A program made the position numbers and the translations under genes. A DNA stretch of 64,000 bases from Candidatus Kuenenia stuttgartensis (GTDB taxonomy: Bacteria; Planctomycetota; Planctomycetia; Pirellulales; UBA1268). The notes below the pieces were generated by a model. That model had not been told where the DNA came from and did not search any database. It worked only from the letters and a program-made list of their open reading frames with translations. The stretch spans positions 1-64,000 of the forward strand of contig CAMDDJ010000006.1 in the NCBI GenBank assembly GCA_945891385.1, in the 5' to 3' direction. Shown here piece by piece: positions 1-64,000 of the stretch; the stretch's first letter is position 1; each line of letters begins with the position of its first letter.

Positions 1-68
1 CGTGCCGGGAAGGGTTGGCGAGAAGGGGTATGCTTTTGCAGATCGTTTCGATCCCTCCAGGCCGATCC

Positions 69-416
69 ATGAAGCTCATCATCGCGATCATCCAACCCAA
101 CAAGCTCGAGAGCGTCAAAGAGGCGCTCTCGCAGGTGGAGGTGTTTCGCCTCACCGTGCTCGATGTTCAGGGCTTTGGTCGGCAGCGGGGCCATGCCGAA
201 ACCTACCGAGGCCACGAGATTGCCGTGAACCTGCTGCGGAAGGTGCAGCTTCAAATCGCCGTCAACGATGAATTCGTCGAGCCCACCATCGCCGCCATCG
301 TCAAAGGCGGCCGCACCGGCGACCGCGGTGAGATCGGCGACGGCAAAATCTTCGTGCTGCCGATGGATGAATGCGTCCGGATCCGCACCGGCGAGCGCGG
401 CTCCGAAGCGATATGA
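69..416 (+). CDS. glnB: Nitrogen regulatory protein P-II (GlnB/GlnK family)
   Basis: Small trimeric signalling protein that senses ATP/ADP and 2-oxoglutarate and controls nitrogen metabolism by protein contacts. The 115-residue product shows the T-loop segment GFGRQRGHAETYRG, the IGDGKIFV B-loop and the C-terminal RIRTGE signature. I start at the ATG at 69, which gives the family N-terminus MKLIIAIIQP; the frame stays open upstream. Two oddities: position 51, the tyrosine uridylylated in enteric proteins, is isoleucine (YRGHEI), although Tyr46 is kept; and the nucleotide-binding B-loop carries three extra residues (TGDRGEIGDGK), which accounts for 115 instead of the usual 112. Uridylylation at the classical site is therefore impossible. 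No amtB or glnA is visible, but the left edge of the window is only 68 bases away. Confidence 0.95.
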   Translation: MKLIIAIIQPNKLESVKEALSQVEVFRLTVLDVQGFGRQRGHAETYRGHEIAVNLLRKVQLQIAVNDEFVEPTIAAIVKGGRTGDRGEIGDGKIFVLPMDECVRIRTGERGSEAI

Positions 417-484
417 CCGATGAACCGCCTCCCGGCGGCCGGACAAGTTTCACGGCGCCGCAGCCATCCATGGCCCGGGCAGGC

Positions 485-2029
485 CTAGGGCTGCTGCGGA
501 TGGAGCCGGGGCTGAACGCCGAGCGCGAGCCGGTTGACGGCTGCCAGAAAGGCCTTGGCGGAGGCTTCGAGCGAGTCGGTGGAGACCCCGCGGCCCCGTT
601 GCACCTGGCCGTCGTGTTCGAGTTCCACCGTCACCTCGCCCTGGGCGTCCTTGCCCACCGTCACCGCCCGCACCCGGAAGTCGCGGCAGCGGGTCGTCAC
701 CCCGGTGAGTTTCTCGATGGCGAGAAAGATCGCATCGACCGGCCCGTCACCGGCGGTGATCGTGACGCTTCGGGGCTCGCCGGCATGGAGAACCCGCAGC
801 GTGACCGTCGGCGACACGCCCGCCTCGCTCGTCAGCGTGTAGCCCTCGTACACAAACTGCTCCGGCAGCGATGCAAACCGCTGCTCGCACAGGGCGGCGA
901 TGTCGCCGTCGTAGATCTCCTTCTTTCGATCCGCCAGGATCTTGAACTGCTCGAACACCATCTGCAGCTGCTCGGCGTCGAGCTGATAGCCGAGGGCCTT
1001 GGCCCGGTCGGCCAGCGCTGCCCGGCCGCTGTGTTTGCCGAGCACGAGGTCGGTCTTCTCGAGCCCCACGTCCTCCGGCCGCATGATCTCGTAGGTGCTC
1101 CGCTCCTTGAGCATGCCATCCTGATGGATGCCCGACTCGTGGGCGAAGGCGTTTCGGCCCACGATCGCCTTGTTGCGAGGCACCTGGATCCCGGTGATCG
1201 TGGAGACGAGCCGGCTGGTCGGCACGAGCCGGCGGGTCTCGATCCGGGTCGTGCAGCCGAAATGGTCGGCCCGGGTTCGCAGGGCCATCACCACCTCCTC
1301 GAGCGCGCAGTTGCCCGCCCGCTCGCCGATCCCGTTGATCGTGCACTCCACCTGACCGGCGCCCGCTTCCACGGCCGCCAGGCTATTGGCCACCGCGAGG
1401 CCGAGGTCGTCGTGGCAATGGACGCTGATCACGGCCTTGTCGATGTTGGGCACCCGCTCCCGCAGGCTCCTGATCACCTGGTGCATCTGCTGGGGCGTGG
1501 CGTAGCCCACCGTGTCGGGAATGTTGACCGTGGTCGCGCCCGCCGCGATCGCCGCCTCGACCACGCGGCAGAGGAAGTCGATCTCGGTGCGGGCGGCGTC
1601 CTCCGGAGAAAACTCGATGTCGTCGCAGAGCCCGCGGGCCCGGCTCACGCCGGCCACCGCCCGGGCCACGACTTCGTCCTGCGTCATCCGCAGTTTGAAT
1701 TCGCGATGGATCGAGCTGGTCGCCAGGAACACGTGGATCCGCGGCCGGCGGGCCACCTGAAGCGCCTCCCAGGCGCGATCGATGTCGCCGTCGTTGCAGC
1801 GGGCCAGCCCGCAGACGGTCGACTCGCGAATCGCCGCGGCGATGTCCCGCACGCTCTCGAAGTCGCCCGGGGAGGCGATCGGGAAGCCGGCCTCGATCAC
1901 GTCGACGCCCAGGGTCTCGAGCGCCTGGGCCACCTCCAGCTTCTCGGTGCGATTCATGCTGGCACCGGGCGACTGCTCGCCGTCGCGGAGGGTGGTGTCG
2001 AAGATGCGAATCGGGCGAAGGTCTGCCAT
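485..2029 (-). CDS. leuA: 2-isopropylmalate synthase
   Basis: First committed step of leucine biosynthesis: condenses acetyl-CoA with 2-oxoisovalerate to 2-isopropylmalate. The 514-residue protein has the HMGL-like TIM barrel opening RIFDTTLRDGEQSPGASM (metal-binding Asp), the HCHDDLGLA metal histidines, the signature INGIGERAGNCALEEVV, and a C-terminal LeuA dimer/allosteric region from about residue 380 that should confer leucine feedback. Full length for the family. The ATG at 2029 directly precedes MADLRPIRIFDTTLRD, so the start is secure. Transcribed convergently toward the P-II gene and divergently from the MazG gene; no other leu or ilv gene is in the window. Confidence 0.97.
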   Translation of the reverse strand: MADLRPIRIFDTTLRDGEQSPGASMNRTEKLEVAQALETLGVDVIEAGFPIASPGDFESVRDIAAAIRESTVCGLARCNDGDIDRAWEALQVARRPRIHVFLATSSIHREFKLRMTQDEVVARAVAGVSRARGLCDDIEFSPEDAARTEIDFLCRVVEAAIAAGATTVNIPDTVGYATPQQMHQVIRSLRERVPNIDKAVISVHCHDDLGLAVANSLAAVEAGAGQVECTINGIGERAGNCALEEVVMALRTRADHFGCTTRIETRRLVPTSRLVSTITGIQVPRNKAIVGRNAFAHESGIHQDGMLKERSTYEIMRPEDVGLEKTDLVLGKHSGRAALADRAKALGYQLDAEQLQMVFEQFKILADRKKEIYDGDIAALCEQRFASLPEQFVYEGYTLTSEAGVSPTVTLRVLHAGEPRSVTITAGDGPVDAIFLAIEKLTGVTTRCRDFRVRAVTVGKDAQGEVTVELEHDGQVQRGRGVSTDSLEASAKAFLAAVNRLALGVQPRLHPQQP

Positions 2030-2184
2030 GAGAGCGGGTCAAGAGGGCTGCCGAGTGAGGAAACGACGCGAGCCGGTATCGTAGCAGCCGGTCGGGCGGC
2101 CGGCGGCCGGAGATGCCGAACGGCGGCCGTTTTGTAGACTCTCCTCCTGTCTTCAACCGCTTCCCGGTCTTCGAGCACCCCCCA

Positions 2185-2484
2185 ATGACGCTTCGCGAAT
2201 TCCAGGCCTTGATCCGCGGCATGTACCACGACAAGGACGCCAGCCGCGGCATCGAGGGAACCTTCATGTGGCTCACCGAAGAGATCGGCGAATTGGCAAC
2301 GGCACTGCGGAGCGGCACCCACGAGGAGCAGTCGCTCGAATTCGCCGACGTGCTCGCCTGGCTCGCCACGATCGCCAACGTGGCGGGAGTCGATCTCGAG
2401 GAGGCGGTGGGACGGAAGTACGGAGGCGGTTGTCCTGGCTGCGGCCAGTTGGCCTGCACCTGTCCGGACGCCGAGAAGCCATGA
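2185..2484 (+). CDS. MazG-like nucleotide pyrophosphohydrolase
   Basis: Predicted house-cleaning hydrolase of the all-alpha NTP pyrophosphatase superfamily. The 99-residue product has the EEIGELATAL metal-binding helix followed by EFADVLAWLATIANVAG, matching the ExxE...ExxD arrangement of MazG. The tail GCPGCGQLACTCP holds four cysteines and may bind zinc. The ATG at 2185 is chosen because it opens directly into the family helix (MTLREFQ); 24 further codons are open upstream. Its stop overlaps the next start as ATGA, so the two are probably translationally coupled. The substrate cannot be read from the sequence. Confidence 0.85.
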   Translation: MTLREFQALIRGMYHDKDASRGIEGTFMWLTEEIGELATALRSGTHEEQSLEFADVLAWLATIANVAGVDLEEAVGRKYGGGCPGCGQLACTCPDAEKP

Positions 2485-4709
2485 GTTCCTCGGGACAGGG
2501 CAGCGACCGACGGTGGCCAGCCTGGCCTCGGCGGATGTCGGTCGTCGTCGCGACGATCCTGGTCGGGATCGGCTCGAGCCGCGCCGCGGATCGTGAGCCA
2601 ACCGCTTCGCCCCCCGGGCCCCAGCCAGCGATCGGCGCGGCCTACCGGAACGGTTCGTGGGGAGCATTCATCATCCGCACCCCGGAAGCGGCCGCCGGGC
2701 CGGTGCGAGGCTGGATCGAGGATCCAGATGGCCAGTGGGTGGGATCCCCTGCCTCCCACGTCACGCCCGCGACCCATGGCGGCGACGCCTGGTTGAGCCT
2801 GCGGCCAGGCCGGCCAGCCGCGCGGATCCGCATCGAATCGCCGCCGGGCAACGGCCTTGCGGCGGCCGGGCCCACGATCACGATCGCTGGTGAGGTGTCG
2901 TCCACGACTCCGCTCCTGCTGGTCATCGGCAAGCTCCCGGCCACCGCCGCCGCGGCCCGGCTGGTCGCGGGAGACGATCGTCCTCCGATGGTCGTCACCT
3001 TCGACAAAGCCCGCGATCGCCTGCAGGGCCCGCGGGATCTGGATGGCTTCGAGGCGGCCGTTGTCTGCGGCAGCGAGGTCGGTCGGCTGCCCGATTCCGC
3101 GCTGGACGCGATCGATCGCTGGGTGCGAGAGGGGGGACGGCTTGTGTTCGCGGCAGGAGCCTCCGCGGCCGCGATCGCAGCTGACGAATCGCCAGCCGCG
3201 AGGTGGCTTCCCGGCGCTGGCCCGAGGCTGGTGCCGCTCAAGCGCTGGGGCGCGCTCGAGGCCTACGCTCGCGCGGGTGGCCTGACGGCCCGGGTGCCCC
3301 CGGCCGGCATCGACGTGCCCCGATTTGATTCCGGGAACGTGAGCTTCGGCATGGTCGACGCGTTCGAGGGCACGACGGCCGCCGACCTTCCCCTCGTGGT
3401 CCGTCGGGCCCACGGCCTGGGCACGATCACCTGGATCGGAGTCGACGTCGATGCCGCCTGGTGTGCGGCCTGGCCCGGCTGCGATCGGCTGCTGGCGGCC
3501 TTGCTCGGCGGGCGGGAGGAACCCGAAACGGCCGCCGCGTCAGCCGAGGTCGCCCGCGGGATTCCCGACCTCGCCGGCCAGCTGCGGGTGGCGCTCGACA
3601 GTTTCAAGACGCCGGGCTCCTCCAGCCGGCCCGTCCCGTTCGAGATCATCGCGGCCCTGGGCGTGCTCTATGCGGTGGCGCTCTATCCGGTCGATTGGTG
3701 GCTCGTGAGCCGCTCGGGCCGTCCCTGGCTCTCATGGCTCTCGCTCCCGCTGCTGGCGGGCGGGTTCACGGCTCTCACCTGGAGCGTCGGAGGCCTCTGG
3801 GGCCGCGACGCCCGAGCGGCGGCCCAGGTGGCCGAGGTCATCGACTTCGACGCGGAGGGAGGTCTCGTTCGGGGCTGCTCATGGGCCGCGGTCCGGAGCC
3901 CGGTCAATGCGCGGCTGAACGTGGGCGTGGCAGCCGAGCCTTCCGTAGTCGCGGCGGAGGCCCATGCGGCCGTCTCGTGGTTCGCCGATGCAGGCGCCGG
4001 CTTCGGCGGCGTGGACGCCCTGGTCGCCCATCCTTCCCTGGCCGCCGGCGACTACGCCTACGGCGACACACTCGCCAGCCTCGTGAGCGTGCCGATCGCC
4101 GCAGCCTCGAGCCGGCTGTTCGAGGCCAGCTGGACCGGAACTGCAGCCCGGAGCATCGTTGATTCGACTCTGGTGCGGGATCCTCGCGGCCTGCTCACAG
4201 GCACGATCAGCCATCAGTTGCCGTTTCCGCTCGAGCGGTGCTGGCTCGTGCATGCCGGCTGGCTCTACGATGTGGGCCGCATGGCACCCGGCGACATCTA
4301 CGACACACAGCAGGGCAGGGGACCGCGGTCGCTGACCGCCGCCCTCACCCGCCGAACGGCGAAGTGGGAGGCCGATCGAACCGAACGCTGGGATACAGGT
4401 GACGGCGATGTGGCACGGATTCTGGAACTGGCCGGACTCCATGCCGCCGCTGGCGGACGCGGCTATACCTCGCTCGCCGCGGGCCGGCTCGGCCGGATCG
4501 ATCTCTCGCCGCTGTTGCTCGTGGATCGAGCGATCCTCGTCGGCCGGACGACGGCAGCTCGCGGAACCGCCTGGCGGCTCGAACTCGGGGCAGGGGAGGG
4601 GGGCGGCGGACCGCCGCCGCACATGCTCGAGCCGCAGCCGGTCGACTCCGGCAGCCTCGTGCGGATCGCGATTCCGCTACCAGCCGCCGGCCCGGGGAAC
4701 ACACCATGA
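2481..4709 (+). CDS. Exported/membrane protein of unknown function upstream of an ABC ATPase
   Basis: 742-residue protein not assigned to a named family. The N-terminus has an arginine-rich stretch, then a hydrophobic signal segment VVVATILVGIGSSRAA. Residues about 140-330 resemble a non-catalytic glutamine-amidotransferase-like fold, as seen in planctomycete membrane proteins and GldG-type proteins (LDAIDRWVREGGRLVFAAGA, then GLGTITWIGVDVD). Two transmembrane segments near residues 390-440 (IIAALGVLYAVALYPVDWW, then LLAGGFTALTWSVGGLW) are followed by a roughly 300-residue, probably periplasmic domain. Coupled by ATGA to both MazG upstream and the ABC ATPase downstream, which suggests a role as an extracytoplasmic partner of that transporter. 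It has too few membrane spans to be the usual permease. Confidence 0.7.
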   Translation: MSSSGQGSDRRWPAWPRRMSVVVATILVGIGSSRAADREPTASPPGPQPAIGAAYRNGSWGAFIIRTPEAAAGPVRGWIEDPDGQWVGSPASHVTPATHGGDAWLSLRPGRPAARIRIESPPGNGLAAAGPTITIAGEVSSTTPLLLVIGKLPATAAAARLVAGDDRPPMVVTFDKARDRLQGPRDLDGFEAAVVCGSEVGRLPDSALDAIDRWVREGGRLVFAAGASAAAIAADESPAARWLPGAGPRLVPLKRWGALEAYARAGGLTARVPPAGIDVPRFDSGNVSFGMVDAFEGTTAADLPLVVRRAHGLGTITWIGVDVDAAWCAAWPGCDRLLAALLGGREEPETAAASAEVARGIPDLAGQLRVALDSFKTPGSSSRPVPFEIIAALGVLYAVALYPVDWWLVSRSGRPWLSWLSLPLLAGGFTALTWSVGGLWGRDARAAAQVAEVIDFDAEGGLVRGCSWAAVRSPVNARLNVGVAAEPSVVAAEAHAAVSWFADAGAGFGGVDALVAHPSLAAGDYAYGDTLASLVSVPIAAASSRLFEASWTGTAARSIVDSTLVRDPRGLLTGTISHQLPFPLERCWLVHAGWLYDVGRMAPGDIYDTQQGRGPRSLTAALTRRTAKWEADRTERWDTGDGDVARILELAGLHAAAGGRGYTSLAAGRLGRIDLSPLLLVDRAILVGRTTAARGTAWRLELGAGEGGGGPPPHMLEPQPVDSGSLVRIAIPLPAAGPGNTP

Positions 4710-5647
4710 TCGAGACGGTCGATCTCACCAAGAAGTATGGCGACTTCGTCGCACTCGACAGCCTCGACCTCAAGCTCGAACAGGGCGACCTGTTCGGCTT
4801 TATCGGGCCGAACGGCGCGGGCAAGACGACCACGATCCGAATCCTGGCCACGCTCCTGGCCCCGACCTGGGGCGAGGCCTACGTCTGCGGCTACTCGGTC
4901 CACACCCATCCCCGTGAGATCCGCCGAGCGATCGGCTACATGCCGGACGTGTTCGGGGTGTACGACGACATGCGGGTCAGGGAATATCTCGAGTTCTTCG
5001 CCGCCGCCTACCGAATCACCGGCCCCGAGCGGCGGCGGGTAGCCGACCGGTCGCTGGAACTGGTCGACCTCGGCTCCAAGCGGGATGAGCTGGTCACGAG
5101 CCTCTCCCGCGGGATGACGCAGCGATTGGGACTCGCGCGGGTGCTGCTCCACGATCCGCAGGTGCTCCTGCTCGACGAACCGGCCAGCGGGCTCGACCCC
5201 AGAGCGCGGATCGAGATGCGGAACCTCCTCAAGCGGCTTCAGGCGATGGGCAAGACGATCCTCGTCTCGAGCCACATCCTGCCGGAATTGGCAGACATCT
5301 GTAATCGCGTGGGCATCATCGAATACGGTCGGTTGCTGGCGTGCGGCGGCGTGCGGGAACTGCTCGCCGGGTTGCGGACGAGCCCCGCGCTCCGGTTTCG
5401 CGTTGCCGACGATCCGGGCCCCGCGGCCGACCTGCTGGCCTCCTGCCACGAGGCGGCCACGGTGGCCGTTCGGGATGGGGAAATCCTGGTGACGCTGGCC
5501 CCCGGCGTGCCCGACCCCGCCCCGCTCGTGGCGCGGCTCGTGGCCGCCGGCCATCGACTCGTCGGCCTCCGCGAAGAGGAAATCAACCTCGAGACCGCCT
5601 TCCTCGAACTCACCCGGGGGTCGCTGGCGAAGCCTGCTGACGCATAG
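4706..5647 (+). CDS. ABC transporter ATP-binding protein
   Basis: 313-residue nucleotide-binding subunit. Walker A GPNGAGKTT, signature LSRGMTQRLGLARVLL (SRGM in place of the canonical SGGQ), Walker B VLLLDEPASGLD and the H-loop SSHILPEL are all present in the first 220 residues. The remaining ~90 residues form the C-terminal extension typical of CcmA/NatA-type exporters. It starts inside the stop of the upstream membrane protein (ATGA). No permease gene follows: the next gene, 70 bases on, encodes an FKBP isomerase. The transmembrane partner is therefore either the upstream protein or encoded elsewhere. Substrate unknown. Confidence 0.93.
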   Translation: MIETVDLTKKYGDFVALDSLDLKLEQGDLFGFIGPNGAGKTTTIRILATLLAPTWGEAYVCGYSVHTHPREIRRAIGYMPDVFGVYDDMRVREYLEFFAAAYRITGPERRRVADRSLELVDLGSKRDELVTSLSRGMTQRLGLARVLLHDPQVLLLDEPASGLDPRARIEMRNLLKRLQAMGKTILVSSHILPELADICNRVGIIEYGRLLACGGVRELLAGLRTSPALRFRVADDPGPAADLLASCHEAATVAVRDGEILVTLAPGVPDPAPLVARLVAAGHRLVGLREEEINLETAFLELTRGSLAKPADA

Positions 5648-5717
5648 ACTTTTCCCGGGGTCGCCCACGGTCGGAGCCGCAGGCACCCTCCCTGGCCACG
5701 TCACTGGAGGACATCCG

Positions 5718-6485
5718 ATGCCCGTCGCTCGTTTTCTGCTGGTCACCCTGATCGTGGCGGGGTCGGTGCTGACCGGCGGCCTCCGGGCGGCCGAGGCCCT
5801 CGCGCCGCCTCGCGACCTGGCGGGCCCTTCGCCGTCGCTCGACAGCCCGGCCCAGCAACTCGGCTACGCCCTTGGTTATCGCATCGGTCAGCGGATCATC
5901 GCGGACCACAAGGCGTTGGGCACGCCGCTCGACGCAGAAGCCCTCGGCCGCGGCCTGGCCGACGCCGTCCGCGAGACGCCGCCGCTGCTCGACGAGGCCG
6001 GGTTTCGCCGTGTGCTAGCGGCATTCGAGCAGCAGATGGAGACGCGGGATCGGGAGATTGAGGCCCGAATGGCCGAGGCGGCCGCAGTCAATCTCGAGAA
6101 GGGCAAGTCCTTTCTCGAACAGAACGCGAAGCAGCCCGGCGTGACCATGCTCCCCAGCGGCTTGCAGTTTCAAGTGCTCCGGGAAGGGACCGGCCAAAAG
6201 CCCACGGCCAACGACGCGGTCGTGGCCCACTATCGCGGAACCCACATCGATGGCAGCGAATTCGACGGCACCGATCCGGCCGGCCAACCGGCGCGGTTTC
6301 CGCTCCGCGGTGTCGTGCCCGGCTGGCAGGAAGCCCTGCCGCTGATGAAGGTCGGCTCGAAGTGGCGGATCTGGCTCCCGCCGGAACTGGCCTACGGAGA
6401 GGCTGGCTCGCCGCCGGCCATCGAGCCCAACGAGGTGCTGGTGTTTGAAATCGACCTCGTCGAGGTTCAGGCCGCGGGTCGGTAG
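5718..6485 (+). CDS. FKBP-type peptidyl-prolyl cis-trans isomerase, exported
   Basis: Periplasmic prolyl isomerase of the FkpA/Mip type. The 255-residue product opens with a signal peptide (FLLVTLIVAGSVLTGGLRAAEA), then an N-terminal helical dimerisation domain (QQLGYALGYRIGQRI, residues about 50-140), then the FKBP catalytic domain from about 145 (GLQFQVLREGTGQKPTAND, VVPGWQEALPLMKVGSKW, LAYGEAG). The ATG at 5718 follows GGAGGACATCCG, a good ribosome-binding site. A hairpin follows the stop, so it probably ends its transcription unit. Confidence 0.93.
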   Translation: MPVARFLLVTLIVAGSVLTGGLRAAEALAPPRDLAGPSPSLDSPAQQLGYALGYRIGQRIIADHKALGTPLDAEALGRGLADAVRETPPLLDEAGFRRVLAAFEQQMETRDREIEARMAEAAAVNLEKGKSFLEQNAKQPGVTMLPSGLQFQVLREGTGQKPTANDAVVAHYRGTHIDGSEFDGTDPAGQPARFPLRGVVPGWQEALPLMKVGSKWRIWLPPELAYGEAGSPPAIEPNEVLVFEIDLVEVQAAGR

Positions 6486-6489
6486 CCCA

Positions 6490-6512
6490 CCTGGGAACGG
6501 ACGTTTCCCGGG
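6490..6512 (+). terminator. Hairpin after the FKBP gene, probable intrinsic terminator
   Basis: CCTGGGAA pairs with TTCCCGGG (one T-G wobble) around a 7-base loop, four bases after the stop codon. It is followed by an A-run then GGGGTTTTT, so the T-tract is displaced by about 14 bases and the termination call is tentative. Confidence 0.4.
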
Positions 6513-6627
6513 CGAAAAAAGGGGTTTTTGCTCGAATCTCAGGGCGGCGAATCCGGCCTGGCTCAAGCCCCGTCCACTGATGCCGGCGAACGCCACCGGA
6601 AAACACCGCTCATCTTTCCTGCTTGCC

Positions 6628-6655
6628 TTGAATTGCCTAATCGTCAAACTATCCT
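6628..6655 (+). promoter_or_regulatory. Possible sigma-70 promoter of the TIGR03000 gene
   Basis: TTGAAT, 16 bases, TATCCT in an unusually AT-rich patch of the intergenic region, 92 bases upstream of the chosen start. Recognised by eye only; planctomycete promoter consensus is poorly defined. Confidence 0.3.
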
Positions 6656-6746
6656 CCAGGTCTCTGTTCATCGCGTGCCTCGAAACGGCTCGAGGCGGAT
6701 GACGGCCTTCGCGGATTCAACAGCACTTTTCGGGAGACAGATCGAC

Positions 6747-7853
6747 ATGGCGCAGCGTCGCTGGGTGAGGATTGCAGGTATTGTCACGTTCATCGCGGTC
6801 GCTGCGATGACGTGTGACGCCCAGGCTGGATGGCGGCATCGCCACGGCAGTTCGGGCGGTTCGTCCGGCGGCAGCTACGGGTCGTCGGGCGGTTCGTCCG
6901 GGGGTTCGTCGGGCGGCTCCTCCGGCGGCAGCTACGGGTCGTACGGCTCGTATGGCTCCTACGGTTCGCATGGGAGCTGGGGCTCGCACCACGCTTACAA
7001 GCGGGCGATGCGTCAGGCCCGGCACGCCAGTTACGGTTCCTCGGGCGGCTCGTCCGGTGGTTCTTCGGGCGGTTCGTCCGGCGGCGGCTACGTCGCCAAC
7101 TACGGCTCGTCGGGCGGTTCGTCCGGCGGGTCTTCGGGTGGTTCGTCCGGCGGCAGCTACGGCGGATACGCCACCTCGGCCTACTCCGAGGGCTACTCGG
7201 CGGCCATGCCGATCGAGTCCTACCGGGTGATCGACGAGGTTCCCTCCTCCGTCGACGGCGAGGTGATCGGTGTGCCCCCGGCGATCCCGGCCACTCCCAT
7301 GCTCGACGACTCGACAAGCACCGTCCCAGCAGACGGCGGCCTGCTCGTCGTGCAGGTGCCGGCCGATGCCCAGATCACCGTCAACGGTGCGGCCACGAGC
7401 TCACAGGGGGCCGTGCGTCGGTTCCTGAGCCGTGGTCTTGCCGCGGGCAAGAACTACGAGTTCGTGGTGCGGATGGCAGTCGAGCGGGACGGTAAGACCG
7501 AAGAAGCCACGAAGGTGGTGAAGCTCACCGCCGGCGAGCGGTCGGAGGTTTCGTTCGTGGCGAACACCGCCGCGACGCCCGCCAAGACCAGCCTGACGCT
7601 CAACGTGCCCGCCGACGCCCGCGTCTGGCTGGCCGGCAATCCGACGGCCTCGTCGGGCGCCGTGCGGCACTTCGAGACCGGCAGCCTGGCTTCCGGCCAG
7701 ACCTGGCGGAACTACGAGATCAAGGTGACCACCGTCGTCGACGGCAAGGAAGCTACGGTCTCGAAGGTGATCGACCTCGCCGCCGGCGACCGGATCGAGC
7801 TCTCGCTCGACCCGACGACCGCTCCGGCCACCGCCACCGCGTCGCTGCAGTAA
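6747..7853 (+). CDS. Exported Gly/Ser-repeat protein with two TIGR03000 domains
   Basis: 368-residue secreted protein. A signal peptide (IAGIVTFIAVAAMTCDAQA) leads into a ~130-residue low-complexity region built from GSSGGSSGG and GSYGS units with isolated His/Trp/Tyr. Two tandem copies of a ~75-residue domain follow: the first begins LLVVQVPADAQITVNG, the second LTLNVPADARVWLAG. Both share the spacing PADA..G...SS/TSSGAVR.F and end in a TAGER/AAGDR-S strand. This is the TIGR03000 domain, almost confined to planctomycetes and of unknown function. The start ATG at 6747 has a GGGAG site upstream and gives a clean signal peptide. A surface or cell-envelope structural role is likely but unproven. 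Confidence 0.85.
   Translation: MAQRRWVRIAGIVTFIAVAAMTCDAQAGWRHRHGSSGGSSGGSYGSSGGSSGGSSGGSSGGSYGSYGSYGSYGSHGSWGSHHAYKRAMRQARHASYGSSGGSSGGSSGGSSGGGYVANYGSSGGSSGGSSGGSSGGSYGGYATSAYSEGYSAAMPIESYRVIDEVPSSVDGEVIGVPPAIPATPMLDDSTSTVPADGGLLVVQVPADAQITVNGAATSSQGAVRRFLSRGLAAGKNYEFVVRMAVERDGKTEEATKVVKLTAGERSEVSFVANTAATPAKTSLTLNVPADARVWLAGNPTASSGAVRHFETGSLASGQTWRNYEIKVTTVVDGKEATVSKVIDLAAGDRIELSLDPTTAPATATASLQ
6844..7170 (+). repeat. Coding low-complexity repeat (GSSGG / GSYGS units)
   Basis: Near-identical units such as TCGGGCGGTTCGTCCGG recur in two blocks separated by a short linker (KRAMRQARHA in the protein). All repeats keep the reading frame. The nucleotide identity of the units suggests recent expansion by slippage or recombination. 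Confidence 0.9.
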
Positions 7854-7889
7854 GCACGGCCCGGACAGTCCGCGAAGCAGAGTGCATCC

Positions 7890-7923
7890 AGGCCCCCGTG
7901 CGGCAGTCGTCGCACGGGGGCCT
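7890..7923 (+). terminator. Perfect 13-bp hairpin after the TIGR03000 gene
   Basis: AGGCCCCCGTGCG and CGCACGGGGGCCT pair perfectly around an 8-base loop, 37 bases after the stop. There is no clear T-tract (CATGCATTT follows), but position and stability fit a terminator or 3' mRNA stabiliser. Confidence 0.6.
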
Positions 7924-8027
7924 CATGCATTTCCGGCTTCGGATTGGCCCGCCCCGAAATGGCAATCTACGCTTGCCAGGCAGGCGGACCCCGAGGGCCT
8001 GCCGATCGCTCGAGGGCAAGGTCTGGC

Positions 8028-8618
8028 ATGTCGGCTCCCGAACTCCACTCATCGATTTCGCACCGGGCCGGTCGGGCCCTGGCGTCGGCTGCGATCCTGA
8101 TCTACCTCGCGGCCGTCATCATCGCCCCGCTCTCGGGGCCGCCACCGGCCAGCCAGCTCTCCCAGCTGCTCCTTCAGCCTTTCCGACCGCTGCTCGGCGC
8201 CCTCTACCTGGGCCACGGCTACCGCTTTTTCGCCCCAGACCCCGGGCCCGGCCATTCGCTCCGCTGGACCATGACCATGCCCGACGGATCATCGCGTTCG
8301 GGAACGATCCCCGATGCCGCCCACGACTGGCCGCGGCTGCTCTACCACCGTCGGTTCATGGTGGCGGAAAAGATCGCGGCGCTCGTGCCACCGGTCGATG
8401 TGCCGGCCGAGATCAGGAGCCAGGCCCGAGCAGACTGGCTGCCGCTGGTGAAGGGAGTGGCTGGCCATCTCCTCCGCAGCCAGGGTGGCAACCAGGTTAC
8501 GCTCGACATGGTGGAACACTACCTGCCCGGCCCCGACGAGGTGATCGCGGGCACGAGCGGGGCAGACCTTGTCACCCCGCTCGGAACCTTCGCCCGCACG
8601 GAGGCGCTGCAGCGATGA
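8028..8618 (+). CDS. Membrane-anchored protein paired with an HTTM protein
   Basis: 196-residue protein with one N-terminal membrane span (ALASAAILIYLAAVIIAPLSG), followed by a soluble part containing GHGYRFFAPDPGPGHSLRW and a YHRRFMVAEKIA helix. I do not recognise a named domain. The FFAPDPG stretch next to an HTTM gene recurs in planctomycetes from memory, suggesting a conserved two-gene unit. The ATG at 8028 is preferred because it opens just before the span. The stop overlaps the HTTM start (ATGA), implying coupled translation and a shared membrane complex. Confidence 0.7.
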   Translation: MSAPELHSSISHRAGRALASAAILIYLAAVIIAPLSGPPPASQLSQLLLQPFRPLLGALYLGHGYRFFAPDPGPGHSLRWTMTMPDGSSRSGTIPDAAHDWPRLLYHRRFMVAEKIAALVPPVDVPAEIRSQARADWLPLVKGVAGHLLRSQGGNQVTLDMVEHYLPGPDEVIAGTSGADLVTPLGTFARTEALQR

Positions 8619-9622
8619 GCCGTTCATTCAGCACGGCCGCAGGCCACTCCGCGCCACGGCTCGATCGAAGCAACGCCATCGCCCCGGCCCGGCCGACGGG
8701 CTGGTGTGCTGAGTGGTCCGAGGACTGGAACCGGTTCTGGTTCACCCCGAGCGACCCCTTGCCGCTGGCCGTGATCCGCATTCTGACCGGCCTGATTCTC
8801 TGCTGGGCCTGCGCCGTCTGGCTGATGGATGCCGACGCCTTCTTCGGGCCCCGCGGGTGGCTCGTGCCGCAGGAAGTCTGGCGGATGAACGACCAGCCCT
8901 GGCAGTGGAGCTGGTTCTTCGCCTTCTCGAGTCCGACCGCGATTCGCGTCGCAGGCGGCATCATGCTCGTGTCGGCAGTGCTCCTGACCATCGGACTGGC
9001 CACGCCCGCCGCGGCCGTCGTGTCGCTCCTGGGGCTGGTGAGTGCGGCGAACCGGACCCCGCTCAATACCTTCGGTCTCGATGACACGCTCGGCATGCTG
9101 CTCGTGGGCCTGGCCATCGGGCCCGCCGGAAGCCGACTCTCGCTCGACGCCTGGCTGTTCGGGGCAGGGGAGGGGCGCTCGGCGCGGGCGACCGTGGCCT
9201 TGCGGATCATTCAGGTCCACCTCTGCGTCGTCTACTTTTTCTCCGGCTGCGGCAAGCTGCTGGGAGCGAGCTGGTGGGAGGGGGTGGCGCTCTGGGGCGC
9301 TGCGGCCAACGTGCAGTACCGCACCCTCGACATCACGGCGCTCGCACGGCATCCGCTCCTGCTCAATGCCCTCACCCTCGGCACCCTGTTCTGGGAGGTC
9401 GCCTACGCCGCCCTGGTCTGGCCGCGGCTCACCCGCCGGCTGTTTCTCGCGATGGCCGTGGCGGTCCACTTGGGAATCGGCCTGACGATGGGCATGATGG
9501 AGTTCGGACTGGCCATGATCACGGCCAACCTCGCCTTCGTCTCCGCGGAGACCTGGCGGCGCATCCTGCCCCTCGACCGTCTTTCGACCCCTTCCTCACA
9601 CCCTCGAACGGATCTCGCATGA
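8615..9622 (+). CDS. HTTM domain membrane protein (vitamin-K-dependent carboxylase-like)
   Basis: 335-residue polytopic protein with about six to seven hydrophobic segments. It fits the HTTM domain of vitamin-K-dependent gamma-carboxylase relatives: an amphipathic start WNRFWFTPSDPLPLAVIRI, then MDADAFFGPRGWL, a core ANRTPLNTFGLDDTLGMLL, and RIIQVHLCVVYFFSGCGKL (the conserved HxxxxYxxxGxxKL helix). The biochemical reaction of bacterial HTTM proteins is largely unknown. Overlaps both neighbours by ATGA; the downstream asd and truA genes continue the same run. Confidence 0.85.
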   Translation: MSRSFSTAAGHSAPRLDRSNAIAPARPTGWCAEWSEDWNRFWFTPSDPLPLAVIRILTGLILCWACAVWLMDADAFFGPRGWLVPQEVWRMNDQPWQWSWFFAFSSPTAIRVAGGIMLVSAVLLTIGLATPAAAVVSLLGLVSAANRTPLNTFGLDDTLGMLLVGLAIGPAGSRLSLDAWLFGAGEGRSARATVALRIIQVHLCVVYFFSGCGKLLGASWWEGVALWGAAANVQYRTLDITALARHPLLLNALTLGTLFWEVAYAALVWPRLTRRLFLAMAVAVHLGIGLTMGMMEFGLAMITANLAFVSAETWRRILPLDRLSTPSSHPRTDLA

Positions 9623-10668
9623 TCGACACGCTGGCCATCGTCGGCGCCACCGGCGCCGTGGGACGGATCATCCTCGAGCAGCTGGTGCAGCGGGAGTTTC
9701 CCGCGCGGCGGCTCAAACTGCTGGCGTCGGCGCGGTCCGCAGGCCGCACGATGGAGGTGGCCGGTCGGTCGTTCCCCGTCGAGGAACTCACCCCCGACGC
9801 CTTCACCGGCGTGGACGTGGCGATCGGCAGCACACCCGACGAGGTGGCCGCCGAGTTCGTACCCTGGGCCGTGGAGCGGGGTACCGTCGTGGTTGACGAA
9901 AGCGCCTTCTTCCGCATGCAGCCCGACGTGCCGCTCGTGATCCCGGAGGTGAATCCCCAGGCGATCGGCCGCCACCGCGGCATCATCGCCAGCCCCAACT
10001 GCTCGACCACGCAGATGGTGATGGTGATGAAGCCCCTCCACGACGCAGCCCGCGTCACGCGGGTGATCGTGAGCACCTACCAGGCGGTCAGCGGGGCAGG
10101 GCTCGCGGCGACCACCGAACTCCGCGACGCCACCGCGGCCTGGCTGGCCGGCGACGTCGAACCCAGGCAGGTTTTTCCCCATCCGATCGCTGCGAATCTG
10201 ATTCCGCAGATCGGCTCACCCCGACCGGGCGGCTCCACGAGCGAGGAGCTGAAGATGATCCTCGAGACACGGAAGATGCTCGAGGACGAATCGATCGCGA
10301 TTTCGGCCACGTGCGTCCGGGTGCCGGTGGCCAACGGCCACAGCGAGTCGATCCTGATCGAGACCGAGCGGAAGCTGTCGGCCGACGAGGCTCGGCAGCT
10401 CCTGGCCGCCATGCCCGGCGTGGTCGTGGTAGACGACCTGGCCGCCAAGCGGTATCCGACCCCGCGGGAGTGCAGCGGCCGCGACGAGGTATTCGTGGGC
10501 CGGATCCGCGAGGATGGTTCGTGTCCGAACGGGATCGCGCTGTGGTGCGTGTCGGACAACGTGCGGAAGGGGGCTGCGACGAATGCCGTCCAGATCACAG
10601 AGCGGCTCGCCGCCGATCCGGCGCTCCTCGCGGGCCAGGGCAGGGCGGGGGCCGCGGTGAAGGGATGA
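9619..10668 (+). CDS. asd: Aspartate-semialdehyde dehydrogenase
   Basis: Reduces aspartyl phosphate to aspartate semialdehyde, the branch point to lysine/diaminopimelate, threonine and methionine. The 349-residue protein has the NADP-binding loop AIVGATGAVGR, the catalytic cysteine in ASPNCSTTQM, the substrate-binding QAVSGAG segment and the RVPVANGHSE motif carrying the active-site histidine. The ATG overlaps the HTTM stop as ATGA, and the gene's own stop overlaps truA in the same way, so the start is well fixed. The unusual partner is the HTTM pair upstream. Confidence 0.96.
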   Translation: MIDTLAIVGATGAVGRIILEQLVQREFPARRLKLLASARSAGRTMEVAGRSFPVEELTPDAFTGVDVAIGSTPDEVAAEFVPWAVERGTVVVDESAFFRMQPDVPLVIPEVNPQAIGRHRGIIASPNCSTTQMVMVMKPLHDAARVTRVIVSTYQAVSGAGLAATTELRDATAAWLAGDVEPRQVFPHPIAANLIPQIGSPRPGGSTSEELKMILETRKMLEDESIAISATCVRVPVANGHSESILIETERKLSADEARQLLAAMPGVVVVDDLAAKRYPTPRECSGRDEVFVGRIREDGSCPNGIALWCVSDNVRKGAATNAVQITERLAADPALLAGQGRAGAAVKG

Positions 10669-11525
10669 GCGGGCCGCAGGAGCCGACCGCTCCGCTGCAC
10701 GGCACCTCGGCGGTCGTCGAGGCCACCGCAGGCCGGCTGATCCGGCTGCGGGTGGCCTACGAAGGCACGCGGTATTCCGGCTGGCAGGCCCAGCCGGGCC
10801 GACTGACGGTGCAGGGAGCGGTGACCGAGGCGATTCGGCAGATCTCGGGAGAGGACATCCGGCCCCGGGGCTCGAGTCGAACCGACGCCGGCGTGCACGC
10901 CCTCGACCAGGTCGTTTGCTTCCAGACGACGAGCAGCCTCGAGCCGGAGGTCTGGGTGCGGGCCCTGAACGCGAGGCTGCCCCGCGACATCACGGTGGTC
11001 GCCGGCGACGAACCGCCCCCCGGCTTCGATCCGGTGTCGGCAGCCGTGCGGAAGCGGTATCGCTACCGGATTCACGACGCCCCCTGGAAGCCCGTGCTCC
11101 AGCGGCATCTCGTCTGGCACTGGCGGGGCCGGCTCGACACCGAGGCCATGGCCGCCGCCGGGGAGGCGCTCGTGGGCGAACACGATTTCACGAGTTTCGA
11201 AACCACCCCGTCCCAGCGGCTGTCGAAGGTCCGGACGATCTATTCGCTCCACATCTCCCGCCCAGGCCTGGACGACGATGCCGCCGGGGCCGAGGTCTGG
11301 ATCGAGGTGGAAGGCAACGGGTTTTTGTACAACATGGTCCGGATCATCGCCGGCTCGCTGGTGATGGTGGGCGCCGGCCGGCGGAGCCCGAGCTGGCTCG
11401 CCGAGGCGCTCGCGGCCCGGCACCGACCGGCAGCTGGGCCCACCGCGCCGCCGGAAGGGCTCGTGCTCGTGTCCATCCAGCTTGCCCCCGACGACCATCC
11501 TCCAGCGACCTCCGTCCCCTCCTGA
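10665..11525 (+). CDS. truA: tRNA pseudouridine(38-40) synthase
   Basis: Isomerises uridines 38-40 in the anticodon arm of many tRNAs. The 286-residue product carries VAYEGTRYSGWQAQPG near the N-terminus, the catalytic aspartate in SSRTDAGVHA, and the FLYNMVRIIAGSLVMVG helix. A 30-residue N-terminal extension precedes the core (MSGPQEPTAPLHG...), retained because the ATG at 10665 overlaps the asd stop. The stop lies 12 bases before the kinase start. Confidence 0.96.
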   Translation: MSGPQEPTAPLHGTSAVVEATAGRLIRLRVAYEGTRYSGWQAQPGRLTVQGAVTEAIRQISGEDIRPRGSSRTDAGVHALDQVVCFQTTSSLEPEVWVRALNARLPRDITVVAGDEPPPGFDPVSAAVRKRYRYRIHDAPWKPVLQRHLVWHWRGRLDTEAMAAAGEALVGEHDFTSFETTPSQRLSKVRTIYSLHISRPGLDDDAAGAEVWIEVEGNGFLYNMVRIIAGSLVMVGAGRRSPSWLAEALAARHRPAAGPTAPPEGLVLVSIQLAPDDHPPATSVPS

Positions 11526-11537
11526 CGATCGACCACG

Positions 11538-12380
11538 ATGCCCAAGCCTCTTCCGGAACGACTCGGCTCCCTCACGCTCGTCCAGCAGTTGGGCGTGGGC
11601 AAGAACTGCCAGATCTGGGAGGCCACGGATCAGGCAGGGGGGCGGTGTGTGGTCAAGGCCGTGGTGCCCGAGATGGCGACCGACGCCGGCCTGCGGCAGC
11701 TCTTCGAGCACGAGCTCAAGGTCGCGACATCGCTCGATCATCCCACGATCATCCGCATCCACCGGTTCTCCGAGGAAGGCGGCCTGCCGCACCTCGTGAT
11801 GGAGCTCTTTCCCCACCCGAACCTCAAGAAGCGGATCCAGGCCGGCACGAATCTGCTCCTGCCGAAACTCCAACGGATCGTGACGGAACTCGCCCTCGCG
11901 CTCGACCACGTGCACGCCCGGGGCTGGGTCCACCGCGACATCAAGCCTGAGAACATCCTCGTCGGCGACGACGGCCAGGTGAAACTGATCGACTTCGCGA
12001 TCGCTGCGAAGGCCTCGGGCCTGCTCGGCAAGTTGCTCGGCGGCAAGACGCCGCCCCAGGGCAGCCCGAGTTACATGTCGCCCGAGCAGATTCGCGGCCA
12101 GGCGCTCGACGCCCGCAGTGACATCTACTCCTTCGGCTGCGTGCTCTTCGAACTCCTCGCCGGCCGGCCGCCCTACACGGCCAGCGACACCAACGAACTC
12201 CTCAACAAGCACGTCTCGGCCATCGTGCCCGCGGCCGACAAGTTCAACAGCAACATCACGCCGACGGCCTCGAAGTACATCCGCACCCTCCTCGCCAAGA
12301 AGCCGGCCGATCGCCCCAAGTCGATGCAGGAGGTGCTCGCCCAACTCCGCTCGATCCGCCTCGTCGAAAGCCTGAGCTGA
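11538..12380 (+). CDS. Soluble serine/threonine protein kinase
   Basis: 280-residue Hanks-type kinase consisting of the catalytic domain only, with no membrane span or sensor domain. Visible motifs: glycine loop QLGVGKNCQIWEA, the lysine in CVVKAV, catalytic loop HRDIKPENIL, the metal-binding loop as DFAIAAK (alanine replaces the glycine of DFG), and the activation/P+1 segment GSPSYMSPEQIRG. HRD, Asn and DFx Asp are intact, so activity is plausible. It follows truA by 12 bases and ends directly at the first hairpin of the long intergenic repeat. Substrate unknown. Confidence 0.92.
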   Translation: MPKPLPERLGSLTLVQQLGVGKNCQIWEATDQAGGRCVVKAVVPEMATDAGLRQLFEHELKVATSLDHPTIIRIHRFSEEGGLPHLVMELFPHPNLKKRIQAGTNLLLPKLQRIVTELALALDHVHARGWVHRDIKPENILVGDDGQVKLIDFAIAAKASGLLGKLLGGKTPPQGSPSYMSPEQIRGQALDARSDIYSFGCVLFELLAGRPPYTASDTNELLNKHVSAIVPAADKFNSNITPTASKYIRTLLAKKPADRPKSMQEVLAQLRSIRLVESLS

Positions 12381-12387
12381 TTTTAGC

Positions 12388-12418
12388 GCCCGCCGGGCCA
12401 TCCATGGCCCCGGCGGGC
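12388..12418 (+). terminator. Terminator-like hairpin at the head of repeat copy A
   Basis: GCCCGCCGGGCCAT pairs with ATGGCCCCGGCGGGC (one bulged base) eight bases after the kinase stop. The equivalent hairpins at 32842-32873 and 47353-47383 keep the pairing with different outer sequences (GCTCAGC/GCTGAGC in the last). No T-tract. Confidence 0.5.
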
Positions 12419-12671
12419 TTGCCGGGCCTCCGCCCGGCCGGCCGCCATCCGGGCGGCCGATCGCGTGCGGCCGCGGAGGAGTGGTGGCCCTGTCTGCGCG
12501 AATTGACGTCGAGGCGGGGCGACGCGGAGGGCACGCAGCGCGGGCTCCGCCCGCTGCGTGCCGGAGTGGAAGGCCGAGGAAGGGCTACCTGGGCGCACGC
12601 AGCGCGGGCTCCGCCCGCTGCGTGCCGGAGAGTTGGGGTGGCTTCGCGCATTCCCTCACCGCATTCGGGTC

Positions 12672-12831
12672 GGGGTTGCCCGTGCCCCGAGAGCCGGCGT
12701 ATGCAGACGAGCGCAGCCGACCAAGCCGCCTTCAGCGGCTCGGTGCCCGTTGCGGAGCGAAGTCTGCATCCGAGTGAGCGCAGGGCAGGATGCACGAAGC
12801 GAACGTCCGGCGACGGGGTATGGGCAACACC
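12672..12831 (+). ncRNA. Candidate structured RNA core, copy A
   Basis: Predicted fold by hand. Outer stem: 12675-12688 GTTGCCCGTGCCCC with 12815-12828 GGGGTATGGGCAAC, 14 pairs including two G-U. Nested stem: ATGCAGAC 12701-12708 with GTCTGCAT 12762-12769. Apical hairpin: AGCCGC-CTTCA-GCGGCT around 12724-12740. Side hairpin: GGGC-AGGAT-GCAC 12783-12795 (one mismatch). The linker AGCGAACGTCCGGCGAC is invariant in all copies. The two G-U pairs would be C-A mismatches on the other strand, so the plus strand is the likely RNA. Function unknown. Confidence 0.6.
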
Positions 12832-13080
12832 GCCCCACCAGTGGACGTCGCCTCCGCCCCTCCATACGCCCCGCCGGCGAACGTCCGGCGACGGGGCATG
12901 GGTAACACCGACCTCCCAGTGGACGTCACCTCCGCCCCGTCATACGCCCCGCCGGTGAACGTCCGGCAACGGGAATCCCCGCAATCCTGGGGGTCGGGGC
13001 CAGTTTTCCGATTGACGCGGCCGCGGCAGCCCCGGGAAAATCCAGGTGTTCTCCTCCAGACGCCCCGAGAGACCTCCCGC

Positions 13081-14052
13081 ATGGCCGCCGGATTGCATCG
13101 ACTGCCGCTCGAGAAGCCGATCTACGAGCTCGAGGATCGGATCGCCGCGTTGGAGGCGGCTCCGCTCGGAGGGCAGCAGCAGGAGGAACTTCGCCGGTTG
13201 CGTCGGGAACTGGTGGAGGTCCAGCGGGCAGTATTCGGCAACCTCGATCCCTGGCAAACGGTCGAGGTGTCGCGGCATCCCGACCGCCCGAAGACGAGCG
13301 ACTACCTGGCGCTCGTCTTTGACGAGTTCGTGGAACTCCACGGCGACCGGTCGTTCGGCGACGACCGGGCGATGCTGACCGGCTTCGCCAAACTCGACCA
13401 GCACAAGGTGATGGTGATCGGCCACCAGAAAGGTAAGACCCTCGCCGAACGGCAGGCCTGCCACTTCGGCTGCGCCCACCCCGAGGGCTACCGCAAGGCG
13501 ATGGGCAAGATGCGGCTGGCGGCGAAGTATGGCCTGCCGGTGATCTGCCTGATCGACACCCCGGGCGCCTATCCGGGCGTGGGGGCCGAGGAACGCGGGC
13601 AGGCCCAGGTCATCGCGGAGAGCATGTTTCTGATGGCCTCGTTGCCGGTGCCGATCGTCTGCGTAGTGATCGGGGAAGGGGGGTCGGGCGGCGCGCTTGG
13701 CATCGGCGTGGGTGACCGGGTGGCGATTCTGGAGCACGCCTACTACAGCGTGATCAGCCCCGAGGGCTGCGCCGGCATCCTGTGGAAGAGCGTGGAATAC
13801 AAGGCCGATGCCGCACGGGCGTTGCGATTCCGGTCCCGCGACCTGGAGCAGTTTGGCGTGGTCGATGCCGTGATCGAGGAGCCGGCCGGCGGAGCGCATC
13901 GGCACCCAGGGCAAATGGCGATGAGGCTCAAGACCTACCTCGGACGCACGCTCCGGGAACTCGTCGGCCGGCCCACCGACGAACTCGTGGCCGAGCGGTA
14001 CGGGAAGTTTCGCCGCATGGGCGCCTTCCTCGATGAGCCGCAACCCGCGTAG
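13081..14052 (+). CDS. accA: Acetyl-CoA carboxylase carboxyltransferase subunit alpha
   Basis: Transfers carboxyl from carboxybiotin to acetyl-CoA together with AccD, giving malonyl-CoA for fatty-acid synthesis. The 323-residue protein shows the AccA N-terminal helix LEKPIYELEDRIAALE, the HGDRSFGDDRAMLTG motif, CLIDTPGAYPGVGAEERGQ and the oxyanion-hole GEGGSGGALGIGVGD. The ATG at 13081 is chosen as the first start giving the family N-terminus; the open frame upstream runs into the intergenic repeat and is not real. accB, accC and accD are not in this window. Confidence 0.96.
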   Translation: MAAGLHRLPLEKPIYELEDRIAALEAAPLGGQQQEELRRLRRELVEVQRAVFGNLDPWQTVEVSRHPDRPKTSDYLALVFDEFVELHGDRSFGDDRAMLTGFAKLDQHKVMVIGHQKGKTLAERQACHFGCAHPEGYRKAMGKMRLAAKYGLPVICLIDTPGAYPGVGAEERGQAQVIAESMFLMASLPVPIVCVVIGEGGSGGALGIGVGDRVAILEHAYYSVISPEGCAGILWKSVEYKADAARALRFRSRDLEQFGVVDAVIEEPAGGAHRHPGQMAMRLKTYLGRTLRELVGRPTDELVAERYGKFRRMGAFLDEPQPA

Positions 14053-14091
14053 TCGAGGGAGACCCACCTGCCCACAAGCCGGTGCTATCCG

Positions 14092-14307
14092 TCACTCGGA
14101 CGTGCTCGAGCGATTTCGGCGGGAAACCCAGGCCGCGGCGCGGTTGAAGGCGACCGCAAGCAGGGCCGAGACAGCCGCGTACACGAGGGGCGTCGAACCG
14201 TAGGTGGCGTCCTTCGGGTTGAGCGCCACCATGACGAACAGGGCCGTTGCCGTGACGCTCGTCAGCGACAGGCCCGTCAGCGCGAGACTCCAAGCATCCG
14301 ATGTCAT
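14092..14307 (-). CDS. 71-residue two-span membrane protein ending the rhodopsin-carotenoid operon
   Basis: Starts inside the crtB stop (ATGA overlap), so it is probably translated from the rhodopsin-carotenoid operon as its last gene. Two hydrophobic helices, LTGLSLTSVTATALFVMVAL and LVYAAVSALLAVAFNRAAAW, flank a short NPKDATYGSTP loop; the tail is basic (VSRRNRSSTSE). I recognise no family. A role as a small partner of rhodopsin or of the membrane carotenoid enzymes is only a guess from position. Confidence 0.65.
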   Translation of the reverse strand: MTSDAWSLALTGLSLTSVTATALFVMVALNPKDATYGSTPLVYAAVSALLAVAFNRAAAWVSRRNRSSTSE

Positions 14308-15230
14308 GCAGAGACTCCGTGGGCCCGCAGCAGGCCATCCGCCGCGGTGAGTGCTTGCGTGGCGGCGTGATCGAGGTTCTGAGGAGCGCCGCGAGAGAAC
14401 GACGCCAGCAGCGAACGACCGCCGAGCGCCAGTTTCTCCCAGGTCGAAACCCGAACCCGGCCGGCCAGAACCTGGAAGCCGTTCTTCCTGATCTTGGTCC
14501 CGATCGCCCTGTAGACGCTCGCCGCCGTGCGAACAGCCAAGCGGGAACCTCCTTCCAGGGCACCGAGCCCCGCCTGGCCGGCACGATAGTAGCCTTCGGC
14601 CAGGTCGAGAATCCTGCTGACCCCGCGTTGCACACCCTCGGGGTCCGGCGGGAGGCTGCCCGGCCGCAATCCGCCGGTCCACTCGAGCGGCAGGTAGCAT
14701 CGCCCGCGCTGCCAATCTTCCGCCACGTCACGGGCGATGTTGGTCAGTTGCATCCCCATTCCGAGTGCAGCTGCATGGGGCAGAAAACGGCGATCCCGGA
14801 GGCCCAGTATCGGACACATCAGCACACCGACCGCTCCGGCCACTCGGAAGCAATATCGGAGCAGATCCACCTCGTTGAAATCGGCGGCCCGCCTGACGTC
14901 CGACCGCATGCCTGCGAGCAGAGCTTCGGCTGCGGCAAGGCTCAGATCATGCCGCTCGACAAGCGTGGCGAACCAGAGACTCTCAGGAGACTGCGGGTGG
15001 TCCCCGCGGCCAAGGAGCCGAAGATCGTGCGAGGCTCGGTCGACGAACTCGTCCGCAGCGCGGCTCGTCGGGGCGGTGTCGACGCCGTCGTCGCACCAGC
15101 GACACCAGGCGTAGAGCCGCTCGACGTCGGCCCGTTTGTCCGCCGGCAACAGCCGGCTGGCGAATGAAAAGGAGCGACTATGCCGCCGGATCGAGGCTCG
15201 GGCAGCCGGGCTGCTACGCGTGGACGACAT
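14304..15230 (-). CDS. crtB: Phytoene synthase
   Basis: Joins two geranylgeranyl diphosphates head to head into phytoene, the first committed carotenoid step. The 308-residue protein has the first aspartate-rich motif as WCRWCDDGVD and the second as QLTNIARDVAEDWQRGRCYLP, both needed for Mg-diphosphate binding, and the RYCFRVAGAVG helix. Its start lies 17 bases inside crtI. Fifth enzyme gene of the light-harvesting operon, between crtI and the small membrane protein. Confidence 0.95.
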   Translation of the reverse strand: MSSTRSSPAARASIRRHSRSFSFASRLLPADKRADVERLYAWCRWCDDGVDTAPTSRAADEFVDRASHDLRLLGRGDHPQSPESLWFATLVERHDLSLAAAEALLAGMRSDVRRAADFNEVDLLRYCFRVAGAVGVLMCPILGLRDRRFLPHAAALGMGMQLTNIARDVAEDWQRGRCYLPLEWTGGLRPGSLPPDPEGVQRGVSRILDLAEGYYRAGQAGLGALEGGSRLAVRTAASVYRAIGTKIRKNGFQVLAGRVRVSTWEKLALGGRSLLASFSRGAPQNLDHAATQALTAADGLLRAHGVSA

Positions 15231-16764
15231 GGAAATCCGCCGCGATCGTATCGCAGGTGGCCTTGGCCGAGTTGACGACGCCCGGCACGCCGGCTCCAGG
15301 ATGGGTGCCGGCTCCCACGAGGTAGAGCCCCGGAATCTCGGGGTCGCGATTGTGGGGCCGAAAGTAGGCGCTCTGCGTCAATGTCGGCGCGACCGAGAAA
15401 GCGGAACCCTGGTAGGCATTGAAGGTGCTGGCAAAGTCAGCGGGCGTGAAGTGACGCCGCGTGACGATCGAGTCGCGGAGTCCCGGGAGGTTGCGTTCGA
15501 GCGACTCGAGAATGGCGTCGCCATAGGCAGGACCGCAGGCCTCCCAGTCGATGGCGGCGTTTCCCAGGTGGGGCACCGGGCTCAGCACGTAGAACGACTC
15601 GCCTCCGGGGGGCGCCATGCCAGGGTCGGTAACCGTCGGAGCGTGCAGGTAGAGGCTGAAATCGTCCGGCAGACGGTGCCCGTGAAAGATGTCCCGGAGC
15701 AGCCCGCGGAACCGCGGACCGAACAGGATGGTGTGGTGCGCCAGGTGTTCGTATCGCCGGTTCGTGCCGAAGTAGAGCACGAACAACGACATCGACCAGG
15801 TCATCCGCTCCAGGCGTCGCTGCCGCCGATGGGCCGCGTCGAGTCCGCGATACAGTCTGGAATAGGTGTGGTGAACGTCGGCATTGGAGACGACGACGTC
15901 GAACGCTTCCGGCGGGCAGCCGGCGGCATGCACCACGTGCTGTGGCGTGCCTCCCTCCGACTGCAGCGTCACCCGATCGACCGCGGCTTTGAGCCGAAGC
16001 GTGCCGCCGAGGTCGTGGAACAGCCGCACGAGCCCGCGAACGAGCGCGCCGGTGCCACCCTCGGGAAACGATACGCCCCACTTCCGCTCGATCCAGTGGA
16101 TCAGCGTGTAGATGCTGCTCGTCTCGAGCGGGTTTCCACCGACGAGCAGCGGGTGAAAGCTGAAGGCCTGCCGCAGGTGCTCATCCCGCACGAATCGCGA
16201 GACCGTCGCGTAGACGCTTCGATCGGCCCGCAGGAGGGCCAAGTGCGGAGCAGCCCGAATCATGTCCGAGAAGTTCAGGAAAGGAACGGCGCCCAGCTCC
16301 TCGTAACCCTTCGCGAAGACGCGTCGCGAGTAGTCGGCGAACCGCCGATAGCCATCGACGTCGCGTGGACTCACTCGTCGCACCTGCTCAATCAGCCCCG
16401 GCTCGTCGGCGACGTAATCGAAGGTCACTCCATCGCTCCACTGCAGCCGGTAGAGCGGTGTCACCGGCAGCAGGCGGACGTAGTCGGACAAGCGACGGCC
16501 CGACAATTCGAAGAGTTCCTCCAGGCAGTGCGGAGCGGTGATGACCGTCGGCCCGGCATCGAACACATACCCCTGGTCTTCGTAGACGGAGGCCCGCCCG
16601 CCCGGCTTGTCGTGGGCCTCGTAGCAGACGGTATCGAAGCCCATCGACTGCAATCGGATGGCCGCTGCGAGCCCACCGAAACCGCTGCCGATCACGGCGG
16701 CTCGCCGCGGTGGTCGGCCCGCAGGCCGGCGGACGGGCGACTCTGGCATGGTCGCTGGGCTCAT
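15214..16764 (-). CDS. crtI: Phytoene desaturase (CrtI type)
   Basis: FAD-dependent desaturase converting phytoene to lycopene. The 516-residue protein has the dinucleotide-binding segment AAVIGSGFGGLAAAIRLQ, GGRASVYEDQGYVFDAGPTV, and the C-terminal GLYLVGAGTHPGAGVPGVVNSAKATC bacterial CrtI signature. I start at the ATG at 16764, whose ATGA overlaps the crtE stop, rather than 28 codons upstream. The number of desaturation steps cannot be read, but a cyclase in the same operon implies lycopene as product. Confidence 0.95.
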   Translation of the reverse strand: MSPATMPESPVRRPAGRPPRRAAVIGSGFGGLAAAIRLQSMGFDTVCYEAHDKPGGRASVYEDQGYVFDAGPTVITAPHCLEELFELSGRRLSDYVRLLPVTPLYRLQWSDGVTFDYVADEPGLIEQVRRVSPRDVDGYRRFADYSRRVFAKGYEELGAVPFLNFSDMIRAAPHLALLRADRSVYATVSRFVRDEHLRQAFSFHPLLVGGNPLETSSIYTLIHWIERKWGVSFPEGGTGALVRGLVRLFHDLGGTLRLKAAVDRVTLQSEGGTPQHVVHAAGCPPEAFDVVVSNADVHHTYSRLYRGLDAAHRRQRRLERMTWSMSLFVLYFGTNRRYEHLAHHTILFGPRFRGLLRDIFHGHRLPDDFSLYLHAPTVTDPGMAPPGGESFYVLSPVPHLGNAAIDWEACGPAYGDAILESLERNLPGLRDSIVTRRHFTPADFASTFNAYQGSAFSVAPTLTQSAYFRPHNRDPEIPGLYLVGAGTHPGAGVPGVVNSAKATCDTIAADFHVVHA

Positions 16765-17759
16765 CGCACGACCTCGGTCGCCGTCCGCTCGCCTGACAAG
16801 CGAAGCAAGCCGGCGACCTCCGCCAGGGGAGCCGCCCGGCGAACACACCCGGTCGCGACGGCGAGCCGGTGGGTCGCCCGGTCAAGCCGGGCGTGGATGG
16901 CGGCCGCGGCCCGGCCCACGCCGGCGTCGAGGAGATCGGCCGCGACTCCGCGGAGCAATCCGGGATCCTGTCCAGCCCGCGCGGCGCGACGCTGCAGTGC
17001 CGCAAACTGCGGCGGCGAGAGCTCGCCGGCAGCCCACGCCCAGGGCCAGGTCACCCGGCGGTTCCGCAGGTCGTCGCATCGCTCGGCTCCGTCGACGAAG
17101 TCGGCGAGTTCGTCCAGATCGTTGCGCATCTGCAGGCAGATCCCGACGCGACAGCCGAAGGCGGCGACGGCATGCAGCGTCGCGGGTTCCCCGGCGGCGG
17201 CGTGCGCCCCGCACCAGCCGGCCAGCGACACGAGCCGACCCGTCTTCCAACGGGAAATTGCCAGCACGGCGGCATACGTCTGCCGCGGGGTCACCTCGTC
17301 GATCCGCGTCGAGAGGTCGATCGCCTGGCCCTCGTGACATTGCCGGGCCACTTGGACGAACTGCGCCATGATCGCAGCGGACCGCGCGGGTTCGTCGTAG
17401 GCCGCGGCCGCGAGTTCCAGGGCCCTGAAATACATCCAGTTCCCCGCATTGACGGCCCGGGCCGCCCCGATCACCCGGTGGAGGGCCGGCTGGTCTCGCC
17501 GGGTCTGGGAATCGTCTTCGAAATCGTCGATCACGAGCGAGCCGGCGTGCAGCATCTCGACCGCGTCGATCACCAGGGCAGGGGCCTCAGCCTGGCCACC
17601 AGCCAATTCGTACGCCCGTTGGAGAAAGGTCGCCCGAAACCGCTTGCCGCCGATGCCCGGGTAGAGGTCAGGGGCGAGCTGGAGGGCCTTCGACCATCCG
17701 TGCCGTGTCTGCGACGTCTGGTGGAAGCGTCCGGCAAAACCGAGGGGATTCTTCATCAT
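16761..17759 (-). CDS. crtE: Polyprenyl (geranylgeranyl) diphosphate synthase
   Basis: Supplies geranylgeranyl diphosphate for carotenoid synthesis. The 332-residue protein has GGKRFRA near the N-terminus, the first aspartate-rich motif within LVIDDFEDDSQTRR, and a second as QMRNDLDELADFVDG, less canonical than DDxxD. The assignment to GGPP rather than another chain length comes from the operon context. It starts 13 bases after crtY and overlaps crtI by ATGA. Confidence 0.9.
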   Translation of the reverse strand: MMKNPLGFAGRFHQTSQTRHGWSKALQLAPDLYPGIGGKRFRATFLQRAYELAGGQAEAPALVIDAVEMLHAGSLVIDDFEDDSQTRRDQPALHRVIGAARAVNAGNWMYFRALELAAAAYDEPARSAAIMAQFVQVARQCHEGQAIDLSTRIDEVTPRQTYAAVLAISRWKTGRLVSLAGWCGAHAAAGEPATLHAVAAFGCRVGICLQMRNDLDELADFVDGAERCDDLRNRRVTWPWAWAAGELSPPQFAALQRRAARAGQDPGLLRGVAADLLDAGVGRAAAAIHARLDRATHRLAVATGCVRRAAPLAEVAGLLRLSGERTATEVVR

Positions 17760-17772
17760 GGCGTCACCGGAC

Positions 17773-18945
17773 CTAGGCGGAGAGGAACGACCTGGCGAAC
17801 CGGATCGGCGTCAGGCCGGTCGGCGGCCGACCGATGACGATCCGGGCCGCGTCACTGACGGTAAAACGATGGCCGTAAAACCGTGCGATTCGCTGCTCGG
17901 GCAGCACCCGATAGAACCGCTGGAAAACCTTCCAACGATCGGTCGGCGCGACGAGACAAAAGAGCAGCCGATTGAGCATCCGGGCGAACCCACGCCGCAA
18001 GGTCTCTTCCGACCCGGCCGCCGCGAGTTCGTCGGCGAGTCGCTCGGGCCTGGTACGGGCGACAAGTTCGGCGAATCGGATCGCCAACGGCATCGAATAG
18101 CCGGTGGCCGCGTGATACCAGCCGCCGGCATAGCCACCCGCAATCGACCGTCGGTCGCCGCGGTCCGCGCGGGCGTAGGGCATCGGCAGACAGCCCTGCT
18201 CAGTTCGCACGACCACCGCAGCGCCTCCTCCGGCATCCGAGAGCCTGGCCGCGATCAAATCCTCCGCCCGCTGCGGGTCACAACCGGAATCCTCGTGGAA
18301 GCGTGTGTATTCCAGCAGCACCCGATGGGGACCGAACGGGAGTTCGTAGAGAAACTCAAAGCCGTCGGCCTGGTCCTGGCGGACGTCCATCACGGTCGGC
18401 TCCGAGGCCGGCCAGCGGCGTTCGGTTTGGTATTCCCGGCCGATGAATGACTGGAATCCAACGCCTCGCGGCGGACCGCTGGACGCGGTGAGGCCCCGAC
18501 AATCGATTACCGCCCGGCAGCGCACAGGCTCGTTTCCGTCGATGATGACCTCCGTCGGCCCGGCGATGTCACAGGCCTCGCCGGTCCGCACGTCCAGGCA
18601 CGGCCGGCCGGCTGTATCCAGGCTGACGGCGGCCAGCGACAGCGTCTCGTTCCGGAGGCGGTCGGAGGTGATCGTGGCGTAGGGAAGCTCGACCCGCCGC
18701 GACAATCCCGGAAACCTCACGAGGTATCCCGGCCACCGATGCGCGACGAGCGGGTCGAACCAGTTCCTCGCCTCTGGGGGCACGTCCGACTCGTGAAACG
18801 ACCAGGTGTGGTTGCCGCAGAGTTCATCCGCCTTCTCGACGAGCAGCATGCGGGCGGCCGGCCGATGATGGGCCACGGCGTGTGCCAGCAGACAGCCCTG
18901 CAGCCCACCGCCGACGATCACGTAGTCGAAGGTGTCCGCAACCAT
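17773..18945 (-). CDS. crtY: Lycopene beta-cyclase (CrtY type)
   Basis: Cyclises both ends of lycopene to beta-carotene. The 390-residue flavoprotein starts with the Rossmann motif YVIVGGGLQGCLLAHAV, then DELCGNHTWSFHESD, a VIDCRGL segment, FEFLYELPFGPHRVLLEYTRF and GGYAGGWYHAATGYSMPLA, all typical of CrtY. The start at 18945 overlaps the blh stop (TGATG) and gives the Rossmann fold right at the N-terminus. Its product is the substrate of the next gene product, Blh. Confidence 0.94.
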   Translation of the reverse strand: MVADTFDYVIVGGGLQGCLLAHAVAHHRPAARMLLVEKADELCGNHTWSFHESDVPPEARNWFDPLVAHRWPGYLVRFPGLSRRVELPYATITSDRLRNETLSLAAVSLDTAGRPCLDVRTGEACDIAGPTEVIIDGNEPVRCRAVIDCRGLTASSGPPRGVGFQSFIGREYQTERRWPASEPTVMDVRQDQADGFEFLYELPFGPHRVLLEYTRFHEDSGCDPQRAEDLIAARLSDAGGGAAVVVRTEQGCLPMPYARADRGDRRSIAGGYAGGWYHAATGYSMPLAIRFAELVARTRPERLADELAAAGSEETLRRGFARMLNRLLFCLVAPTDRWKVFQRFYRVLPEQRIARFYGHRFTVSDAARIVIGRPPTGLTPIRFARSFLSA

Positions 18946-19907
18946 CAGGTGGCACTCCCGAAACGGAGGTGCCGCGCGGCACGGCGATCGGCGATCGGGG
19001 CCAGAAACGGCGCAACCCCATGGACCACGAGGTGCGGAACCGCGACGGCACTGAGGCCGACGAAGGTCGCCCTGATCAGGGTCTCGTTCCAGCCAGTTGT
19101 TCGCAGCACGCCAAACGTCGCCAGGGCGATCAACCCAACGGCCCCCAGAGTCATCGGGGCCAGGCTGGCGGCGAGGCGGATCCAACGCTCGCCCAGTTCA
19201 CGCCGTAGTTTCCTCAGGCCGCGGACCGAGTGCCAGCCGCAGAAATAGACGAGAAAGCCCACCAAGGGATTGGCGATGGCAAGCAAGGCCACGAGCGAAG
19301 CGACCAACAGGACATCGCCGAGCAACACCCGCTGCGTCCGCCCCCGCCGACCAAGGGCAACACGCAGTTCGAGAAACCAGCCAACCGCGGCGACTCCCAT
19401 CATCAGGGCCGAAAAGGCTGCGAGCGGACCGGCGAACCGCTGCACGTCGGGCCCGAGGCCGCCCGGAGTCGCCACCGCCAGAATCCCGACGACCTGGTCG
19501 GTCTGCATCACCAGCGGCGTCCAAATCACGAGCCCTCCTCGCGCGAATCGCAACAGCGGCCGCCAACTCCGGGGCCCCACCGCGAACCGCGGTTCCTCCT
19601 GGCCGAAATGCCAGGCCGATGCCAGAAAAAACCCACCGATGGTGGCAGCCGGGGCGAGAAACCAGCCCCCAACCATGACCGCTGCGGCCAGCAGATAGCC
19701 CGCCAGAAACAGCGGGAGCCAGGCCGGACCGAAGAGCGGCTCGAGCCGAGGCCTGAGGAACCGATGATCCGCCGCCCCGTGAGGCAGCCCGAGACCCGCG
19801 ACGAGCACGGCCAGAATGCCGGCCGTCGCGCGGCCTCCGGCGGAAGGAACGAAGCACGCGGCCCCGATCAGCGCCCAACTGAGCAGCGTGACAGAGGCCG
19901 CGTGCAT
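18945..19907 (-). CDS. blh: Beta-carotene 15,15'-dioxygenase (Brp/Blh family)
   Basis: Membrane iron enzyme that cleaves beta-carotene into two retinals, the chromophore of rhodopsin. The 320-residue protein has several hydrophobic spans and the conserved metal-binding histidines: GLPHGAADH, ASAWHFGQEE, YFCGWHSVRG and VPHLVVHGV. It lies between the rhodopsin gene (31 bases upstream) and crtY (1-base overlap), the standard arrangement for retinal supply. Confidence 0.93.
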   Translation of the reverse strand: MHAASVTLLSWALIGAACFVPSAGGRATAGILAVLVAGLGLPHGAADHRFLRPRLEPLFGPAWLPLFLAGYLLAAAVMVGGWFLAPAATIGGFFLASAWHFGQEEPRFAVGPRSWRPLLRFARGGLVIWTPLVMQTDQVVGILAVATPGGLGPDVQRFAGPLAAFSALMMGVAAVGWFLELRVALGRRGRTQRVLLGDVLLVASLVALLAIANPLVGFLVYFCGWHSVRGLRKLRRELGERWIRLAASLAPMTLGAVGLIALATFGVLRTTGWNETLIRATFVGLSAVAVPHLVVHGVAPFLAPIADRRAARHLRFGSAT

Positions 19908-19938
19908 GAACTGTTCCTCCTCACCGACACGGAGCCGA

Positions 19939-20784
19939 TCAGGCGTGGGCGAGGCTGCCTTCGGCAGCGTGCGTCTTGGAACTCTTCGCTCGCGCGATGA
20001 AGTAGATCAAGACACCGAATCCGGCCTTGGCCGTCATATCGGCGATGGCATAGCCAATCTGCAGGCCGACAACCCCATCGGCACCGACCTTCCCGCCAGC
20101 CTTCGCCGCAAGGGCGTCGGGCGTTCCGCCCAAGGCGTAGGCGATCGGGTACACGGCCCAGGTGATGAGCAGCACCAGCCGGCAGATCTCGATCAACTTG
20201 CGGGCCGCGGGCGGCTGGCTATCGAGCGAGTTCGTCAGTTCCACCCACAGCACGTACAGGATGTAGAAGAACGGAATCGACGAGAGTCCGCCCCAGACCA
20301 CCCGCTCCGACCAACGCGTCGGATCGGCGATCACCTCTCCGGGATAGCCGAGGGCGATCATCGCCGCGGCTGCGACGACGAGCCTGGTGAGCAGGCTCGT
20401 GGCCTTGGCCGAGGGCAGCCGGAGCACGGCGACCAGTTCGACCATCAGGAGCGGCACCGTGAGGATCCAGTCCGCGTAGCGATAGAAGTCGTTGAACGCC
20501 GCGCCGGTGCCCACGTAGCCGGCGCCTGTCTCAGCGAGTTTGTAGGCGTCCTGCCAGCTGTGGCGAATCATGAAGTAGTGGTAGCAGGCGATCGTCACGA
20601 CGAGACCCGAGACCATCAGGGCCGGCCGGTACTCGGGATCGACGTTGGCCCGCGACATGAACAGGAAAAGTGCCGCGGCCCCCATCGTGGCCACGGTCAT
20701 CGAAAAGATGTTGTCGACTGCGTTGTACTGAAACACCGAGAGGTCGGGCATCGCCGCCCCTAACAGAGAAATGCCTTCGATCAT
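19939..20784 (-). CDS. Xanthorhodopsin-like light-driven proton pump
   Basis: 281-residue seven-helix type-1 rhodopsin. Helix C reads RYADWILTVPLLMVEL: Asp105, Thr109 and Glu116 form the DTE pattern of outward proton pumps, and Leu113 sits at the tuning site where Leu gives green absorption. Lys253 (IADMTAKAGFG) is the retinal Schiff-base lysine, with counter-ion Asp249 and His69 in CYHYF. The long B-C loop and the helix E segment WGGLSSIPFFY match xanthorhodopsin; Gly165 aligns with the glycine that opens the carotenoid-antenna site. The ATG at 20784 has an AAGGTG site five bases upstream. First gene of the retinal operon. Confidence 0.96.
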   Translation of the reverse strand: MIEGISLLGAAMPDLSVFQYNAVDNIFSMTVATMGAAALFLFMSRANVDPEYRPALMVSGLVVTIACYHYFMIRHSWQDAYKLAETGAGYVGTGAAFNDFYRYADWILTVPLLMVELVAVLRLPSAKATSLLTRLVVAAAAMIALGYPGEVIADPTRWSERVVWGGLSSIPFFYILYVLWVELTNSLDSQPPAARKLIEICRLVLLITWAVYPIAYALGGTPDALAAKAGGKVGADGVVGLQIGYAIADMTAKAGFGVLIYFIARAKSSKTHAAEGSLAHA

Positions 20785-21267
20785 GCCTGCACCTTACAGA
20801 GGTTGTTGAACCATTGGCCCACGGCGGACGTTCCCCGTGGCCCCCCGAACGATAGGCGAGCATAGCAGAACGGCCAGCGGATGACGGAGGCCGCGCGGAC
20901 CGCGATCACGCGCCGCGGTCAGGGGCCGATTCCGCGCGGGACCGGATGGTGGGCAGGGAACGTCTGGCGAGAGGCCGTGGCCGGCCCGGGGCCGCTGCCA
21001 CGCGACGCCGCTGTGGCATCACGCGGAGACCGTTTGCAACACCCCGGTCCGCCCCGCCCCCAACGTCCGATAATGTCTCTTATGTCCGGTTCAGCCCCTC
21101 CACGATCAAGCCTGTTTTTCAGGCCTTTTGGCTTCGCTCGGCCAGCCGCTCCTCCGCCCTGCCAAGGCCGTGGGTGCTCGTTCCGCCGACTACGGTCCGA
21201 GGCACCTGTCGGGCACCTCGCGAGCGACCATTGGCCGACCGATGGCGGTCGCCGGCCACCGCGTCCT
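20785..21267. other. 483-bp gene-free region upstream of the rhodopsin operon
   Basis: Lies between the rhodopsin start and the end of the CvpA-like gene, both on the minus strand, so it must hold the rhodopsin promoter. A TATGCT-like -10 reads on the minus strand at 20864-20859, without a convincing -35. The predicted 5' leader contains a CCACGG/CCGTGG hairpin (20819-20840). I see no credible gene; frames crossing it lack family features. Confidence 0.5.
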
Positions 21268-22119
21268 TCAGCGAATCGGAAGCGGTGTCTGAGCGCCGAC
21301 CGGGAAGGCGCCGGGCGGCGCTGGAGGCGGCTGAAACCCCGACTGCTGACCGAAGCGGCTTGTGTTCGGGCGTTCAGGTTGGAGCGGTTGTGCGGCTGGG
21401 TGTCCGGGAGGCAGCGGCTGCCAGGTCGGGGCCGCCGATGCAGCGCCGCCGGCCGGCTGCGCGCCGAACGCCCCCTGCCCTCCCGGCTCGGTCCCGGTCC
21501 AGGCGGCTGCCGATTGCACACCCTCCCAGATCGCCTCGAGCGGAGAGGGTGTCGCGACCGCGGCCGCCGGCTGCCCAAAGCCACCGGGCGGGGCTCCGGC
21601 GGGCTTGTTGAGTTCATCCTCGAACCGTTGAACGAACGGGGCGACGGTAGCCACCACGTCGGGCGGCAGGATCTGGTCGGCGCGGACGATCAGTTCCGCC
21701 ACCATCCGCCCGCTGCGGCTCCCCACGATCTGATCCCGGTAGTCGGGAGCCAGCATCACGGCGAAGAATGTGACCACGATGCACAACAGAACTCCCTTGG
21801 CCACCCCCAGAAGGAGACCCATCTGATGGTCGAACGCCGAGAGCTTGACGGTCTTGATGACGCCCGAGATGACGCTGAACACGAGCCACACGGCCAGTGA
21901 CGTTCCGGCGTACAGGGCCAGCATCGCAACGAGCCGGTTCCACGGGGCCTGGCTGCCGAAGAAGGGGGCAAGGGGACCACCAAACCGCAACGCCACGAAG
22001 GCGCTGGCGGCGATCCCGGCGATCCACGCCAACTGCCAGACGATGCCCTTGAAATAGCCGAGCATCGCAGCCGCGGCGAGAATGCCGAGCATGACCAGGT
22101 CATAGCCTTCGATCGCCAT
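21268..22119 (-). CDS. CvpA-family membrane protein with proline-rich tail
   Basis: 283-residue protein. Four hydrophobic segments in the first ~135 residues (DLVMLGILAAAAMLGYFKG, then further spans up to GVLLCIVVTFFAVML) match the CvpA/colicin V production family, whose members influence envelope homeostasis. The remaining ~130 residues are Pro/Gly/Gln/Ala rich and probably disordered, for example QPLPPGHPAAQPLQPERP. It stands alone, with gene-free regions on both sides. Exact function unknown. Confidence 0.8.
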   Translation of the reverse strand: MAIEGYDLVMLGILAAAAMLGYFKGIVWQLAWIAGIAASAFVALRFGGPLAPFFGSQAPWNRLVAMLALYAGTSLAVWLVFSVISGVIKTVKLSAFDHQMGLLLGVAKGVLLCIVVTFFAVMLAPDYRDQIVGSRSGRMVAELIVRADQILPPDVVATVAPFVQRFEDELNKPAGAPPGGFGQPAAAVATPSPLEAIWEGVQSAAAWTGTEPGGQGAFGAQPAGGAASAAPTWQPLPPGHPAAQPLQPERPNTSRFGQQSGFQPPPAPPGAFPVGAQTPLPIR

Positions 22120-22551
22120 GGAATGCGTCTGCCTCCAGCCCAGCGAAACTCACAGGTCGCAGTCTAGGCGGCGCCGCAACGTCGCCTGAAGACCAAAACC
22201 GAACCATGCGACCGTCACGTAGAGCGCATCCGCGCCAGTCATTGCCGCCAACGCAGCCTCCGCAGTCGACGCAATCGGCCCTAATCTCCTTGCTGCCGAG
22301 CCTGCCCATCGCCCGCAAGGGCCCTAAATTCCGGCATTTCTTGCCTGATTCGAGCCTGAATGGTGGACCCGACCGTTCCGGCAGTGCAGGGGAGCGTCAT
22401 TTCGCCCGGCTGACGCCGCCGACGTCGTTTGACGATATCCAGACAGTGTCTGCGCGATGCGAGGCTGCCTCGGTCCGCGCAGGCCGGGGGCTTTGGCAGG
22501 GTCGGGAGGGAATCCGGCCTGCGCACGGCCCCTGCAGAGGAACGCTCGACC
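22120..22551. other. Divergent intergenic region with no recognised gene
   Basis: 432 bases between the CvpA-like gene (minus) and the YdjM-like gene (plus). It should contain both promoters, but I find no convincing -35/-10 pair. The reading frame of the downstream gene is open back to a TTG at 22429, leaving a slightly earlier start possible. Confidence 0.4.
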
Positions 22552-23274
22552 GTGCCCGGATTCCGCGTGCACATCACCGGCTCGTCGATTGCGGGCGCAG
22601 GCTACGGCCTGGCGGCCTGGTACGTCGGCGACTTGCCGCCGATGACCTGCGTGTTGGGGGCCGGCCTCTGCGCGGTGGCCGGGATGATGCCCGACCTCGA
22701 CAGCGGCCCGGGCATCCCCCTGCGTGAAAGCGTCGCCTTCGCGGCGGCAGTCGTCCCGATGATGCTCGTGCATCGCTTCCAGCAGGCGGGCATGCCGCTG
22801 GAGGCCATGATCCTGGCGGGAGCCGCCATCTACCTGGCGATTCGGTTTGGACTCGCCTGGTTGCTCAAAAACTACTCGTATCACCGCGGCATGTTCCACA
22901 GCCTGCCGGCGGCCGCGGTCGCCGGCCAGGTGACCTACCTCGCGTTCGGCACCGAGGAACCGCTGCGGCGGTACTTCATCGCCAGCGCCGTGGTGGTCGG
23001 GTTTCTCACACATCTCGTGCTGGACGAGATCTGGAGCGTGCGGCTGGGCATGTTCGGACCGAAGTTCAAGAAGTCGTTTGGCACGGCCCTGAAATTTCAT
23101 GGCCCCGTGATGTGGTCCAACATCGTGACGTACATCCTCGCCATCCTGCTCGGCGCCCTCGCCGCGGGCGACGCCGCCTGGACGGAGAAGGTCGCAAAGG
23201 TCAAGCAGCAGATGGAGCAGGCGACCCGCACGTACCAGCAGTATCCCTACCAGCAGTGGCAATACCGGCGGTAG
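22552..23274 (+). CDS. YdjM/DUF457-type membrane-bound metal-dependent hydrolase
   Basis: 240-residue integral membrane protein with about five hydrophobic segments. Conserved polar motifs fit the YdjM family: an early FRVHITGSSIAG histidine, GMMPDLDS, SYHRGMFHSLP and THLVLDEIW, which together could bind a metal. The GTG at 22552 is preferred because it lies just before the first family motif and has AGAGG upstream; a TTG 41 codons earlier is less likely. The C-terminus ends in a Gln/Tyr-rich tail (YQQYPYQQWQYRR). Substrate unknown. Confidence 0.75.
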   Translation: MPGFRVHITGSSIAGAGYGLAAWYVGDLPPMTCVLGAGLCAVAGMMPDLDSGPGIPLRESVAFAAAVVPMMLVHRFQQAGMPLEAMILAGAAIYLAIRFGLAWLLKNYSYHRGMFHSLPAAAVAGQVTYLAFGTEEPLRRYFIASAVVVGFLTHLVLDEIWSVRLGMFGPKFKKSFGTALKFHGPVMWSNIVTYILAILLGALAAGDAAWTEKVAKVKQQMEQATRTYQQYPYQQWQYRR

Positions 23275-23342
23275 CGGCCCGCTTGGGGTCGGGCCGGTCC
23301 CGAGGTACATTCCGGGTTTCCACGCCTTTCTTCCCTTCCGCA

Positions 23343-24281
23343 ATGCCCCCGCTTTTCGCCGCCGTGCTCCCTTCCACGACGGCAGCCGCCGCCCTGGCGG
23401 CCTACCTCGCCCTGATCGGGGCCGCAGCTTTCGCGGGGGGCTCTTCAATGGCCCTGCTGTCGCTCAGCCATCGGATGACACAGGTGCTGCTCTCGTTCAC
23501 CGGCGGCGTGCTGCTCGGCGTCGGCATGCTTCACCTCGTGCCGCATGCCGCGTTCGAACTCGGCGGCGATCTCGACGCGACCATGGCCTGGGCGCTCGGG
23601 GGTTTCTTCGTGATGTTCCTGCTCGAGCGGGCTTTTCATGCCCACGCCCATCATGCGGCCGATTCAGGCTGCGAACACGAACACGCCCATCACCCCCATG
23701 ACCATCATGATCACCGAGATCATCAGACGGAGAGCCCCACGCCGCGGGGGCGGTGGGCCTGGTGCGGCGCGTTGGCCGGCCTCACCCTCCACAGCCTTGC
23801 TGATGGCGCCGCCCTGGCGGCCTCGGTGGCCGCCGACTCGGCCCATGCGACCAACTCGCTCCCGGGCTTCGCCACGTTTCTGGCGATCCTTCTCCACAAG
23901 CCGCTCGACGCCGCCATCATTGCCACCCTCATGCTCGAGGCCCACGCCTCGCGACGACTCCGCACCATCGTCAACCTTGGCTACGCAGCCGTGGTGCCGC
24001 TCGGAGCTGCCGGCTTTTTTGCCAGCCTGCCGCTGTTCGGCGGCCAGGAGCAGGCGGCGCTCGGGGTGGCCCTGGCCGTGGCGGGCGGCGCGTTCATCTG
24101 CATCGCTGCGGCCGACCTTCTTCCCGAGGTGCAATTTCATGCCCACGACCGCGTGCTGTTGACGACCGCGCTCGTGCTCGGGCTCGGTCTCGCCTGGGGA
24201 ATCACGGCAGTCGAACAGGCCACCCACGAACACGGTCCGCACACCCACGCCGCCCCGAACGACGTTCCCGCCTCGCCTTGA
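23343..24281 (+). CDS. ZIP-family metal transporter
   Basis: 312-residue transporter, probably for zinc or another divalent cation. Membrane helices carry the ZIP signatures: FTGGVLLGVGMLHLVPHA early on, and in helices IV-V LAGLTLHSLADGAALAA and LAILLHKPLDAAIIA with the metal-binding His and Asp residues. The loop between helices III and IV is extremely histidine-rich (EHEHAHHPHDHHDHRDH), the usual cytosolic metal-sensing loop, and the C-terminus adds HEHGPHTH. Starts 68 bases after the YdjM-like gene. Confidence 0.9.
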   Translation: MPPLFAAVLPSTTAAAALAAYLALIGAAAFAGGSSMALLSLSHRMTQVLLSFTGGVLLGVGMLHLVPHAAFELGGDLDATMAWALGGFFVMFLLERAFHAHAHHAADSGCEHEHAHHPHDHHDHRDHQTESPTPRGRWAWCGALAGLTLHSLADGAALAASVAADSAHATNSLPGFATFLAILLHKPLDAAIIATLMLEAHASRRLRTIVNLGYAAVVPLGAAGFFASLPLFGGQEQAALGVALAVAGGAFICIAAADLLPEVQFHAHDRVLLTTALVLGLGLAWGITAVEQATHEHGPHTHAAPNDVPASP

Positions 24282-24299
24282 GAGCCTGATCGCGGCCGG

Positions 24300-24860
24300 T
24301 CAGCCCTCCACGTCGAGGCCACGGGCGGCTCGTTCTCGGCGAACTTCCGCCATCATCTCTTCGATGAGTTCGTGCTGCGACCGAATCGCCGGCACTTGGG
24401 CCTGAAAGCACCAGGCGATCACGCCGCCCAGGCCGATGCCTCCGATCAAGTGCCAATTCACCCAGGCCTGACTCCCGCCCGGCCCGGCCAGGCCGCCACC
24501 GGGATCGGCAGCACCGCCCAGGGCGACGATGCCCACCATCGAGAGCATCCCGATCACGGCGAACGGAAATGCCGAACGCTTGAGCCGCCGGCTCCGGTCG
24601 AAGAACGCCGGATCGAGCCGATACGTCTCGGCCACTTCGCGGCACCAGCGACTCGTGCCGATGAAGTAGGTGACGCCCATGCTGTTGACGAGCAGCACCA
24701 TCAGCGCCGTGAACATGCCCGACAGCCGGTGCACCGTGCCCCACCGCAGCACGGCCGGATCGCTGACCCCGTGGAGGTCGCCGATCCACAGCCCCAGCCC
24801 GGCCGTCGCAGCGAGCAAGCAGATCGCGAACAGGGATACGCGGGCGAAGGTTTTTTCCAT
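24300..24860 (-). CDS. Four-span membrane protein of unknown family
   Basis: 186-residue protein with four predicted membrane helices: near residues 7-26 (LFAICLLAATAGLGLWIG), 44-68 (MFTALMVLLVNSMGVTYFIG), 97-117 (FPFAVIGMLSMVGIVALGG) and 134-155 (HLIGGIGLGGVIAWCF). Two histidines at or near helix starts (TVHRLSG and NWHLIGG) could bind heme or a metal, but this is speculative. The C-terminal helix is charged (ELIEEMMAEVRRERAARG). It stands alone, converging on the ZIP gene with an 18-base gap. Confidence 0.6.
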   Translation of the reverse strand: MEKTFARVSLFAICLLAATAGLGLWIGDLHGVSDPAVLRWGTVHRLSGMFTALMVLLVNSMGVTYFIGTSRWCREVAETYRLDPAFFDRSRRLKRSAFPFAVIGMLSMVGIVALGGAADPGGGLAGPGGSQAWVNWHLIGGIGLGGVIAWCFQAQVPAIRSQHELIEEMMAEVRRERAARGLDVEG

Positions 24861-24954
24861 GGACTGGCATTCATGTTCCGACGAACGGGATGGCTCCGGA
24901 GTTTTATAGCCGCAGCCGCCCCGGCCGACACCCGCAGAGCCCGGCGGGCGGCAT

Positions 24955-26073
24955 TCACGGCCGCATCAGGCCGAGCATGCGTGCATAGGGATCGGTGATG
25001 TCGATCAGCCCTTCCGTCGCCGGCTGGTAGAAGAAGGCCGTCGGATCGACCGAGGCATTGAACTCGATCTCCACGAGATCGATCACCCCGATCGGCTCCA
25101 CGTCACGACCGGTCGCGGGCCGCGGGCCGGGGATCGCCAGGTATTCCAGGCGATAGGGCACGAGGTCGCTGCGACCGATGGCAAACCGGATCGCCCAGGG
25201 CATGCCGTCGGGCAGTTGGTCGGGACGAATGCCCCCCGGCTGCCGCGCTGCCTCGGCCTGTGCAGGCTGGAGTGCCGCCAGGGGCAAGGGATTCCATCTG
25301 CCCTCGACGAACCACACCGGTCGCCCTTCGAGTTCGCCCGGCACCGCCTCCGAGAAGTCGAACCACTGCCTGGCGCTCCAGAGCACCCGCTGCAGCCCGC
25401 CGAGATACATGGCGGTGTCGCCCGGATCAACCGCGCCGAGCTCCTCGAGACGGTTCCGCACCCGCTGAACGTCGATCCGATGAAGGGTGGGGGGATCGGG
25501 TCCGGCTCGACGGTGCAGCCAGCAAAAGAGGCCGTCACAGATCTCGGCGATCTCGAAGGTCTCCGTGTCCCCGGTCAGCGTTGTTTCGAACCGAAACCGG
25601 AGTTCCTCGCCGCGGCCAGCCTGCAGGTAGCGACCGGTGCCGACAAGCACGCGGTCGCCCACCCGAACCCGCTGTCGCAACTTCACGACGACGGAGTCGG
25701 CTCGGCTGAAATTGGCCAAGCTGGTCGCCACGATCCGCTCGGCTTGGGCGGCTCGGTCGGCGGCGGCGGCCGAATCCAGCGGAGCCGCGCCGGGCTGCCC
25801 CCCCTCCGCCGCACCAGCCGGAATCGCCGCCCCCACCGAAACCTCGCCCCCGGCCAGGCTTGCCGTCCCTGCCGCGCCGCCGGAACCGGGCAACGGAACC
25901 ATGCCGGCGGCAGCAGGCTGAGCGGCTGCCGGCGGACGACCGCGGCTATAGACGCTCGCCGGCGGCTGCGCCCAGGCCGCCGCCCCCCCGGGCAGAGCGG
26001 TCACGACAAGCATCGCCCACGCGAACAAGCTCGCAGAGCGGCGGCGCGAACACGGAACGAAAGCCGCGATCAT
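24955..26073 (-). CDS. Exported protein, possibly LolA-like fold
   Basis: 372-residue secreted protein: signal peptide (ASLFAWAMLVVTALPGGAAAWAQ), an Ala/Pro/Gly-rich linker to about residue 95, then a domain beginning AAQAERIVATSLANFSRADSV. The following strand-rich segment (VVVKLRQRVRVGDRVLVGTG, then FRFETTLTGDTETFEIAEICD) recalls the open barrel of LolA-type lipoprotein carriers, but the match is by feel and weak. The C-terminal half contains DPGDTAMYLGGLQRVLW and the end DPYARMLGLMRP. Divergent from the lipoprotein at 26231. Confidence 0.6.
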   Translation of the reverse strand: MIAAFVPCSRRRSASLFAWAMLVVTALPGGAAAWAQPPASVYSRGRPPAAAQPAAAGMVPLPGSGGAAGTASLAGGEVSVGAAIPAGAAEGGQPGAAPLDSAAAADRAAQAERIVATSLANFSRADSVVVKLRQRVRVGDRVLVGTGRYLQAGRGEELRFRFETTLTGDTETFEIAEICDGLFCWLHRRAGPDPPTLHRIDVQRVRNRLEELGAVDPGDTAMYLGGLQRVLWSARQWFDFSEAVPGELEGRPVWFVEGRWNPLPLAALQPAQAEAARQPGGIRPDQLPDGMPWAIRFAIGRSDLVPYRLEYLAIPGPRPATGRDVEPIGVIDLVEIEFNASVDPTAFFYQPATEGLIDITDPYARMLGLMRP

Positions 26074-26230
26074 CGGGGTTCGGTGGTCTGTGACGGTTTT
26101 GCCAAAGAAACGGGCATCGAAGGGCCGATGCAAATGGGGTGAGATCGCCCGTCCACCCGGCTTTGGCGGGAGTGTACGGAATCGAGGATGGCCGGCCCAA
26201 GCCGGAAAACCGCACTGGAGGATCGTGGAA

Positions 26231-27565
26231 ATGCTCAAGCGACGCCTGCAAGGCTTCGTCGGACTGTCCGTGGCGGCCTCGCTGACGGGCTGCCACATCC
26301 CGGCCAATTCGCCCTTCACGGGACTCGCCCAGATCCGACCCGTGGCCACACCGCACACCAACGTTCTGCCGCCGGCGGCGATGCTGCAGCATCCGGGTCC
26401 CGGCGTGGAAGGCCCCGGCCCGGGCATCATCGCCCCGGCCTCGTACGAGGCCTGCATTGCCAACGCCGCCGGTGAGGCGGGGGGCATGGGTGGGGCGGGC
26501 GGCGGGGGCGGCATGTACGGGATGGCCCCGACCTCCCAGATCGGGTTCGTCGGCCCCGACGGCATGCAGGTGCGTTGGGACATCTCGATGGCCGGCGGCT
26601 TCGACTCCGAACCGCTCGTCACGCCAGGCCGCTACGACTTCCCGCAGGGCGGGATCTACCGGCTCAAGATCACCGATATCCCGGGCCGCGAGGGGATCGA
26701 ACTCTACCCGTCGCTCGAGGTCGCGCCGGTGACGCCGCGGACGGCGGCCTACCTGGCCCATAACGCGGTTCCGTTTCAGCTCACCGAGGAAGATCTCGAT
26801 CAGGTGACCACCGGCAACTTCGTCACGAAGGTGGTCTATCTTCCCGACGCGGAATACCAGGAACTCGCCGTCGCCGGAGTAGAGACACTCGTCAGCACCC
26901 GCCTCGACCCCGGGGTCGATCCGGTAGTGGAGGCCGATCGACGCGGCTCGATCCTGGCGATCATCCGAATCGGAAACAAGGATCTCGAGAGCCCCGGCGG
27001 CGGTGGCTTCGCGGCCGGCGGAGTGCCCCTGGCGGCAGGCGGCATGGGCGGCCCGGGCGGTGCTGGCAGCGGCGGTTCCTGTGGCGCTGGTGCGAACGGC
27101 ATCGGCGGCCCGCTGGGCATGCCCGTCGGCGGCAACCCCTCGCAGTTACCGCCCGCGTTCTTGGCCGGCATGACCGCACCGGAATACGGCATGCCACGGG
27201 TCGGCACGCCGATCGGCCTGCCGGGCCCAGCCCACATTCCGCTGGGAGTCCCGGCCGGCCTCCAGCGGCACTCGATCACCAACCATACGAAGGTGCACCT
27301 GCCACCGCCCTCCCGCAGCATGGGGCTGCACGTGCAGCAGGCGCCCGGTCTGAGTTATCCGAAGCCGGCCCGTCACGCCTACCTCGCCGAACGACAGGAC
27401 GTACCCCACATCAAGCTCAGGCAGCCGCCCGAAGACCGACTCCGATTCGTCGACAACGGCGGCCCCGATCCCGATGCTCTCGAGGCTGGTGCCGCGATCG
27501 TCGGAGGTGGTGGCCTGGGAGCCGGCGAGTGCGAGGCTCCGCTGCCGCCCGAGCCGTTCGAGTGA
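26231..27565 (+). CDS. Glycine-rich lipoprotein of unknown function
   Basis: 444-residue protein with a lipoprotein signal (VGLSVAASLTGC, cysteine at about 22). A Gly/Met-rich stretch (GEAGGMGGAGGGGGMYGM) precedes a compact domain at about 125-255: QIGFVGPDGMQVRWD, GGIYRLKITDIPGREGIELYP, LTEEDLDQVTTGNFVTKVVY, and RGSILAIIRIGNKDLE. A second Gly-rich linker and a Pro/His-rich tail follow. The ATG at 26231 has GGAGG nine bases upstream. The compact domain recurs in the next gene, so the two are paralogues. Confidence 0.7.
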   Translation: MLKRRLQGFVGLSVAASLTGCHIPANSPFTGLAQIRPVATPHTNVLPPAAMLQHPGPGVEGPGPGIIAPASYEACIANAAGEAGGMGGAGGGGGMYGMAPTSQIGFVGPDGMQVRWDISMAGGFDSEPLVTPGRYDFPQGGIYRLKITDIPGREGIELYPSLEVAPVTPRTAAYLAHNAVPFQLTEEDLDQVTTGNFVTKVVYLPDAEYQELAVAGVETLVSTRLDPGVDPVVEADRRGSILAIIRIGNKDLESPGGGGFAAGGVPLAAGGMGGPGGAGSGGSCGAGANGIGGPLGMPVGGNPSQLPPAFLAGMTAPEYGMPRVGTPIGLPGPAHIPLGVPAGLQRHSITNHTKVHLPPPSRSMGLHVQQAPGLSYPKPARHAYLAERQDVPHIKLRQPPEDRLRFVDNGGPDPDALEAGAAIVGGGGLGAGECEAPLPPEPFE

Positions 27566-27615
27566 GCCCGCCTGCATCATCAGGCTCCTGATTCACCCGG
27601 AACGCGAGGGATTCC

Positions 27616-28365
27616 ATGGTCAATCGTCACCCCCGTCGCGGCCCGGCTGCCCCGAATCAAACCTCCCGCAGGAGTTCTCGAACCCCGATCATCCCCGTGA
27701 ACGAATACCGGACAGGGACCGCGCTGCAGCTGACCCGAGGGCTGCTGGCGACCGCCATCCTCGCCGTGACCGCTTCGCCAGGCATGCCTGGCAACGCAGC
27801 CGCGGCCGGGCTGGTGGATAAATACGCCGCCCACATGGCACCGGGAGCGATTGGCGCCCCCGGGCGGCTACAGCCCGGCCCCTGTCCGGTATCGAATGTG
27901 TCGCGGAGCGTGCAACCGGTGGAGATTCGGGCACCGGCCGGCACGCGGTTGGCGATCGAAACGGCCGACGGGTGGACGACGCTGCAGGACAGCCCGTTGC
28001 GGATCGCTCTCGTCGTCGGCCATGCCTACCGCGTGCGGCTGGCGGGCGGCCCAGGCCGGGAAGGAGAAGAACTCTTCCCCTCGGTTCGCGTGCTCGCGCG
28101 ACTGGGAAGCCCGCCTGGCATGGACTGGCGATTTCCGGTCGAGATCGTGATCGATCCGGAGGATCTCGCGGCAGCCTACGACGGCGCCTTGATCCGGCGG
28201 GTGGTTTACGTCTCCTGCGACACGCAGGAGCCGGACATCGTGCCGGCAGGCTGGTTCGACGTGAAGCCGGGCGACGATGCCTTCGACGTGGCCCGCACCC
28301 TCGGCGATCCCGTGGCCGAAATCATGCTCGGCAATCGGCTCCCGGCCCAGGGGAGCCTTCCATGA
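27616..28365 (+). CDS. Exported paralogue of the upstream lipoprotein domain
   Basis: 249-residue protein with a hydrophobic export segment around residues 38-62 (LTRGLLATAILAVTASPG). The domain at about 95-245 parallels the preceding lipoprotein: GHAYRVRLAGGPGREGEELFP against GGIYRLKITDIPGREGIELYP; IDPEDLAAAYDGALIRRVVYV against LTEEDLDQVTTGNFVTKVVYL; and DPVAEIMLGNR against GSILAIIRIGN. The ATG at 27616 has GAGGG five bases upstream. The stop overlaps the next start (ATGA). Function unknown. Confidence 0.7.
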   Translation: MVNRHPRRGPAAPNQTSRRSSRTPIIPVNEYRTGTALQLTRGLLATAILAVTASPGMPGNAAAAGLVDKYAAHMAPGAIGAPGRLQPGPCPVSNVSRSVQPVEIRAPAGTRLAIETADGWTTLQDSPLRIALVVGHAYRVRLAGGPGREGEELFPSVRVLARLGSPPGMDWRFPVEIVIDPEDLAAAYDGALIRRVVYVSCDTQEPDIVPAGWFDVKPGDDAFDVARTLGDPVAEIMLGNRLPAQGSLP

Positions 28366-29744
28366 CCGGCGTCGCCACGCTCGATTCGATCCGCTGGATT
28401 CGACTGCTCGCGATCGCGATCGCCGCGGTGATCCTGGCTTCGTGCCGCTCGCTCACCGCACCGCTGACGCTGCCGGCCGTTGGCGTCACCATATTGCCCG
28501 ATGACCTGCCGGCCCATGGCGAACCCTCAGACTCCGGCATCGACCCCGACTCGCTCACCGCGGCGTTGCTGCCGCTGCCGCCACGGCCAGAACCGGAGTC
28601 CGGGGTCGACGACGCGGCCACAACGACGCGGGACATCGTCCGCTGGCACGAGGGGGCCGTGACCGTAGGCTGCGAAGCCCCCTGCCCTCCCCTGCCCCGG
28701 CTGGGCCGTGCGGCGGGCGGCTGGGCTCCGCGCGGCTGCAGCCTGGCGGCGTCGGGATCGGCCTGCACCAGCGGCGGCTGCTCCACGGTCACCGCCTGTG
28801 GGCCCTCCGAACCAGCCGTGCCGGTGCTCGGTCCCTATTTGGTCTGCGATGGCGGCGACCATGGTCCGCTCGCGGTACCCGTCGGGGAACGAGGACTCGC
28901 ACGGCTGACCGCCGGCGACACGGTCGCCCGCTACCGCCCAGCCGACGACGGCCCCGAGGCCGACGTCGTGCACCTCACCACCTCAAACTGCGCCTGCGTC
29001 TACGCGCCGCGGTTCGCTTCCGTCCGCGAAGTCGTGCGGCCTGTCGAAGACGCCGCGCCCGTCGGCCCAGGCGGACTCGTCAACGATGAACTCGTCGAAC
29101 TCGAGGTCGAGCGGCAGCCGGTCTGGGGCAGCGTGCAGAATCTCGCCGCCGAAGCCGCCCGCAAGGCGCTCCCCGGCGTGGCGGTCGAGGACCGCATCGG
29201 TCCGCTGGCGGTCGATCAGCAGGTGGCACCCGACGAAGACGACGCCGCCGAACGACCCGCTGAAGAACTGGCGATCGACCAGCCGGAACTCACCCGGCAA
29301 CGGGAACGGCCGCTCCTGGTGGTGGGCTTCGACGTACCGGTGGCGTGGACCTGCATCAAGGCCGCCAACGTGCTGCTCAACGACACGGCTCCGCAGGTGG
29401 TGGCGGCCGACCGGGGCACGGCGACGCTGCGGTTCGAAGAGCCGGGCCGCGCGGAACTCACCCTCTGCAAACGGGCCGGCACGGACACGGCGCGGGTGGG
29501 CGAGGAACTCGACTTCACGATCTTCATGCTCAACTCCGGCGACCGGCCGTTGACCGGCATTACGCTCGCCGACGCCCTGCCCGCCCGGCTGGAATTCGTG
29601 CCGCAGTCGGCCGCCTCGAGCCTGGCCGCCGACTTCGCATCCGAGACCGGTGACGATGGGTCAGTCGTGCTCACCTGGCGACTCTCGGAGACGCTCGAGC
29701 CGGGTGAAAGCGGCTTTGTTCGGTTCCGCGTCACCGTCCGCTGA
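28362..29744 (+). CDS. Cys-rich lipoprotein with C-terminal DUF11-like domain
   Basis: 460-residue lipoprotein (LLAIAIAAVILASC lipobox). A Cys-rich stretch (GCEAPCPP, GCSLAASGSACTSGGC) lies near residues 105-150. A middle region from about 165 includes RLTAGDTVARYRPAD and TTSNCACVYAPRF. The C-terminal ~120 residues match the DUF11 conserved-repeat domain of surface proteins: ELTLCKRAGTDTARVGEELD, FTIFMLNSGDRPLTGITLAD, LPARLEFV, and the closing LEPGESGFVRFRVTV. Third gene of the 26231-29744 envelope operon; probably an outer-surface component. Confidence 0.75.
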   Translation: MTGVATLDSIRWIRLLAIAIAAVILASCRSLTAPLTLPAVGVTILPDDLPAHGEPSDSGIDPDSLTAALLPLPPRPEPESGVDDAATTTRDIVRWHEGAVTVGCEAPCPPLPRLGRAAGGWAPRGCSLAASGSACTSGGCSTVTACGPSEPAVPVLGPYLVCDGGDHGPLAVPVGERGLARLTAGDTVARYRPADDGPEADVVHLTTSNCACVYAPRFASVREVVRPVEDAAPVGPGGLVNDELVELEVERQPVWGSVQNLAAEAARKALPGVAVEDRIGPLAVDQQVAPDEDDAAERPAEELAIDQPELTRQRERPLLVVGFDVPVAWTCIKAANVLLNDTAPQVVAADRGTATLRFEEPGRAELTLCKRAGTDTARVGEELDFTIFMLNSGDRPLTGITLADALPARLEFVPQSAASSLAADFASETGDDGSVVLTWRLSETLEPGESGFVRFRVTVR

Positions 29745-29851
29745 GGCGGCTGTTGCGACCTGAGGGTCGGCCGTTGCCCCCCGCCTGCCGCCGCGGGTAC
29801 GCTTCTCCACGGCGTCGGCCCCTTTCGCCCGCTTATCACCTCGAGGTCTTC

Positions 29852-31021
29852 ATGTCGATTCTTCGCATTCGCGTCGCCCCGCTGCGGGCTTTCCCTGCCC
29901 TGCTCGTCGGAGCCGCGCTGGCGGCGGCGGCCCTGCCCGCCCCCGCCCTCCAGCCGGCGGTCGCCGAAACCGAGGCGAGCGGGCCGCTCACCGTGCCCGA
30001 GTTGCCGGAAGGGACCCCTGAGGAACTGCTCGCCTTCGTCGAAGGACTTTTGCCGCCGAAGCAGCGGCCGTCGTCGCGGGAGGAGATGATCGCCTACATC
30101 CGGGGCGTCTCCCGGGTGGCGGTGCAAGCCGCCGACAAGGTGCTCGCCCAGGTCGGAGCCGAAGACCCGCTGCGGGTGACCGCCTCGAAGCTCAAGCTTG
30201 AAAGCCTCGGAGCCCTCAGCCAACTCGGCGAAGAGGGCGCCGAGGAAACCATGACCGCTTTCGCCGCCTCCCTCGCGAACAGCCCGGTCAAGGAACTCGC
30301 CCTCGAAGCCAAGCGGATGCAGCTCGTCAGCGAGGCTCGCGAGATCTTCTCGACGGGCAAGCTCGACGGCGTGGGCGGGCTCGTGCAAAAGACCGCCACG
30401 CTGATGCAGGAAAACCCTGACGACCAGCAGACGGCCGCCCTGGCGATGCAGCTGGCCGGCGTGCTCGAGCAGGTGCCTGGGGGCAACGAACTGGCCGTGT
30501 CGGCGATGAAGACCTTCGGCCCGATCATGGCGGCGAGCGGCGACCCTCGGATCAAGCAGCTTGCCGAGAGCTTCGACGGCAAGCTCAGGCTGATGGCCCT
30601 GCCCGGCAACCCGATGGAGCTCAAGGGCGATCTGCTCGACGGCAAGCCCTTCGATCAGGCCGCCTTCGCCGGCAAGGTGGTGCTCGTCGACTTCTGGGCC
30701 ACCTGGTGCGGCCCGTGCATCGCCGAGATTCCCAACATGAAGACCGAATATGAGAAATACCATGCCAAGGGCTTCGAGGTCGTCGGCATCAGCCTCGACG
30801 AAGACCGGGCCGAGGTCGAGAAGTTCGTGGCCGACAACGAGATCCCCTGGCCGATCATCTTCGCCGGCAAGGGCTGGCAGGATCCGATCGCGCAGTTCTA
30901 TGGAATCTCGGGCATTCCGCAGCTGGTGCTGATCGGTCGCGACGGCAACGTGATCACGCTCGACGTCCGCGGTGAAAAGCTCGGCGAGAAGCTGGCTGAG
31001 TTGTTCAAGGACGCCGGCTGA
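29852..31021 (+). CDS. Exported thioredoxin-fold (TlpA-like) protein with helical N-terminal domain
   Basis: 389-residue protein: signal peptide (ALLVGAALAAAALPAPALQ), a ~220-residue alpha-helical region without a recognised family (LLAFVEGLLPPKQRPSSRE onward), then a TlpA/ResA-like thioredoxin domain from about residue 260. The redox motif is FWATWCGPCIAEIPN near 282-296, and the cis-proline loop is GISGIPQLVLIGRDG. Periplasmic thiol-disulfide reduction is likely. The ATG at 29852 gives the signal peptide; the frame is open further upstream. The downstream aminotransferase frame overlaps it by 50 bases. Confidence 0.85.
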   Translation: MSILRIRVAPLRAFPALLVGAALAAAALPAPALQPAVAETEASGPLTVPELPEGTPEELLAFVEGLLPPKQRPSSREEMIAYIRGVSRVAVQAADKVLAQVGAEDPLRVTASKLKLESLGALSQLGEEGAEETMTAFAASLANSPVKELALEAKRMQLVSEAREIFSTGKLDGVGGLVQKTATLMQENPDDQQTAALAMQLAGVLEQVPGGNELAVSAMKTFGPIMAASGDPRIKQLAESFDGKLRLMALPGNPMELKGDLLDGKPFDQAAFAGKVVLVDFWATWCGPCIAEIPNMKTEYEKYHAKGFEVVGISLDEDRAEVEKFVADNEIPWPIIFAGKGWQDPIAQFYGISGIPQLVLIGRDGNVITLDVRGEKLGEKLAELFKDAG

Positions 31022-32111
31022 CCCGGCCGCATTTGATTCCTCCGGTATCCGCAAGGCCTTCGACCTGGCGGCCAGGCTGGAAGACCCGATCAATCTCTCG
31101 ATCGGCCAGCCCGACTTCACGATGCCGGAAGCGGCCCGCAACGCGGCCAAGGCGGCGATCGATGCGGGCCGAAACGGCTACACGCCCACCCAGGGCCTCC
31201 CGCAGCTTCGCGAGCAACTCGAAGCGAACGCGAGGCGCCAGACCGGCCAGCCCGAGCGGCGGCTGATGGTCACCAGCGGCACGAGCGGCGGCTTGGTGCT
31301 GGCCCTGATGGCGTTGGTCGATCCGGGGGACGAGGTGATTCTGTTCGAACCGGCCTTCGTCATGTATCGGCCGCTCGTCGAATTCCTCGGCGGGAAACCC
31401 GTCGTCATCGACACGGCGCCGAGCTTTCAGATCGACGTGGATCGAGTGGCCGCTGCCATCACGCCGCGAACCCGCGTGATCCTGCTCAACACGCCGGCCA
31501 ATCCGACCGGCGTCGTGGCCACGCCCGAGGTCGTCCGCGGCCTCGCGGTGCTGGCCGACCAGCACGACATCACGCTCGTCAGCGACGAGCTTTACCGCAC
31601 CCTCTGCTACGACGCGCCGTTCGCCTCCCCTGCCCTGCATTCGGATCGGGTCGTGGTGCTCGACGGCTTCTCCAAGTCGCACGCGATGACCGGCTGGCGG
31701 GTGGGCTGGCTTCACGGACCGGCCGAGGTCGTCGAGACCTGCGCGATGATCCAGCAATACACCTTCGTCTGCGCCCCGCAGCCGGGCCAATGGGCCGCGA
31801 TCGCCGCCCTGGAATGCTCGATGGACCTGCCCCTCGCCGAATGTCGCCGGAAGCGTGACAAACTCATCGCCGGTCTCCGCGACCACTACGAGTTTCAGGT
31901 TCCCGGCGGCGCCTTCTACCTCTATCCGCTGGCCCCCGGCGGCTCGGGCAAGGCTTTCGCCGAGCGGGCAGTCGCGGAGGAGAAGCTGATCGTGGTTCCG
32001 GGCAGCGTGTTCGGCGCCGCCGACACCCACTTCCGGATCGCATACACCACCGACGACCGCACCCTCGACCGCGGCATCGCAGCCCTCTGCCGCCTGGCGG
32101 AATCGTCCTGA
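30972..32111 (+). CDS. PLP-dependent class I/II aminotransferase
   Basis: Fold-type I aminotransferase, ~379 residues. Features: INLSIGQPDFTMPEAARNAA, the NGYTPTQGLPQLRE segment, TSGTSGGLVLALMALVDPGD, the NTPANPTG motif, SDELYRTLCYD, and the PLP lysine in DGFSKSHAMTGWRVGW. The first in-frame start found is a GTG at 30972, overlapping the thioredoxin gene by 50 bases with no clear ribosome site; the conserved part begins at FDSSGIRKAFDLA, about residue 21, so the exact start is uncertain. Specificity (aspartate, aromatic or other) cannot be decided. Confidence 0.9.
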   Translation: MKSSARSWLSCSRTPADPAAFDSSGIRKAFDLAARLEDPINLSIGQPDFTMPEAARNAAKAAIDAGRNGYTPTQGLPQLREQLEANARRQTGQPERRLMVTSGTSGGLVLALMALVDPGDEVILFEPAFVMYRPLVEFLGGKPVVIDTAPSFQIDVDRVAAAITPRTRVILLNTPANPTGVVATPEVVRGLAVLADQHDITLVSDELYRTLCYDAPFASPALHSDRVVVLDGFSKSHAMTGWRVGWLHGPAEVVETCAMIQQYTFVCAPQPGQWAAIAALECSMDLPLAECRRKRDKLIAGLRDHYEFQVPGGAFYLYPLAPGGSGKAFAERAVAEEKLIVVPGSVFGAADTHFRIAYTTDDRTLDRGIAALCRLAESS

Positions 32112-32138
32112 TCGCGTCTGCGCTGGGGAAAAACCGCC

Positions 32139-32834
32139 ATGCCGAGTGCCGCCGATGTCGCTCGCGTGCTCGACCACGCCGTCTTGAAGCCCGAGTACAC
32201 CGATGACGACCTGGCCAAGCACGCCGCGATGTGCATCGCGAGAGGCGTGGGCTGCCTCTGCGTTCGGTCGTGCGATGTGGCCGCGGCGACCCGGCTCGTC
32301 GCCGGCAGCCCCGTGGTCGTGGCCGCCGTGATCGGGTTTCCGCACGGAGCCGTGCGGCCTGAAATCAAAGCCCTCGAGGCCCGGCTGGCGGTCGCCGACG
32401 GCGCTCGCGAACTCGACATGGTGATGAACCTCGGAGCCCTGAAGTCGGGGCGACACGACCTCGTTCGGACCGACATCGCCGGAGTGGTCGCCGAGGCCCG
32501 GCCGGCGGGCGTGCTCGTGAAGGTCATCCTCGAAACCTGCTCCCTCTCCACGGATGAAATCCGCTCCGCATGCCAACTCGCCGAAGCTGCCGGCGCCGAC
32601 TTTGTGAAGACCTCCACGGGCTTCGGCCTGAATCCAGGAGGCCCCACGGGCGCCACACCTGAGGCGGTTCAGACCATGCTCGACGCGGTGGGCGGCCGTC
32701 TCCAGGTGAAGGCCTCGGGCGGCATCCGCACCTGGGACGACGCCGTCGCCTACCTCGCCATGGGCTGCACCCGGCTCGGCGTCGGCGACGCCGCTGCGAT
32801 CCTCGACGGCCGCCCCGCAGTTGGCGCGTTCTAG
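32139..32834 (+). CDS. deoC: Deoxyribose-phosphate aldolase
   Basis: Cleaves 2-deoxyribose 5-phosphate to acetaldehyde and glyceraldehyde 3-phosphate in deoxynucleoside catabolism. The 231-residue protein has the class I aldolase residues: Asp in RELDMVMNLGALKSG, Schiff-base Lys in GADFVKTSTGF and the proton-relay Lys in RLQVKASGGIRTWDDA. The ATG at 32139 is 27 bases after the aminotransferase stop. The gene ends directly before the hairpin that opens repeat copy B. Confidence 0.96.
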   Translation: MPSAADVARVLDHAVLKPEYTDDDLAKHAAMCIARGVGCLCVRSCDVAAATRLVAGSPVVVAAVIGFPHGAVRPEIKALEARLAVADGARELDMVMNLGALKSGRHDLVRTDIAGVVAEARPAGVLVKVILETCSLSTDEIRSACQLAEAAGADFVKTSTGFGLNPGGPTGATPEAVQTMLDAVGGRLQVKASGGIRTWDDAVAYLAMGCTRLGVGDAAAILDGRPAVGAF

Positions 32835-33031
32835 GTTGAGCGCCCGGCGGGCCATTCCATGGCCCCGGCGGGCTTGCCGGGCCTCCGCCCGGCCGGCCGC
32901 CATCCAGGCGGCCGATGGCGTGCGGCCGGCGCGGGGTGGTGGGCCGTTCTGCGCGGATTGGCGTCGAGGCTGGGCGATCCGGATGGCACGCGGCGCGGGC
33001 TGCGCCCGCTGCGTGCCTGAGAGTGCCGCCC

Positions 33032-33059
33032 GCATTCCGCATTCCGCATTCCGCATTCG
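33032..33059 (+). repeat. Heptamer microsatellite (GCATTCC)n
   Basis: Three GCATTCC units and one GCATTCG unit in tandem inside repeat copy B. Copy A shows only scattered CGCATTC sequences at this place, so the expansion is local. Confidence 0.85.
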
Positions 33060-33146
33060 GCAGGCTGCATGACTGCGGCTACAGGCCAATGGGTACCCGG
33101 GCCCAACAAGCACTTCAACGAGCACTTCGAAACGGATTGCGAGGGC

Positions 33147-33278
33147 GGGGTTGCCCGTGCCCCGGAGCCGGCGTAGGAAACCGAGCGGAGCAAGGATTGC
33201 GAAGCGAAGGTTTCCTCCGAGTGAGCGCAGGGCAGGATGCCCGCAGCGAACGTCCGGCGACGGGGCACGGGCAACACC
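33147..33278 (+). ncRNA. Candidate structured RNA core, copy B
   Basis: The best-formed copy. Outer stem: 33150-33163 GTTGCCCGTGCCCC with 33262-33275 GGGGCACGGGCAAC, 14 perfect pairs. Nested stem: AGGAAACC 33175-33182 with GGTTTCCT 33209-33216, perfect but unlike copy A in sequence. Apical hairpin GCAA-GGA-TTGC. Side hairpin GGGC-AGGAT-GCCC at 33230-33242, perfect. Same invariant linker AGCGAACGTCCGGCGAC as in the other copies. Confidence 0.65.
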
Positions 33279-33459
33279 GACCCACCAGGGAACGCTGCGT
33301 CCGCCCCTCCATGCGGTAGCGAACGTCCGGCGACGGGGCACGGGCAACACCGACCCACCAGTTGACGCTGCCTCCGCCCCTGCGGTGGCGCCGTTTTTCA
33401 CGCACGGCCACCCGCCGTCAGAGTGCCGCCTACAATGGCGGCATCCCGGAGCCGAACCT

Positions 33460-34887
33460 ATGCCGTCAGCCCGTCTGCCCGCCACGCTCGCCGACCTTCA
33501 AGCCTCTGGCTGGACGAGCCGGTCCGTCAAAGACGAGGTGCGGGAGAACTTCCTCCGGATGCTCCAGTCGGGCGAGGAACTCTTTCCCGGGATCGTAGGC
33601 TACGACGACACGGTGATCCCGGAGATCAACATCGCCCTGATCGCCGGCCACGACATGCTGTTCCTTGGCGAAAAAGGCCAGGCCAAGAGCCGGCTGATGC
33701 GGCTGCTCGTCCGGTTTCTCGACGATGCGATTCCCTACCTCGACGATCCCGCGATCCCGCTCCACGACGACCCGCTCGCGCCCATCACCTCGGCGGGCCG
33801 ACGGTTGGTGGCGACGCGGGATCCGGCCGACGTGCCGATCGCCTGGTGGCCTCGGGCCGAACGCTACGCCGAGCGGCTCGCGCCCGGCACGAAGTTCGCC
33901 GACATCATCGGTGAGATCGATCCCGCCAAACTGGCCGGCGGCACGAGCATGGCCAGTGAGGAGGCGCTCCACCTCGGATTGATCCCCCGGCTGCATCGCG
34001 GGATTTTCGCGATGAACGAGCTGCCCGAGCTCGACGAGCTCGTTCAGGTGGGGATGTTCAACATCCTCGAGGAGCGAGACGTGCAGATCCGGGGCTATCC
34101 GGTGAAGTTCGACATCGACGTGATGCTGCTCTTCTCGGCGAATCCCTCGACCTACAACCGCTCCGGCAAGGTGATCCCCCAGCTCAAGGACCGGATCGGG
34201 GCGGTGATCCACACCCACTATCCCCGCGACCGGGAACTGGGCATCGCCGTCGCCGAACAGGAAGCCGGAATCGATCCGGGCGGGGCATGGCCGGTGGTGG
34301 TGCCGCACTTCATGAAGCAACTGATCGAGGAGATCACGATCGCGGCCCGGAAGAGCAAGCACATCGACCAACAGTCGGGTGTCTCGGCCCGGTTTTCGAT
34401 CGCGAATTACGAGACGATGATCGCCAGCGCCCGGCAGCGGGGCGTGCGGCTCGGTGAGCGGCCGGCGGTGCCGCGAATCAGCGACCTCGGCCATCTCTAT
34501 GCGTCGAGCCTCGGCAAGCTCGAACTCGATCTGATGGGGAGCCATCAGATGACAGAGCGGCAGGTGCTCGACGCCGTGATCGCCGAGGCGATCGCCACCG
34601 TCTTCGAGGAATACGTCGAGGCCCACGGGCTTGACGAGATCGCGCGGGTGTTTGGCGAGGGGGTGAAGATCGAAGTGGGCGATCTGGTGCCGAGCCAGGC
34701 CTACGAAGACCTCGTGGCCGACGTTCCGGCGGTCTGGGAGCGGGCCTTCGAGGTCAACGCGGCGCGAGATGCTGCGGTGCGGGCGTCCTGCATCGAGTTC
34801 ATTTTGGCCGGGCTGTATGCCACCGAACGGATCTCCCGGATCCAGACCCGCGGCAAGACCGTGTACGACACAGGCGGCTGGAGGTGA
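33460..34887 (+). CDS. MoxR/ChlI-like AAA+ ATPase
   Basis: 475-residue ATPase of the MoxR/magnesium-chelatase clade. Walker A is [11 protein letters not shown] (MoxR-style GxxGxAKS); a long insert follows (residues ~90-160); then the sensor region [20 protein letters not shown] and [16 protein letters not shown]. The ATG at 33460 is chosen because the core starts soon after; the upstream open frame lies in repeat copy B. The stop sits inside the GGAGGTGAG ribosome site of the next gene, encoding a VWA protein. MoxR-VWA pairs act as chaperones inserting cofactors or remodelling complexes; the client here is unknown. Confidence 0.88.
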
Positions 34888-34890
34888 GCC

Positions 34891-36609
34891 ATGCCAAACC
34901 GCGACACGCTGGGCGGGGTCGTCCACACCTACCAGCGGTACGACCCGGTCGCCGTGCCGCCACCGCGGTCGCCGATGGCCGACCTCGTGTCGGCGGCCAT
35001 GGAGCATCTGCTCGAGTTCGGTGACCTCGACAGTCTGGAGTTGACGCCCGAACAGCTCGCCGATGCGATCGTGCTCACGCCCGATCAGATCCGTGGCCTC
35101 GGTCCGTCGCTCGAATCGATCAAACGGAAGCTCGAGGAACTTCGCCGGCAGATCCTGGAACGATACGAGGCGGAAACCGTCCGGAAGCAGGCGCGGAGCG
35201 AATTCCAGCGGGCAGCCGCCCAGGCTCGCCCGCCGATCCGGCATCGCGAGGCCTTCGATCGCGCGGTTCGCGAGGAGCAACTCAAGCGGCTCGAGCGGCT
35301 CTGGTATGCCCAAGGCGACGATCGGTCGCCCTTTGCCGCAGATCTCGTCAAGCTTGCCGACCGGTTGGGAGCGGTCTACCAGCTCGACGAACTCGCGACG
35401 AAGTGGACCTTCACCGGCAGGGAACGGCTGTCCGTCAAGGAGGCCTTGGCGGTCAAGGAACGGCTCGAGGAGATCGAGCGGCTGCTCGCCCAGCTCGAAG
35501 AGGCCCGGAAAAACGCCCGGGTCGCCCTGATCGACCTCGAATCACTCGCCGAGTTTGTCGAGGGGAGTGACCTCGACGAACTCGACCGGCTACGGCAGCA
35601 GGTGCAGGAGGCGATCGAACAGGCCGCGGCGCGGCAGGGGCTCGAGCAGGGGAAGAACGGCCTCGAACTCTCCCCCAAGGCGATGCGGACCTTCCAAGGC
35701 AAACTCTTGGAGACGATTTTCGGGGAGCTTCAGGCCTCCAGAACCGGTCGGCACGACGTCGGCGTGACGGGCGACGGCGCCGTGGAACTCGTGCCCACGC
35801 GGCCCTATGAGTTCGGTGATTCGGTAGCCCACATGGACATCCCGGGATCGCTCGTCAACGCCATGCTCCGCCAGGCGGCCGCCGGGGCGGCCGGTGGCCG
35901 GCTCCGGCTCGATGCCCGTGACATCGAGGTGCACGCGACCCGGAACACGCCGAAGTGTGCCACGACCGTCGTGCTCGACATGAGCGGCTCGATGCGCTAT
36001 GGCAGCCTGTATGTGCACGTCAAGAAGATGGCCCTTGCCCTTCAGGGCCTCGTGCACCGGGAATACCCGGGCGATTCGCTGCAGTTCATCGAGATGGCGT
36101 CGTTCGCGAAGCCACGAGCGGCCGGCGAGATCGTAAAGCTCCTCCCCAAGCCAGTCACGATCTTCGATGCCGTCGTGCGGCTGCGGGCCGACATGGCCGA
36201 CCCGCGGATCAGCGAGAGCGACGTGCCGCCCCACTTCACAAACATCCAACACGCCCTCTGCCTCTCCCGCCAGTTCCTGGCCCGGCAGGACACGCCCAAT
36301 CGTCAGGTGATCTTGATCACCGATGGCTTGCCGACGGCCCACTTCGAGGGCAGCGAACTCTATCTCCTCTACCCGCCCCACCGGCGTACCGAAGAGGCCA
36401 CGCTCCGCGAGGCCGAGGCGTGTCGGCGGGAAGGCATTACGATCAATACCTTTCTGATCGCCGGCTGGTCGCAGACCACCGCCGACATTCAATTCGCCTA
36501 CCGGCTCGCGGAGACGGCCAAGGGACGGGTGGCGTTCGCCGCCGCGGGAGACCTGGGCCGATTCGTGGTCTGGGACTATCTGGCCCGCCGCAGGTCGATC
36601 ATCGGCTGA
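34891..36609 (+). CDS. VWA-domain protein partner of the AAA+ ATPase
   Basis: 572-residue protein. The first ~280 residues are charged and largely helical with coiled-coil character (ALAVKERLEEIERLLAQLEE, LDRLRQQVQEAIEQAA). The C-terminal von Willebrand A domain begins near 350 with a complete MIDAS motif VLDMSGSMRYGS, followed by LITDGLPTAHFEG. Three bases separate it from the ATPase gene, with a strong GGAGGTGAG site. Expected to be the substrate-binding partner of the ATPase. Its 3' end overlaps the convergent exoprotein gene by 11 bases. Confidence 0.88.
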   Translation: MPNRDTLGGVVHTYQRYDPVAVPPPRSPMADLVSAAMEHLLEFGDLDSLELTPEQLADAIVLTPDQIRGLGPSLESIKRKLEELRRQILERYEAETVRKQARSEFQRAAAQARPPIRHREAFDRAVREEQLKRLERLWYAQGDDRSPFAADLVKLADRLGAVYQLDELATKWTFTGRERLSVKEALAVKERLEEIERLLAQLEEARKNARVALIDLESLAEFVEGSDLDELDRLRQQVQEAIEQAAARQGLEQGKNGLELSPKAMRTFQGKLLETIFGELQASRTGRHDVGVTGDGAVELVPTRPYEFGDSVAHMDIPGSLVNAMLRQAAAGAAGGRLRLDARDIEVHATRNTPKCATTVVLDMSGSMRYGSLYVHVKKMALALQGLVHREYPGDSLQFIEMASFAKPRAAGEIVKLLPKPVTIFDAVVRLRADMADPRISESDVPPHFTNIQHALCLSRQFLARQDTPNRQVILITDGLPTAHFEGSELYLLYPPHRRTEEATLREAEACRREGITINTFLIAGWSQTTADIQFAYRLAETAKGRVAFAAAGDLGRFVVWDYLARRRSIIG

Positions 36610-39600
36610 GCCTTCGTGAACGACCACCGCGAGTAAGGGTCCAGCCGGCCGCGACGATTGCCCCCGCGGCCCCTGCCCCGAGCGTCGGCTCGGGCACGAC
36701 GGTCGCGGTCAGGCTGGCAGAGGGAGCGGCGGGCAGGTACCTGCCGCGGCCATAGGCGCCCGCGGTGTTGACGGCGATGAGGTCGAAGACGTTGGTGACC
36801 GCGTCGTAATTGAAATCGCCCGCCTGCCAGGTGCTCGCGGCACCGGTACCGTAGGCTCCGGCGCCGTTCACCGAGACCAGATCGAACACGTCGACGGCGC
36901 CGCTCAGATCGACATCACCAGCGGCGGCATACGACACGGTCGTCGAGCCATCCTGATGGAATCGGTATCCGACGGTGCGGGTGCCGCCGGTGGCGGCGGC
37001 GGCGGTCGAGGTGATTCCCGCCAGCCCGGTCCAACCTCCGCCGGCGCGGCCCGCGACGAGATCGGTCCGGAGCTCAGCGGCCGAGATCCCACCGGCGCCA
37101 ACGACGATCTGCCCGGTCCCAAGGTCGAGCCTGCCGCCGGCGAGCCTCACGCCGGGGCTCCGCACGGCCATTCCGTCGGCCACGCGCAGCGTCGCCCCGC
37201 TTCCGACCGTCACCCGGCTCTGGGCGACGGCCGCAGCGTGGGCCAGCTCGAGCACACCGGCGGATACGGTCGTGCCGCCGGTGTAGGTGTTGGCCCCAGC
37301 CAGGGTGAGCGTGCCGGTGCCCGTCTTCACGAGTCCGCCGTCGAGGCCTGTGACCCCAGCATCGTGCAGCAGCGGCAGCGAGATCCGAATCGCCTGCCCG
37401 GCATCGTCGATCCGCACGCCGCCAGCCTGGACGGTACCTGAGAGTCCGGTGAACGCCGGCAGAAACGCCGGATTGGCCGCCGTGCCACCGTACCGCAGCA
37501 GGCCTCCGTTGAATTCGATTTCCGAGGTCTGCGTCGCGGACACCGACGTCTTCAGAAACCCGCCGACCGTGGCCGTGCCACCATCGAGGTTGAGTTCGCT
37601 GAAGGACGTTGCCGAGGAGGTCGAGAGCAGGTCGAGGGCGGCGGCTCCCGTCGACAGTTCGGCGCTATCCCGCACCGTGATCAGACCCGACGGCATCGCC
37701 TTGGTGCCTCCCAGCGAGAAACCGCCGACGTTGAACCGGGCGTTGTCCCGGAGCGTGAGGCTGACCGAGTTGTTGCGGCCTACCGCCGCGCCACGCCCGC
37801 CGCTGACCGAGCCGTCGCCCGCCACGATCAGATTGCCCTCGCTGAGGTAGAAACCGTAGTCGGCCGTGATGCTGCCGGTGACCGTCAGCGTTGCGTCGGC
37901 CCCGGTCGTGCGCAGCCGGACCTGGCGCGAACCGATGCCGGCGAGGCTGCCGGCCAGGGTGGCCGCGGCATTGGCATCAGGCACATCGAGCACCTCGAAC
38001 GAATAGTCGGTGGTCATCGGATTCGAGAGGGTCACACCGTTGGCCAGGTGGACCATGCCGCCAGCCGATGCGATCCGAATCGGGCCGGTGCCGGCGGCCG
38101 CCGAGTTGGTGAGCCGAAGCACGCCATCGAGGACCGTTCCCCCGGAAAAGGCATTCGCGGCCAAGAGTGTGAGCTGACCGGCGCCTGTCTTCACCAGGCC
38201 TCCCGAGCCAACGAGCCGACCGGAATAGACGATGTCCAAGCCGCCCGTCGCGAGCGTGCACTCGGCACCGGTGAGCGTGGCCGGAAGGGTGATGGCGCCG
38301 CCCACCGTCGGCCTCAGCGTGCCCCCGTTCCAGGCGAACGTCACGGCGCTGCCCGCGACCGTGATCGGACCGGTCTGGAGGTTGCCCCCACCCGAGAGCA
38401 CGAGCGACGCTGCCTGGCCGGGGGATCCAAGCTGCAGCCTCCCGAAGCTGGCCGTGCCGCCGTTGACCAGTAGGGTTCCCCGGTTGATCTTCGCGGTGTC
38501 GAAGACATCGAGCGTGCCGTCGGTCACCTGCACGCCGCCGGCAACCTCCAGCCGCCGGGCGAAACCGTGTCCGCCTGCCGGCAGGCTCACGGTGCCGTTC
38601 ACGGAGACGTCGTCGGCCAGGCTGGGCATCGGGCCATTCCAGGTGCCGGCGGCCTCCCAGACCCCGCCCGTGGACGCGACCGCGGTCCCCACCGCCCCCA
38701 ACTCGTTGACATAGTCCTCGAGCCAGGTGTAGCCGGCTGGCGTCAGGCCCTTCCAATCGCTGCCACTCGCGGGATTCAGGCCGTGGGCGAGTTCCCAGGC
38801 GTCGGCGATGCCGTCGTTGTCGGCGTCAGGCAGCCGGCCGCGAGGCTGAAGGTATTGGGGGTTCGTGCCGTAGCTCGGAAACAGATCGGTCTCCCGTTGG
38901 ATCACACCGCCGAGGGTGCCGTAACTGGCGATTTCCTGCATGATGCGGGCATCGACCACGTCTCGCACGATCGACAGCCCGGCATGTTCCATCACGTAGG
39001 TTACCGCGGTGGCCGCCGGCATGGCCGATGTCGTCGGAAAGGCGTGCGGGCTGGTCATGACGGTCGCACCCGGGTAGCTCGTCACCCGGGTGCCGTCGAG
39101 CACACCGTCCCGGTCGGGGTCGACCCAGTTGTCGGCGGCGTAGATGCGAAAGTTCGCCGTGCCGCCGGTGAACGGGCTGCCGCCGTTGATCGGGCCTTCG
39201 ATGAAGTAATTCCCGATCACGTTGGCGTTGGAATTCATCGAGGTGGTGTCGCCCATGATGTAGGCGGCTGTCTCCCAGCCGTAGACCACGTTGTTGATGA
39301 ACTCGTTGTCGCCCCGAACCTTGGGGTTGCGGGTGACGTTGTCGGCGAACAGGCTGCGAATCACGCTGAACCGGCCTCCTTGCGGCAGCGTCATCAGGCC
39401 ACCGGCAGAGTGGCCGAGGCGATCCTGCCCCTGGGCGATGATCGAATCCTGGATGGTGATCCGGTCGATCGCGTTGCCCTTGCCGTCCCAATTCAGGGAA
39501 AACGTCTCGTCGACACCCCAGGTGACCGACATGTGGTCGAACATCATGTTGGCACCGTTGGCCACGGTGACCGCGTCCTCGCGGTAACCCGCCTGCCCCT

Positions 39601-40000
39601 TGTGCACCCCGAGGTACCGGGTGATGGAATTGTTGGCCCCCGAGTAGCTCACACGATTGCCGTAGACCACGAAGTTACCCGGTGCGGTCTGGCCGGCGAT
39701 CGTCACGTTGCTGGCGACCACGATCGCCGGATCGGTGGGCGCGAGCGTGACGATCCCGCCGACATCGAACACCACGAACCGATTCGGCTGGCTGACCGCG
39801 TCGCGAAACGAGCCGGCCCCACTCGGATTGAGATTGGTGACATGGTAGACGGTGGCGGTCGCCAGGTTCGTCCGGGCCCCGGTGGCAAATCGGCCGAAGC
39901 CCTCGGCACCCGGAAAGGCCAGGGTCTGGGCCCCGGCCGCCTGGCACCAGCAAGCCGCCAACGCGACGACCAGGGATCCCCGCAGATGCAACGCCCTCAA
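36599..40000 (-). CDS. Pectate-lyase-like exoprotein with autotransporter-type repeats, dockerin-like segment and PEP-CTERM tail
   Basis: 1133-residue secreted protein. Signal peptide ([16 protein letters not shown]), then a right-handed beta-helix like bacterial pectate lyases ([49 protein letters not shown]) to about 380. A calcium-type [19 protein letters not shown] follows. Two autotransporter-associated strand repeats are visible ([19 protein letters not shown] near 600, [19 protein letters not shown] near 890). Residues ~1025-1085 hold a dockerin-like pair ([19 protein letters not shown] and [18 protein letters not shown]). The end is VVPEPT, a hydrophobic span and [10 protein letters not shown], the PEP-CTERM exosortase signal. 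Start is TTG at 40000 with GGGGAG six bases upstream. Pectate specificity is uncertain. Confidence 0.88.
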
Positions 40001-40109
40001 TGGATACTCCCCGCGGCTTCAGGCTCTACTCTTCCCCAGTGAACCACCCGGCCGCGCCGCCGGCAAGCAACCGTTTGCCGGAGCCGGTCACCGCCCAGGA
40101 GCTCGCAGG

Positions 40110-40754
40110 ATGGAATCGAGGGCTACACACGCTCGGAAAGAGTATGAACGAGGCGCGCTCGACGAGACCACGGCAGACCACGACCCGGTTCGCCAGTTCT
40201 CCCGCTGGTACGACGAGGCCGTGGCGGCGGGGATTTCCGAGCCGGAAGCGATGACGCTCTCGACGGTCGCCGCCGATGGGCGGCCTTCGGCACGAGTCGT
40301 CTTATTGCGCAACTTCGACACGCGTGGCTTTTGCTTCTTCACCAATTACGAGAGCCGCAAGGGCCGGGAACTCAGCGTCAATCCGTGGGCGGCATTGACG
40401 TTTCACTGGGCCGATCTCGAGCGGCAGGTGCGGATCGAAGGCCGTGTTGCCCGAACCTCGGCGGCCGAGTCCGACGCCTACTTCGCCAGCCGCCCGAGCA
40501 GTTCGCGGATCGGCGCCTGGAGCTCGCCTCAGAGCGAGGTAATCGCGGGCCGCGAGGTGCTCGAAGAACTCTTTACCAGGCAGCGTGAGGCCTTTCCCGA
40601 CGACACGCTGATCCCGCGGCCGGAGCATTGGGGTGGCTTCCGCCTCGAGCCCGACCGGATCGAGTTCTGGCAGGGCCGACCAAGCCGACTCCACGACCGG
40701 CTTGTCTATCGCCGTGACAGCGATTGCTGGAAGACTGCACGGCTGGCTCCGTGA
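40110..40754 (+). CDS. pdxH: Pyridoxamine/pyridoxine 5'-phosphate oxidase
   Basis: FMN enzyme making pyridoxal 5'-phosphate in vitamin B6 salvage and synthesis. The 214-residue protein follows the PdxH pattern: [46 protein letters not shown] with FMN-binding Arg, [51 protein letters not shown] and the C-terminal [11 protein letters not shown]...WKTARLAP. The ATG at 40110 has AGGAG eight bases upstream. Divergent from the exoprotein gene, with 109 bases between starts. Confidence 0.95.
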
Positions 40755-40805
40755 ATCACCCTCAGTGGCAGCGCGGCCCGATCGCCTGGGTGCCGGCGGC
40801 ATGCC

Positions 40806-41144
40806 TTACGACCGACGCTCCCTCCAGAGCATGCCGCACGACACGCCGAGGCCCGCGGCGGCGAGCGTGACGAGCGACCACTGCGGCACGATTCGGCCCG
40901 GGGCCGCCGCGTTTCGCTCCACCGCTGTCTCGGCGAGATCGACCGGGGCAAGGCCCGCCCCGCGACGCGCACGCTCCACGGCCGCCTGCTCGCGACCCAA
41001 GAACCGTCCCTCGAGTTGACGCTGCCGCCAATCCCACTTGGGGCCGATCACCGCGAGGCCTAGCAGGGCCATGAACGCGAAGCAGGCCGCCCAAAACCAG
41101 CCGCTATCCGTCAACGGGGGCTTGGGGCCCGAAGTAGCCGTCAT
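40806..41144 (-). CDS. Small two-span membrane protein
   Basis: 112 residues with membrane helices at about 15-33 (GWFWAACFAFMALLGLAVIG) and 88-105 (WSLVTLAAAGLGVSCGML), separated by a basic/acidic loop (DWRQRQLEGRFLGREQAAVE). Family not recognised. Divergent from sufR across a 66-base promoter region; convergent with pdxH. Confidence 0.6.
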   Translation of the reverse strand: MTATSGPKPPLTDSGWFWAACFAFMALLGLAVIGPKWDWRQRQLEGRFLGREQAAVERARRGAGLAPVDLAETAVERNAAAPGRIVPQWSLVTLAAAGLGVSCGMLWRERRS

Positions 41145-41175
41145 GGCGATGCTCCCCGATTTTGCTCACATGAAA

Positions 41176-41204
41176 TTGTCAAAAACCCGGCTCGGCTATA
41201 TAGT
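41176..41204 (+). promoter_or_regulatory. Consensus-like promoter of the suf locus
   Basis: TTGTCA, 17 bases, TATAGT. The -10 ends only six bases before the sufR ATG at 41211, so transcription would start at or next to the start codon, giving a leaderless sufR mRNA. AAGGG lies too close to the ATG for a normal ribosome site. The only textbook-like promoter I found in the window. Confidence 0.6.
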
Positions 41205-41210
41205 AAGGGT

Positions 41211-41873
41211 ATGAGCCGGCCTGAAGAACATCCAGAACCGCGGTCGACGGACTCCGCCGTCATCGAGTTGCTGCGACTGCAACCGGCCCTCGAGGTCGGT
41301 GAACTCGCCACCGGCCTGGGAGTGACGGCGACCGCCGTGCGTCAGCGGCTCGAGCGACTGATGGGAGCCGGACTCGTCGAGCGGGTCACGGTGGCGAAAC
41401 CCCGAGGCAGGCCCTCCCATTCCTACAGCCTCACGGCCGCCGGCAGGCGGGTGGGCGGAGACAACTTCAAGGACCTGGCGGTCGCCCTCTGGCGGGAGGT
41501 ACGCGGTATTCGTGATCCCGCCATCCGCACCGGCCTGCTGGCCCGGATTGGCTCTGCAATGGCCGACCGGTACCGAGACCGGGTCACGGGACAGGCCGCC
41601 GGCGACCGGATGGAGAGTATTGCTGCCGTGCTTCGGGAGCGGGATATCAGCTGCTCCGTGGAGCACTCCCCACTCCCGGTGTTGGTCACCCGTTCCTGCC
41701 CCTTCCCCGACCTTGCCGAGGAAGATCGCGGGATCTGTGCGGCCGAACGACTCATGCTTCAGGAACTGGTCGGGAGTCCCGTCCAGTTGACCGACTGCCG
41801 GCTCGATGGCGGCACCGCCTGCCTGTTCGTGGCCAACACGGACTGCCGCGGGGCTTGCACGCCCGAGGGTTAA
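41211..41873 (+). CDS. sufR: SufR-like Fe-S-sensing transcriptional regulator
   Basis: 220-residue regulator. An N-terminal winged helix-turn-helix (ELATGLGVTATAVRQRLERL, then GRPSHSYSLTAAGRR) is followed by a dimer/effector domain with cysteines spaced C-x12-C-x19-C-x7-C (SCPFPD, GICAAE, TDCRLD, TACLFV), suited to an Fe-S cluster as in SufR repressors. It heads the suf locus on the same strand, so autoregulation and repression of suf genes when clusters are abundant is the likely job. A further CRGAC sits near the end. Confidence 0.88.
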   Translation: MSRPEEHPEPRSTDSAVIELLRLQPALEVGELATGLGVTATAVRQRLERLMGAGLVERVTVAKPRGRPSHSYSLTAAGRRVGGDNFKDLAVALWREVRGIRDPAIRTGLLARIGSAMADRYRDRVTGQAAGDRMESIAAVLRERDISCSVEHSPLPVLVTRSCPFPDLAEEDRGICAAERLMLQELVGSPVQLTDCRLDGGTACLFVANTDCRGACTPEG

Positions 41874-41948
41874 CGCGTCGAATGCCGCACGGTTGATCGA
41901 AAAAACACCCGCTTTACAAGTCTCTCGCCTCATCACCGGAGCCCTTCC

Positions 41949-42599
41949 ATGCCCGTCACCACCCTGCAGCAGCCCACCGTTCCTCATGCCACGGGCGGCC
42001 GCCCGTGGATCGAAGGACGGTTCGAGGAGAACCTGGTACTGACGACGGTCGAACAGGCGATCAACTGGGCGCGGCAGTCGAGCATCTGGCCGATGACATT
42101 CGGACTGGCCTGCTGTGCGATCGAGATGATGGCCGCTGGGGCGAGTCGCTACGACCTCGACCGATTCGGAGCAGGTGCGTTCCGGGCGACGCCCCGCCAG
42201 GCAGACCTGATGATCGTGGCCGGCACCGTCACCTACAAGATGGCCAGCCGGGTGCGACGGCTTTACAACCTGATGCCCGACCCCAAGTTCGTCATCGCCA
42301 TGGGCGCCTGCACCACCGGCGGTGGGCCCTACTTCAAATGGGGCTATCACGTGGTCAAGGGCGTCGATCTCGTGGTGCCGGTCGACGTCTATGTACCTGG
42401 ATGCCCGCCGCGCCCCGAGAGCCTGCTCGAGGGGCTGATGCGGATTCAGGACAAGATCCTCGGCCAGCGAATCGCCAAGCGGAAGGATGGTCTGGGCAAG
42501 ATGGCCGATGAATTGCCGGTGCCGCATCACTCGGGCTACGTCGCACCGGCCGTCGCCGGCGACGACCTGGTATTCGACCATCAGAAACTCACGGGCTGA
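41949..42599 (+). CDS. nuoB: NADH-quinone oxidoreductase subunit B (stray NuoB)
   Basis: 216-residue complex I subunit that holds the terminal [4Fe-4S] cluster N2. The ligands are visible: adjacent cysteines in [11 protein letters not shown], one in [10 protein letters not shown] and one in [10 protein letters not shown]. The rest ([35 protein letters not shown]) is standard NuoB. The C-terminal extension after [11 protein letters not shown] is ~45 residues. What is odd is the location: between sufR and sufC, with no other nuo gene in the window. Confidence 0.93.
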
Positions 42600-42652
42600 G
42601 CCACCACGCCCCTCCCGCCAACCACCCCCACCGATTGCAGGAACCCGCCAGC

Positions 42653-43501
42653 ATGAGCCAGTTGCCCGACCGAATCGTCATCAAAAACCTCCACGTCAGC
42701 GTCGACGGCCAGGAGATTCTGCGCGGGGTCGATCTCGAGATTGGCCGCGGCGAAACCCACGCGCTGATGGGCCCCAACGGCTCAGGCAAGAGCACGCTTG
42801 GGTACGCGATCATGGGCCATCCCGGGTACGACGTGACCGAAGGTTCGATCGAGATCGTCGACGCCGACGGCACCCGTCATGACGTGCTCGCCATGGAACC
42901 CGACGAGCGGGCACGGCAGGGGATCTTCCTTGCGTTCCAGCGGCCCATGGCGATTCCAGGCGTTCGGTTGGCCGAGTTCCTCCGCCACGCGGTCACCAAC
43001 GTCCGTAACCCCGACCGCAAGGAGGGGGAAGACCTGATGCCGATGAAGGAGTTTCGCGGCGAACTCAAGGCGAAGATGGCCGAACTCTCGATCGATTCCG
43101 AGTTTGCCCGGCGGTATGTCAACGACGGGTTCTCGGGCGGCGAAATGAAGCGGGCCGAGATTCTGCAGTTGGCCATGCTCCAGCCACGGTTTGCGATCCT
43201 CGACGAGACCGACAGCGGCCTCGACGCCGACGCCGTCCGCCTGGCAAGTCAGAGCATCGCCCGTATCGGTGGTGACCAGATGGGCATCCTGATCATCACG
43301 CATCATGAGCAGTTGTTGGAGCACAACGTGCCGCTGCGGACGCACGTGATGCTCGGTGGCCGGATCGTCGAGTCAGGCGGGCCGGAACTGGCGGCCGAAC
43401 TGCACAAGCGTGGCTACGAGCGGATCCGAGCGGCCTATCCGGATGCCGCTGCGGCCGAACGGGCGCTCGAGGATTCCAAGGCCGAAGCGGCGACCGCCTG
43501 A
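42653..43501 (+). CDS. sufC: Fe-S cluster assembly ATPase SufC
   Basis: ABC-type ATPase of the SufBCD scaffold. The 282-residue protein has Walker [17 protein letters not shown], the SufC-specific [18 protein letters not shown] signature, Walker [13 protein letters not shown] and H-loop ITHHEQLLE. The ATG at 42653 is chosen over an upstream in-frame start six codons earlier, as it gives the usual N-terminus; a weak AGGA lies 12 bases upstream. The C-terminus is slightly extended ([20 protein letters not shown]). Confidence 0.96.
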
Positions 43502-43548
43502 CGGCGGTTCTACCAACACACTCACGATCTGGAACGAAGGAGACCGCG

Positions 43549-44961
43549 ATGGCGACAGGACTGGAAGGCTCGACGACCGAAGCGCTCGGCGAGATCAACA
43601 AATACGACTTTCGGACCGACTCCCCGGCCGTGTTCAAGGCGCGCAAGGGGGTCGATGCAGAGATCGTCGCCCAGATTTCCGACATGAAGGGTGAGCCTGC
43701 CTGGATGCGGGACTTCCGCCTCGAGTCGCTCGCCATCTTCGATGCCAAGCCGATGCCCTCGTGGGGCGGCCGGATCGGCGTGGATTTCCAAGACATCTTT
43801 TACTACCTCAAGCCCGCCGAGCATCAGGGCAAGACGTGGGAGGAAGTGCCCGACGCCATCAAGCAGACCTTCGACCGGCTCGGGATCCCGGAGGCCGAGA
43901 GAAAGTTTCTGGCGGGCGTGAAGGCGCAGTTCGAGAGCGAGGTCGTCTACGGCTCGCTCCAGGAGGATCTCGCCAAAAAGGGCGTGATCTTCACCGACAC
44001 CGACACGGCGGTCCGCGAGCATCCCGACCTTTTGCGGGAATATTTCGGCACGATCATCCCTCCGTCTGACAACAAGTTCGCCGCCCTCAATTCTGCCGTC
44101 TGGTCGGGTGGTTCCTTCATTTACGTTCCCAAGGGCGTCTCGATCGAGTTTCCGCTCCAGGCCTACTTTCGGATCAATGCCGAAAGCATGGGGCAGTTCG
44201 AGCGGACACTGATCATCGTCGACGAGGGAGCCCAGGTGCATTACGTCGAGGGCTGCACGGCCCCGATGTATTCGACCGAAAGCCTCCACTCGGCCGTCGT
44301 GGAAATCGTCGTCAAGAAGCACGGCCGGTGCCGCTACACGACGATCCAAAACTGGGCCAACAACATCTACAACCTCGTCACCAAGCGGGCCATGGCCTAC
44401 GAGGGTGCCCTGATGGAGTGGATCGACGGCAACCTCGGCAGCCACCTGACGATGAAATATCCCGCCGTGTACCTGATGGAACCGGGGGCCAGAGGTGAAA
44501 TTCTTTCGATCGCCTTCGCCTCGGCCGGTCAGCACCAGGACGCCGGCGCGAAGATCGTGCATGCCGCTCCCAACACCAGCGGACGCATCGTTTCCAAGAG
44601 CATCTCGAAGAACGGTGGACGGGCCAGCTACCGGGGCCTTGTCAAGGTCGAGCCGGGGGCGGTGAAGAGCAAGTCGAGCGTCGTCTGCGACGCCCTGATC
44701 CTCGACGATCGAAGCCGGAGCGACACCTATCCCTACATCGAAATTGAGGAGCAGGATGTCTCGATCGGCCACGAGGCAAGCGTCTCGAAGATCGGCGAAG
44801 AACAGCTCTTCTACCTGATGAGCCGAGGTCTTTCCGAAGCAGAGGCCAGCGCGATGATCGTGGGGGGCTTCATCGAGCCGCTCGTGAGAGAGCTGCCGAT
44901 GGAGTATGCCGTCGAGATGAACAAGCTCATCCAACTCCAGATGGAAGGCTCGGTGGGCTGA
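43549..44961 (+). CDS. sufB: Fe-S cluster scaffold protein SufB
   Basis: 470-residue scaffold subunit on which clusters are built with SufC and SufD. Key segments: [77 protein letters not shown], and [12 protein letters not shown], whose cysteine aligns with the essential Cys of Escherichia coli SufB. The end is the family motif [11 protein letters not shown]. Strong ribosome site GAAGGAG seven bases before the ATG. Confidence 0.97.
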
Positions 44962-45017
44962 GTTCGCCCTGCCGCTGCCTCGCATCCCCGCCTCACCACC
45001 GCCCGCCCCATCCAGCC

Positions 45018-46400
45018 ATGACCATCGCCCCTGTCTCCGCTCTTTCGGCCTTCGACACCGAGACCTTCGAAGCACTTCTCGCCGGAACTCATGAACCCGC
45101 GTGGGCGGCAGCGAGCCGCCGCCGTGCCTTCGACCGTTTCCAGGGCCTCGGACTGCCGAGTCGTCGCAGCGAGAACTGGATGCGGACCGATATCCGGGCG
45201 TTTCGGCCCGGAGCCTGGGGCCTGCGTCCGGCCCCGGAATCCCTAGACCCGCCCGCCGGACTTCTCTCGGCGGCGATCGAGGCGGGTGACGGGGCGGTCG
45301 AGTGCTTTCCCGAGGAATCCTGCCAATTCGGGAGTGAAGGGCGATTCTGTGGCCGCTTCGCATCGCTCGATGGGCATGTGATTCGGACGGAACTGGATCC
45401 CGAAGTAGTTTCGCAGGGCGTTCGTTTTGGACCTGCCGCGGAAGTCCTTGCCGAACTGACAAGCGAACTGGAGCCCTGGTGGTTCTCGGTCATCGACGGT
45501 GGTTGCGACTGGTTCGCCGCGCTCCATGCCGCCTTCCACCGGGCGAGCGCCGTTCTTTACGTGCCTCCTGGGGTCAGACTCGGCGACCCGCTCCATGTGA
45601 TGGCCGCAATCTCGTCCGGGGGCGTGGACACCTCGCACCTTCTCGTCGTTGTCGGGGCAGGTGCGGAAGCGACGCTCCTGACCGAGACGGCCGGCGGCGG
45701 CCCGACCGGGTCAGCCGGTGGCTTCCATTGTGGCGGCACGGAGATCGTGGTGGGCCGTGGTGGCTTTCTCAGGCTTGTGAATCTTCAGAATTGGAACACC
45801 GGGGTCTGGCACTTCGCCCGGCAAAAGGCGGTGGTGCAGGAGCAGGGCCGACTGCAATGGACGCTCGGAGCCCTCGGCAGCCGGCTCTCCCAGGTCGCAC
45901 AAGACGTGGCCCTCGTCGGCCGTGGCGCCGAGGCCCAGGTGAACGGCGTGATGTTTACCGAAGGCCGACAGCATCTGGTCTACAACACGCTCCAACATCA
46001 CGAAGCGCCGGGGTGCAGGAGCGATCTCCTTTATAAGGGAGCCTTGCAGGACCGCTCGCGGCTCGTCTGGCGGGGCATGATCAAGGTCGACAAAGCAGCG
46101 CAGAAAACTGACGGCTATCAGCGGAACGACAATCTGATGCTCTCGAAGGAGTCCCGGGCCGACTCGATCCCAGGGCTCGAGATCGAAGCCGATGATGTTC
46201 GCTGTACCCACGGCGCGACCAGCGGCCGCGTGGACGCCGAGCAGATCTTCTACGCACAGGCCCGGGGACTCACGGCCGACGAAGCGGCCCGGCTCGTTGT
46301 GGCGGGCTTCTTTCAGCAGGTCTTCGATCGGATCACGATTCCCGCGGTGCGGGAGGCTCTGGCCCGCGCCGTGTGTAGCCGCATCCGGCGGATCGCATGA
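45018..46400 (+). CDS. sufD: Fe-S cluster assembly protein SufD
   Basis: 460-residue paralogue of SufB that completes the SufBC2D complex. The N-terminus has GLPSRRSENWMRTD; the beta-helix core includes LYVPPGVRLGDPLHVMA, LVNLQNWNTGVWHFARQKA and LVWRGMIKVDKAAQKTDGYQ. The DDVRCTHGATSGRVDAEQIFY segment holds the conserved His/Cys pair at the SufB-SufD interface. Starts 56 bases after sufB with no strong ribosome site. Confidence 0.95.
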   Translation: MTIAPVSALSAFDTETFEALLAGTHEPAWAAASRRRAFDRFQGLGLPSRRSENWMRTDIRAFRPGAWGLRPAPESLDPPAGLLSAAIEAGDGAVECFPEESCQFGSEGRFCGRFASLDGHVIRTELDPEVVSQGVRFGPAAEVLAELTSELEPWWFSVIDGGCDWFAALHAAFHRASAVLYVPPGVRLGDPLHVMAAISSGGVDTSHLLVVVGAGAEATLLTETAGGGPTGSAGGFHCGGTEIVVGRGGFLRLVNLQNWNTGVWHFARQKAVVQEQGRLQWTLGALGSRLSQVAQDVALVGRGAEAQVNGVMFTEGRQHLVYNTLQHHEAPGCRSDLLYKGALQDRSRLVWRGMIKVDKAAQKTDGYQRNDNLMLSKESRADSIPGLEIEADDVRCTHGATSGRVDAEQIFYAQARGLTADEAARLVVAGFFQQVFDRITIPAVREALARAVCSRIRRIA

Positions 46401-46555
46401 CTGCCGGACCGATCACTGCCCCACAAAGGCCGGCGGCTGGAGCCCGCCGCCAAGACGGAGCCTGGTCGCACGTTCGTCGTCGACCGAGTCGGAAGAGTTC
46501 GAGCCTGAGAATGTGACCGCGGCCGCGAGGCCACAATGAGATAGGAGAGTGCCGA

Positions 46556-47320
46556 GTGCAGGGCTTTACACGGGTAATCGAGGTCGACGAGGTGCCGGAT
46601 CCCGGCAAGACGCTCGTGGAGGTCGAAGGCGAGATGATCGCGCTGTTTCACGTCGGCGACGCGTGGTACGCCCTGGACGATGTCTGCACGCACGATGGCG
46701 GTCCGCTGGCCGACGGTGAGCTCCGAGACCACAAGATTTCCTGCCCGCGGCACGGAGCTAAGTTCGACATTCGCACCGGTGCCGCCCTGACGATGCCGGC
46801 GGTGCGACCCACCCGCAGCCATGAGACGGCGGTGCAGGACGGCGGCGTGTGGGTTCGACTCCGGGCAGCACCGCTCGACCAGGGTCCCGGAGCCCTCGGA
46901 CAACCGACGAGCATCCCCTCGCAGACCGCTCCTGCGGTGGCGGCGGCAGCACAGGAAGCCGTGACGACGAGCCGCTCCCCCTCTCCTGCCCCGACCGGGC
47001 CCCTCTGCGAAGAAACAGCCCGAGAGATTCTCAAAGAGGTCAAGGATCCCGAACTCTTCGTGAACATCGTCGATCTCGGGCTCATCTACGGCGTCACGAT
47101 CACTCCGGCCGAAGACGATGCGGCGAAACATCACGTCGCCATCGACATGACGATGACGAGCCCCGCCTGCCCCGCCGGGCCGCAGTTGATCGCTGACACC
47201 AAACGCGCGCTCGGCCAGCGGCCTGACGTCGCGGCCGTGGAGGTACGCATCGTGATGGACCCCCCCTGGACTCCCGACCGTATGACCGAAGCCGCCCGCG
47301 ACCAGCTCGGCATATTCTAG
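46556..47320 (+). CDS. Rieske ferredoxin fused to MIP18/SufT-type domain
   Basis: 254-residue fusion. Residues 1-105 form a Rieske [2Fe-2S] ferredoxin: FHVGDAWYALDDVCTHDGGP and HKISCPRHGAKFDIRTG give the C-x-H...C-x-x-H ligands. A Pro/Ser/Ala linker (~105-148) joins a MIP18 (DUF59) domain: AREILKEVKDPELFVNIVDL, GLIYGV, TMTSPACPAGPQLI, VEVRIVMDPPWTPDRMTE, as in SufT/PaaD-type Fe-S maturation factors. Start is a GTG at 46556 behind AGGAGAG. Last gene of the suf locus; a cluster-transfer or redox role in Fe-S protein maturation is inferred. Confidence 0.88.
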   Translation: MQGFTRVIEVDEVPDPGKTLVEVEGEMIALFHVGDAWYALDDVCTHDGGPLADGELRDHKISCPRHGAKFDIRTGAALTMPAVRPTRSHETAVQDGGVWVRLRAAPLDQGPGALGQPTSIPSQTAPAVAAAAQEAVTTSRSPSPAPTGPLCEETAREILKEVKDPELFVNIVDLGLIYGVTITPAEDDAAKHHVAIDMTMTSPACPAGPQLIADTKRALGQRPDVAAVEVRIVMDPPWTPDRMTEAARDQLGIF

Positions 47321-47494
47321 TTTGAGCGCTCAGCGGGCCATGCTGTTTGAGCGCTCAGCGGGCCATCCCTGGCCCCGCTGAGCTCGCCGGGCCTCCGCCC
47401 GGCCGGCCGCCGTCCAGGCGGCCGATGACGTGCGGCCCGCGCGGTGTGGTGGCCCGTTCTGAGCGGATTGACGTCGAGGCGGGGCGACGCGGCT

Positions 47495-47646
47495 GGCACG
47501 CGGCGCGAGCCTGCGGCTCGCTGCGTGCCTGAGGGTGGAGAGCCGACGCGGCTGGCACGCGGCGCGAGCCTGCGGCTCGCTGCGTGCCTGAGGGTGGAGA
47601 GTCGACGGGGCGGCACGCGGCGCGAGCCTGCGGCTCGCTGCTTGCC
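47495..47646 (+). repeat. Three tandem ~59-bp hairpin units inside copy C
   Basis: Units at 47495, 47554 and 47612, each starting GGCACGCGGCGCGAGC and closing CGGCTCGCTGCGTGCC (last unit CTTGCC). In copy A the equivalent stem is GGGC/GCCC where here it is GAGC/GCTC, so pairing is kept while sequence changes. Copy A has two units, copy B one. Confidence 0.85.
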
Positions 47647-47716
47647 TGAGCGGGGAGAGCCGACGGAGCTCGGGGAGTCGGGGCGGCCTCGGGCACTGCA
47701 AAACGGCATGCGGGTC

Positions 47717-47848
47717 GGGGTTGCCCGAGCCCCACGATCCGGCCTAGGAAACCAGCGAAGCCATGGATGGCGGAGCGCCGTTTCCTCGGAGTGAGCGAAG
47801 CCCAGGATGGGCGCAGCGAACGTCCGGCGACGGGGCACGGGCAATCCC
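47717..47848 (+). ncRNA. Candidate structured RNA core, copy C
   Basis: Outer stem: 47720-47733 GTTGCCCGAGCCCC with 47832-47845 GGGGCACGGGCAAT, one A-A mismatch and one G-U. Nested stem: AGGAAAC 47746-47752 with GTTTCCT 47780-47786. Apical hairpin GCCAT-GG-ATGGC. Side hairpin GCCC-AGGAT-GGGC 47800-47812: both strands are swapped relative to copy B, with the AGGAT loop unchanged. Same AGCGAACGTCCGGCGAC linker. Confidence 0.6.
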
Positions 47849-47948
47849 GACCTACCAGCGGACATCGCGTCCGGCCCTTCATCCGCCAGCCACCATCCGG
47901 AGACGGGCCAGCCATTGACCCCGGCGGGGCGAGCGGTAGCCTGCGGGC

Positions 47949-48992
47949 ATGCGGCTGCTCCTCTATGAATGGTGCTGTTCCGGTGGACTTTCCGGGCCAG
48001 ACGCGACGGTCTTGGCATCGGCATCTGCGTCCGGCGAAGAGATCGAGTCCCTGACCCGCGAAGGGCGGGCGATGTTTCTGGCGGTCCTGCAGGACGGGTG
48101 CCGCGCCGCTGACCTCGAACTGCACGCCCTCGTGGATGAGGCCCGGGCGATGGTTCTGCCGGCGGGGGTTCAGCCGCATCCGGTGGCAGCCGGCGCCGAG
48201 CGGGCAGCACTCGTGGCCGCGGCTCGCGACTGCGATGCCGTGCTCGTGATCGCGCCCGAGACCGGTGGCATCCTTGCCGATCGCGTGGCTGCCGCGCGGG
48301 CCACCGGAACCGATGTGATCGCGCCGGGGCCGCGGTTCATCGCCCTGGCAGCCGACAAGCAGGCGACGATTCAGGCCCTGGCGGCGGCAGGCCTGCCCGT
48401 GCCTGCCGGCCGCACGCTGGCGGTGGAAGATCACTGGCCGACGGCGTTCCATCGCCCAGCGGTGGGCAAGCGACTCGATGGCGTCGGCTGCGATGGGTTG
48501 ATCTGGGTCGGCGTCGACGAACCTTGGCCGCCGCCGGCAGGAGTGCCGCTTCGGATCGAGGCCGCCGCCGTGGGGATGCCGGTAGGGGTCGCCTGCCTGA
48601 CGGGCAGCGGATGGATCACGCCCCTGCCGCCGATGAGGCAGCAGTTCTCCCCTGATCATCCACGGAGCTACATCGGAGGCGAGCCGATCGAGTGCGAACA
48701 CCTCGCCAGGAGAGCGGTGCACGTGGCGACCCAGAGCGTGGCCGCCCTCGAACGGGCGGCCGGCGAGCAGGCTCGAGGCTGGCTGGGAGTGGACATGATC
48801 CTGGGGCCGCGGGAGGATGGTCGGCAGGACCGGGTGTTGGAAATCAACCCGCGTCTGACGACCTCGTTCCTGGGCCACGTCACCGCCTCTGACGCCAGCC
48901 TGCTGGCTCGGATCGTCTCGCCGCAGGCGAATCCCCCGCGAGCGACTCCCAAACCGTGCCGGTTCACGCTGCCCGACCATGCCATCGCCTGA
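47949..48992 (+). CDS. ATP-grasp protein, MfnD-like (methanofuran/C1-carrier biosynthesis)
   Basis: 347-residue ATP-grasp ligase. The N-terminus MRLLLYEWCCSGGL resembles archaeal MfnD (tyramine-glutamate ligase). ATP-grasp elements: ADKQATIQALAAAGLPVPAG, the KRLDGVGCDG loop, and the metal-binding end VLEINPRLTTSFLGH. It is followed by hydantoinase-like (14-base overlap) and amino-acid-kinase genes, the same trio as MfnD-MfnF-MfnE. In planctomycetes and methylotrophs these accompany tetrahydromethanopterin-linked C1 transfer. The exact substrate in bacteria is inferred. Confidence 0.85.
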   Translation: MRLLLYEWCCSGGLSGPDATVLASASASGEEIESLTREGRAMFLAVLQDGCRAADLELHALVDEARAMVLPAGVQPHPVAAGAERAALVAAARDCDAVLVIAPETGGILADRVAAARATGTDVIAPGPRFIALAADKQATIQALAAAGLPVPAGRTLAVEDHWPTAFHRPAVGKRLDGVGCDGLIWVGVDEPWPPPAGVPLRIEAAAVGMPVGVACLTGSGWITPLPPMRQQFSPDHPRSYIGGEPIECEHLARRAVHVATQSVAALERAAGEQARGWLGVDMILGPREDGRQDRVLEINPRLTTSFLGHVTASDASLLARIVSPQANPPRATPKPCRFTLPDHAIA

Positions 48993-50019
48993 CCCTGCCG
49001 CCGCGTCCGAACTCTTGGCCTTCGACATCGGCGGGGCCAACCTCAAGGTCGCCGACGGGCAGGGCTGGACCGCGAGCGTGGGCTTTCCGCTCTGGCGACG
49101 GTGGCGGGAATTGCCCGCCGCCCTCGCGGAACTCGTGACGCGCCGCCGCCCCGATCGGGTGGTGGCCACGATGACCGGCGAGATCTGCGATTGCTACCCG
49201 TCGCGGGCCGCCGGTGTGACCCACATCGTCGAGTCATTGATCGAGGCGACCAGGGGCTTCGATCCTGCGCCCGGCGTCTACCTCACCGACGGCAGGATCG
49301 TCCCGACGACCGAGGCGGTGACCGCGTGGCGGCTGGCCGCCGCGTCGAACTGGCACGCCCTGGCGCGGCTCGCTGCAGCGGTCGCCCCTGACCACGCATC
49401 CTTCCTCCTCGACATCGGCTCGACCACCACCGACATCGTGCCACTCGATCGGGGGCGGGTGATGGCCACGGCCCACGACGATGCCGGTCGGATGCTCGCC
49501 GGGGAACTTGTCTACACGGGCATGGAGCGGACCTCCGTCGCGGCGATCGTGCAGCGGCTCCCCCATCGGGGCCTGCGGCGACCGGTCGCGAGTGAACTCT
49601 TTGCGGAGTCTCGCGACGCATGGCTCACCCTCGGCTGCCTGCCGGAATCCCCCGTCGCCAGCGACACCGCCGATGGCGGCCCGGCCACCGTCGAGGCGGC
49701 GCGGGTCCGGCTCGCGCGGACGATGCTGCTTGATCCGTCGGACTTCACCGCGGCCGACGCCACCCTGGCAGCCACGGCCATCGCGACCCGCCAGGCCAGA
49801 CTCGTGGCCCGAGCCATGCGGCAGGTGGCAGCACGTTTCGGCCGCAGGCCCGAGACGATCGTGCTGACAGGCCACGGAAATCCGCTCGCCGCTCGCGCCC
49901 TCGCCACAACGGGCTGGTCGGTAAACCTGCTTCCGCTGGCCGACGTGGTCGGCCCAGCCGCCGCGAGAAGCGCGCCGGCCTTCGCGCTTGCCGGCATCGC
50001 GAGGGGAACGATCCCGTGA
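48979..50019 (+). CDS. H4MPT-linked C1 pathway protein, hydantoinase/oxoprolinase-like (MfnF-like)
   Basis: 346-residue protein of the ASKHA-fold hydantoinase family known as the H4MPT-linked C1 transfer pathway protein (TIGR03123). Phosphate-loop segments LAFDIGGANLKVADG and FLLDIGSTTTDIVPL are clear, as is VVATMTGEICDCYPSRAAGV; the end reads VLTGHGNPLAARALATTGW. In archaea MfnF couples the furan and glutamyl-tyramine halves of methanofuran. Overlaps both neighbours, so it is operonic. Confidence 0.88.
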   Translation: MPSPDPAAASELLAFDIGGANLKVADGQGWTASVGFPLWRRWRELPAALAELVTRRRPDRVVATMTGEICDCYPSRAAGVTHIVESLIEATRGFDPAPGVYLTDGRIVPTTEAVTAWRLAAASNWHALARLAAAVAPDHASFLLDIGSTTTDIVPLDRGRVMATAHDDAGRMLAGELVYTGMERTSVAAIVQRLPHRGLRRPVASELFAESRDAWLTLGCLPESPVASDTADGGPATVEAARVRLARTMLLDPSDFTAADATLAATAIATRQARLVARAMRQVAARFGRRPETIVLTGHGNPLAARALATTGWSVNLLPLADVVGPAAARSAPAFALAGIARGTIP

Positions 50020-50606
50020 ACAGCCACTGGCTGAGGGGCATGATCCGGCCGGCTGCAGGAACCGCCGTCGGCGATGGCCCGATCGTCAAACTCGGCGGGA
50101 GCCTGCTGACGCGGGCATCGTGGCCGGAGGACGTCGGGGCACTCATTCTCTCGTATGCCGCGCCGGTGGTGGTGGTGGGGGGCGGACCGATCGTGGACGG
50201 CCTGCGTCGGATCGACGCCGCCCGTCCACGGCCTACCGCCTTGATGCACACCCTTGCGATCGACGCGATGCGACTCACCGCCCGGATCGTCGGCGACGCG
50301 CTGGGGCTGGCAATCGTGCCGACCATCGATCCCGGCGCGACCGGCCCCAGGATCCTCGACGCCGCTGCCTGGCTCGACTCGCACCCCGCAGCCTCCTCGA
50401 TCCCGCTCGGATGGGAGGTGACGAGCGACTCGATCGCCGCAGCCATCGCCGGGGCGGCAGGGCGGGATCTCCTGCTCGTAAAGAGCCTGCCGCCCCCCTG
50501 CTCCGGGGACGCACTGGCTGCACTGGCCGCCGCCGGCTGGGTCGACGGCTATTTTCCGGTCGCTGCCACAGCGGTCACCACGATCGGCTGGGCAGCCCCG
50601 GCCTGA
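50016..50606 (+). CDS. Amino-acid-kinase family protein (MfnE-like)
   Basis: 196-residue kinase with the fold's glycine-rich elements: VKLGGSLLTRASWPED and APVVVVGGGPIVDGLRRID. Middle segment HTLAIDAMRLTARIVGDALG and end VDGYFPVAATAVTTIGW. GTG start at 50016 overlapping the previous stop (GTGA). Archaeal MfnE phosphorylates aminomethylfuran-methyl phosphate for methanofuran; synteny with the two upstream genes supports that role here. Converges on the DUF1598 gene with a 20-base gap. Confidence 0.85.
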   Translation: MNSHWLRGMIRPAAGTAVGDGPIVKLGGSLLTRASWPEDVGALILSYAAPVVVVGGGPIVDGLRRIDAARPRPTALMHTLAIDAMRLTARIVGDALGLAIVPTIDPGATGPRILDAAAWLDSHPAASSIPLGWEVTSDSIAAAIAGAAGRDLLLVKSLPPPCSGDALAALAAAGWVDGYFPVAATAVTTIGWAAPA

Positions 50607-50626
50607 GAGCGTGGTGAAGGGCAGCG

Positions 50627-51973
50627 TCAGTCCCAGGTGCAGCCAGACGCGGGACGGGCCGATACTGCGGCCAGCCGTTGGTCACGGAGTTCGGCGACTT
50701 CACGGTCGGCAGTCGCAAACTGCCAGGGCTGAAACTGCACTCCGCCTGACGCGGACAGCACCCAGGTGGTGCCCTTCTTGAGCCCGGACGCGACCGTCGG
50801 CACGCTCGTAGGCACTTCATAGGTCGGCAACGGCAGCCGCTCGGCGTCGAGCAGCAACCCCAGGTCGAGTTCGGCCCGGCTCGCCAGTTGCCGGCCGTGG
50901 ATCAAGGCGGCCACGACGGCCAGATCGACGCAGTTCGTCAGCTCAGCAAACACTGGTTGCTTCCCGGCGAGGTCGTCGTACTGCTCCGTCATCGCAGCGC
51001 ACCACTTCTCGGCCGCCTGATCCTTGCCGGCCGCCCCCCGACGGATGCCGTCGCGGGCCGCGACGTCGCTCTCGGTCATGCACCTCATTCGACGGCCGTC
51101 GATGCGCCAGGCAAGTTCATCCGGATCTCGAGAAAGCGGCTCGTAGTCGGCCTCGAGCCAGAACCGCGGGAGAGTCGAGGCCCGGGCTCCGGGCGGAACG
51201 AGAGCGAGATAGCTCGGAAGGCCATCCACGCCCGACTCCTCAAGCCCCATCCCGATCCGCTTCATGCGATAATCTGCGGCCACCAGCACCCGGGCGAAGC
51301 GGCTATCGGCGGGCACTCCGCCGACCGTGACGGCCTGAGGGCCCACAGCCTCCTCCATGGCCCGAAACGTGGCCTGGGGATCGCCGATCGTCCGCTGGCG
51401 GGAGAGCGTCGCCCGCAGCCGGGCGATGCCCTCTGGGGTCGGATCGATCGAGCACTGTATGCCTCCCTCGCGGGCCGCATCGATCGCCCGCAAGGCCACG
51501 ACAAAATCCTCGAGCTGAAGCACCGGCCGGCGGCTGGTAGCCCCGACCACCGTGCCCGTGGCATCGACCGTGATTCGCTCGGCAGGGCCGGCCAGAATGA
51601 TGTCACGGCCTTTGGGATCGACGAAGACGTGCGTCACCCGCTGGAGTCCCCCGAGGAACAACGCCTCGGCAGACGGCGGAACACCGGCATCGAGCGACGC
51701 CTTGACTGCCGCAATCACCTCGGCGAGCGACACCTTCCGCATCGCCCCGTCGGCGACGGTGTCGGCATCGGCTCGAAGGGCCGCGCGGCGGTCGTCGGCG
51801 AGCGTCTGGAGAGCCTCAGGATCGAGGTTTCTCACGATGCCTTCGGCATCGATCGAGATGCCACCGACCACCGAGCCGAACCCAAACCCTTGGGCGGCGG
51901 CCCGGTCGGCCGCCAGGGCGACCAGCCCACAGACCATCAGGAACGCGGAGAGCACCGGGCGGGCACGAATCAT
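50627..51973 (-). CDS. DUF1598 exported protein
   Basis: 448-residue secreted protein of the planctomycete DUF1598 family; function unknown. Signal peptide (LSAFLMVCGLVALAADRAAAQ), GFGSVVGGISIDAEGIVRNL, GLQRVTHVFVDPKGRDIILA, CSIDPTPEGIARLR, VLVAADYRMKRIGMGLEESG, and the late NCVDLAVVAALIHGRQL are typical. The beta-rich repeats and conserved lengths suggest an enzyme or assembly factor in the envelope. Divergent from the FHA activator. Confidence 0.88.
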   Translation of the reverse strand: MIRARPVLSAFLMVCGLVALAADRAAAQGFGFGSVVGGISIDAEGIVRNLDPEALQTLADDRRAALRADADTVADGAMRKVSLAEVIAAVKASLDAGVPPSAEALFLGGLQRVTHVFVDPKGRDIILAGPAERITVDATGTVVGATSRRPVLQLEDFVVALRAIDAAREGGIQCSIDPTPEGIARLRATLSRQRTIGDPQATFRAMEEAVGPQAVTVGGVPADSRFARVLVAADYRMKRIGMGLEESGVDGLPSYLALVPPGARASTLPRFWLEADYEPLSRDPDELAWRIDGRRMRCMTESDVAARDGIRRGAAGKDQAAEKWCAAMTEQYDDLAGKQPVFAELTNCVDLAVVAALIHGRQLASRAELDLGLLLDAERLPLPTYEVPTSVPTVASGLKKGTTWVLSASGGVQFQPWQFATADREVAELRDQRLAAVSARPASGCTWD

Positions 51974-52107
51974 GGAAAAGCCTCGTTGCGACGCGGGAAG
52001 ACTCAGCGGAGAATAGAGCAGATGCTAGTCCGAGGCTCCGGACGCGCCAAACCCATTTCTGCTCGTGAAAACGGCTGCCTCGGGCCAGTGAACCGTCCCT
52101 TCGCTCG

Positions 52108-54066
52108 ATGACAGCTCATCCGACCTTCCCGCATTTGAGCCTGCCCGACGCCACCGGCGGCCGTCGGTTCGTGCCGCTTGATCCAACGGTGCCGGTCACG
52201 CTCGGGCGGGCTCCGACCAACGCGATTGTGCTGGCTGACGAACGGGCCAGCCGGGCGCACGCCGAGGTCTACGCCGCCGGCGGCCACTGGATGGTCCGGG
52301 ATCTCCAGAGCCGCAATGGCACCTTGGTGGCAGGAGCCCCCGTGACCGGATCTCAGCAACTCACGAGCGGCGATGTGATCCAGATCGGCACCTCCCAGAT
52401 CACATTTCACGACGGCCTGCCGGTCAGCGAGACCCGTGCGACGGGGACCGTGGAGGCGGAAGGAACCGGCGAGATGCCGACCGAACTCCAGGCCTGGCAC
52501 GCCTCGATCACGCACCGCCAAGCACAGAGCCGACTGCTCGAGGACATCGGAGCGGCGGCAGCCGAGCAGCCGCGGGTCGGGCGGGCGGCCGCCGAACTCT
52601 GCCGGCTGGCTTTCGCCCTCGGCCGGGCGGCCAGCCTTCCCGAGGTTGCCCGCCTGGCACTCGCCTCCGCCTTGGCCGACACGGCCGCAACGCGTGGCAT
52701 GGTCCTGCTGCCCGAGCAGCTCGCGGAGGCCCGGTCCGCCGAGGACGCTCAGCGTTCACTCGCTCCGGTCGCAGCCCGACCCGATCCTTGGCCCCGCCCC
52801 TACCCTGCCCGCGCAGTGGCAAGCGTGCTGTCCACAGACGAGGCACTCCTGGCGCACGCGGCTGCCGAGGGCAGCCGCGCCGGCGAACCGGTGGCGACGA
52901 TCTCGGCGCCGATTCGATCTCGTGGCAAGCCGGTCGGTGTGATGCACCTCGAACTCGATCGGCCAGATCGCCGCGCCACGCCTGACGATCTGGAATTCGT
53001 GATGGCGGTCTGCGACGCACTCGGTGTGGCTCTCGAGAATCTCTCCACCCGAGAGGCGCTCTCGAGCCGACTGGCGACGACAGCAGATGAAAACGAGCAA
53101 CTGCGGCAGAAACTTCGGCAGGAGACCCGGATGGTCGGTTCGAGCCCGGCGATTCGCGGCATCCTGGAGCAGATCGACCGGGTGGCCGGCACCAGGGCCA
53201 CCGTCCTCGTGCGGGGCGAGAGCGGTTCAGGCAAGGAACTCGTGGCCCGGGCCATTCACGAAGCCAGCGACCGCCGCGGCGGCCCCTGCATCTGCCTCAA
53301 CTGCGCCGCACTCTCGGAAACGTTGCTCGAGAGCGAACTCTTCGGCCATGAGAAAGGCGCCTTCACGGGCGCGACCGAGAAAAAGATCGGGAAGTTCGAA
53401 GCGGCCAAAGGAGGCACGCTGATCCTCGACGAGATCGGCGAAATGAGCCATGCCATCCAAGCGAAATTCCTGCGAGTGCTCGAGGGACATCCGTTCGAGC
53501 GGGTCGGCGGCTCGAGCCGGGTTCAGGTGGATGTCCGCGTGGTCGCCGCCACCAACCGTGACCTCGAATCAGCCGTGACGGCCGGCGAATTCCGTCGTGA
53601 CCTGTACTTTCGGCTCAAGGTGGTGGAGATCATCGTGCCGCCGCTGCGAAAGCGTCCCGAGGACATCGAGGAGATCGCCTCCCACTTCATCGCTCGGTTC
53701 GCGGCCGAGACGGGCCGTCGGATTCGGGGCTTCACCCCAGAGGCCCGTCAGTCGCTCAGTGAGTATCACTGGCCTGGCAACATCCGCGAACTCCGAAACG
53801 TCGTCGAGCGGGCGGTCGTGCTCGCCCGGGGCGAATGGATCGACGTGCCGGACATTCCGCTCTCCCGCCTCGCCGCCCCGGGCGACACCGGCAAGGCGGC
53901 CGCGGTGGCGGGGCCGTTCGTACCGACCACGATCGAGGAGATGGAGCGTCGGCACGTGATGGCAACGCTCGAGGCCGTCGGTGGCACCAAGACGAAAGCG
54001 GCCACGATTCTCGGCATCGAGCGATCGACGCTCGAGCGGAAGCTCGCCAAGTGGGCCCGAGCCTGA
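52108..54066 (+). CDS. FHA-GAF-sigma54 activator
   Basis: 652-residue transcription activator. FHA domain at residues ~15-105 ([34 protein letters not shown]) binds phosphothreonine; a GAF-like region lies at ~170-320 ([20 protein letters not shown]); the sigma54 AAA+ domain runs ~340-585 with [15 protein letters not shown] (369), [10 protein letters not shown] (417) and [12 protein letters not shown]; the C-terminal Fis-type helix-turn-helix reads [26 protein letters not shown] is intact, so it can contact sigma54. The FHA domain suggests control by a Ser/Thr kinase such as the one at 11.5 kb. Confidence 0.93.
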
Positions 54067-54104
54067 CCTGCGTTCGCCGGCCCCCGAGCCTCCCCCCATC
54101 GACC

Positions 54105-54168
54105 CAGGCAACCCTTGGCGTTGCCTGCGGTCGACCGAGTGGACAAAGGCCAGGAGGGCTTTGTCCAC
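54105..54168. terminator. Two adjacent perfect hairpins between convergent genes
   Basis: CAGGCAAC-CCTTGGC-GTTGCCTG (54105-54127), then GTGGACAAAG with CTTTGTCCAC around a 10-base loop (54139-54168). They sit between the activator stop and the NYN gene stop, so they probably end transcription from both sides. No long T-tracts. Confidence 0.65.
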
Positions 54169-54174
54169 GTACAT

Positions 54175-54660
54175 TCAGAGCCCAAACTCTTCCAGCCAAC
54201 GGTTCACTTCGCCCTCAGTCTGCGGCTCGGGCGGCTTGGTCTCGATGCGGGCGGCGGCCGCACGGGCGGCGGTCCGAACCTCCGCGAGCCAGACCCCGCT
54301 GGCGACGGGCTTCGCCCGGCGACGACGGGCGGCAGCCATCACCCGGTTGTCCGCCGACACCACCGTCAGCGTCGTTGGAGAGTCATGTTGCTCGATCAAC
54401 TCCTCGATCAACGCATCGGCCGAGCCCTGCTCTCGGGCAAAGCGCACGTCAATGCCGGCGTGGGCATAGCGGGCCGGCAGCCCGGGCGGGGCATCGGCCG
54501 CGTCGAAGACGACCGTTGCGATGCCCGCTGCAGGGCCCAGGACCGCCGCGATCTCGTCGAGCAGGGCCCGCCGTGAAGCCTCGAAGCCGCCGGCACCCCG
54601 CACGCCACCGAAGATGCCGGAAGCATGGAGCAGGTTGTATCCGTCGATGAGGATCTTCAT
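54175..54660 (-). CDS. NYN/PIN-like RNase (YacP type)
   Basis: 161-residue protein with the NYN nuclease fold: ILIDGYNLLHASGIFGG at the N-terminus, TVVFDAADAPPGLP, then EQGSADALIEELIEQH and TTLTVVSADNRVMAAARRRR, placing the acidic metal-binding residues as in YacP/Rae1. The C-terminus PQTEGEVNRWLEEFGL is a planctomycete-style tail. Third gene after pyrB and pyrC, 22 bases after pyrC. Predicted RNA cleavage; target unknown. Confidence 0.85.
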   Translation of the reverse strand: MKILIDGYNLLHASGIFGGVRGAGGFEASRRALLDEIAAVLGPAAGIATVVFDAADAPPGLPARYAHAGIDVRFAREQGSADALIEELIEQHDSPTTLTVVSADNRVMAAARRRRAKPVASGVWLAEVRTAARAAAARIETKPPEPQTEGEVNRWLEEFGL

Positions 54661-54682
54661 GGGCCATCCCCCGGGGCCGGCC

Positions 54683-55987
54683 TCAGACCACGGCCGGATC
54701 CCGCAGCCGGTACTTCACCCGGCCGCCAACAATCGTGGCCACGGCGCGGCCCTGGAGTGTCCAGCCATGAAACGGCGTGTTGACGCTCTTGGAGGCGAAC
54801 GCCTTGGCGTCCACCCGCCAGAACATCTCGGGATCGATGAGCGTGATGTCGGCCACGGCGCCGGGCCGGAGCGTGCCTCGGTTGATTCCCAGGATCCGGG
54901 CCGGCAGCATGCTCATAGCCTCCACCAGCCGCGACCAGTCGATCCGCCCCGGCACGACGAGCCGCGTCACGGCCAGTCCGACCGCCGTCTCCAGGCCGAG
55001 AATCCCGAAGGGAGCCCGGTCGAGTTCCAGCATCTTCTTCTCGAGTGCATGGGGCGCGTGGTCGGTGGCGATGCAGTCGATCGTGCCGTCCACGAGTCCC
55101 TCGATGATCGCCTCCACATCCGCGGCCGTCCGCAGAGGCGGGCTCATCTTGAAATTTGAATCGAAGCCCCGCAGGCTCTCATCGGTGAGCGTGAAGTGAT
55201 GGGGACAGGCCTCGGCGGTCACCCGCGAGCCTCGGGCCTTGGCCGCGCGAATCAAAGCCACGCCTCCGGCCGTCGAGACGTGCATGACATGCAGCCGGCC
55301 GTCGGTCGCCTCCGCCAAGGCGATGTCGCGGCCGATCAAAACCTCCTCGCCGGCCGCCGGCATCCCCTTGAGGCCGAGCACGAGCGACACCAGTCCCTCG
55401 TGCATCACCCCGCCGGCGGTCAACTCCAGAACCTCCTCGTGGGCGAGAAACGGCTTGTCGAACATCCGGCAGTATTCGAAGACCCGCCGCATGAGTTCGG
55501 CATCCTGAACCGGTGCACCGTCGTCGCTGAAGGCCACGGCCCCCGCCTCGACGAGCTGGCCGATCTCGGCGAGCTCCTTGCCCTCGCGATTCTTGCTGGC
55601 GCAGGCCACCACGAACACGTTACAGGTGTCGGCCCGGGCCGCCTTTTGGTGGATGAACTCGACGGCCGCCTGGGTGTCGATCGGCGGCTCCGTGTTGGGA
55701 ATACAGGCCACGCTCGTGAACCCGCCGGCCAGGGCCGCCCTGGTGCCGGTCTCGATCGTCTCATCTTCCTCGCGACCCGGCTCGCGAAGGTGCACATGCA
55801 TGTCGACGAGCCCCGGCGTGACGATCAGTCCCGCCGCGTCGAGCGTGTCGTCCACGCGGCCCACCGGCTGGGTGCCGGAGTGGCCCACGGCCACCACCAG
55901 TCCGTCCCGCACGAGCACGTCGTCGATCCGGTCGATGCCCTGGGAGGGGTCGATCACCCGCCCGCCACGAACGAGAAGCGTCGCCAT
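54683..55987 (-). CDS. pyrC: Dihydroorotase
   Basis: Zinc amidohydrolase closing carbamoyl-aspartate to dihydroorotate in pyrimidine synthesis. The 434-residue protein has the metal motif VDMHVHLREPGRE, ETGTRAALAGGFTSVACIPN, a carrier-site region FSDDGAPVQD, histidines in HVSTAGG and TAEACPHHFTLTD, and IATDHAPHALEKK. Class I length. The start overlaps the pyrB stop (TGATG). Confidence 0.96.
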   Translation of the reverse strand: MATLLVRGGRVIDPSQGIDRIDDVLVRDGLVVAVGHSGTQPVGRVDDTLDAAGLIVTPGLVDMHVHLREPGREEDETIETGTRAALAGGFTSVACIPNTEPPIDTQAAVEFIHQKAARADTCNVFVVACASKNREGKELAEIGQLVEAGAVAFSDDGAPVQDAELMRRVFEYCRMFDKPFLAHEEVLELTAGGVMHEGLVSLVLGLKGMPAAGEEVLIGRDIALAEATDGRLHVMHVSTAGGVALIRAAKARGSRVTAEACPHHFTLTDESLRGFDSNFKMSPPLRTAADVEAIIEGLVDGTIDCIATDHAPHALEKKMLELDRAPFGILGLETAVGLAVTRLVVPGRIDWSRLVEAMSMLPARILGINRGTLRPGAVADITLIDPEMFWRVDAKAFASKSVNTPFHGWTLQGRAVATIVGGRVKYRLRDPAVV

Positions 55988-56973
55988 CAGGAGCGTCCTC
56001 CGGAATTGCCGAGTGACTCCCGCGGTCCGCAGGTGAGCCAGAGCACGCCCATCCGAACGGCGAGTCCATTGGTGACCTGGTCGAGAATCAGCGATTGCGG
56101 ACAGTCGGCCACCTCGGCCGTCACCTCCACGCCGCGATTGATCGGCCCGGGAGCGAGGATCAGCAGGTCTTTCTTGGCCCGCCTGAGCCGGTCGCGGGTC
56201 ATGGCGTAGAGGTGGGCGTATTCCCGCACCGACGGAAACGGGCGGGTGTTCTGCCGCTCAAACTGGATGCGGAGGAGATTGAGCACGTCGCACCGCGGAA
56301 TGATCGCGTCGAGATCGTGCGACACCTCCACGCCGAGTTCCCTCCACCGCTCGGAGACGAGCGTGGGTGGCCCGCAGACGATCACCTTGGCGCCGAGTTT
56401 GATCAGCCCCCAGAGATTCGACCGAGCCGTTCGGCTGTGGGCGATGTCGCCCACGAGCCCCACCGTCACGCCATTCAGGTCGCCGAGCCGCTCGCGGATC
56501 GAGAAGATGTCGAGCAGCCCTTGGGTGGGATGCTCGTGAGGGCCGTCACCGGCGTTGATCACGCCCACGGAAAGATGCTGAGAGAGGAGATGGGGCGTGC
56601 CGGGAGTCTTATGCCTGACCACGACGGCGTTCACCCCCATCGCCTCGAGATTGCGGGCGGTGTCGATGAACGACTCCCCCTTCGAAAGGCTGCTGCCCGA
56701 GGCCGAGAAATCGAGCACATCGGCACCGAGCCGCCGGGCGGCGAGCGAGAAACTCGTGCGAGTGCGGGTGGAATTCTCGAAGAACAGGGTTACGACCGTC
56801 GTGCCGGCAAGCACCCCGAGTTTGTGGCGACAGCCCTCGGTCGCCTCCTTGAATTGGGCCGATGTGTCCAGCAGCAGAAGAATTTCAGCGGGGGTGAGCC
56901 GTTCGAGGTCGAGCAGGTGGCGGTGCGGCCACACTGCCGGCACGACTTCCTGAGCGAACGCGGCCGTGGCCAT
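55987..56973 (-). CDS. pyrB: Aspartate carbamoyltransferase catalytic subunit
   Basis: Makes N-carbamoyl-aspartate from carbamoyl phosphate and aspartate. The 328-residue protein has the phosphate-binding [65 protein letters not shown] and [12 protein letters not shown]. The ATG at 56973 is chosen; 47 upstream codons are open but non-homologous. No pyrI gene adjoins, so allosteric control by PyrI is not evident. Confidence 0.96.
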
Positions 56974-57170
56974 AGAAACCCGGAGATGGAGGGAGAGGGG
57001 TGGGCAGTGGACGGACCGACGGCCGGAGTTTAGCAGGACAAAGCTATTTTCGGGCCACCACCCGCGAATGGGTTGGCCTTGCCGCGGCCGGCCGCCGCCC
57101 CCTACCCTCTCCACCGGAATTTACGAGACCGCCCGGAGCACGAGCCGCTCATCGGCCTTCGGCAATCCGC

Positions 57171-58280
57171 ATGATCTTCACCGCACGGTTCGCCAGCCGT
57201 TTCTGGCCCATCGTCGCCTGCCTCGCAGCCTGCTGCGGGACCGGCTGCACGTCCGTCATCAGTTCCGCCTACCTCAGAGACGCATTCTGGGAGACGGCCG
57301 AGCACGCCGCAGAAACAGACGACGAATCAACTGCCGATCCCGGGCCGGATGAAGCCGCCCTGGCCGAGGCAGACGCCGACCGCCGTGAGGCTGCCATCGA
57401 AGAGGCCGTGAGTCGGCTGTCGCGGCTCGGTGAACTCGACGCAGCGACTCGCGCGACCCTCGTCGCCACGCTCGAGCGTACGAGCCAAGAGGACTGGCCG
57501 GCCGTGGTCGATGCCTTCGCCGAATCACTGGACGAAACCGGCACAAACTCATCCGAGGCCGTGGCCGGACCGGCGATGACCGCCGACTCCACGGCCCCCG
57601 AGCCGCATATCGTGGCCAAGGCCGATCTCGACTTGGTGCGCACCGCCGAGCCGGCCGCGGCCGAAGCGATGAATCCGACCGTCATCGAGTCGATAGGAAC
57701 GCCGGAGCCACCTGCGTCCGCGATCGTCGTGGCGGTCACCGACGCTCCCGCTCCACCAGCGGAAGACAACGCGTCGGTGGAAGACGCCGCGGCACCAAGT
57801 TCGGTGACGCCGCCGTCACCTGCTCCCCTGGCGGTAGCCTCCGACCCGATGGCTCCTCCGCCCGTTGAAACGGCAGCCAGCCTTGTCGTCCGGAACGCCT
57901 GTTTTGCCACGCGGGTCCAGACGTGGGGTGTGGTCGACCGGTTCGCCGCAGACCGCTTCAGCCCCGGGCAAGACGTGATCGTCTATTTCGAACTCGACGG
58001 CCTCTCGGCCGGCTCCTCTCCCGCTGGGCACACCACCTGCATCGACACAACGCTCCGACTGAAAGCGAGCGATGGCAGGCAGTTGCACGATTGGACATTC
58101 GAGCCGATCGCCGAGACCTGCCGGGCCCGGCGCCACGACTACTTCGCCCGCTATGTGGTGCGGATCCCAGAATCGGTGGGCAGTGGCGACTGCCATCTCG
58201 AGATCGCCGTCACCGACACGCTCTCCGGCGCGGTAGCCGATGCAACGCTGCCTCTGGTGATCGCCGCCCGGCAGGACTGA
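57171..58280 (+). CDS. Lipoprotein of unknown function with acidic linker
   Basis: 369-residue lipoprotein: the signal IVACLAACCGTGC holds two candidate lipid cysteines. Residues ~40-125 are charged helices (DEAALAEADADRREAAIEEA), then a ~110-residue Ala/Pro/Glu-rich linker. The C-terminal ~135 residues form a compact domain (VQTWGVVDRFAADRFSPGQD, VIVYFELDGLSAGSSP, IDTTLRLKASDGRQLHDWTF, YFARYVVRIPESVGSGDCHL) resembling a beta-sandwich. Family not recognised. Followed 60 bases later by an ABC exporter. Confidence 0.65.
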   Translation: MIFTARFASRFWPIVACLAACCGTGCTSVISSAYLRDAFWETAEHAAETDDESTADPGPDEAALAEADADRREAAIEEAVSRLSRLGELDAATRATLVATLERTSQEDWPAVVDAFAESLDETGTNSSEAVAGPAMTADSTAPEPHIVAKADLDLVRTAEPAAAEAMNPTVIESIGTPEPPASAIVVAVTDAPAPPAEDNASVEDAAAPSSVTPPSPAPLAVASDPMAPPPVETAASLVVRNACFATRVQTWGVVDRFAADRFSPGQDVIVYFELDGLSAGSSPAGHTTCIDTTLRLKASDGRQLHDWTFEPIAETCRARRHDYFARYVVRIPESVGSGDCHLEIAVTDTLSGAVADATLPLVIAARQD

Positions 58281-58339
58281 GCGGGCCGATGGCTCGCGGC
58301 GTGGCCTGAATGGTCTTCGATGCGGTACGATCTGGGGGC

Positions 58340-59086
58340 ATGCCTCCCAATTTCCTGCCCTCATCGATCGTCCGCGCCGAGGGGCTGGAGAAGACGTTCG
58401 CCACCGCAGGCGTCGGCCCCGGTGTTCCGGCGGTTCAGGCGGTGGATTTGGACGTGGCCCGCGGTGAGTTCGTGGCGATCACGGGCGCCTCGGGCTCCGG
58501 AAAGAGCACGCTCTTGCACATGCTCGGCGGAATCACCCGGCCATCGGCAGGCCGTGTGCTCCTGGAAGACACCGATCTCGCAGCCCTCGATGACGACGGG
58601 CTCGCGGCGATTCGCCGTCGGCGGATCGGGTTCGTGTTCCAGCGGTACAACCTCCTCCCGGAACTCTCGCTCGAGGAAAACGTGGCCCTGCCGTTGGTGC
58701 TCGACGGTGCGACGGCGGCCACATGCAGCGAGGCCGCCCGGGAGGCGCTCGCTGCCGTGGGGATGTCGCACCGGGCCGCCCACCGGCCCGACGCCCTCTC
58801 CGGCGGCGAGCAGCAACGCGGGGCGATCGCCCGCGCGCTTGTCACGAGCCCTGCCATCCTGTTGGCCGACGAGCCGACCGGTGCCCTGGATTCAGTCAAT
58901 TCCGCCAACGTGCTTGCGCTCCTCCAATCACTCGTCCGCGACCGCGGGCAGACCGTCATCCTGGTCACGCACGATCCTGGCATTGCAGCGGCAGCCGGTC
59001 GAATCGTGCGGATGAGGGACGGCCGGATCGTCGAGATCGTGCCGGGCGGATCAGCGGCGTGCGCGACCGAGGCGGCCCCGCGATGA
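58340..59086 (+). CDS. LolD/MacB-type ABC transporter ATP-binding protein
   Basis: 248-residue ATPase: Walker A ITGASGSGKSTLLHMLGG, the LolD/MacB-type Q-loop FVFQRYNLLPELSLEENVAL, signature LSGGEQQRGAIARAL, Walker B ILLADEPTGALDS and H-loop LVTHDPGIA. The ATG at 58340 follows GGGGGC. Its stop overlaps the permease start (ATGA). These ATPases drive lipoprotein release or peptide/antibiotic efflux by mechanotransmission. Confidence 0.93.
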   Translation: MPPNFLPSSIVRAEGLEKTFATAGVGPGVPAVQAVDLDVARGEFVAITGASGSGKSTLLHMLGGITRPSAGRVLLEDTDLAALDDDGLAAIRRRRIGFVFQRYNLLPELSLEENVALPLVLDGATAATCSEAAREALAAVGMSHRAAHRPDALSGGEQQRGAIARALVTSPAILLADEPTGALDSVNSANVLALLQSLVRDRGQTVILVTHDPGIAAAAGRIVRMRDGRIVEIVPGGSAACATEAAPR

Positions 59087-61605
59087 GACTCTGGCACCTG
59101 CTTCTGAGGCAGTGGCGAAACCGGCCGGGCCGGGCCCTGGCGACGGCGGCCAGCGTGGCGGTGGCGGTGGCCGCCGTGGTCGCCACCTGGATCTCCGCCG
59201 ACGCATCGCGGGCAGGTTATGGGCGGATCGCCGAGGCACTCGACGGGATTCCCGTGGTGGATGTTTCGGCCCGGGGCGGCGGCCGCTTCGTGATCGACGA
59301 ACTGCCGCCACTCGCCGACGTGCCGGGCGTGCGGGCGGCCGTGCCCCTCATCTACCGCCCGGCCCGGCTGCTGCTCGATGACGGCAGGCGGATCACCCAA
59401 CTGGCAGTGGGTGTGGATGCGGTGTCGCTCGTCAGGCTCGGGCTCTTGGAACTGGAGGCCGGGGAGCCCTGCCGCGACGTGGACGAACTCCTGCTCGATG
59501 CGGCGCTCGCCAGGAGCCTCGGCCTTGGGGTGGGCGACGAACTGCTCGTGCCCGCCCGGCGGCGGCTGATTCCGCGGCGGATGCGGGTGAGCGGACTCGT
59601 GAAGCCAGGTTCGGCCGGCTGGTTCGCCGAGGGAGCCGACGTCGTGTTCGACATCCAGGTGCTGGAAGCGATGTCGCTGGCTACGGCCCTCGTGGATCGG
59701 GTCCGGGTGGCCGTGGCTGCCGATGCCTCGCGGCCGAAGGTGCAGCAGGCGATCGCCGCGCGGCTGCCGACCAATCTCGTGGCGGAGATCCCCGCCGGCC
59801 AGGCCAGCATGGCCGAAGATGTCCTCCATTCTGCCAATCTCGGCCTCGATTTCGTGACCGGACTCACCGTGGCGATGGCGTTTTTCATCGTCGGCAACGC
59901 GATGCTGATGAACGTCACGGAACGGCGGCGAGGCTTCTCCCTGCTCCGACTGCTCGGCGCGACGGCCCGGCAGATCCGCCGATTTGTGACCACCGAAGCG
60001 GCGATTCTCGGCGCCGCCGGCGGCCTGGTCGGCGCCGCCGCGGGCCTCGCCGCGGCCGGACCGATCTCAGCCGGGATCGCCCGGGCGCTTCAGGCGCCGG
60101 CCCTCGGCTTCGCCGTCCAGCCCTGGATCCTGCCAGCGGCCGTGCTCCTCGGCTTCTTGGTGGCGGTGGCCGCGGCCTGGTGGCCGGCCCGGGAGGCGAC
60201 GGCGATCGATCTTCTCGAGGGGCTCGCCGCCGCTCCGGCACCGCCGCCTCAGGGCGTGCCGCTCACGTTCATCCTGGCCGTGGTGGGCTTTGCCCTGATC
60301 GCCCTGGTCAACCAGGCACTCGTGATTCTGGAGGTTCTTCCGCCGCGGATGACCGTGCCGGGCGGGATCACGCTTCTGTTGGCCTTCGTGGCGACGACGC
60401 CGATTCTCCTGCCGCCGATCGTGCGGGTGCTGGGATGGTTCGTGCCTCGGAGCCTCCGGATCGAGGGCATGCTCGCCACCGAACAGATTCTCCGGCAGCC
60501 CGTCCGCACGGCTCTCACGACGGGAGTCTTAATCGTGGCGGTCAGCAACGGCATCGGCCTCGGCCATGCGATTCGCGACAACGTCGACGACGTGCTGGGC
60601 TGGTATGGGCGGATGATGCGGGCGGACTGGGTGCTGTCCCATGCAGGGATGCTCCAGGGCGTCGCAGAAGCCCAGTCGCTCGATTCGAAGGAGGTCGAGA
60701 AGGAGGTGCGGGCACTCCCAGGCGTGGCCTCGGTCGAAGGCCTCGGCGTGACGACCGGTCGGGTGGCGGGGGGAGCCTGTGTGATCGTGGCCCGCGACGT
60801 TCCGGCCGACCAGCCGCTACCGCTCTTGCCCGTCGATGCCACCGAAGCGGAACTCCGAGCCGCCCTCGACCGGGGCGACGCGGTCGCCGGCACCGTCTTG
60901 GCCCGCCGTACAGGCATCAAGGCGGGCGACGAGGTGTCCGTCGAGGTCTTTGGCCGCACGGTGCCGGTGAAGATCGCCGCCCTCGTCGTGGACTACACCA
61001 GTGGCGGAGCCTCGCTGCACGTCCGCCGCGAAACGGCCCGCAGCCTGTTCGGGCTGCGGTCGGCCGACATCCTGCTCGTGACCGCCGAGCCAGGCCGGTC
61101 GGAGGAGCTCCGCGAGCCGCTCGAGCGAATTGTGGCCGACCATACGATGATCCTCCGGTCGTTCGGCGAGGTGCAGCGGTTCGTCGACCGGATCGTCGGC
61201 GGCGTCGTCAACTCGCTCTGGGCGATCCTGGGCCTCGGCTTCGTCGTCGGCAGCCTCGGCGTCGCCAACACCGTGACGATGAACGTGCTCGAAAAGAAAC
61301 GCACGCTCGGACTGTTGCGGGCGGTGGGTATGACCAGGGGACAGGTCACCCGGATGGTGGTGCTCGAGAGCCTCCTCCTCGGTGCGGCGGGCGGGCTGAT
61401 CGGCCTGGCCGCGGGCCTTGTCACCGCCGTCTTCATCCAACTCGCAAGCCAGCCGCTCCTGGGCCATCCGATCAACGTCACCTTCCGGCCGGGCGTGGTG
61501 CTCACGAACCTGGCCGCGGCGATCGCCGTCACAACGCTGGCGGCCTGGCTGCCGGCCCGCCGCGCCGTGAGGCTCGATCTCCTCGAATCGATCTCGGCCG
61601 AGTGA
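59083..61605 (+). CDS. FtsX/MacB-like ABC permease with two FtsX domains
   Basis: 840-residue permease with a duplicated layout. The N-terminal span (LATAASVAVAVAAVVATWIS) and periplasmic part are followed by FtsX block one (VTGLTVAMAFFIVGNAMLMN, then RRRGFSLLRLLGATARQIRR). The second half repeats this: periplasmic domain about 475-700, then GLGFVVGSLGVANTVTMNVL and KKRTLGLLRAVGMTRGQVTR. The family usually moves lipids, lipoproteins or peptides out of the membrane. It pairs with the upstream ATPase; the lipoprotein at 57171 may be part of the system. Confidence 0.9.
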   Translation: MRLWHLLLRQWRNRPGRALATAASVAVAVAAVVATWISADASRAGYGRIAEALDGIPVVDVSARGGGRFVIDELPPLADVPGVRAAVPLIYRPARLLLDDGRRITQLAVGVDAVSLVRLGLLELEAGEPCRDVDELLLDAALARSLGLGVGDELLVPARRRLIPRRMRVSGLVKPGSAGWFAEGADVVFDIQVLEAMSLATALVDRVRVAVAADASRPKVQQAIAARLPTNLVAEIPAGQASMAEDVLHSANLGLDFVTGLTVAMAFFIVGNAMLMNVTERRRGFSLLRLLGATARQIRRFVTTEAAILGAAGGLVGAAAGLAAAGPISAGIARALQAPALGFAVQPWILPAAVLLGFLVAVAAAWWPAREATAIDLLEGLAAAPAPPPQGVPLTFILAVVGFALIALVNQALVILEVLPPRMTVPGGITLLLAFVATTPILLPPIVRVLGWFVPRSLRIEGMLATEQILRQPVRTALTTGVLIVAVSNGIGLGHAIRDNVDDVLGWYGRMMRADWVLSHAGMLQGVAEAQSLDSKEVEKEVRALPGVASVEGLGVTTGRVAGGACVIVARDVPADQPLPLLPVDATEAELRAALDRGDAVAGTVLARRTGIKAGDEVSVEVFGRTVPVKIAALVVDYTSGGASLHVRRETARSLFGLRSADILLVTAEPGRSEELREPLERIVADHTMILRSFGEVQRFVDRIVGGVVNSLWAILGLGFVVGSLGVANTVTMNVLEKKRTLGLLRAVGMTRGQVTRMVVLESLLLGAAGGLIGLAAGLVTAVFIQLASQPLLGHPINVTFRPGVVLTNLAAAIAVTTLAAWLPARRAVRLDLLESISAE

Positions 61606-61675
61606 TCATGCGGGAGGCCCCACGGCCGCGCCCCGCCCCGTCCCACGGTCGCGAAAGCCACGAACTCCCCCGTCA

Positions 61676-63136
61676 ATGACGCCGCACCAGATCCTGACAG
61701 AGTCGTTCGGCCACGCCTCGTTTCGCGGCCCGCAGCAGGCGATCATCGACCGGCTGCTCGGCGGCGGCCACAGTCTCGTGATCATGCCGACGGGCGGGGG
61801 CAAGTCGCTCTGCTATCAGGTTCCCGCGCTCGTACTCGCCGCACGCGAGCGGGCGCTCCGGCCACTCGTCGTCGTCCTCTCGCCCCTGGTGGCCCTGATG
61901 AAGGATCAGGTCGACGCACTCACGGCCCGAGGGATCGACGCTGCCTTCATCAACTCGTCCCTCACACGCGAGTCGCGGGAACTGCGGCAGCAGGAGATCA
62001 TCGCTGGCCGATGCAGCCTGCTCTATGTCACGCCCGAGCGGTTCCGCAAGCCGGAGTTTCGCGAGGCGATCCGCGGGCGAAGGGTGCCGCTCCTGGCCGT
62101 TGACGAGGCGCACTGCGTGAGCGAGTGGGGGCACGACTTCCGTCCCGACTACACGCGGCTCGCCGAGATTCGCCAGCTGCTCGGCGAGCCCGTCACGGTA
62201 GCCCTCACGGCCACGGCCACACCCGCGGTGCAGGCGGACATCCTACGGCAGCTCGGCCTCGAACCTGCGGCCGTGGCCGTGTTCCATGAGGGAATTGACC
62301 GCCCCAACCTCGCGATCGCCGTGGCAGAGTGCTGGGGCGATGACGACAAGCTCGAACATGTCGTCGCGTCGACCCGGCGTCACCTCGCCCCGGGCGCGAC
62401 GGGCAGCGGCATCGTCTATTTCACGCTGATTCGCACGCTCGAACACTTCAGCACCCTCCTGCGACAGCAGGGCCTTCCCCACCGCCGCTACCACGGCGAC
62501 CTCGACCGTGACACCCGTCGTCGGGTCCAGGCGGAGTTCATGGCGGGCCAAGGCGAACTGGTGCTTGCCACCAACGCGTTCGGGATGGGGATCGACAAGG
62601 ACGACATCCGGTTCGTGATCCATGCCGAGGTCCCCGGCTCGATGGAGTCGTGGTATCAGGAGATCGGCCGAGCTGGCCGTGATGGTCAGCCGGCCGACTG
62701 CCTGCTGCTCTACGATCAGCGGGATCTCCTGACTCAGATGGAGTTCATCGAGTGGAGGAACCCCGAGCCCGCGGTCTACGAACGGCTCTACGACATCCTT
62801 GCCCGCCAGCCCGAGGAGGTCGCGGCCTTCGGCCTCCCTTGGCTGCGGGCGCGGCTCCAGGCCAGCGGCCGGCATGACCGGCGGCTGGAAACGGCGCTGG
62901 CGATGCTGGAACGGCACGATGCGATCGAAGGTGAATGGCGAGACGAAGACCATGTGACCATCCGGCTGAAGGGCGATCTGCCTTTGGAACTCACCGACGG
63001 CGAGGCCCTGGCCGCCAAACTTCGGCGCGATCGGGAGAAACTCCTCGCGCTGGTGGAGTTCGTGCAGCATCCGGACGACCGCCGGGCCTTCATCCGCGAC
63101 TACTTCGGCCTGCCGCTGCCGGGGCTCAGCCCTTGA
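61676..63136 (+). CDS. recQ: RecQ-family DNA helicase lacking the Zn/RQC/HRDC end
   Basis: 486-residue 3'-5' helicase. RecQ motifs are complete: FRGPQQAIIDRLL (motif 0), VIMPTGGGKSLCYQVPA (I), VVLSPLVALMKDQVD (Ia), AVDEAHCVSEWGHDFRPDY (II), ALTATATPAV (III), RYHGDLDRDTRR, VLATNAFGMGIDKDD (V) and YQEIGRAGRDGQPADC (VI). It stops right after RRAFIRDYFGLPLP, where family members continue into the cysteine zinc site, winged helix and HRDC domain. No frameshift is evident, so this is a naturally short form. Confidence 0.93.
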   Translation: MTPHQILTESFGHASFRGPQQAIIDRLLGGGHSLVIMPTGGGKSLCYQVPALVLAARERALRPLVVVLSPLVALMKDQVDALTARGIDAAFINSSLTRESRELRQQEIIAGRCSLLYVTPERFRKPEFREAIRGRRVPLLAVDEAHCVSEWGHDFRPDYTRLAEIRQLLGEPVTVALTATATPAVQADILRQLGLEPAAVAVFHEGIDRPNLAIAVAECWGDDDKLEHVVASTRRHLAPGATGSGIVYFTLIRTLEHFSTLLRQQGLPHRRYHGDLDRDTRRRVQAEFMAGQGELVLATNAFGMGIDKDDIRFVIHAEVPGSMESWYQEIGRAGRDGQPADCLLLYDQRDLLTQMEFIEWRNPEPAVYERLYDILARQPEEVAAFGLPWLRARLQASGRHDRRLETALAMLERHDAIEGEWRDEDHVTIRLKGDLPLELTDGEALAAKLRRDREKLLALVEFVQHPDDRRAFIRDYFGLPLPGLSP

Positions 63137-64000
63137 TCACGCCCAGCGGAGTCAGCCGGGCCACTTTCAGCGACAAGCCGGCTCGGTGGACGACGTCCAC
63201 CACCACGTCGACGTCCTTGTAGGCGGCGGGCTGCTCTTCGGCGAGTCCTTCCCGGCTGCGGGAGCGGGCGATCACGCCGGCCCGTTCGAGTTCGGTCCGG
63301 ATGTCCCGTCCCTGGGCCGCTTTCGTCGCGGCAGTCCGCGAGAGGCATCGGCCGGCCCCGTGGCAGGTCGTGCCGAAGGATCGCTCGAGCGACCGCGGAC
63401 CGCCCACGAGCACCCAGCTGGCCCGCCCCATGTCGCCCGGAATGATCACCGGCTGACCGAACGCGCGGTAGGGCTCGGGGATGTCGTGGTGCCCGGCGGG
63501 AAAGGAGCGAGTGGCGCCCTTCCGATGGACACAGACCTCCTTGTGAACGCCGGCCACGGCATGCTCCTCGAACTTCGCGATGTTGTGGGCCACGTCGTAG
63601 AGGAGCGTCATCCCCAGCGATTCCCAGGGATTGCCGAAGACTCGCTCGAACACCTCGCGAACCTGCCACATCAACAGCTGCCGGTTGCAGAAGGCGTAGT
63701 TGGCCGCGGCCCGCATCGCCCCCAGATATGCCCGCCCCTCGGGGCTCGCGATCGGCGCGCAGACGAGCTGCCGGTCGGGGAGCGTGATGCCGTATTTCGC
63801 CGGTGCCTCCCGCAGGGCCCGAAGCGCGTCGTCGCAGACCTGATAGCCCAGTCCGCGGGAGCCCGAGTGGATCAGCACGCAGATCTGACCGGTCCGCAGG
63901 CCGAAGGCCGCCGCGACGGCCTCGTCCTCGACCCGATCGACCACCTGCACCTCGATGAAGTGGTTGCCCGCGCCGACGGTGCCACACTGATCAGCCCCGC
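63126..64000 (-). CDS. rtcB: RNA ligase RtcB (partial, 5' end beyond the window)
   Basis: C-terminal 291 codons of RtcB, the GTP-dependent 3'-phosphate/5'-OH RNA ligase. The frame is open to the right edge, with DQCGTVGAGNHFIEVQ at the boundary, then LIHSGSRGLGYQV, YDVAHNIAKFEEH, GHHDIPEPYRAFGQPVIIPG and FGTTCHGAGRCLSR, whose histidine takes the guanylate. The end PLGVIKG is complete. Its stop overlaps the recQ end by 11 bases, tail to tail. Confidence 0.95.
   Translation of the reverse strand, partial: GADQCGTVGAGNHFIEVQVVDRVEDEAVAAAFGLRTGQICVLIHSGSRGLGYQVCDDALRALREAPAKYGITLPDRQLVCAPIASPEGRAYLGAMRAAANYAFCNRQLLMWQVREVFERVFGNPWESLGMTLLYDVAHNIAKFEEHAVAGVHKEVCVHRKGATRSFPAGHHDIPEPYRAFGQPVIIPGDMGRASWVLVGGPRSLERSFGTTCHGAGRCLSRTAATKAAQGRDIRTELERAGVIARSRSREGLAEEQPAAYKDVDVVVDVVHRAGLSLKVARLTPLGVIKG

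What the first reader, a model, noticed from the sequence alone, without database searches (positions are those of the whole stretch)
12386..47890. A long modular repeat family, three copies in 64 kb, always 3' of a plus-strand gene
Seen directly: repeats near 12386-12980, 32838-33395 and 47324-47890 share module order (head hairpin, two GC hairpins, GGCACGC hairpin unit, folded core, GCGAACGTCCGGCGACGGGG unit) but differ in module copy number. All three face the same way and follow the stop codon of a plus-strand gene (kinase, deoC, Rieske-MIP18). No reading frame is conserved. Their density suggests dozens to hundreds per genome. I know of no described family with this architecture.
Basis: seen in the sequence. 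Interest (0 to 1): 0.88.

Follow-up and report, generated by a model that had tools for sequence, protein, structure and literature searches.

The report
Mobile structured repeats behind planctomycete genes
An uncultured planctomycete carries about a hundred copies of a short, strongly folded, apparently mobile repeat that sits between genes, mostly just behind one, and that was found only in its own bacterial family among the genomes searched and fits no known RNA family.

Summary
The three copies are real, lie in the stated order and orientation, and belong to a genome-wide family: 104 core matches in this 3.77 Mb genome (93 span the whole model) and 127 in a sister genome. It is a mosaic of separable units rather than one long repeat. 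The heart is a ~138-nt core: a 21-pair closing stem around two arms, with changes on both sides at 29 of 45 pairs. No Rfam family reaches its threshold in the window. The core alone was gained at one site: it lies 3' of a Ham1-family gene in one genome, with no core there in 20 others of the genus. It occurs in 63 of 72 genomes of the bacterial family; an order-wide sample matched only that family. Copies lie between genes (119 of 123 overlap none); 78 of 101 follow a same-strand gene, so 'always' is too strong. Best reading: a non-autonomous MITE/BOX-like mobile element acting through a folded plus strand, still constrained after insertion. No mobilising enzyme was found; PF01797 was the only transposase family searched genome-wide. 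New variant of a known kind.

The parts
12382..12475 (+). copy 1 head: three GC hairpins, one base after the kinase stop codon
12530..12562 (+). copy 1 GGCACGC hairpin unit, first
   Evidence: read from sequence
12592..12626 (+). copy 1 GGCACGC hairpin unit, second
   Evidence: read from sequence
12669..12834 (+). copy 1 folded core, arm 1 carrying an extra insert
   Evidence: 113.5 bits
12798..12938 (+). copy 1 tail: two 73-78-nt units beginning GCGAACGTCCGGCGACGGGG, the first overlapping the core's 3' side; a degenerate third follows
32836..32930 (+). copy 2 head, one base after the deoC stop codon
32985..33017 (+). copy 2 GGCACGC hairpin unit (one)
   Evidence: read from sequence
33144..33281 (+). 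copy 2 folded core; MFE -87 kcal/mol, z -8.38
33245..33381 (+). copy 2 tail, two units, the first overlapping the core's 3' side
47322..47346 (+). copy 3 half-head directly after the Rieske/FeS-assembly stop codon
   Evidence: read from sequence
47347..47440 (+). copy 3 full head
47495..47646 (+). copy 3 GGCACGC hairpin unit in three tandem copies (47495-47529, 47554-47588, 47612-47646)
   Evidence: read from sequence
47714..47851 (+). copy 3 folded core
   Evidence: 145 bits
47815..47878 (+). copy 3 tail, one unit, overlapping the core's 3' side

Best explanation
A family of small non-autonomous mobile elements (MITE/BOX-like), found in one planctomycete family. The mobile heart is the ~138-nt core, whose 21-pair closing stem sits where terminal inverted repeats would and whose plus strand folds into a two-armed structure. 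Shown: copy number, fold with covariation, plus-strand bias of G-U pairs, intergenic and mostly 3'-of-gene location, one site where the core was gained. Inferred: an enzyme supplied in trans recognises the folded plus strand (ssDNA or RNA) and inserts copies; insertions survive mainly behind stop codons, where they do little harm and become part of the 3' UTR. Head, GGCACGC and tail units are further repeat units that nested beside the core and now partly travel with it as a composite.
For: Copies: 104 core matches here, with 150 of 4,927 candidates scored; 127 in sister G046, one of them an antisense echo, with 150 of 4,339 scored. Distribution: 63 of 72 family genomes, 11 of 12 genera; order-wide sample 59 of 296, every match in the same family. 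Mobility: at L324/L378 both flanks align and the core is missing in G054; the place 3' of the same Ham1-family gene has no core in 20 of 20 other genomes of the genus for which a locus was obtained, 18 of which keep the downstream neighbour, so G046 most simply gained it. Of 19 G046 sites traced in G054: 11 shared (two of them, L339 and L344, cut by contig ends), 1 partial, 1 stem-only remnant, 4 without a core although both flanks align, 2 without alignment beyond the site. Fold: 97.6% of cells paired and 29 of 45 pairs with changes on both sides, reached by 0 of 500 shuffles; slid controls 33.0-42.3%. In loci from relatives 98.3% (A3). RNA z-score -8.38. Strand: closing stem G-T 148 cells against A-C 13 over A2-A4. 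Location: 119 of 123 chains overlap no called gene and 4 overlap by under 10%; 78 of 101 follow a same-strand gene.
Against: No mobilising enzyme found: PF01797 has no match in this 93.9%-complete genome, and other transposase families were not searched. A scan of fetched own loci for closing-stem halves far apart listed 12 left halves with a right half 330-4000 nt away; these were not inspected one by one. No evident target-site duplication, and the 3' end at the clean site is ambiguous by some 10-20 nt. Only one site is polarised; at the other three core-less sites the sister genome holds other sequence in the gap. Constraint after insertion is more than a pure parasite needs: cores exceed their adjacent 80-nt flanks in identity in 8 of 10 orthologous pairs. 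Arm 1 shows no G-T cell and no one-sided kept change among 432 cells, 13 being mismatches, which templated palindrome repair or cassette exchange could explain as well as selection. No transcription data.
Confidence: 0.62

Rival explanations
1. A 3'-UTR regulatory or protective RNA that works where it sits (transcript end, mRNA stability, a protein- or RNase-binding site), spread long ago and kept by selection at each gene.
For: Plus-strand G-U bias; 3'-of-gene bias; heads start within -5 to 10 nt of a same-strand stop in 18 of 35 chains; orthologous cores more identical than adjacent flanks in 8 of 10 pairs, and than the wider flanks in 7 of 10, with 14 double-sided and 7 one-sided kept pair changes against 13 broken; a GGA tip in both arms of most copies.
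Against: Positions are not stable: 4 of 19 sites lack a core in the sister genome and 1 is reduced to its stem; two shared orthologues have lost arm sequence in G054. 23 of 101 chains do not follow a same-strand gene. deoC is followed by a plus-strand core here, but the cores near deoC in genus relatives are on the opposite strand.
Confidence: 0.2
2. A REP-like element moved by an IS200/IS605-type tyrosine transposase acting on ssDNA hairpins; the bulged head hairpin beside a stop codon would be the left end.
For: Bulged head hairpin with both-sided changes at 8 of 20 predicted pairs; stops before heads are enriched in TAG, 10 of 24 against 81 of 468 genes in the loci, p = 0.004.
Against: No PF01797 match in this genome; no GTAG or CGTC at a fixed place in the 12 nt before 26 heads (read); the core was gained without a head, and 30 G046 core loci gave no head match.
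Confidence: 0.1
3. An omega-RNA-like guide RNA (TnpB/IscB type) carried by element remnants.
For: Mobile and structured. That HEARO RNAs are also multi-copy and mobile is recalled, not from a call.
Against: No HEARO hit in the Rfam scans, relaxed ones included. Not tested: TnpB/IscB families were not searched, and neighbouring genes were not annotated apart from those.
Confidence: 0.06

Closest known systems
BOX elements of Streptococcus pneumoniae (PMC3049150, passages read)
   Same: Modular interspersed repeat with a variable number of a middle module; predicted to fold as RNA; thought non-autonomous and parasitic; over-represented between convergent genes
   Different: No sequence comparison made; here a two-armed covarying core that also occurs and inserts alone, and other units
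ERIC/IRU and other bacterial MITEs (PMC2229807, abstract and ERIC section read)
   Same: Small repeat (ERIC 127 bp), counted among non-autonomous mobile elements; ERIC is co-transcribed with neighbouring genes
   Different: Enterobacterial; sequences not compared; transcription of the present element not known
REP palindromes, GTAG and CGTC families (PMC3733652, passages read)
   Same: High copy, mainly downstream of coding regions, often grouped, reported in Planctomycetes among others
   Different: REPs are 20-40 bp single hairpins with a terminal tag; here ~138 nt with two arms, no fixed tag before the heads, no PF01797 transposase in the genome

Membership tests
MITE | short, non-coding, inverted repeats at the ends | tested here: met
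   ~138 nt, no conserved frame; closing stem of 21 pairs
MITE | insertion polymorphism | tested here: met
   L324 against L378 and 19 other genomes of the genus; one polarised site
MITE | exact ends and target-site duplication | tested here: inconclusive
   left end sharp, right end ambiguous by 10-20 nt, no duplication evident
MITE | matching autonomous element or transposase | tested here: inconclusive
   none recognised, far pairs not inspected singly; only PF01797 searched genome-wide
REP/RAYT elements | tyrosine (Y1) transposase in the genome | tested here: not met
   no PF01797 match in a 93.9%-complete assembly
REP/RAYT elements | GTAG or CGTC tag beside a hairpin | tested here: not met
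   no fixed tag in the 12 nt before 26 heads, read; core ends not tested
BOX elements | variable number of a middle module | tested here: met
   GGCACGC unit 2, 1 and 3 copies in the window (read)
BOX elements | boxA/boxC sequence homology | not tested
   not compared
Any Rfam family, HEARO included | covariance-model match at the family's threshold | tested here: not met
   0 in the window; relaxed scan of copy 1: three hits far below threshold, E 0.89-4; relaxed scan of 7 loci: one tRNA only

The most novel reading that the evidence does not exclude
A lineage-specific mobile structured RNA: the transcript of the core is itself the moving or recognised molecule, arms are swapped between copies as fully paired cassettes, and inserted copies keep a job at mRNA 3' ends, so that about a hundred transcripts per genome share one structured 3' UTR.
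Probability: 0.2. Interest if true: 0.82.

Novelty: new variant of a known kind. Interest (0 to 1): 0.62.

Why it matters
It is one of the more elaborate folds I know of for a bacterial interspersed repeat (recalled, not searched), present in 11 of 12 genera of one planctomycete family and in no sampled genome of the order outside it. It gives a tractable case for asking whether folded bacterial repeats are kept for mobility or for a job at mRNA ends.

Tried and rejected
Known RNA family: none at threshold in the window. A relaxed scan of copy 1 gave mir-718, RsmW (other strand) and CRISPR-DR20 at E 0.89-4, 27-36 bits... that is, far below their thresholds, and taken as chance. A relaxed scan of seven loci gave one tRNA, in L345. 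Y1 transposase PF01797: no match. Autonomous element flanked by closing-stem halves: nothing recognised, far pairs not inspected singly. Phages and plasmids (blastn with 256 bases of copy 2) and viral contigs (one exact 29-letter pattern): no match. Segmental duplication: rejected, copies lie in many gene contexts. Coding: rejected. Literature: six searches found no description of this family; 'not described' rests on those alone. PMC2864571 was seen in the search listing only.

Limits: the match counts are affected by candidate caps and by contigs that break inside the repeats; two partial matches at contig ends may be halves of one copy. A3 and A4 are fitted to the model; A4 holds two antisense rows (L181 +, L182 +), kept in the counts. 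Gene calls come from my own codon-usage caller. Identities leave gap columns out.

Full report
What is there. The three window copies (12382-12938, 32836-33381, 47322-47878) share head, GGCACGC unit(s), core and tail in that order, with 2, 1 and 3 GGCACGC units (read) and differing tail number. The window is G000:C6:1-64000 of a 3.77 Mb, 150-contig assembly. Of the ten named relatives of its deoC protein at 71-81% identity, nine carry a planctomycete name and one is 'bacterium'.

Extent. A covariance model of the core (R1: 48 copies, 137 positions, 45 pairs) finds 104 matches in this genome with 150 of 4,927 candidates scored; 93 span the whole model and 11 are partial. G046 has 127, one an antisense echo and four partial, with 150 of 4,339 scored. 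In the bacterial family 63 of 72 genomes and 11 of 12 genera match. An order-wide sample gave 59 of 296, all in the same family; 7 further family genomes are listed without a match, and the remaining 230 (13 listed, 217 not) are taken from the row order to be other families. Stricter filters and 11 scored candidates per genome apply there. No match in phages, plasmids or viral contigs, within narrow queries.

Fold. Closing stem GGGGTTGCCCGTGCCCC / GGGGCAYGGGCAAYCCC plus an inner GCCGG/CCGGC, then two arms, each with a symmetric C-GNA-G / C-GNA-G loop and, in most copies, a GGA tip. On A2, 97.6% of cells pair and 29 of 45 pairs show changes on both sides; none of 500 shuffles reaches this, and slid controls give 33.0-42.3% paired. 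A3, from loci of relatives: 98.3% and 29 pairs; A4, the rest of this genome plus G046: 95.4% and 33 pairs; both are fitted to the model. RNA z-score of the copy-2 core -8.38; of its 560-nt composite -3.05. Over A2-A4 the closing stem has 148 G-T against 13 A-C cells; the arms 31 against 12. This favours a folded plus strand, RNA or ssDNA. Arm 1 comes as a few complete types (AGGAAAC/GTTTCCT in 22 of 48, ATGCAGA/TCTGCAT in 7 of 48, the rest fewer, one a mismatched chimera) and has 419 Watson-Crick, 0 G-T and 13 mismatched cells, so cassette exchange or templated palindrome correction may add to the covariation. The head covaries too: 8 of 20 predicted pairs with both-sided changes in 26 heads.

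Location. 123 element chains were assembled in the fetched own loci. 119 overlap no called gene and 4 overlap by under 10%. 101 have a called upstream gene: same strand 78, opposite 23. With both neighbours called (83): same/same 32, same/opposite 29, opposite/opposite 12, opposite/same 10. The 35 head chains start within -5 to 10 nt of a same-strand stop in 18 and within 30 nt in 24; TAG stops are enriched there (10 of 24 against 81 of 468 genes, p = 0.004).

Mobility. 21 G046 flanks (of 30 core loci in hand) were sought in sister G054; 19 were found. At these: 11 shared (two cut by contig ends), 1 partial (L334), 1 stem-only remnant (L342), 4 without a core although both flanks align (L324, L346, L348, L338), 2 without alignment beyond the site (L330, L332). 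Only L324 is a clean core-sized gap; at L346, L348 and L338 the G054 interval holds other sequence. The L324 core follows a Ham1-family gene (PF01725). Loci of that gene from 20 of the 21 other genomes of the genus hold no core; 18 of the 20 keep the downstream neighbour, L392 and L396 do not show it. So the core was most simply gained in G046. No head was matched in the 30 G046 core loci, so the core lives without it. Elsewhere a core in G046 stands where G054 has a MazG-like gene, so not every difference is a simple insertion.

After insertion. Ten orthologous pairs were compared: 9 of the 11 shared sites (the two cut by contig ends left out) and the deoC-side pair L349/L350. The core is more identical than its adjacent 80-nt flanks in 8 (exceptions L337, L336) and than the wider flanks in 7. 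Pair changes: 14 both-sided and kept, 7 one-sided and kept, 13 broken, 37 pairs not comparable because of gaps. Two G054 copies have lost arm sequence (L369, L371). So constraint or homogenisation continues, with decay in some copies.

Reading. The pattern fits a MITE/BOX-like mobile element better than a fixed regulatory RNA, but a job in place is not excluded. The enzyme is unknown: genome-wide, only PF01797 was tested.

Noticed in passing
L096:8025, 8125, 11090 and others; L324:758-846: A second dispersed palindromic repeat of ~80 nt (GGCTCGGGG ... CCCCGAGCC). Its 14-mer GCGAGGATACGCCC at <=2 mismatches has 45 hits in own loci, at least three of the twelve printed being chance-like; the repeat recurs in many genomes of the genus.
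   Followed up: partly
window 47322-47346; upstream of the heads in L143 and L100: Half-heads followed by a full head, as if heads insert into, or slip within, heads.
   Followed up: no
L349:1452-1663 against L350:360-795: A core in G046 stands where G054 has a reverse-strand MazG-like gene (PF12643).
   Followed up: partly
contig ends of G000, e.g. starts of C26, C49, C60, C73: Contigs begin or end inside these repeats, so copy numbers from this assembly are uncertain.
   Followed up: no
L205-L211: A diverged core subfamily with another closing stem (GGGGCTGCCGGTGTCCTC ... GAGGATGCCGGCAGCCCC) and no tail unit seen.
   Followed up: partly
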